Of a stretch of 24,086 bases of DNA, positions 1-24,086 are shown piece by piece. A program made the translations under genes and the position numbers. Position 1 is the stretch's first letter, and every line of letters begins with the position of its first letter. Source of the stretch: a virus. Location: positions 1 through 24,086 of IMG/VR virus record IMGVR_UViG_3300014501_000755; one strand, 5' to 3'. A model generated the notes under the pieces. That model saw only the letters and a program-made list of their open reading frames with translations, did no database searches and was not told the DNA's origin.

Positions 1-262
1 CGACATCGGCACTGGTGGTGCCGGAGGTGGCACCGGGAGCGGCGGAGTTCGCCCAGTTGGCGCCGGTGGTCCAGTTCGAATTGGGGCCGGTGCCGACCCA
101 GGTGGAGCTGGCGGCTCGCGCGGCGGGGGCGGGAGCGAGTAAAAACCCGCTGACGGCAAGGACGACGCCCAGGGCGAGGTACCTTGCAGAGACGGAACGG
201 GGGGATTTCAGAGCCGGGGGACGCTGAAACTGGATTCTGGAGGTTATTGTATTTTTTACCAT
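1..262 (-). CDS. Exported autotransporter-associated beta-strand repeat-like protein, N-terminal part (partial)
   Basis: The gene begins with ATG at 262-260 on the minus strand and runs off the left edge, leaving 87 residues. Residues 1-27 are basic and polar, followed by a hydrophobic stretch (YLALGVVLAVSGFLLAP) and an Ala-rich signal-peptidase-type region, so the product is probably exported. The mature start contains the pattern W-V-G-T-G-P-N-S-N-W-T-T-G-A-N-W, the W-x-G...NW...NW signature that opens many autotransporter-associated beta-strand repeat (PATR, TIGR02601-type) proteins of Verrucomicrobiota. The family role is an extracellular beta-helix passenger or surface protein. It is divergent from the prophage and is taken as a host gene. 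The assignment rests on the signal peptide and this short motif only, because the repeat region lies outside the window. Confidence 0.65.
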   Translation of the reverse strand, partial: MVKNTITSRIQFQRPPALKSPRSVSARYLALGVVLAVSGFLLAPAPAARAASSTWVGTGPNSNWTTGANWANSAAPGATSGTTSADV

Positions 263-963
263 TTTACTGGCTCCCTAAACTAGCCCAGGTGGTTAAAGGA
301 TCTGGGGGGGTGCGCCCTTCTACGTATCAGGCTGCGTAAGAGAGTCAATGAGAAAAATTAATTTTCTTACATGGATTTGAAGGGCTTAAAAGGGCTCTGG
401 AGGGAGCCGAAGTGACGATGCGAGAGGGCGAATTTCCACCCTACGGGGGGGTATGAGGAGGGGTAGCTGGGAGCGGTGGGAGAGAGCGGGAGCGGGGGGG
501 CCGCGCGGAGGGATACAGGGAGAGTAGTTTATGTTGTATGTACCTTTGGATGAGGCGATTAACAATTCTTTACCGCGCTCGTACAGAGGGGGGTGATTTC
601 GGAACTATTCGTGTTTTGGCGGGGATGATTTTCGGTGCCGTGGCGGGGGAATTGATGAGCTACGACGTGCGGGGCGGCAGGGGGCGGGGAAGGTTTGAAA
701 AATATAGGCCGGATATTTATGATGCTGTCCGTGCATAAAGAAACTTTGGAAAATTTTTGAACGTTTGCCTGTGGAGGGCGTCTGGATATGGGTGCGGGGG
801 AAAAAGGTGATTTGCAGGTATTTTTTTTGAGGGGGTGTGCGAAGGGCGGGGGGCGGAGGGGGGTGATGAGCGCCGGATTTTCGCGCTCAATTTTTCCCCC
901 CCGCGATGGAACGTGGATGCAGCGGACGGCGGCAGGGGTCTCCGTGCGGAGGGGTGGAGGGGT
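263..963. other. Largely non-coding, G-run-rich spacer between host gene and element
   Basis: No convincing gene was found. The segment holds the upstream region of the minus-strand exported protein, an AT-rich near-palindrome (351-367, AGAAAAATTAATTTTCT), repeated runs of six to eight G on the plus strand, a T8 tract (821-828) and a terminator-like hairpin (868-895). A 66-codon ORF at 538-738 has no recognisable features, no clear ribosome-binding site and codon use unlike the neighbouring genes, so I do not call it. If the element has a left end with attachment or transposon-end sequences, it should lie here, but I could not identify one. Confidence 0.5.
868..895 (+). terminator. Rho-independent terminator-like hairpin
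   Basis: A perfect 6-bp stem GAGCGC/GCGCTC (868-873 with 883-888) encloses a 9-nt loop and is followed by AATTTTT. The T-tract is on the plus strand, so it would stop rightward transcription entering from 263-867. It cannot serve the minus-strand genes that end at 964. No clear plus-strand gene lies upstream, so it may end an unrecognised short RNA or insulate the element. Confidence 0.5.
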
Positions 964-1185
964 TTATGCGGCCTCGCGGGGACGGCGGATGCCCTTGCCG
1001 GGGCCGGTGAGGATGGCGGTGCGCAGTTCCTTGAGGCCGAGCTGGTCCGCGATGGCTTTCATAATGGCGATGCGGAAGTTTTGCTCGAGATCGGTGGGGT
1101 AATCGATGCCGCAGTTTGCCTCGTGGATGCGGACGAGGGCGGTGAAGGTCATGCCTTTTTCGTTATCAGGTTTTGTGTCTGCCAT
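964..1185 (-). CDS. Small protein of unknown function, 73 aa
   Basis: I do not recognise this protein. The ORF extends further upstream, but the start chosen is ATG at 1185, because the extension is low-complexity Pro/Ala/Ser sequence that overlaps the neighbouring gene in another frame, and a tandem repeat ends three bases before this ATG. The protein begins with a charged tail (MADTKPDNEKG), continues with a probable helical core (FTALVRIHEANCGIDYP, then NFRIAIMKAIADQLGL) and ends in a basic tail. The core has the look of a small regulatory or DNA-binding-accessory protein, but no motif allows a function. It is the last of three minus-strand genes divergent from the repressor. No Shine-Dalgarno site is visible; the 11-bp repeats occupy that place. 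Confidence 0.6.
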   Translation of the reverse strand: MADTKPDNEKGMTFTALVRIHEANCGIDYPTDLEQNFRIAIMKAIADQLGLKELRTAILTGPGKGIRRPREAA

Positions 1186-1188
1186 AAT

Positions 1189-1221
1189 TACTGATTTCTT
1201 ACTGGTTTCTTGCTGGTTTCT
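1189..1221 (-). repeat. Three tandem 11-bp direct repeats upstream of the 73-aa gene
   Basis: On the minus strand three contiguous units read AGAAACCAGCA, AGAAACCAGTA and AGAAATCAGTA, ending three bases before the ATG at 1185. The 11-bp period is close to one DNA helical turn, as in operator or iteron arrays. Function is inferred only; the array could bind a repressor or act in the mRNA leader. Confidence 0.7.
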
Positions 1222-1240
1222 CTTAATGGGTTGATTGCTT

Positions 1241-1672
1241 TCAGGGAAGGGTGCGGGAGGCAAAGCGGGCTGGCGCCGGCTGGGGGCGGGAGGGGTGGCG
1301 GCGGATGAGGCCGGCGCAGATATCGCTCTCGAAGGTGCCGCGCTTGAGGAAGAACATGTGGACGGCGGCATGGATGAGGCGCTTGACGTCGTCCTGCCTG
1401 CGGCGGGCGGGCTGGGCGTCCACTATGGCGGCGACGGACTCGAGGAGGGCCTGGCTGCCGGGGCGCTCGCCATTGAGGACGCGCTGGAGATGGGCGCGGC
1501 CGACTTGCAACTGGGCGGCGATGGCGCGGACGGAAAGGCCCCTGCAATGGAGGCGGCGCATGAGGCGGACGGGATCGAGCGGCGGGTGGTACGGCGGGGC
1601 GGGAGGGGTGCGGCGGGCGCGGGTGATGCGGCCTCCTTGCCGGGAGCGGGGGGTGCGGCTGCCGCGGTTCAT
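1241..1672 (-). CDS. Helix-turn-helix protein, 143 aa
   Basis: The start ATG at 1672 overlaps the stop of the upstream gene (ATGA), which indicates translational coupling. The N-terminal 30 residues are very basic (Arg, Ser, Pro, Gly), which suits nucleic-acid contact. Residues about 35-85 carry a helix-turn-helix: RRLHCRGLSVRAIAAQLQVG is helix 1 to turn, followed by a recognition helix near RAHLQRVLNGERP, then SQALLESVAAIVDA. A second helical segment follows (DDVKRLIHAAVHMFF), and the tail is basic and Pro-rich. This resembles small XRE-type or resolvase-type HTH regulators. Position opposite the S24 repressor suggests a Cro-, Ner- or antirepressor-like role, but the target is unknown. Confidence 0.7.
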   Translation of the reverse strand: MNRGSRTPRSRQGGRITRARRTPPAPPYHPPLDPVRLMRRLHCRGLSVRAIAAQLQVGRAHLQRVLNGERPGSQALLESVAAIVDAQPARRRQDDVKRLIHAAVHMFFLKRGTFESDICAGLIRRHPSRPQPAPARFASRTLP

Positions 1673-1899
1673 GCGGGCTCCTTCCCTGGAGCGAGGGCGG
1701 CGAGGAAGTCCTGCTGGGCGCGCTGGCACTCGCGGATGCAGGTGGCGGCGTACCGGGCGGCCTCGGATTCCCTCCTGGCCAGGAAGCTGCCGAGGCCCTC
1801 GTAGAAATCGGCGCGGTCCCCGGCGGAGAGCGGGGAATGATCGAGACCGGCCACGGCGACCTGGGCGACGAGATTGAGCAATTGAGTGCGGCTCCTCAT
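1669..1899 (-). CDS. Small helical protein of unknown function, 76 aa, first gene of the leftward operon
   Basis: I do not recognise this protein. It is predicted helical: QLLNLVAQVAVAGLDH, then DRADFYEGLGSFLARRESEAARYAAT, then CQRAQQDFLAALAP. The start ATG at 1899 is preceded by a good ribosome-binding site (GGAGGGGAG about seven bases upstream on the minus strand), one of the few clear ones in this window. Its stop overlaps the start of the helix-turn-helix gene by ATGA, so the two are translated together. It heads the leftward operon facing the repressor, the position where lambdoid and Mu-like phages keep early regulatory genes. Confidence 0.65.
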   Translation of the reverse strand: MRSRTQLLNLVAQVAVAGLDHSPLSAGDRADFYEGLGSFLARRESEAARYAATCIRECQRAQQDFLAALAPGKEPA

Positions 1900-2031
1900 A
1901 AGGGGCTCCCCTCCCCCAGCGATCCACCGGGCGAACCGGCGAGAGGCGGAATGCTCACTTTATTACATCCCCTGGGGGCCCGCGTGCGGGAGCAGGCAGC
2001 CTCCAATTCGCACCGTTGCAGAGGGCAAATG

Positions 2032-2123
2032 GTGGGAAAACAGTGGAAAACCACTTGCTCCAGAGAGTTGCATCTGGTAACAAACATCATGTCCATGAGT
2101 TCACTCTGTGCTCACTAGTGAAC
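2032..2123. promoter_or_regulatory. Candidate operator region between leftward operon and repressor
   Basis: This divergent spacer contains several symmetric or repeated sites. GTTCACT (2099-2105) and AGTGAAC (2117-2123) form an inverted repeat with an 11-bp spacer, and TCACTAGTGA (2112-2121) is a perfect 10-bp palindrome inside it. Upstream, GTGGGAAAAC and GTGGAAAAC are near-direct repeats (about 2032-2051), and AGTGG-AAAA-CCACT is a small hairpin (about 2042-2055). Such sites would suit repressor binding. No strong -35/-10 pair could be assigned. Confidence 0.4.
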
Positions 2124-3016
2124 ATTTGTCCAAGGAAAAATTAAAAACCGTGAAACCAATAGCTCAACGAGTGCGGGACCTGCGGGAGAGACTAGGGATT
2201 ACCCAGGCGGAACTTGCGAGCCGTATGGGGTTCGTACGCAACTACATATCGCTCGTCGAGAATGGGAAGAAGCCCGCGCACCGATTCATCCGCGCCCTAG
2301 AACTCGTCGAGCAGACCCCAGCGCACACTATTGAACAACCGAGCATCATCCGCGAGGAACCCTTCGGGGCCACACCGCGGGGGCGGATCAAGGCCCGGCG
2401 CAAAGAACTGGGATTAACCCTCGACGAACTTGCGAAGCGGACCGGGTATCAAAAGAGCACCATTCACAACGTCGAAGAGGGGCATAGCCGCGCGAGCGAG
2501 AAACTGCTGAGGAAACTGGCCGAGCACCTGGACCTGCCGATCGAGGAACTGATGGGGGGATCGGATTATCCGCATCTGACCGGGGCGGGGCATACCTTTG
2601 GCGCGCAGGCGAACATCGTCACCGAGCCGGGAGTCATCGCGCGGATCATCCCGCTGCTCTCGTGGGCGCAGGCGGGCACCACCCAGGCATGGGACGACGT
2701 GTACGAGCATGAGGGATTTATCGGATTCAACGTGCGCGACCCGAAGGCAGTGGCGGTGCAGATCCGCGGGGACAGCATGGCGCCGCAGTTTCCGCAGGGG
2801 ACCATCGCCATCGTCTACCCGAGCTGGGAGGCGAAGAGCGGCGACCTGGTCATTGCGCGGCTCAACGACGGGACCGTCATGTTCAAACGGCTGCATGTGG
2901 ACGGGGACAACTATACCTTCATCTCGCTGAACCCGATCTACCCGCCGCTGACCGTTGAGAAATCGAAAATAGAGAAAGTGCTGCCGGTGGGGGGAACTTT
3001 TCAGAATCAGCTTTGA
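2108..3016 (+). CDS. Phage repressor: two XRE helix-turn-helix domains plus S24 (LexA/CI-type) autoprotease domain
   Basis: This is the likely master repressor of the element. Numbered from GTG at 2108, residues about 18-70 form a first XRE HTH (LGITQAELASRMGFVRNYIS), residues about 93-150 a second one (LGLTLDELAKRTGYQKSTIH), and the C-terminus is an S24 peptidase. The Ala189-Gly190 bond (in WAQAGTT) matches the self-cleavage site, Ser223 (GDSM) the nucleophile and Lys260 (VMFKRL) the general base. Known biology: RecA filaments trigger self-cleavage and derepression. A later start, GTG at 2150 with AAGGA at 2132-2136, would keep both HTH domains and leave the 2099-2123 palindrome outside the gene. 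I consider it equally plausible. Two HTH domains in one CI-type protein is unusual. Confidence 0.92.
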   Translation: MLTSEHLSKEKLKTVKPIAQRVRDLRERLGITQAELASRMGFVRNYISLVENGKKPAHRFIRALELVEQTPAHTIEQPSIIREEPFGATPRGRIKARRKELGLTLDELAKRTGYQKSTIHNVEEGHSRASEKLLRKLAEHLDLPIEELMGGSDYPHLTGAGHTFGAQANIVTEPGVIARIIPLLSWAQAGTTQAWDDVYEHEGFIGFNVRDPKAVAVQIRGDSMAPQFPQGTIAIVYPSWEAKSGDLVIARLNDGTVMFKRLHVDGDNYTFISLNPIYPPLTVEKSKIEKVLPVGGTFQNQL

Positions 3017-3076
3017 GCTAATCGGTAAGTATCGCGGGTGAGCGGGGGAAATGATTTTGGGCGGGAGTTATTAAGT

Positions 3077-3110
3077 GCCGTAGATACTGGTGGGAATCGG
3101 CGGCTTTTTT
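3077..3110 (+). terminator. Weak terminator candidate after the repressor gene
   Basis: A 4-bp GCCG/CGGC stem (3077-3080 with 3098-3101) with a 17-nt loop is followed within three bases by T6 (3105-3110). The stem is short, so this is a candidate only. It would separate the repressor transcript from the late operon. Confidence 0.3.
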
Positions 3111-3139
3111 GTCCGGTGGAAAATATAGTTACAAGGGTA

Positions 3140-3240
3140 TTGACACCCAGGGCGCGCGCGCCACTTGCAAGCGGGCGCGAAATGTCAAAGGAAAAGAAAG
3201 TGCTCACTGACGCGCCATTTTTCCTGCTGAGGATGGGGAC
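3140..3240 (+). promoter_or_regulatory. Upstream region of the late operon with possible -35 and operator half-site
   Basis: TTGACA occurs at 3140-3145 but no good -10 box follows at 17 bp. An inverted copy, TGTCAA, lies at 3183-3188, so the pair may instead be an inverted repeat for a regulator. GTGCTCACT (3200-3208) is identical to nine bases inside the candidate operator at 2108-2116. GAGGATGGGG (from 3229) is a plausible ribosome-binding site for the lipoprotein gene. No functional proof is possible here. Confidence 0.35.
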
Positions 3241-3702
3241 ATGCAAAAGAGCACCCGCCGCAGGATTTCGCGGCTCCATCCTGGCAGATCAACGACAACC
3301 TTCCTTATAGCCGGCACGCTGGCACTCCTGCAGCCCGGGTGCAGCACCATGAGCAGCTCGCAGCGTGGCGCGCTGCTGGTGGGGGCGGAGGCGCTGGCGA
3401 ATATCGCGGGGACGGCGGCGGCCACTTACTATGGAGGACCCGCGGCGGGAGAGCTGGCGAGCGCGGGATTGAGCGCGCTGGGGAGCGTGCTGCAGGGGTA
3501 CGTGGGAAGCACCGTGCCGAGCTCCGTCGTGGAGGCATCGCCAGGGCTCGCCAACGTGGGGGAGGCGGTGGCCGGAGTCGTGGCGCCCAACCGGACGGTG
3601 AGCCAGGAGGATGTGACCCTTGTGAACCAGGCGGCGACCATCGCGAAAGTCTTGCAACTGGATGTGCCGACCAGCGGCACCAACGGGACGCCGGCGAAGT
3701 AA
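3241..3702 (+). CDS. Putative phage lipoprotein, 153 aa
   Basis: The N-terminus has a basic region, a hydrophobic stretch (FLIAGTLALL) and a lipobox-like LLQPGC with Cys34, so the product is probably a lipid-anchored envelope protein. The rest is Ala/Gly-rich with two hydrophobic segments (AEALANIAGTAAATYYG and AAGELASAGLSALGSVLQGY) and a hydrophilic C-terminus. It opens the plus-strand late operon, next to holin and endolysin, where outer-membrane spanins or superinfection-exclusion lipoproteins occur. The Pro at -2 of the lipobox is atypical. The start ATG has an acceptable Shine-Dalgarno (GAGGATGGGG). Function as o-spanin or exclusion protein is inference. Confidence 0.65.
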   Translation: MQKSTRRRISRLHPGRSTTTFLIAGTLALLQPGCSTMSSSQRGALLVGAEALANIAGTAAATYYGGPAAGELASAGLSALGSVLQGYVGSTVPSSVVEASPGLANVGEAVAGVVAPNRTVSQEDVTLVNQAATIAKVLQLDVPTSGTNGTPAK

Positions 3703-3721
3703 ACAATCCTTATTCACTAAC

Positions 3722-3928
3722 ATGGACTTACTCAAACTCATCCTGACCGGTTACATAAGGCACGCTTTAACCATCGGGTGCGGGTATCTGCTCGCGCACG
3801 GTTTCATAGAACAGAGCGATACCCAGGTGCTGATGAGCGCGGGGCTGGGGATCGCGGGGGTGGCCTGGAGCACCATCAATAAGTACATCCAAAGCCGCGA
3901 GCTAACGAAGGCGCGGGCGGGGAACTAA
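3722..3928 (+). CDS. Holin, Pam3-gp28-like, 68 aa
   Basis: Two hydrophobic segments, residues about 14-27 (LTIGCGYLLAHGF) and 37-53 (LMSAGLGIAGVAW), lie in a 68-residue protein with a charged C-terminal tail. The pattern R-H-A-L-T...G..L...G.I....Q.L.SAGL...GV.W S.I.K matches the Pam3-gp28 type of putative phage holins. Such proteins form lesions in the inner membrane that release the endolysin. The longer in-frame ORF starts upstream inside the lipoprotein gene; ATG at 3722 is chosen because the leader before it is out of context. Endolysin follows 36 bp downstream. No Shine-Dalgarno is visible. Confidence 0.75.
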   Translation: MDLLKLILTGYIRHALTIGCGYLLAHGFIEQSDTQVLMSAGLGIAGVAWSTINKYIQSRELTKARAGN

Positions 3929-3964
3929 CGGATTGCAATCGCTGAACACTCCCGACCACCACCC

Positions 3965-4510
3965 ATGACCGATCGTTTCCCATTTTCCCTGGCCTTCGTG
4001 CTGCGGCACGAGTGCGTCTACGCGGCGGGCCACGATGGCGACATGGCGTTCATCGTCTGTGAAAATGTCCCCGGGGACAGCGGGGGTTGCACAAAATTTG
4101 GAATCGACGCCGCGAGCCACCCGGGAATCGATATCCCCAACCTGACCCTCGATCAAGCGACAGCGCTCTACCGCAATGGAGAATGGAGCGGCTGCCGGTG
4201 CGATGATTTGCGGAACGGGGTCGATACGGCAGTATTCGATTGCGCGGTGAATAACGGCGCGGCGGTCGCGGGCATCCTGCTGCAGCGGGCGATCATCAGG
4301 TGCGGGTACGGCGCGGTCGTCGATGGCATCATCGGGACGCAAACCATCCGGGCGGCGAGCGTCATCAATGAAACCGAGCTGCTGGCGCGGCTGCTGCAAC
4401 TGCGCCGGGAGAGATACACCGACATTGTGCTGCATCACCCGGCGGATGCGAAGTTTCTCAAGGGGTGGCTGGCGCGGGTGGATGACCTGGAACGGGCGCT
4501 CTTCTCATGA
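3965..4510 (+). CDS. Endolysin, GH108-like (N-acetylmuramidase family), 181 aa
   Basis: The sequence follows the glycosyl hydrolase 108 layout: an N-terminal helix with the catalytic Glu (Glu16 in RHEC), then D-S-G-G-C-T-K-F-G-I, the W-S-G-C-R-C-D-D-L segment, and NGVDTAVFDCAVNNG, LLQRA, VDGIIGTQT. It would cleave the glycan backbone of peptidoglycan during lysis. The length of about 180 residues is usual for the family. The usual EGGY after the catalytic Glu is replaced by ECVY and followed by an extra loop before DSGG. It has five or more cysteines, which is unusual for a cytoplasmic lysin. Its stop overlaps the next gene (ATGA at 4507-4510). Confidence 0.85.
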   Translation: MTDRFPFSLAFVLRHECVYAAGHDGDMAFIVCENVPGDSGGCTKFGIDAASHPGIDIPNLTLDQATALYRNGEWSGCRCDDLRNGVDTAVFDCAVNNGAAVAGILLQRAIIRCGYGAVVDGIIGTQTIRAASVINETELLARLLQLRRERYTDIVLHHPADAKFLKGWLARVDDLERALFS

Positions 4511-5316
4511 ACACCGGCGAATCTCCCACTTATGACGAGCCCGCGGCGTATACCGGCGGATGGGCCAACCGGCTGGTGCCGACGGCGAGCGCGCAAGCGG
4601 CCGAGGCGCTGCGGCTGGAAGCGGTGACGGTGTGCGTCGGGTTCGATGACTTACTCGATGTAACCCTTGCGCTGAATCATCCGCACATGGACACGCTCAT
4701 CGTCGTGACCTCGCACGCGGACCGGGCGACGCAGGCGGTGGCGCGAAAGCACGGGGCGTTTTGCGTAGAGACCGATCTGTTTGCGAAGAACGGGCGGAGT
4801 TTCAACAAAGGCGCGGCGATCAATGCGGGATTCAGCAGGTATCAATATCACGGGTGGCGTCTTCACCTGGACGCGGACATCGCGTTGCCGGATAACTTCC
4901 GGCGGATTCTGTTCAATCATACCGCGCTGGACCGCGATTGCATCTACGGGGCGGACCGGGTGGATGTGGTGGGGGAGGAGGCGATGCGGGCACTTACGCG
5001 CGCGGAGGCGGGGCCGCAGCATGCGGATGGATTCCTGGTAAGTGCGCATCCGGCGCATCCGCTGGGGGCGCGCTATGTGGATACGCTGCGGGGGTATGTG
5101 CCGATTGGGTTCTTCCAACTGTGGCATTGCTCGACGCAGAAAGAGTACCCGTGGTCGCTGGGGACGGCGGCGCACGACGACGTGATGTTTGCCGAGCAAT
5201 GGCCCGCACAGTACCGGAGACATCTGCCGACGATCATCTGCCACCATCTCTGCGCCCGGGCGCCCCGGCTGGGGGAGAACTGGGAAGGGCGGCGCGAACA
5301 ACCCCGTATATCATGA
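4507..5316 (+). CDS. GT-A-fold glycosyltransferase-like protein (family 2-like), 269 aa
   Basis: Residues about 38-150 look like a nucleotide-sugar-binding GT-A domain: AVTVCVGFDDLLDVTLA (beta1-alpha1), MDTLIVVTSHAD (beta2), a K-G-A-A-I-N-A-G segment typical of GT2 enzymes, and the acidic metal site LHLDADIALP with Asp122 and Asp124 (DxD). A later His/Asp-rich stretch (AAHDDVMFAEQW) may carry the catalytic base. The enzyme would move a sugar from a nucleotide donor; the acceptor is unknown. It overlaps the endolysin gene by ATGA and the next gene by ATGA, so it is translated within the lysis block. Candidates for its role are host surface modification (superinfection exclusion), a virion protein, or phage DNA. 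Confidence 0.75.
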   Translation: MNTGESPTYDEPAAYTGGWANRLVPTASAQAAEALRLEAVTVCVGFDDLLDVTLALNHPHMDTLIVVTSHADRATQAVARKHGAFCVETDLFAKNGRSFNKGAAINAGFSRYQYHGWRLHLDADIALPDNFRRILFNHTALDRDCIYGADRVDVVGEEAMRALTRAEAGPQHADGFLVSAHPAHPLGARYVDTLRGYVPIGFFQLWHCSTQKEYPWSLGTAAHDDVMFAEQWPAQYRRHLPTIICHHLCARAPRLGENWEGRREQPRIS

Positions 5317-5786
5317 AAGTAATTACCTTTTACCATTCCCTTGCCGATCTGAACCTGGAGAACGCGGGACCGTTTCTGACCGTAATGATAGGGCTCATCG
5401 TGATCTCCGGATGCGCGGGGCTGCTGTTGCGGGTGGCGAACGATGCGAAGACCTTCTTTGGGCGGCAACCGCCGCTGGACATCGACGTGCGGAAGATCGA
5501 AGCGCGTGTGGGGCGGCTGGAGGTGGTGATGGAGCGGCTGGCGACCAAGGATTCACTGGGTCAACTGGAACGGGATTTCCACGCGATGCTGGATGAGAAA
5601 TTCGAGGGGCTGGATGCGAAGCGGAGCCGGGACACGAATGACTTGCACAAGCATGTGGAATCCACGTCGAACAACTTTCACAAGCGGCTGAACGATATCT
5701 CCACGGCGCTGGGAGACGAGATCAAGCGGCTGCCGAACGATGTATTCCAGATGCTCAAGAATGCGACGAGCCTGGGGAGAGACTGA
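5313..5786 (+). CDS. Membrane-anchored coiled-coil protein (Mu gp25/Rz-like), 157 aa
   Basis: The start ATG at 5313 overlaps the stop of the glycosyltransferase (ATGA). Residues about 20-41 (FLTVMIGLIVISGCAGLLLR) form one transmembrane segment, followed by a long helical, coiled-coil-like region (IEARVGRLEVVMERLATKD onward, LERDFHAMLDEKFEGLDAK). This topology fits an inner-membrane spanin or the DUF2730/gp25-type protein that sits between lysis and terminase genes in Mu. A role in disrupting the outer envelope together with the upstream lipoprotein is plausible but inferred. Confidence 0.6.
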   Translation: MKVITFYHSLADLNLENAGPFLTVMIGLIVISGCAGLLLRVANDAKTFFGRQPPLDIDVRKIEARVGRLEVVMERLATKDSLGQLERDFHAMLDEKFEGLDAKRSRDTNDLHKHVESTSNNFHKRLNDISTALGDEIKRLPNDVFQMLKNATSLGRD

Positions 5787-5844
5787 GCGAACGCGGATCA
5801 GCGGCACGATACCAGAGCATTTAACGCGACTTCCTTTACTACTT

Positions 5845-6096
5845 ATGCGCATCACGAATGTACGACGGGCGATCCTTGATATCCTGGAGCGGGCGCAGCC
5901 TTACGCGCTGCCGGAACAACAGCTCATCGTGGAGCTGAATGGAACCGTGCGCCCACCGGCGGGGAAGGCGGAGCTGGATGACGAATTGGGTTATCTGCAG
6001 AGGCGGGGATTCATCACGACCATCGAGGACCCGCTGGATGAGGCGCTGGTCAAATGGGCAATCACCGAAGCGGGCCGGACGATGCTGCGCCAATAG
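5845..6096 (+). CDS. Winged-helix protein upstream of terminase, 83 aa (Mu gp26 position)
   Basis: The protein has the layout of a compact winged helix: NVRRAILDILERAQPYALPEQQLIVEL, then KAELDDELGYLQRRGFITTIED as recognition helix and wing start, then DEALVKWAITEAGRTMLRQ. It sits directly before the small terminase, in the place of Mu gp26. The true start is probably ATG at 5845, preceded by TTTACTACTT and no Shine-Dalgarno. An upstream in-frame ATG at 5740 would lie inside the previous gene. Possible roles are in packaging-site recognition or late-gene regulation. Confidence 0.65.
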   Translation: MRITNVRRAILDILERAQPYALPEQQLIVELNGTVRPPAGKAELDDELGYLQRRGFITTIEDPLDEALVKWAITEAGRTMLRQ

Positions 6097-6101
6097 AACC
6101 G

Positions 6102-6920
6102 ATGATCGCCAAGGCAAGACTAAAGCGGCGCACCAAGCTTGAAATGCTGGCGCCTGAACTGCAGGAGGAAATCCTCGCGCATTGCAAGAACCTGACGCAA
6201 AAGGAGGGTGCGCAGTGGCTGAAGGAGGAACATGGGATAGAAGCAGGGATGACCAGCCTGGGGAAGTGGCTGACAGAGAAGCAGGAAAGGAGATCGATCC
6301 TGAAACCGGCGCGCAAGACGCGGGCGGATTCCCGCCTTGGAATCCTGCCGGCGGACGCCCAGGAGAATATATTCAGCCATTGTGAAACAGTGACGCTGGA
6401 GGAAGGGGTAAAATGGCTCAGGGAGGAAATGAAGATCGAGTCGAGCGCACAAGGCTTGAGCAGATGGCTAATGAAACGGCGGGCGGATATGTCGATGGAG
6501 GAACGGCTGGAAGAGATCCGGGACGATAGCAAACGCGCGAAGATGGTTGGCGATCTGTTCGGGGCGGCGACGGCGCTCTCCGAGGCGAATTGCGTATTGG
6601 TCGCGCAGGCTGTGTTCGAGGAATTCCGGAGGCCGGCGGCGGAACGGGATTCGAAACGGCTAATGCAATACATGGGGATGGCGCTGAAGGCGCGCACCGT
6701 GGATTTGGCTTATAACAAGTTCCGATTCGATGCGGCGAAGAGGGCGCGGGAATGCGCGGCGGGGTTGAATGAGATCAACGCAAACGATGGGGACGAGCGG
6801 AAGAAAACAGAGATGGCGATGGTCCTGCTCTTCGGCGAGGCGCCGTCGATCGACGTTACGCTGCCCGAGAATAATCCCGGTGAACCCGATGTGGAACCGA
6901 CGCAGGAGGATGCGGCCTGA
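6102..6920 (+). CDS. Terminase small subunit-like protein (Mu gp27/DUF3486-type) with duplicated HTH unit, 272 aa
   Basis: The ATG at 6102 is chosen over 6054, which lies inside the preceding gene. The N-terminal part holds two copies of the same helix-turn-helix unit, residues about 13-64 and 79-127, 66 residues apart. The shared pattern is L..L....Q..I..HC...T..EG..WL.EE..I......L..WL..... The second half (from about 130) is helical and matches the general layout of gp27-like small terminases, with an acidic tail (PGEPDVEPTQEDAA). It would recognise DNA for packaging and load the large subunit. Its stop overlaps the large terminase start by one base (TGATG). Tandem HTH units are not what I expect for this family. 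Confidence 0.75.
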   Translation: MIAKARLKRRTKLEMLAPELQEEILAHCKNLTQKEGAQWLKEEHGIEAGMTSLGKWLTEKQERRSILKPARKTRADSRLGILPADAQENIFSHCETVTLEEGVKWLREEMKIESSAQGLSRWLMKRRADMSMEERLEEIRDDSKRAKMVGDLFGAATALSEANCVLVAQAVFEEFRRPAAERDSKRLMQYMGMALKARTVDLAYNKFRFDAAKRARECAAGLNEINANDGDERKKTEMAMVLLFGEAPSIDVTLPENNPGEPDVEPTQEDAA

Positions 6921-8413
6921 TGTACGTGTACCCGTACAAGAAAGTGAAGCTGACGGCGAGGCAGCGGGCGAGCCAGGAGGCGGCGATGATCAGCCTGCGC
7001 CAATACCAGGCGACGGCGTTCTGGTCCACGCTTGGGATGCTGGTGCTGCACTGGAGCAGGCAGATCGGCAAGAGTTACACGCTGGCCGCATGGGGGATCC
7101 ACCGCATCCTGGCGAACCCAGGGAGATTGGTGACGGTATTGAGCAACTCAAAATCGAACGGGATGGAGTTCATCCAGAAATGCTCGGAGATGTGCGTGTT
7201 GCTGAGCAAGGCATTCGAACAGGTGGATCTTTCCGCCGACGAGAAGATCGAGAACATGCGGATGGAAGTTCGCATCAAGGAGAAGCGGAAGGTCGGGCGG
7301 ATCATCGTGCTGGCGGCGAATCCGCGGACGGCGCGGGGATTTTCCGGAGACCTGATCCTGGATGAGTTCGCGTTTCACGAGGATAGCACGGCGATCTGGG
7401 ACGCGGCGGAGCCGATTATCTCGAGCAACAAGAGTTTTGCGTGCCGTGTGGCGAGCACGGGCAATGGGCGGTTCAATATGTTCCATCAACTGGCGGGCGA
7501 ATCGTCGCCGTACTGGGTATCCCGGATTCGCAGGAGCGAGGCGTATGTGATGGGCGTGACCATCCATGACCCGGCGTCGCGGAGGGAACTGAGTCCCGAC
7601 GAGGCGCGAGACAGGGCGCTGGACAAGGGAAGCTATGACCAGAACTACGAGTGCGCATTCAATGATGAAAGCATGGCGCTGCTTACCAATGAGCTGCTGG
7701 CGGCGTGCGAGTACCAGCTTGAAGCCGGAGACAATGAGTGCTTGATCTGCTCGCAGGATTGGACGCGGGAGGCGATCGATCTGCTGCGCGCTTGCAAGGG
7801 GCCGCTGGGAGTGGGGCTGGATGTGGGGCGCGCCCGCGATATCACGGTGATCACCATAGGGGAGAAGATAGGGGGCATTGTATTCACGCGGGCCATCCTG
7901 CGGATCAGCGCGATGCGGCTGCCGCAGCAGCTCGAGCGGCTGCGGCCGGTGCTGGAGATGCGGAACTTCGGAAGGCTGAGCGGGGACGCGACGGGGCTGG
8001 GGCTCGGGCTGGTGGAGTTCGCGCAGGAGCTGTGCGGGAGCTACCGCGCGGAGGCGGTGCAATTCGCGAGCCGGGAGAAGCGGACCGTGCGGGGCATCCA
8101 GCAAAGCGACTCGGCATTGGTGACGGAACTTATGGCGCTCGACTTACTCGAGGCATTCGAGGGCGGGGGGATCCGGATCCCGTGCGAGGCGGCGCTGCGG
8201 GAGAGCCTGCGGAAGCCGGAGCGGATCACCACGGCAAACGGCGTGCGGATCGCGGCGACGCGGGACGGGGCGGGACATGCGGATGAATTCTGGAGCATGG
8301 CGCTGATGGTGCGGACCCTGAAGGGGGCGGCCACGAGCTTTGCTTACGAGGCCGGGGAAGCAAATCCCGGCGAGAAATATGCAGCAATGGAAAAAAAGGC
8401 TCTAACATGGTAA
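6920..8413 (+). CDS. Terminase large subunit, Mu gp28-like, 497 aa
   Basis: This is the ATP-driven packaging motor with nuclease. The ATPase domain shows the arginine-containing Walker A (R47-Q-I-G-K-S52) and Walker B with coupling Glu (LILDEF, Asp148-Glu149). The RNase H-like nuclease follows, with acidic residues at Asp301 (GLDVGRARD), Asp356 (GDATG) and Asp455 (HADEFWSMAL). Length and motif order fit gp28-type large terminases of Mu-like phages, which package by a headful mechanism. It overlaps the portal gene by 7 bp, as expected for a coupled packaging operon. No frameshift or missing catalytic residue is seen. Confidence 0.92.
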   Translation: MYVYPYKKVKLTARQRASQEAAMISLRQYQATAFWSTLGMLVLHWSRQIGKSYTLAAWGIHRILANPGRLVTVLSNSKSNGMEFIQKCSEMCVLLSKAFEQVDLSADEKIENMRMEVRIKEKRKVGRIIVLAANPRTARGFSGDLILDEFAFHEDSTAIWDAAEPIISSNKSFACRVASTGNGRFNMFHQLAGESSPYWVSRIRRSEAYVMGVTIHDPASRRELSPDEARDRALDKGSYDQNYECAFNDESMALLTNELLAACEYQLEAGDNECLICSQDWTREAIDLLRACKGPLGVGLDVGRARDITVITIGEKIGGIVFTRAILRISAMRLPQQLERLRPVLEMRNFGRLSGDATGLGLGLVEFAQELCGSYRAEAVQFASREKRTVRGIQQSDSALVTELMALDLLEAFEGGGIRIPCEAALRESLRKPERITTANGVRIAATRDGAGHADEFWSMALMVRTLKGAATSFAYEAGEANPGEKYAAMEKKALTW

Positions 8414-9759
8414 CTCCAAAAAATCGCATCACCCACGCCAACGGCGGAGGGTCAAAAGCGGCAACAAGGCGCGCGCCGAAGACGGCGAGCACCGTGAGCG
8501 CGGATGTCGTGCAGCTCGCGCTGCGGTCCCGGTTCAATCCATTGAGGGGCCTGACGCCGCAGCTTTTGTCGGTGTACCTGGATAACTTCCTCCTGGGGTT
8601 TGTCGCATATGCGGGGCTGGTGTGGGACCAGATCGAGAAGCGGGACGATGTGATCCGCAATGTCGCGAGCAAGCGCAAGAAGGCGCTCGCGAAGTATAAG
8701 CGGCAAAGCTACCAGCGCGATGGAAGCGCGGAGGCGGAGGCGCACGCCGAGGCGCTGGACGACTTTTACCATCACCTGACGGTGGTGAATGCGCTGGATG
8801 AGAATGAGCGGGGCGGATTTCAACTGCTGGTGAGGCAGATGATGGATGCGGTCGGCAAATACTACGCGGTGCATGAGATCGTGTGGAAGCCGGCGACTGG
8901 GCCGGACGGGGTGCTGACGGCGGAGTTGCGGTTCGTGCCGCTGTGGTTCTTCGAGAATCGCACGGGACGGCTGCGCTACCTGAAGGTGCCGCTGGGCGGG
9001 GCGGAGGGGGAGCCGCTGGAGGAGGGCGGATGGATGATCACCAAGGGGGACGGGATCATGGAGGCGTGCTCGATTGCGTACATGTTCAAGAATATGCCGT
9101 TGAAGGATTGGGTAAGTTACTCGGATAAGTTCGGGACGCCGGGCGTGCTGGGCCAGACCAACGCGGCAAAGGGGAGCGAGGCGGGGGAGGCATTGAAGGC
9201 GGCGGTCGCGGCGTTCGGGCAGAATTGGTCGGGGGTGGTGTATGGATCGGATGGGACGGTGAAGGATCCTATCTCGCTGATCACGGCGCGCGGCGAAGGG
9301 ACGCTGCCCTTCCCTCCGCTGGTGGAGCGGATGGACCGGGCGCTGGTCTCGCTCTGGCGCGGAAGCGACCTCTCCACCATGTCCGCGGACAACAAGGGGG
9401 CCAGCGTCCAGGAGGGCGAGAGTGACATTCTGCTGGAAGACGACGCGACCATGGTCACCGAGGCGCTCAATTATTACATCGATCGCTGGGTTATCTGGCA
9501 GAAGTTCGGAAGAGAGCCGCTGGCTTACTCGCGGATTGTAGTGCCCGAGGCGAAGAATGTGGCGCTGGACCTGAGGATCGATGAGTTACTGCTGCGCGCG
9601 GGGGCGCGGATGGGCGAGCGGGAGCGGCTGGAGTATTACGGACGGCCGCTGATCGGAGAGGATGATCAGGCGCTGCACAACCCGGCGACAATCATTGAGA
9701 GGGTCCAGGATGAAGTGCAGGACGAGCCGGCAAGTACCGGCAGCCTGTCTGGCAGTTAG
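8407..9759 (+). CDS. Portal protein, DUF935 family (Mu gp29-like), 450 aa
   Basis: This protein would form the dodecameric ring at the capsid vertex through which DNA passes. It has the DUF935 hallmarks: an N-terminal region with QIEKRDDVIRNVASKRKKAL, a central MMDAVGKYYAVHEIVWKP, the wing/stem part around WVSYSDKFGTPGVLGQ, and YYIDRWVIWQKFG toward the C-terminus. Length is slightly below Mu gp29. The gene overlaps the end of the large terminase by 7 bp. The next Mu gene, the MuF-type minor head protein (gp30), is absent, and the protease follows directly 21 bp downstream. Confidence 0.88.
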   Translation: MVTPKNRITHANGGGSKAATRRAPKTASTVSADVVQLALRSRFNPLRGLTPQLLSVYLDNFLLGFVAYAGLVWDQIEKRDDVIRNVASKRKKALAKYKRQSYQRDGSAEAEAHAEALDDFYHHLTVVNALDENERGGFQLLVRQMMDAVGKYYAVHEIVWKPATGPDGVLTAELRFVPLWFFENRTGRLRYLKVPLGGAEGEPLEEGGWMITKGDGIMEACSIAYMFKNMPLKDWVSYSDKFGTPGVLGQTNAAKGSEAGEALKAAVAAFGQNWSGVVYGSDGTVKDPISLITARGEGTLPFPPLVERMDRALVSLWRGSDLSTMSADNKGASVQEGESDILLEDDATMVTEALNYYIDRWVIWQKFGREPLAYSRIVVPEAKNVALDLRIDELLLRAGARMGERERLEYYGRPLIGEDDQALHNPATIIERVQDEVQDEPASTGSLSGS

Positions 9760-9780
9760 CAAAACAACACGTTTACTTAT

Positions 9781-11013
9781 ATGAAACAGTTTCCATTTAA
9801 ACTCCACATCCTCGCGGCGAGGGCAACCTGGCTGGCGAATGAAGCGCATCAGACGGCGATCACACTGTTCCTGCCGAATCAATTGTCGCCACGGCAGGAG
9901 GGCCAGGACCATTGGTTGCAGCTCTCGCCGTTTGGCGATTTCGGCAACGTGAGCGGGAAGGCGCGAGTCATCCAGAGATTCCGCAAGGAGGACGCGCAAC
10001 ATATCTGCAATGAGTTCAACTCCACGCTGCGGCGGGTGACGCAGCCGCTCGGGATGCCATTCTATATAGGGCATCCGGATCATCCGCGCTTCGCGGGCCA
10101 GCCAGGGCACGAGGATACGCGCGCCTACGGGCGGGGGAAGGAGATGCAGGTGCGGCATGATGCGGGGTGCGCGGCCTGCGCGGGTTTTGCGAATGCGCGG
10201 GGCACGGCGGATGACGCGGCGGCGCCGTGCCAGGAGCATGGGCTGTTTGTGAGAATGCATTGGAATGACGAGGGGGCGCGGCTGATCGCGAATGAGAGCT
10301 TTCACGGCCATAGTGTGAACTGGGCGGCTGTACCGGAAGCGATGGAGAACGGGGTGCAAATCTACCGGCCGATTCGCGTGAAGAGCGCGGGCTTTACCAA
10401 TGAACCGAATATCCCGGTGCGGCCGGCATCGCTGGCGAATGCGGGAGGCGGAGAGAGCAGCGAAGGGGAAGGGACGGTGGCGCAAGGGATCGTGCCGGCG
10501 AGGCTGAAAGTCCTCGCGGGTTTCAAGGAAGACGAAGAGGTGACCATGGATCAGGTGATCGAGGCGCTGGAGAAAGCGCGTGCGGTGGATCAAGCGAACG
10601 AGGGGGGCGCGAGCGTGGCGGAGCTGGAGCGACAATTGGCCAATGAACGGCTGGCGCGGGCAACGGCGGTGGTGGATGGGCTGGTCAGGAGCGGGCGGAT
10701 CGTCACGAAGGACCGGGATGGGTGCGTCGAGCAATTGTGCGGCGCGGGAGAGGGATTCGATGAAACGGCGGCGCAACTCGGCAACAGCCGGACGCTGGTA
10801 AAGACCGAGCCAAAGACGCGGGGGCTGGCGGGGCAGCATGCGAAGGTGGTCGAAGGGGAGCGGGATCGGACGGCGCGTTTCCAGGAATTGATGGATGCGC
10901 GGCAGAAAGAGTTTCCCAACGAGAGCTATGAGAGCCGGTTCCGCGTCGTGGCGAACTCCAACGAGGGCTCGCATCTCTTCGCGCAGATGAGCCGGGCGGG
11001 AGCGGAAGAGTAA
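9781..11013 (+). CDS. Capsid maturation protease/scaffold, Mu I-like (gp32), 410 aa
   Basis: The first half resembles the Mu I protease domain: WLQLSPFGDFGN, PFYIGHPD, a conserved D-T-R-A-Y-G-R segment, GLFVRMHWNDEGARLI, and SFHGHSVNW with a candidate Ser nucleophile and nearby His, ending in YRPIRVKSAGFTNEPNIPV. The second half (from about residue 250) is helical and charged and probably acts as scaffold, as in Mu where I and Z share a C-terminus. An insertion around residues 125-155 contains four cysteines and looks extra relative to the family. The start ATG at 9781 follows TTTACTTAT with no Shine-Dalgarno. Confidence 0.85.
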   Translation: MKQFPFKLHILAARATWLANEAHQTAITLFLPNQLSPRQEGQDHWLQLSPFGDFGNVSGKARVIQRFRKEDAQHICNEFNSTLRRVTQPLGMPFYIGHPDHPRFAGQPGHEDTRAYGRGKEMQVRHDAGCAACAGFANARGTADDAAAPCQEHGLFVRMHWNDEGARLIANESFHGHSVNWAAVPEAMENGVQIYRPIRVKSAGFTNEPNIPVRPASLANAGGGESSEGEGTVAQGIVPARLKVLAGFKEDEEVTMDQVIEALEKARAVDQANEGGASVAELERQLANERLARATAVVDGLVRSGRIVTKDRDGCVEQLCGAGEGFDETAAQLGNSRTLVKTEPKTRGLAGQHAKVVEGERDRTARFQELMDARQKEFPNESYESRFRVVANSNEGSHLFAQMSRAGAEE

Positions 11014-11031
11014 TTCAAAAGAGTAACTAAC

Positions 11032-11187
11032 ATGACAAAGGAACAACCCGACCCGGAGAAGCTCCGGGAGAAGATGGAAGCGGGACTATCCCGCGAACAA
11101 GCAATCGAGGTGCTGGCGCGCCAGAACGAGGCGGATGAAAAGGCCGCGACAAAGCGAAAGGGCGCGGAGAAGGCGAAAGCCAAATAA
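11032..11187 (+). CDS. Small highly charged protein, 51 aa
   Basis: This is a short ORF between the protease and decoration genes, starting ATG ACA AAG and ending in Lys/Ala-rich sequence (KRKGAEKAKAK). It is nearly all Glu, Lys, Arg and Ala, predicted as one or two helices, with a turn-like GLSREQAIEVLARQN resembling a small helical bundle motif. It lies 18 bp after the protease gene on the same strand and has no other candidate function. A scaffold, DNA-binding or capsid-interior role is possible but unproven. Confidence 0.55.
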   Translation: MTKEQPDPEKLREKMEAGLSREQAIEVLARQNEADEKAATKRKGAEKAKAK

Positions 11188-11198
11188 TGAATTTGCCA

Positions 11199-11255
11199 CC
11201 CGGGCACTTCCGCCGCGGGGGGCAGCAACCCGGCTTTACCTGGTTAGTGCCGGGG
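11199..11255 (+). promoter_or_regulatory. Intercistronic hairpin before the decoration gene
   Basis: CCCGGGCACT (11199-11208) pairs with AGTGCCGGGG (11246-11255) over nine of ten positions, enclosing a GC-rich interior. It is not followed by a T-tract, so it is not a standard terminator. A strong ribosome-binding site (AAAGGAGA, from 11269) lies just downstream. It may mark RNA processing or stabilise the capsid mRNA. Confidence 0.5.
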
Positions 11256-11287
11256 CAAGCCAAACAACAAAGGAGAATGACACATCT

Positions 11288-11803
11288 ATGATCCACATGA
11301 TCATCAGCGGCTTAGTGTTGCTGCTCATCCTGGCAGCAGCCCTGGGCTTACTCAACAAACGGCGGGTTTTGACCTATCTGGCCAATAACTCGCTCATCGT
11401 GAACATCACGCCCAAGGGGAGGGCGTCGGCCGTGGCGGACGCGGCATTTACCAGCAGATACCTGATCTGCAAGCGGGGAGCGCAGACTTACAGCGTGGCG
11501 ATCGCGGGCCAGGGAGACACGCCCTATGGGGTGGTGCCGGATATGACGCCGACAACGGACACGGACCTGAGTTATCCGCTGCCTGTGAACATCCTCGGGC
11601 TGAACGAGGATACGGAACGGATGATCGCGAGCGGGGCGATCGCAATCGATGCGATGCTGACCACCGATGCGGCGGGCCAGGTGCGCGCGGTGCCGGTGGC
11701 CTCGGGGACTTACTGGATCATCGGCAAGGCGAAGACGGCCGCGGCCGCGGCAGGCGACCAGGTGGAGGCCGTGCCGTGCTTCCCATACCAGTTCACCCAC
11801 TAA
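11288..11803 (+). CDS. Capsid decoration-like protein with N-terminal membrane segment, 171 aa
   Basis: Residues about 50-171 resemble capsid decoration (DUF2190-like) proteins: CKRGAQTYSVAIAGQGDTPYGV, then VASGTYWIIGKAKTAAAAAGDQVEAVP, a beta-rich fold with alternating small residues, placed directly before the major capsid gene. Residues about 3-22 form a strongly hydrophobic helix (IISGLVLLLILAAALGLL), which is unexpected for a virion surface protein. A non-ATG start after this helix cannot be excluded, but the AAAGGAGA site (from 11269) about twelve bases before ATG 11288 supports this start. It is the only late gene with a canonical Shine-Dalgarno sequence. Confidence 0.6.
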   Translation: MIHMIISGLVLLLILAAALGLLNKRRVLTYLANNSLIVNITPKGRASAVADAAFTSRYLICKRGAQTYSVAIAGQGDTPYGVVPDMTPTTDTDLSYPLPVNILGLNEDTERMIASGAIAIDAMLTTDAAGQVRAVPVASGTYWIIGKAKTAAAAAGDQVEAVPCFPYQFTH

Positions 11804-11830
11804 CCAACGCGATTACTACCTATCAAACCT

Positions 11831-12913
11831 ATGAAAACGAAAACCGCGGCACTGCCGCAACTGTCCTACGCGGACTTCCAAAAGCAACACGCGAGCGCGC
11901 TGGGGAGGGTGGCACGCGTAGAGACCGAGCCGGTCGCGCTGCTGGCCAATGAAGGCGTAAGCATCCAGCCGGGGACTGTGTACCTGGCGAACGAGTCGGT
12001 GTTCACGCAGCAATACTTCGACGAGCCGCTGACCAATTATGCCACGGGCTGGAAGGACCCGAATAACATCGAGAAGACGCTCGAGTTCTTCGCGCCCGGG
12101 GTGCCGGTGCCGCGCCGGTTCACTTATAAGTCCTGGACGAACATCGAGGAGTTTCTTTCCGAAGGGACTTACGACGACCTGCGCGCGATCGGCGGGGAGT
12201 TTGCCACCGTGAAATACACCGGGACGGAAGTCCACGCGAGGACGGACAATCGCGGGCTGCGGCTGCGGGTGGACATGGACGAGGTGGCGGATCCGAACAG
12301 CGTGCTGGCGGGCGGGGTGCCCGCTTACCAAGGGCGGATCGTCGGGAAGCTGAAGCGGCGCATCCTGCGCAACTCGCTGCGGCGGGCGATCTCGCTGCTG
12401 AGCGCGGGCGCGACCAATACGGCGAAGACGTGGAACGGGACGGCCGGGCAGGACCCGGATAACGACGTGCTGCAGGAACTGGTGAGCGCGGCGACGCAAG
12501 CGGGCATCCGCCCGAACCGGGTGGGGTGGGGCGATACGGCGTGGGCGAAGCGCATCCTGACGCATCGCGCGCAGAACGACGCGGGAGGGTATGCGAGCGC
12601 GGGACTTACCCCGGAGCAGGTGGGGATGTTCCTCAATGTGGAGGCGTACGTGAGCCGGGAGCGGTTCTCGGCAGCGGGCGCGGGGCTCGCGGAGCTGGTT
12701 GGGAATCTCGTCTTCATGTTCTACGCGCTGGAAGGCCAGGACACGGAGGACCCGTCAAATATCAAGCGGTTCTACTCCGTGACCGACAGCGGGGGGCCGT
12801 GGCGCGTGTATGTGCAGCAGGTCACCAGCAAGCTGGTGGATATTACCGTCGAGCATTACGAGCTGATCAAGGTGACCAGCCTGCTCGGGATCAATCAGTT
12901 CACCATTAGCTAA
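11831..12913 (+). CDS. Major capsid protein, 360 aa
   Basis: Position after protease and decoration genes, length and sequence texture identify this as the coat protein, probably HK97-fold. Recognisable stretches are VPRRFTYKSWTNIEE (N-arm region), HARTDNRGLRLRVDMDEVADPN (spine helix region), KRRILRNSLRRAISLLSAGAT, a P-N-R-V-G-W-G-D-T-A-W segment typical of this coat family, and VDITVEHYELIKVTSLLGINQFTIS at the C-terminus. It would form the shell around DNA. The gene is flanked by intercistronic hairpins on the capsid side (12921-12983) and before the decoration gene. No cleavable delta domain is apparent. I cannot say whether it is a Mu T homologue or another coat family. Confidence 0.8.
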   Translation: MKTKTAALPQLSYADFQKQHASALGRVARVETEPVALLANEGVSIQPGTVYLANESVFTQQYFDEPLTNYATGWKDPNNIEKTLEFFAPGVPVPRRFTYKSWTNIEEFLSEGTYDDLRAIGGEFATVKYTGTEVHARTDNRGLRLRVDMDEVADPNSVLAGGVPAYQGRIVGKLKRRILRNSLRRAISLLSAGATNTAKTWNGTAGQDPDNDVLQELVSAATQAGIRPNRVGWGDTAWAKRILTHRAQNDAGGYASAGLTPEQVGMFLNVEAYVSRERFSAAGAGLAELVGNLVFMFYALEGQDTEDPSNIKRFYSVTDSGGPWRVYVQQVTSKLVDITVEHYELIKVTSLLGINQFTIS

Positions 12914-12920
12914 CCAAAAC

Positions 12921-12983
12921 GGCCTGGTTGGGGGAGCCGCCGCCCGAGTCCTGGGGGAAAAACTCCGGGCGGCGGCCAAGGCC
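12921..12983 (+). promoter_or_regulatory. Long intercistronic hairpin after the capsid gene
   Basis: GCCGCCGCCCGAGT (12936-12949) pairs with ACTCCGGGCGGCGGC (12962-12976) with one bulge; the loop is twelve bases. An outer GGCCT/AGGCC pair extends it. It lies between the capsid stop (12913) and the next start (12999) and has no T-tract. Such a structure could protect the capsid mRNA from 3' decay or reduce read-through to downstream genes, setting high capsid dosage. Confidence 0.65.
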
Positions 12984-12998
12984 GGGCAATAAACAAAT

Positions 12999-13451
12999 AT
13001 GAGTAACTGGACTTCCATCACCATCGACAGCCTGAAGGCGGCCGGACATGGCACGATCATCGACGCGGCGCAATCGGCGGGGGCCGGGGGAGTGGATCCC
13101 GTGACGGAATCAATCGCCGATGCGGTGTCACGGGTGCGCGCGGCGTGCTCCACGGGCAACCAACTGGATACGGACGCGACAAAGGTCCCGAACAGCCTGA
13201 AGGGACTTACCATTCGCCTGGCGCTCTTTGCGCTGATGGAGCGGATCAATTATCCGCTGAGCGAAGACCAGCGGGATACAAGGCGCAATGATAACAGCCA
13301 GCTTTTGAGGATCAATGACGACCAGTTGAAGTTTGAGCTGCCGGATGCGCCGGCGGGCGATGCGGAGATGCAGCAGGGGGCCGCTGTCGACATGATCACG
13401 CAGACGAATCGCCACCATTACACGCGGCGCGGAACCGACGGGCTGCTCTGA
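12999..13451 (+). CDS. Head-tail connector, gp36-like (DUF1320-type), 150 aa
   Basis: The helical N-terminal half, IADAVSRVRAACSTGNQLDTDATKVPNSLKGLTIRLALFALMERINYPL, fits the DUF1320/gp36 adaptor fold, a four-helix ring under the portal in Mu-like phages. The C-terminal part, EDQRDTRRNDNSQLLRINDDQLKFELP, is hydrophilic. It directly follows the capsid gene, as expected. Start at ATG 12999, in an A-rich leader (AATAAACAAAT) without Shine-Dalgarno. Confidence 0.7.
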   Translation: MSNWTSITIDSLKAAGHGTIIDAAQSAGAGGVDPVTESIADAVSRVRAACSTGNQLDTDATKVPNSLKGLTIRLALFALMERINYPLSEDQRDTRRNDNSQLLRINDDQLKFELPDAPAGDAEMQQGAAVDMITQTNRHHYTRRGTDGLL

Positions 13452-13455
13452 TCTT

Positions 13456-14166
13456 ATGAGCCTCCAACGCTTTCAACTCGATATCGCGGCACGGCTGCAG
13501 AGTGCGGCTGCATTTGAAAATGTGCCGGTTTTCATCCTGCGTCCGCGGGCGGCGCTGACGGCGGCGGAGATCCAGGATAAGATCAATGCCAGCCTCGGGG
13601 CATTGAGCGCGCAGAATGGGAAGTCCGGACTTTGCGCGACCGTGATGATGCCGGCGGTGAGTACGAAACAGCAGGAGCTGCCGGGGCCCTATCTCCGTCT
13701 CGCGTGCAAGGTCCGCGTGCAGGAGAATGTGATCGTCAATATGGGACCGAACGGGACGCAGATCGCGTGCGAGGATGCCGCGATCTCGGTCGCGCAGACG
13801 CTGCACTTATGGACACCGGGGGGGACCGCGGGGATTTTGCGCGCGAGCGAGGAGACGATTACCGCGGATGCGACTTTTGAAGGACGGGTGACTTATGATG
13901 TGGGGGTGGAGAGCGAGCTGGACTTGCCATGCCTGGCGAAGAGTCCCCTGCCCTCCCTCTCGGCAAGCGGCGGTATCGTGACCATTACCTGCGCGGACCC
14001 GGAGGCGGCAATCTATTACACCACCGACGGGAGCATGCCATGGGCGGGGGGCGGGGGCGCGGTGCTCTACACGGCGCCATTCGCGGCGGGAGAACGGGCG
14101 CTGGTGCGGGGCGCGGCATTCAGCTCCGGAGAGCTGGGGTCGGATGTCGCGTGGCTGGCGCTGTAA
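13456..14166 (+). CDS. Tail terminator-like protein with C-terminal chitobiase-type (CHB_HEX_C) domain, 236 aa
   Basis: Residues 1-165 look like a tail completion/terminator protein (gp37-like): a start helix LDIAARLQSAAAFENVPVFIL, then a mixed alpha/beta core with LACKVRVQENVIVN and AISVAQTLHLW. Residues about 170-236 form a separate small domain with IYYTTDGSMPW, LYTAPF and a final S-S-G-E-L-G-S-D-V-A-W, the pattern of the chitobiase/beta-hexosaminidase C-terminal Ig-like domain. Such domains are appended to phage tube and terminator proteins as surface decorations and may bind sugars. The gene starts four bases after the preceding stop. Confidence 0.65.
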   Translation: MSLQRFQLDIAARLQSAAAFENVPVFILRPRAALTAAEIQDKINASLGALSAQNGKSGLCATVMMPAVSTKQQELPGPYLRLACKVRVQENVIVNMGPNGTQIACEDAAISVAQTLHLWTPGGTAGILRASEETITADATFEGRVTYDVGVESELDLPCLAKSPLPSLSASGGIVTITCADPEAAIYYTTDGSMPWAGGGGAVLYTAPFAAGERALVRGAAFSSGELGSDVAWLAL

Positions 14167-14184
14167 CCAAAACACTTACCACTT

Positions 14185-15126
14185 ATGAGCGTTCCCATTC
14201 GCATTCACGGACCGGCAATCATCAGCTTCAACGGGGTGAGTTACTATTTCAAGAACGGGCTCAAGGGCTCGCTCAAGCGGAAGCGCGCGAAGATAGAGGT
14301 GGATGCATTCGGGCAGATCGCGGAGGTCGCGAAGGATTGCATCGTCGAGTTCAGCGGTGTGCCGGCGGGTGCAATGCGCGCGGCGGACCTCGCGGGGCAG
14401 ATGCCTTATACGCCGGCGATGATCGGGCAGAGCATCTTTGGAACAACGGATACGCCGCTGGTTGTGCAAACGATCAATGACGGCGCCACGATCACCTGGA
14501 CACGGGGAGCGATCAGCAAGTATGCGCCGATGCTGCTCTCGGCGACGCAGGGGACGATTTACGAAGGTGAGATGACCTTCGCCTGCCTGATGGCGAGCAA
14601 TTACAATCTCACCAGCGCGACGGCGTGGAAGAGCATCACGCCGGGTGTATTTACGGATACGACGTTCGATCCGGCGAAAGTTCGCATGGCGCAATATATG
14701 GCGGCCTGGGGCTCGGCGCCGCCTTACAATGCGATGATATCGGAGGACGGGTTCCGGCTGGCGCCGGCCATCGTCACGGAGAATATCGCGGTGGATAACT
14801 ACGGGATCATCGATATCGCGCTCAAGTCTGTAACCGGGATGGCGCGCTTCAAGCCGGCGAATCTCACGGAAGCGCAGATCGATACGCTGATCGCGCTGCA
14901 GGGGAGCGGGGCGCTGGTGCCGGGAGGGGCGATCGGGGATGCGGGGAATGACCTGGTCATCAGCAGCAGCCTTTTGACGGCGACATTGAAGCAGGCTGGA
15001 GCGGCCGACTATGAGCTCCTGTATGCCACGGGGAAACTGCGGGCGGGGGAGGTGGCGTTTGCGAGCGCGCTGACCTTTACCAGTGGGCGGCCGAACGCGG
15101 TGTTTACCTTCAGCGTACCAGGTTAA
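14185..15126 (+). CDS. Major tail tube protein, 313 aa
   Basis: The N-terminus (IHGPAIISFNGVSYYFKNGLKG) and the following KIEVDAFGQIAEVAKDCIVEFSGVPAG match the opening of tail tube proteins, which stack into hexameric rings forming the DNA channel. The rest is beta-rich with few charged helices, and the C-terminus (ASALTFTSGRPNAVFTFSVPG) fits this. Length suits a tube subunit with an added domain. A tube protein implies a tail of some length, which makes the apparent lack of a tape-measure gene notable. The start is ATG 14185 after CACTTACCACTT, no Shine-Dalgarno. Confidence 0.75.
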   Translation: MSVPIRIHGPAIISFNGVSYYFKNGLKGSLKRKRAKIEVDAFGQIAEVAKDCIVEFSGVPAGAMRAADLAGQMPYTPAMIGQSIFGTTDTPLVVQTINDGATITWTRGAISKYAPMLLSATQGTIYEGEMTFACLMASNYNLTSATAWKSITPGVFTDTTFDPAKVRMAQYMAAWGSAPPYNAMISEDGFRLAPAIVTENIAVDNYGIIDIALKSVTGMARFKPANLTEAQIDTLIALQGSGALVPGGAIGDAGNDLVISSSLLTATLKQAGAADYELLYATGKLRAGEVAFASALTFTSGRPNAVFTFSVPG

Positions 15127-15133
15127 TGACATT

Positions 15134-15550
15134 ATGTTAGTAAGCATCGGCACTTATCTTTTATGCGATGGGACGCGCTCCGGGGGAGTGGGGACCACGC
15201 GGCTGCGCTTCCGGGTGAGACGCCTGATCCAGGTGCAGGAAGTCTTCCGTGGGGAAGAGGTGACGACGCTTGACCGGGGGAACCGGCAGACGACGGCGAC
15301 CTTCGAGATCACGCGGACCTTTGGGACACAGGACGAGGCGGATGTCTTCGTGCTCGAGCACGAGGAGACGATCCCGTCGAGCGGGCTGGTCTCCTTTGCG
15401 GCGTACAAGCAGAACGGCCAGAAAGTGGTGCGATACCTGGCGGCGGGGAAGCTTGAGACGCATGAACTTATCGAACAGATCGGCGTAACGACGCGCCACC
15501 AATACACCATCACCGGCGGCACCATCCAGACGGCGCAGCCGACATCCTAG
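15134..15550 (+). CDS. Probable small tail protein, 138 aa
   Basis: The ATG at 15134 starts eight bases after the tail tube stop and is preferred over the longer ORF starting inside the tube gene. The protein is beta-rich, with an Arg-rich start (TTRLRFRVRRLIQVQEVFRGEE) and a repeated Thr/Ile pattern (TTATFEITRTFGTQDEADVFVLEHEETIP). This resembles small tail proteins that follow tube genes, such as tube-initiator or distal tail domains, but I cannot assign a family. The gene is on the same strand, tightly spaced in the tail block. Confidence 0.55.
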   Translation: MLVSIGTYLLCDGTRSGGVGTTRLRFRVRRLIQVQEVFRGEEVTTLDRGNRQTTATFEITRTFGTQDEADVFVLEHEETIPSSGLVSFAAYKQNGQKVVRYLAAGKLETHELIEQIGVTTRHQYTITGGTIQTAQPTS

Positions 15551-15573
15551 GCTTTTATAGAGCCCTTCCATTT

Positions 15574-16434
15574 ATGCCCACGTTCAATACACAAATCATC
15601 CGCATCGCAGCCGACACGACGAGCAAGGATAACGTGCTCGACCTCAATACCTCCGCCGAGCCGCAGGCCTGGTGGGCGCGGGACCTGACCTTGCAGGTGG
15701 GGGTATTCGCCGGGGAGACGCTGCTGGACGTGAGCGACCTGCAAAGCGTGACGGTGAACCTGAAGGATCCGTCGAACCTGGACGGGGCGGCGCTGGTAAC
15801 GAAGACGATCACGAGCTTCGATAACACGACGACGGCGGGGACGTGGGCGGCCGGAACGCAGCAGCATTTCGTGGTGAGCTTCGCGGCGGATGACCTGTCG
15901 TTCTCGCTTACAAATGCGTCGCGGCTGGTGCGGCTGGTGATCACGGCCATCACCACGGGGGGGAAGACGGGGACCATCTGCGTCGGCACGATCAATATCA
16001 TCGACGACGGCGGGAGCAGCCCGGCGGACAACCCGGCGAATGCCATAACCGTAAGCCAGGCACAGGCGATGGTGGCGGCGCTGGCGTGGACGGCTGGGGT
16101 TGCAGCCATCAGCGCGGCGGGGAATGTGAGTGTGCAGAACGGGCAGACGTGGCTGCTGGGGAGGCAGGCGTTCTCGGCCGCGGCGGGAGCGGGGGCGTAT
16201 GTGGCCAACATCATCCTGAGCGATGCGAATGCGCTGGCGGGGGCATTGCTGCGGATCCCGATCGACTTCGCGGCGACGCTGAACCCGACGATCAATATCT
16301 ATGACGGCAGCACGGGGGGGACATTGCTGCAAACCATTACCCAGATCGATGCGAGCACGGCGCGCAGCTTCCTGGGGACCTACGGATACGACGGGACCCA
16401 TTGGCACAAGGAAAGCGGAGCCTGGGTGCTCTGA
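15574..16434 (+). CDS. Probable tail/baseplate or fibre protein, 286 aa
   Basis: I do not recognise a specific family. Residues 1-155 form a beta-rich domain (ARDLTLQVGVFAGETLLDVSD, VTVNLKDPSN, QQHFVVSFAADDLSFSLTNA) resembling the N-terminal domain of baseplate upper or receptor-binding proteins. Residues about 200-286 form another beta domain ending in GTYGYDGTHWHKESGAWVL, a motif common in fibre tips and adhesins. It is placed between the tail proteins and the SGNH fibre, so an attachment role is likely. ATG 15574 follows CCATTT with no Shine-Dalgarno. Confidence 0.5.
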   Translation: MPTFNTQIIRIAADTTSKDNVLDLNTSAEPQAWWARDLTLQVGVFAGETLLDVSDLQSVTVNLKDPSNLDGAALVTKTITSFDNTTTAGTWAAGTQQHFVVSFAADDLSFSLTNASRLVRLVITAITTGGKTGTICVGTINIIDDGGSSPADNPANAITVSQAQAMVAALAWTAGVAAISAAGNVSVQNGQTWLLGRQAFSAAAGAGAYVANIILSDANALAGALLRIPIDFAATLNPTINIYDGSTGGTLLQTITQIDASTARSFLGTYGYDGTHWHKESGAWVL

Positions 16435-16458
16435 GAACGGCACTTCACCTACTTACAA

Positions 16459-18438
16459 ATGAACTTATTCGCACTTATGAAAACAAGATACTCCAATGTC
16501 AGGCTGATCACGCTGGCGGCGCTGCTGGCCGGCTTATGCGGCACCCTCACCACGATTCTCCTCGCCGATCCGCCGAGCAGCACGGCGGCGCCGGCCACGG
16601 CGACGACCGGTACGGCAGCGTACGCGGGAGCGCTCGGCTCCGCGTTAAACTCCGTCTCGCTGACGGGCACGCAAGGGCTCTGGGGTGCGAACCTGAACAA
16701 CCAGGCGTTCGTATGGGAGGGTGATTCCATCACTGCGACACCCAATGGGGCGAGCGTACAATCGTGGGCCGGCCTTCTGTCTGGAATCACGAGCGGCACC
16801 GGGGGTGTCATGGCCTCTGGCACGGCGTATGGCTTCTTTAACGGGCATGGAAAGGCGTATATCACCGCCGTGGGCGGGTCGGTGATCAGCGGGAGCAGCA
16901 CGGGGTACCTTGGCGCGCCGGAGACGATTTCGACATCATGGAGCGGAACCACCTCGACACTGAACCTTAGCGGGAGCTGCTACTCGATCCTCGGCCCGAT
17001 GGCCGTAACCGGAACCAATATCGCCTACGGCACCACGGGTACGCTTTCGAATAGCGGCACCACGCTGACGCTCTCCCAGCCAACGCTTGGCCCGAGCGGA
17101 ACCACGGTCACCATCCGGCTGGGAGGGCAGAACGTGCAGGACCGGTATGCGTCGCAAGTGTATCCCCACCGGCCGGCGGCGAATGGGGGAGATGGCGGGC
17201 CGCGATCGATGTTCTTCCTGATGGGAGGGGCGAATCCGCTGCACATCGGGGAGAACGCCGCGACGATCATCGCCGAGCTGACCAACGTGTGCAACCAAGC
17301 GAAGGGGGACGGGTTCACCGTGGTTCTATCGACGATCCTGCCCACGGTGGGCCAGAATTGGTGGAGCTTCTCGCAGGACCTGCAAAGGCAGATCGTGAAC
17401 GACGCCATCCGCCGCAGGCTCATCCCGTGCGATATCGTCGTTGATTCCTGCGAAGCGATCAGCGGGGATAGTTTCATCAATCCAGTGGAATTCGATGTAA
17501 ACGGGGTCCACCCGCTGGCGCAGGCGAACGTGGTGCTGGCGAATTACTACAACTCCGCGTTGCTGGCCGGAGGGTATATTTACAAGGCGACGCCGGGTTT
17601 CGTCGATCCGCCGACGACGTTTCAAAACTCGATCACGCTGAATAACGGCATACTTTATACGGGTTCATTCGCCGGGAATGACTTCGACCTGGGGAACACC
17701 GGGGAATGGTTCAGCATCAAGCAGCCGAACATGCCAAACGCGACCAATGCATGGGTGGGCTTTGGAAAGGATAGCTCGGGGTTCGATTCCGCGCGGCTGA
17801 CTTATACCCTGCACTCCGCCGGGGCGGACCCGAGCAACGCCGTCTCGCTGGGCGTAGTGAATGGTCCTGCCTATATTGTGAATGGGTACGGGCAATCGTA
17901 TCTGAACATCTCCGCGACCACGGCGCAAAGCCTCTCCTCGAACCTTGTGCGGTCGACCATCGACTCGGCGGGGGCATTCGTGGGGATGCTGATCTACAAC
18001 GATCAGAATGGGCTGAACAATACGGGTATCGAGGAGACGCAGAGCCTGCTCTCCGCGGGGGCGCTGAATGAAGGATTCCTGGTGGGACACGATACCGCGA
18101 ATGCGGGAAACATCGGCGGGCTCGGGTTTATCTATAACTCCTCGGGCGCTTCCAGCAATGCGGTCACGATTGGCATCTCGGGGGAGACGGCCACGAGTCA
18201 GGACGCGTACTTCTTCAAGTCGGGCGATGTCGCGATAGGGACGGGAACGGATAGCGGATACGGATTTGAAGTAAGCAACACGGCGAAGATGGACTCCAAC
18301 CTGACGGTATCAGGCACGCTGGTGCTGACAGGCACAGCGTCCACGCCAATCAATACGGGCACGGTGGCTTTTTGGGTCAAAGGCGCGGTACTGAGCGGGA
18401 CGACGACATTGACCGGGAGATTTCCGCTTTATCAATGA
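16459..18438 (+). CDS. Tail fibre-like protein with SGNH/GDSL hydrolase domain and N-terminal signal-like helix, 659 aa
   Basis: Numbered from ATG 16459. Residues about 14-36 form a hydrophobic helix (VRLITLAALLAGLCGTLTTILLA). Residues about 85-370 contain SGNH hydrolase elements: WEGDSIT with Ser90, a GGAN segment for block III, the helix plus strand AKGDGFTVVLSTILP, and NGVHPLAQANVVLANYY with His351. The C-terminal third is beta-rich, with LNNGILYTG and a tip resembling fibre ends (VAIGTGTDSGYGFEV). It would hydrolyse esters, for example on surface polysaccharide. The residue three before His351 is Asn348, where Asp is usual. An alternative start at 16477 directly follows GCACTT. Confidence 0.65.
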   Translation: MNLFALMKTRYSNVRLITLAALLAGLCGTLTTILLADPPSSTAAPATATTGTAAYAGALGSALNSVSLTGTQGLWGANLNNQAFVWEGDSITATPNGASVQSWAGLLSGITSGTGGVMASGTAYGFFNGHGKAYITAVGGSVISGSSTGYLGAPETISTSWSGTTSTLNLSGSCYSILGPMAVTGTNIAYGTTGTLSNSGTTLTLSQPTLGPSGTTVTIRLGGQNVQDRYASQVYPHRPAANGGDGGPRSMFFLMGGANPLHIGENAATIIAELTNVCNQAKGDGFTVVLSTILPTVGQNWWSFSQDLQRQIVNDAIRRRLIPCDIVVDSCEAISGDSFINPVEFDVNGVHPLAQANVVLANYYNSALLAGGYIYKATPGFVDPPTTFQNSITLNNGILYTGSFAGNDFDLGNTGEWFSIKQPNMPNATNAWVGFGKDSSGFDSARLTYTLHSAGADPSNAVSLGVVNGPAYIVNGYGQSYLNISATTAQSLSSNLVRSTIDSAGAFVGMLIYNDQNGLNNTGIEETQSLLSAGALNEGFLVGHDTANAGNIGGLGFIYNSSGASSNAVTIGISGETATSQDAYFFKSGDVAIGTGTDSGYGFEVSNTAKMDSNLTVSGTLVLTGTASTPINTGTVAFWVKGAVLSGTTTLTGRFPLYQ

Positions 18439-18488
18439 GGACTTACCGGCTCTTGCGACTAATCGCGACTTCTTAGAAGACCCAACCC

Positions 18489-18758
18489 ATGGCTGATCAG
18501 GATGAAACGGACGACGCGGGCGCGGGCTCCACCGAGCCCGGCGCGGAGGCGGCGCCCGCAGATGAAAGCTCCCGCGAGGAAGCGTCGCGGGAGAAGAGCG
18601 AGGCGATGGAGCGGGATATCAGCCGGCTGTTTGCACTTATGGAGCGGATGACCCAAGCCCCAGCGGAGAAGCCGGGGGAGAGCGGGATGCTGCAGCAATT
18701 GATCACGCGCATCGAGCGGCTGGAAGGCCAGCTCAAGCAAGGGAGGGCGACGAATTAG
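18489..18758 (+). CDS. Small acidic coiled-coil protein, 89 aa
   Basis: The first third is acidic and Ala/Ser-rich (MADQDETDDAGAGSTEPGAEAAP) and the rest is helical with heptads (SRLFALMERM, LQQLITRIERLEGQLKQG). Its stop codon TAG is directly followed by the ATG of the hub gene, so translation is coupled. It sits in the place where tape-measure or tail-chaperone genes are usually found, yet 89 residues is far too short for a tape measure. No family is recognised. Confidence 0.6.
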   Translation: MADQDETDDAGAGSTEPGAEAAPADESSREEASREKSEAMERDISRLFALMERMTQAPAEKPGESGMLQQLITRIERLEGQLKQGRATN

Positions 18759-21700
18759 ATGAGCTGGCATATCCAGATTGGCGAGGGGACGCCGGAGGCG
18801 TTCTCGACGCTGGGGTGCAACAAGCTGAAGCGGGAACTCCGCTCGCAGGCGGCGGGAACGTTTTCCTTTACCGAGACGACGGCGCAGATGGATGGCGGCG
18901 CGCTGGCGGGGAACCTGACGCCGTGCATGGTGCTGTGGGTGCCGGATGACATTGCCGATCCGGTGCCGCAGATTTACTTCCAGGGACGGGTGACCGCGCT
19001 CCCCAGGATCGGCGCGCCGGCGAATGAGGAGCGGCGGTATGTGATCAGTGATGCGTGGAATGACCTGGAGAGGCTGACTTACCAGCAGCAATGGAATAAG
19101 ATCACGGGCTTTGACGAGAGCGGGAACCCGACGACGGCGACGGAGTACCGGAGCGAGTTCATCCTGGGGATGAATGCGAGCGGCAACCCGCAAAACAGCG
19201 ACACGGCGATGGAGGATGTGCTGAACTGGGCGATAGGGCGCGGGGCGTGGATGCAGATCGGGCAGATCCTCGTGGGAGGGGGCGGGGCGGCGCCGGTGCC
19301 ATACAAGGAGATGCACGATCTGCCGTGCAGCGCGGTGATGCAGGAGCTGATGCGGCTGACGCCGGATGCGGTGTCGTGGTTTGATTACGCGACCACGCCG
19401 CCGACCTTCCACGTGACGCGGCGCGCGGCTTGCACGAGCCAGGAGTTCCCGTTCGCGGGGGCGCCGGAGGATATCCACCTGACGCCGCGCAATGACCTGG
19501 TGCGGAGCGAGGTGGTGCTGCGCTATGTGCAGGAGGGGCGGAACGACGGGCAGCCGGTGGTGGCGACCACCATCGACGCGGCGCCGGGCGGGGCGGATGG
19601 GCTGGCATTTGACGCGCTGGTGGCGACGGTGCGGCTGGCGGGTGCGGATGCGGTGTACCAGCACCAGCCGGTGAAGGTGAAGCCGATCCAGGCGATCCCG
19701 GGCGGCGACGATGATACGGACGCGTGCAACTGGTGGGGCGAGCACGTGCAGTGGCTCTACCAATTCTCCGCGGAGCGGCTGAACCTGGATAACGATCTGA
19801 CGGGCGGCTATGTGGAAAGCCCGCAGTACCTGGACGACGGGGTGACGGCGGTCGATTACGCGCTGGGCAGTTACCCGAGCGAGCTGGCGTCGGGCAACCT
19901 GGCGGATTGGATGGGGGTAAAGTTTGCCTATTGCATGTTTTACTCGTCTTTTACTTATAATTACCCGGACGTGGCGGATGAGGAGAGCCTGGCGGCGGTA
20001 AAGATATTCGGTGGATCGACCGATGGGACGAGCCACACGGCGGGCGACCAGACGCCGCAGGCGGTCGCGTGCCGGGTGCTGGGGACGAGCGCGGTGAGCC
20101 AGACTTACAAGCAGCTCTCGAGTTATACGGAGGCGGAGCCGGTGCCGGCGGGGCTGGCCTCCGCGCTGTACGGGGCGCTGAGCACGCTGCACTACGAGGG
20201 GTCTTATACGTTTGTGCAGGCGGAGGTGAATCCGACGTTTACGCTCGGCACGGTGCTGAACATCGCGGGGTCCGGGCAGCCGTGGAGCACGATGAACGCG
20301 CTGGTGCAGGAGATGGTGGATGACCTGGACGCGGGGCGCTCGACCTGGCGGGTGGGGCCGCCAGCGCATCTGACGATCCAGGACTTGATGGAGCAACTGC
20401 GCTGGACGCGGACGCGCGCGCCGAGCGGGCACATCAAGGAACGGGCGAGCGGGACGCCCTCGGCGCCGCTGGTCAATGGGACGACGAAGCCGGTGACGAG
20501 CTCGCCCATCGGGACGCCGACGGCGATCACGAAGTACCCGTGGATCGGCGCGGGGGGCGACCAGATGAACGGGGATGGGACGGCGGCGACCTATGACGCG
20601 GTGCTGGGTTATGGGCAGAGCAGCTTCGCGGGGGACGTGGGGCACGCGAAGCCGCTGGAGGAGTTTGAGATCAGCGTGGGGAATGACGGCTCGGACTGGA
20701 GCGGGCCGGATTATGATGCGAGCGCGCTGGATAATGGGCTCTCGATTATCACGGGGGATGGGACGGCGGATGATGATTGCATCGAGATCAGCCGGGGCAA
20801 CGGGAAGGTGGGGATGTATCCCAATACGCCGAAGATCGACCTGACGATGGACGATAACGATAACGAGGTGCTGCTTGATTGCTCGGTGCCATCGGCGCAG
20901 GTCACGGATGACTCCGGGAATGTTATCACCATCGACGGGTCCTCGACCTCTATGGACATGACCGATGCCAGCGGGAACAACATCAACCTGGATGGCAGCA
21001 CCACGGAGATCTCGCTCAATGACGCGAGCGGGAACACTATCTACATCGAGGGCGCGACGCCGAACATCGATATGACCAGCAGCGGCGGGAGCGAGATCAA
21101 CATCACGGCGGCGACGCCGGAGATCGCGATGACCGGGAGCGGCGGGGGCACGATCACGCTGGATGGATCGGTGCCGTCGATCGAGATCGAGGACAGCGGC
21201 GATATTATCGATATCGACGGGTCGTCGGCATCCATCGACATGACCTCGAGCGGGGGCAACAACCTGAACCTGGATGCGACGACGACCGAGATATCGCTCA
21301 ATGACTCGAGCGGCAGCACTATCTCCATGGATGGCTCGACCCCTAACATCGACATTACCAGCAGCGGGGGGAGCGAGATCAATATCGATGGGAGCTACCC
21401 GAAGATTGAAATGTCGAACGGCCACGGCGCTGTAGCAACATTGCAGTGTATGTATGCGCCGAGCATTTCCCTGGAGGATGAAAGCGGGGACCAAGTGGTG
21501 GCCGGGATAACATCGAGTCCATCGGTGGAGATCGGGAGTGCCACGGGGAATACCATCAACCTGTCCGCATCTCCGGACCCGACGATCACGCTGACTGACG
21601 GGGCAGGGAGCTCCGTGGAGATCGATGGGTCGGAGCAGTCGATCAATTTCAACCCGTCCGGCGGCGGCTCGGGCTCGGTGAGTCTCAATGGGCTCACATG

Positions 21701-21995
21701 CTACCATCCAGGAGACAGCCTGGTTGATCTCATAGATACCACCAGTGGAAACGCCATCGGGTTGGAGACCACCACTGGGTTCGAGTTTCAGTATGGCGAC
21801 GGAACTGGGCAGGTGAATATCTATGGGTACGCGATGTATCTGACTTACACCAATGGCGAGGTCGAGACGCAGATAGTTATCGATGCCAGCAATGATTTGA
21901 TCACCGGCGACTCGATTGAATTCATCGAGATGGTGGCGTGCACGGCGGGGGGCCCGGACCGGACGTACCGGGTGCTGGGGGTGCGGCTCTCTTGA
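18759..21995 (+). CDS. Baseplate hub-like protein with beta-repeat C-terminus, 1078 aa
   Basis: The N-terminal roughly 580 residues resemble a tail hub protein of the gp27/gp44 type: a beta-barrel start (LRSQAAGTFSFTETTAQM), a segment LWVPDDIADPVPQIYFQGRV, then WNDLERLTYQQQWNKI and repeated Trp-rich stretches such as CNWWGEHVQWLYQFS. A linker rich in Thr, Pro and Gly follows. Residues about 717-970 contain about 13 repeats of 19-20 residues and the C-terminal domain (971-1078) is a globular tip. The repeats suggest a beta-solenoid or triple beta-helix shaft. The protein would form the tail tip and contact the cell surface. The start is fixed by the adjacent upstream stop. Confidence 0.65.
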   Translation: MSWHIQIGEGTPEAFSTLGCNKLKRELRSQAAGTFSFTETTAQMDGGALAGNLTPCMVLWVPDDIADPVPQIYFQGRVTALPRIGAPANEERRYVISDAWNDLERLTYQQQWNKITGFDESGNPTTATEYRSEFILGMNASGNPQNSDTAMEDVLNWAIGRGAWMQIGQILVGGGGAAPVPYKEMHDLPCSAVMQELMRLTPDAVSWFDYATTPPTFHVTRRAACTSQEFPFAGAPEDIHLTPRNDLVRSEVVLRYVQEGRNDGQPVVATTIDAAPGGADGLAFDALVATVRLAGADAVYQHQPVKVKPIQAIPGGDDDTDACNWWGEHVQWLYQFSAERLNLDNDLTGGYVESPQYLDDGVTAVDYALGSYPSELASGNLADWMGVKFAYCMFYSSFTYNYPDVADEESLAAVKIFGGSTDGTSHTAGDQTPQAVACRVLGTSAVSQTYKQLSSYTEAEPVPAGLASALYGALSTLHYEGSYTFVQAEVNPTFTLGTVLNIAGSGQPWSTMNALVQEMVDDLDAGRSTWRVGPPAHLTIQDLMEQLRWTRTRAPSGHIKERASGTPSAPLVNGTTKPVTSSPIGTPTAITKYPWIGAGGDQMNGDGTAATYDAVLGYGQSSFAGDVGHAKPLEEFEISVGNDGSDWSGPDYDASALDNGLSIITGDGTADDDCIEISRGNGKVGMYPNTPKIDLTMDDNDNEVLLDCSVPSAQVTDDSGNVITIDGSSTSMDMTDASGNNINLDGSTTEISLNDASGNTIYIEGATPNIDMTSSGGSEINITAATPEIAMTGSGGGTITLDGSVPSIEIEDSGDIIDIDGSSASIDMTSSGGNNLNLDATTTEISLNDSSGSTISMDGSTPNIDITSSGGSEINIDGSYPKIEMSNGHGAVATLQCMYAPSISLEDESGDQVVAGITSSPSVEIGSATGNTINLSASPDPTITLTDGAGSSVEIDGSEQSINFNPSGGGSGSVSLNGLTCYHPGDSLVDLIDTTSGNAIGLETTTGFEFQYGDGTGQVNIYGYAMYLTYTNGEVETQIVIDASNDLITGDSIEFIEMVACTAGGPDRTYRVLGVRLS
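20907..21668 (+). repeat. About 13 in-frame repeats of 57-60 bp (19-20 residues) in the hub gene
   Basis: Units read approximately S-G-N-x-I-x-I-D-G-S-x-x-x-I-x-M-x-D, with variants S-G-G-S-E-I-N-I and E-I-S-L-N. Alternating hydrophobic Ile/Met/Leu with a Gly-Ser turn every 19-20 residues is the signature of a beta-helical shaft. The copies have diverged, so the array is old rather than a recent slip. Unit number could vary between strains. Confidence 0.7.
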
Positions 21996-21999
21996 TTTT

Positions 22000-22209
22000 A
22001 TGAACAACCAAAAGCCACAGGTCCTGACCGTGCGCCTGACGCCGGCGCAACGGGGCAATCTGCTCACCTTCCTGGAGCGGACGCGGCTCGAAGGGCGCGA
22101 GGCGGCCGCGCTGCTGGAGCTGCGGCATCTCTTTCAAAACGCAAAACCTGAATCGGCTCCAGTCGAGCCCAAGAACCAACCGGCTCCCAGCGAGCCACAA
22201 CCGGAATAA
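22000..22209 (+). CDS. Small protein of unknown function, 69 aa
   Basis: The N-terminal 45 residues are helical and basic (LTVRLTPAQRGNLLTFLERTRLEGREAAALLELRHLF) and the tail is Pro/Glu-rich and probably disordered (PESAPVEPKNQPAPSEPQPE). The basic helical part could contact DNA or membrane. It starts four bases after the hub stop with a T-rich leader and no Shine-Dalgarno. It is likely part of the late operon; a packaging, tail accessory or regulatory role is unknown. Confidence 0.55.
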   Translation: MNNQKPQVLTVRLTPAQRGNLLTFLERTRLEGREAAALLELRHLFQNAKPESAPVEPKNQPAPSEPQPE

Positions 22210-22215
22210 AACACC

Positions 22216-22539
22216 ATGTCACTCCTCGATGCACCAACACCGCTGCCCGTAGCGCAACGCCGGGCGCAGGCAGCGCTCCGCAAACCGCGCGCGATTCTCA
22301 CCAACCTGGTAAAGGAATGGTCGGAAGGGGTGGACCATGTGTGGAACCCGCCCGACGGGACGACGCCCGCGCAGATCCTGGCGCAACTGGGCACGAGCGG
22401 GGTGGAGCTCTTCACCCGCAGCGCGCAGCTCCGCGCCTTCCTGGAGGGGCAGGCGGCCGGCTGCACGAACATCCCCGCCGCCGCCCGCATCCAGGCGGTG
22501 AATCTGAATGCGGACGGGACGGTGACGCTGAAGAGCTGA
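22216..22539 (+). CDS. Last gene of the late operon, unknown function, 107 aa
   Basis: I do not recognise a family. The protein is a soluble helical protein with a basic start (PVAQRRAQAALRKPRAILTNLVKEW), a middle with VWNPPDGTTPAQILAQLGTSG and a C-terminal part (FLEGQAAGCTNIPAAARIQAVNLNADGTVTL). The middle and end have the look of short phage structural or accessory proteins found near the end of tail operons in prophages. It is seven bases after the preceding gene. No terminator follows; the next gene is host-like and starts 70 bp away, so read-through is possible. Confidence 0.55.
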   Translation: MSLLDAPTPLPVAQRRAQAALRKPRAILTNLVKEWSEGVDHVWNPPDGTTPAQILAQLGTSGVELFTRSAQLRAFLEGQAAGCTNIPAAARIQAVNLNADGTVTLKS

Positions 22540-22609
22540 ACCGGGGGGGGCACCGCGCGGCTTGGGTGATGCTTCACAATGGGCGGGCGCGGGAGTTAAG
22601 GTGGGGGGC

Positions 22610-23485
22610 ATGAGCCAGGTATTTGTCGGGCTGGATATCGGGGGGACGAAGATCATCGCGGCGGCGGCCGATGAGGATGGCAACATCCTCAGGCGCGAGC
22701 AGGCGTTGACTCCGCAGCCGCTGGCGGAGGGGCTGGCGCTGCTGGACCGGATGATCCGGACGGTCGCGGCGGGTGATCAAATCGCCGCCATGGGAGCGGG
22801 GGCGGGCGGGCCGCTGAATTGGGAGACGGGGGTGGTGTCGCCATTGCACCAGCCGGATTGGCGCGCGGTACCGCTCAAGGAGAGGATGGAAGCGAAGTAT
22901 GACTGCCGCTTTACCGTGGAGGTGGATACGAACGTGGCGGCGCTGGCGGAGTATCATCACGCGCCCGCTGGGCGGGATAGGCGGGATAAGCCCGGCAAGC
23001 TGCTCTATATTACCCTGAGTACGGGGATGGGCGGGGGCCTGGTCGTGGAGGGTGAGATCTATCGCGGCATGCAGGGGGAGCATCCCGAGGTGGGGCATCA
23101 ATCGGTGTCGTACCGGAGGGCGGAGCATGGCGCGGTCGCATGCCCGTGCGGGAGCACCGGGTGCCTGGAGGCGCTTGTCTCGGGGAGCGGCATCCGGCGC
23201 TTGTATGGGAAGGCTCCGGAGGCATTGAGGGCGCGGGAATGGGATGAGGTAACGTGGAACCTCGGGCAGGGATTGAGAAATCTGGCGGTGATTTATCTCC
23301 CGGATGTGATCGTGCTGGGCGGCGGGATAACTTATGGCGCGCGGGATACGCTGGTGCTGCCGGCGGCGCGGGTGATGCGGGAGCACCTGAAGATAGTGCC
23401 GCACCCGGAGGTGCGCATGAGCGCGCTGGGAGCGGACAATGTGGTGGAGGGGGCGATCCTGCTGGCGCTGCGCGACGGGCGATGA
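22610..23485 (+). CDS. ROK-family sugar kinase (glucokinase-like), 291 aa
   Basis: The start ATG at 22610 has a strong Shine-Dalgarno (AAGGTGGGG) just upstream; the longer ORF from 22562 has none. ROK motifs are in order: phosphate loop DIGGTK (9-14), catalytic Asp106 (VDTNVAAL), STGMGGGLVVEGEIYRG, the family zinc motif CPCGSTGC preceded by His, and a VLGGGI segment near the C-terminus. It would phosphorylate glucose or a related sugar using ATP. The length is normal and no residue is missing. I take this as the first host gene right of the element. Substrate is not determined. Confidence 0.9.
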   Translation: MSQVFVGLDIGGTKIIAAAADEDGNILRREQALTPQPLAEGLALLDRMIRTVAAGDQIAAMGAGAGGPLNWETGVVSPLHQPDWRAVPLKERMEAKYDCRFTVEVDTNVAALAEYHHAPAGRDRRDKPGKLLYITLSTGMGGGLVVEGEIYRGMQGEHPEVGHQSVSYRRAEHGAVACPCGSTGCLEALVSGSGIRRLYGKAPEALRAREWDEVTWNLGQGLRNLAVIYLPDVIVLGGGITYGARDTLVLPAARVMREHLKIVPHPEVRMSALGADNVVEGAILLALRDGR

Positions 23486-23597
23486 ATAGCGGCAAAGCGC
23501 TGCGTTCCGCGACGATTGGGGGCGTAAAAAACTCTTGTGTAAACCCGTATGGTTATGGTATTTATAGTTAATGCTAGAGAATAAGATTTTATCTGTT

Positions 23598-23634
23598 CCG
23601 CGGTGGCCGATCCCGGAAAATCGCGGGGTTTTAA
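23598..23634 (+). terminator. Weak terminator candidate after the ROK gene
   Basis: CCGCG (23598-23602) can pair with CGCGG (23622-23626), with a nested CCCG/CGGG alternative, followed by GGTTTT. The stem is short and the loop long, so this is only a candidate. It lies about 110 bp after the ROK stop. Confidence 0.3.
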
Positions 23635-23682
23635 CATGCTTGAAATATTATCGTCATGAAGGGCTGTCAGGATTCTAGGGCT

Positions 23683-23784
23683 ATGAATTGGCTGACTTTC
23701 CTACACTTTTACTTCACGGCGCTGTGTGCGGCGACGGCGGCGTGCCTTTTCTATATTGTCTGGCTGGTGTGGCACCGGCCGTAG
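23683..23784 (+). CDS. Candidate membrane microprotein, 33 aa
   Basis: ATG AAT TGG at 23683 opens a 33-residue reading frame that is almost entirely hydrophobic: aromatic start (NWLTFLHFYF), then LCAATAACLFYIVWLVW and a basic end HRP. This is a single membrane span with N-out or N-in topology undetermined. An in-frame ATG at 23656 would add nine residues. AGGG lies close before the ATG as a possible ribosome-binding site. Composition contrasts with the surrounding non-coding sequence. No homologue is recognised. Confidence 0.5.
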   Translation: MNWLTFLHFYFTALCAATAACLFYIVWLVWHRP

Positions 23785-24010
23785 GAGGGAAGCGGCCGCG
23801 AGGGTGTGGGCGAACCTGGATCACCCATGGCCCCGGCGAACAGGCGACGCGGATGGGGGCGGCGGAGGCGGGCGCTGGGGCGAGGAGGAGCGGGAGGCGA
23901 GGGAGCGAAAGGAGGGGGGCGTTTCACGCCGTTGAGCTTGCCGCGGCGGGAAGAAAATAAGCGTTTGATGGCGGCCGGGCTCGATTGCATGTCAAGGTGG
24001 GAGATCCGAA

Positions 24011-24086
24011 ATGAAGACGCGCTTATTCGACGAAACCGGGCGCCCGGTCTCCGAGGTGGGGCTGGGCTGCTGGCAATTGGGGGGAG
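24011..24086 (+). CDS. Aldo/keto reductase, N-terminal fragment (partial)
   Basis: Translation begins MKTRLFDETGRPVSEVGLGCWQLGG and runs off the right edge. The sequence S-E-V-G-L-G-C-W-Q-L-G-G is the first strand of the aldo/keto reductase (beta/alpha)8 barrel. Members reduce carbonyls with NADPH. AAGGTGGGAG lies eight to nine bases upstream as a good ribosome-binding site. The stretch 23785-24010 before it holds purine-rich non-coding sequence and nothing I can support as a gene. Confidence 0.8.
   Translation, partial: MKTRLFDETGRPVSEVGLGCWQLGG

Follow-up and report, generated by a model that had tools for sequence, protein, structure and literature searches.

The window analysed here, a linear IMG/VR virus record of 24,086 bp with 62% GC, probably (at roughly 0.6) contains an immobilised prophage of a lineage of stub-tailed Mu-like siphophages, lodged in a verrucomicrobial chromosome. 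In this reading, the element would descend from transposable phages whose leftward operon encoded MuA and MuB and which had a B3-like Mu-type head and a non-contractile tail of the siphophage type; in the window copy, an internal deletion would have cut that operon, sparing small genes and the gene p964. Particles formed on induction of the late genes would be expected to have a Mu-like head and neck, a tube that is very short or reduced to a stub, and a distal-tail ring with a hub. TerL could then package any DNA that it engaged, so that host DNA might be transferred or the element rescued by a relative bearing A and B.

Gene content and boundaries of the window

The phage genes span 21.6 kb and comprise a minus-strand group at the left (p964 and two small ORFs) and a plus-strand run from the repressor to position 22539, followed by a ROK kinase (Table 1). 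ORFs were called using codon and amino-acid statistics, and no tRNA genes were found in the 24,086-bp window. A first-pass annotation of this DNA had described a complete-looking set of repressor, lysis, packaging, head and tail-tip genes bounded by host-like genes. Profile matches for the modules agree with this description, as do the ROK kinase on the right and the secreted repeat protein on the left, which is putatively of the autotransporter type. The coordinates of the first-pass annotation were correct to within a start codon, the leftmost phage gene most likely starting at 1185 rather than at 1371. An alternative start for the repressor is possible at 2225, TerL is additionally supported by a profile match of 2e-22, and the possible glycosyltransferase gene has no Pfam match.

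Table 1. Features of the window, with positions, strands and supporting evidence.
Feature	Position	Strand	Evidence
Left host-like flank, start of secreted repeat protein	2..262	-	sequence
p964, remnant of leftward early operon	964..1185	-	75% identical to G006 197-415
Small HTH protein, first part of leftward early operon	1241..1672	-	weak PHROG HTH matches, 0.0025
Small early-operon ORF, matching no known family	1669..1899	-	
Repressor, two HTH and S24 peptidase	2108..3016	+	PF00717 3.5e-21; PHROG 4 7.5e-42
Conserved hypothetical protein, lysis region	3349..3702	+	78% identical in relatives
Holin, Pam3 gp28 family	3722..3928	+	PF23987 7.8e-12
Endolysin, GH108 and peptidoglycan-binding domain	3965..4510	+	PF05838 8.9e-13; PHROG 315 3e-35
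Possible glycosyltransferase, conserved in clade	4507..5316	+	76-86% identical in relatives; putative function
Conserved phage protein p5313	5313..5786	+	
Conserved phage protein p5845	5845..6096	+	PHROG 436 3.9e-06
Probable small terminase (TerS)	6144..6920	+	position before TerL; HTH_33 1.9e-04
Large terminase (TerL)	6920..8413	+	PF03237 1.7e-10
Mu-type portal	8407..9759	+	PF06074 (Portal_Mu) 2.8e-51
Mu-type head maturation protease	9781..11013	+	PHROG 328 1.1e-12
Decoration/scaffold protein	11288..11803	+	PHROG 673 2.5e-05
Major capsid protein (MCP)	11831..12913	+	PHROG 1005 7.4e-05; 80-88% identical in clade
Mu gp36-like head-tail adaptor	12999..13451	+	PF07030 7.3e-04
Probable tail terminator/neck, C-terminal Fn3_assoc domain	13456..14166	+	PF13287 1.9e-09; role by position
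Tail tube, two-domain T5 pb6/P74-26 type	14185..15126	+	predicted fold
Distal-tail (Dit/tube-adaptor) protein p15134	15134..15550	+	predicted fold
p15574, conserved tail-region protein	15574..16434	+	
Variable secreted-type tail-region protein, signal-like N-terminus	16459..18438	+	
Stub in tape-measure slot, acidic, 89 aa, coiled-coil-like end	18489..18758	+	position and RIERLE motif
Tail hub/tip protein	18759..21995	+	N-terminal ~580 aa conserved in relatives
Two small right-end genes (22000-22209 and 22216-22539)	22000..22539	+	homologues after hub in G001, L114
Right host flank, ROK-family sugar kinase	22610..23485	+	PF00480 1.1e-47

The host is probably a relative of the family containing strain LW23, since the ROK kinase of the window is 56% identical to that of a verrucomicrobial genome from this family. 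The genome G752, checked for an empty site at its ROK gene, has neighbouring genes that differ from those of the window. The only candidate for a target-site duplication, a TG...CA pair sharing a 5-bp repeat (793/22578), is not convincing, as 1.3 such pairs would be expected by chance.

Relatives of the element

Matches to the portal of the window comprise 15 viral loci (45-84% identity) and another 52 that lie in bacterial genomes, almost all of the latter titled Verrucomicrobia, Opitutales, Puniceicoccales or Kiritimatiellota; phage databases gave only distant matches of the B3/Mu type. Ten contigs including the window, drawn from at least eight metagenomes, form one clade with 75-88% identity in most head genes. 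Their gene order is repressor, lysis, TerS, TerL, portal, protease, decoration, capsid and gp36, followed by neck, tube, Dit, p15574, variable protein, stub and hub. Searches of host genomes (L017-, Opitutales- and LW23-type genomes and orders) found more distant relatives only and no member of the clade itself. In both portal and MCP trees, relatives bearing A and B group with the window's clade.

Loss of the transposition genes

Profiles made from the MuA, MuB, MuF, gpG-position and tape-measure genes of relatives matched nothing in the six frames of the window, and neither PHROG/Pfam searches nor six-frame profiles found an integrase, MuA, MuB or tape measure among the small genes. The first-pass annotation, which had listed integrase, transposase, MuB, MuF and sheath as missing, was right in this respect: A, B and MuF, for example, are absent from the six-frame scan, and the profile search for transposase and integrase that it had proposed, carried out with PHROG/Pfam and in six frames, found none.

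A leftward operon encoding a transposase and a TniB/MuB-type ATPase is present in G006, G007, G004, G009, G010 and other relatives, with MuA supported by the PHROG 310 transposase family (5.6e-10) and MuB by PHROG 296 (1.6e-13) and PF13401. In L152, L153 and G006, p964 comes after MuA-MuB, with one short gene between them in the first two and two in G006. The p964 of the window is intact (79% DNA identity to G006 over 198 bp), and only ~0.9 kb of small ORFs separate it from the repressor. Because p964 is kept in the window while in G006, L152 and L153 it adjoins the MuA-MuB region, this comparison shows that A and B were carried by an ancestor and deleted internally in the window, which is one metagenomic assembly. 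Judged in the same way, the element is incapable of transposing, or of replicating by transposition, on its own. It should be noted that the absence of A and B is established for the window only, and less surely for G005, in which a host-type epimerase gene lies left of the holin; the other clade contigs stop at or after the repressor. The clade as a whole may still be mobile.

These observations bear on three rival explanations:

1. The clade consists of autonomous transposable stub-tailed phages. The window would then be no more than one lysogen, inactivated when A and B were recently deleted and now serving no function. This explanation is a serious competitor, which we place somewhat short of even odds. 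The variable hub and receptor-type genes of the clade suggest phage-like host-range evolution, the A/B-bearing G006 shares clade-type head genes, and the left flanks of the window and G005 differ. However, no clade contig with A/B was found, and in viral scans with repressor and lysin profiles none of the contigs recovered extended beyond the repressor as far as A/B.

2. The element is a satellite that depends for its mobilisation on a helper, namely a relative bearing A and B. This possibility, raised in the first-pass annotation, would account for the absence of A and B from the window, and related A/B phages do exist. Phage satellites normally lack complete head, packaging, lysis and tail-tip genes of their own, whereas the window has its own complete complement of all four. 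With a full private capsid and packaging set in the window, we consider a satellite very improbable.

3. The missing genes are an assembly artefact. The window is a single metagenomic contig, but the absence of a tape measure recurs in the ten contigs of the clade and in at least eight metagenomes, and the head and tail genes are contiguous, leaving no space for missing ones. An artefact is hardly credible.

A predicted siphophage-type tail with a stub in place of its ruler

The AlphaFold2 model of the 14185-15126 product (pLDDT 77.7) is matched by Foldseek to the tail tubes of P74-26 (1.4e-06) and T5 (2.9e-06), and that of the 15134-15550 product (pLDDT 91.2) to the baseplates of AFP (2.8e-04) and 80alpha (6.6e-04). 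A PDB sequence search with tube, distal-tail and hub profiles gave no match. Since their folds identify both the tube and the distal-tail protein, the predicted tail of the window is a siphophage tail without its ruler. The suggestion that a tail module had become too divergent to recognise is half right: a tube gene and a distal-tail gene are present, identified through their folds, but the reduction of the tape measure is genuine.

In ten relatives the hub gene is preceded, immediately or almost so, by a gene for a long helix-rich protein (466, 608, 613, 638, 657, 688, 759, 760, 805 and 1081 aa). Only the 688-aa protein (L159) matches PHROG tape-measure families (7.1e-18), and the other nine are called tape measures by position and composition. 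A MuF-type gene and a gene of ~200 aa follow gp36 in all ten of these tape-measure-bearing relatives. In the window's clade, the same slot holds a protein of 82-164 aa, or nothing recognisable (G001 and L113). The clade stubs start with a disordered, acidic stretch and share the terminal motif DIIxRIERLExWVxTNR, and the combination of position and RIERLE motif was seen in seven members. In the window, the hub begins immediately after the 89-aa gene, and only the interval between 13451 and 13456 separates gp36 from the next gene, leaving no room for MuF and the ~200-aa gene.

The window's lineage has lost its tape measure, except for a short coiled-coil gene immediately ahead of the hub. The earlier statement that there is no tape measure is correct for a full-length one, absent from all six frames, and needs amending for the slot, which holds the 89-aa stub. 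From its position and motif, the stub probably represents the tip-binding end of a former tape measure, the rest of which has gone; comparison with tape-measure C-termini (hhalign) gave a resemblance that is weak by sequence (P 0.0011 for Opitutales stubs and, for those of the window's clade, 0.15). Of the nine other clade contigs, G005 alone retains the two genes that follow gp36, the remaining eight lacking them, indicating that loss of the tape measure preceded, or was separate from, their loss.

The 659-aa gene for the variable secreted-type protein was considered in this context. It was rejected as a tape measure for its low helix content and signal-like start, and as a tape-measure replacement on the grounds that its equivalents adjoin the tape measure in complete relatives.

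Selection on the clade genes

Between the window and other clade members, dN/dS is 0.04-0.3 for most genes, with dS of about 1 or more, or saturated. Values are 0.05-0.13 for the repressor (0.05 against G001), 0.04-0.16 for the portal, 0.06-0.20 for MCP and 0.08-0.21 for TerL, and reach 0.4-0.6 in some pairs for the holin, TerS, the Dit-like protein and p15574. The hub is poorly conserved (dN/dS 0.3-0.7). The tape-measure-less state has thus been kept over a long divergence with working genes, and such long purifying selection speaks against simple decay of the clade. The first-pass idea of a decayed prophage survives for the transposition genes, which are lost, and fails for the remainder, where the frames are intact and the clade is under purifying selection. 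The window copy could represent a recent A/B deletion within an otherwise living lineage.

A vertically inherited head-gene cluster in Opitutales

About a quarter of the sampled genomes of the order Opitutales carry a distant homologous cluster (TerL-portal-protease-decoration-MCP). Its portal, nearly always single-copy, was found in 93/373 and 92/373 genomes by two order-level searches that sampled almost identical genome sets, and the cluster is present even in genomes of 0.7-1.0 Mb. It comprises TerS-TerL-portal-protease-decoration-capsid-gp36, and some loci also have a neck gene, Dit, p15574, a coil of 40-80 aa and a hub. It lacks MuA, MuB, MuF, the ~200-aa gene, a tube and a long tape measure. 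TerL is present in all ten cluster genomes tested and lies directly upstream of the portal in Cerasicoccus. Of 16 genomes searched with the hub profile, only one gave a match; 14 of the 15 without one are larger than 2.5 Mb, and some larger-genome members of the cluster lack any recognisable tail hub. One flanking host family is common to six loci, and G265 carries both the cluster and an A-bearing prophage.

The portal tree shares 15 of 21 splits with a host tree made from six ribosomal proteins (24 taxa, namely 23 clusters and one phage), with a Mantel r of 0.51 that none of 2000 permutations equalled. The cluster therefore displays the vertical inheritance or co-diversification expected of gene transfer agents (GTAs), and dN/dS in eight close pairs is 0.03-0.3. 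These sequence comparisons strongly suggest that it is a candidate Mu-derived GTA. We regard this order-wide, vertically inherited head-gene cluster as a more surprising result than the window itself.

In the portal tree, the Opitutales cluster is monophyletic and ~45-50% identical to the window's clade, which groups apart from it with A/B- and tape-measure-bearing phages. This topology and distance suggest that the ruler was probably lost independently in the two groups. It is tempting to propose that in Verrucomicrobiota Mu-like siphophages were turned, step by step and on separate occasions, into particle makers that serve the host, through repeated loss of A/B, MuF and the tape measure, with the window's clade as one outcome and the Opitutales cluster, a new order-wide GTA family, as another; we hold this only tentatively, at clearly less than even odds. 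If true, Opitutales would have an order-wide GTA family retained even in genomes below 1 Mb. The long retention of a capsid and packaging set in highly reduced genomes calls for explanation.

We think it unlikely that the window element itself has been domesticated into a GTA-like particle maker that packages host DNA. Its transposition genes are lost, yet repressor, lysis, packaging and head genes are intact, and the Opitutales cluster offers a parallel for the loss of A/B, MuF and tape measure under vertical inheritance. On the other hand, the clade was found in none of the host genomes searched, the flanks of the window and G005 are not the same, and repressor and lysis genes of phage type are kept. 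An immobilised prophage remains our preferred reading.

Comparison with known systems

Our searches of the open-licence literature on GTAs and Mu-like phages in Verrucomicrobia, Opitutales and Puniceicoccales found no description of the window's clade or of the Opitutales cluster. The latter fits the phylogenetic criterion for GTAs, and no GTA report for the phylum was found among open-licence papers. A 2019 study interpreted as a degraded prophage a region of a verrucomicrobial genome that encodes a large terminase together with two Mu-like proteins (PMC6920513); this region may belong to the same cluster as the Opitutales one.

Among known phages, the element resembles the Mu-like siphophages of the Pseudomonas phage B3 group, with a TerL sharing at most ~30% identity with B3-type phages, Mu-type genes (portal, protease, gp36-like) arranged as in Mu, and ancestors that would have had MuA/MuB. 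It has the portal, protease and head gene order of Mu phages, and it differs from the B3 group in lacking A, B, MuF and a full-length tape measure, in its 21.6-kb span and in its verrucomicrobial host.

GTAs are defined by structural proteins of tailed phages, an endogenised genome, vertical inheritance, and the packaging and delivery of mostly random host DNA (PMC9662315). The structural proteins of the window are derived from tailed phages, and the element may be endogenised, with host-like genes on both sides of it on the contig and no integration genes. The window thus resembles RcGTA and other recognised viriforms in having phage-derived head and packaging genes without integration genes; the host-congruent phylogeny of GTAs is seen in the related Opitutales cluster. 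Unlike GTAs, the window keeps a phage repressor and lysis genes, and it has an unrelated Mu-type head. A short-tailed GTA-like particle is known from a different phylum; the short tail of the window would have arisen through tape-measure loss in a siphophage.

In phage TP901-1, deletions in the tape measure shorten the tail, the C-terminal ~60 aa are required, and 154 N-terminal residues are also needed for infectivity (PMC5099701). Unlike these shortened mutants, the window keeps only a C-terminal-like piece. A tailed-phage lineage with a tube and hub but a stub tape measure would make the length-ruler rule testable in nature.

Signal-bearing genes and rearranged relatives

Large, variable proteins encoded in the phage tail operon of the window and by the equivalent genes of its relatives have an N-terminus resembling a signal peptide, and small signal-bearing genes also lie between the decoration and capsid genes in several relatives. 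A second window gene, conserved across the clade and adjoining the lysis genes, encodes a possible glycosyltransferase, its product having no match in Pfam. Head and tail gene order is rearranged in the second prophage of strain LW23 (L067), where one strand encodes the portal and the large terminase (TerL) and the opposite strand encodes the capsid, protease and tube. The portal frame is broken in the L164 cluster, whose host belongs to a different verrucomicrobial order.

Coordinates of the genes and cluster discussed
Feature	Position	Remark
Window, signal-peptide-like gene	16459-18438	
Window, lysis-adjacent gene	4507-5316	
L164 (G089) cluster	2219-15891	one more without tape measure, MuF or tube

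Opitutales clusters

Directly upstream of the hub gene, Opitutales loci L021, L024, L033, L034, L039 and L044 encode coiled-coil peptides of 41-53 aa with the C-terminal motif (R/Q)(I/L)(N/D)NLR. The TerL-portal-protease-decoration-MCP (major capsid protein) cluster of L127-L139, L145 and further Opitutales loci is mostly single-copy, host-congruent and devoid of transposition genes; we regard this Opitutales-wide cluster as a candidate Mu-derived gene transfer agent.
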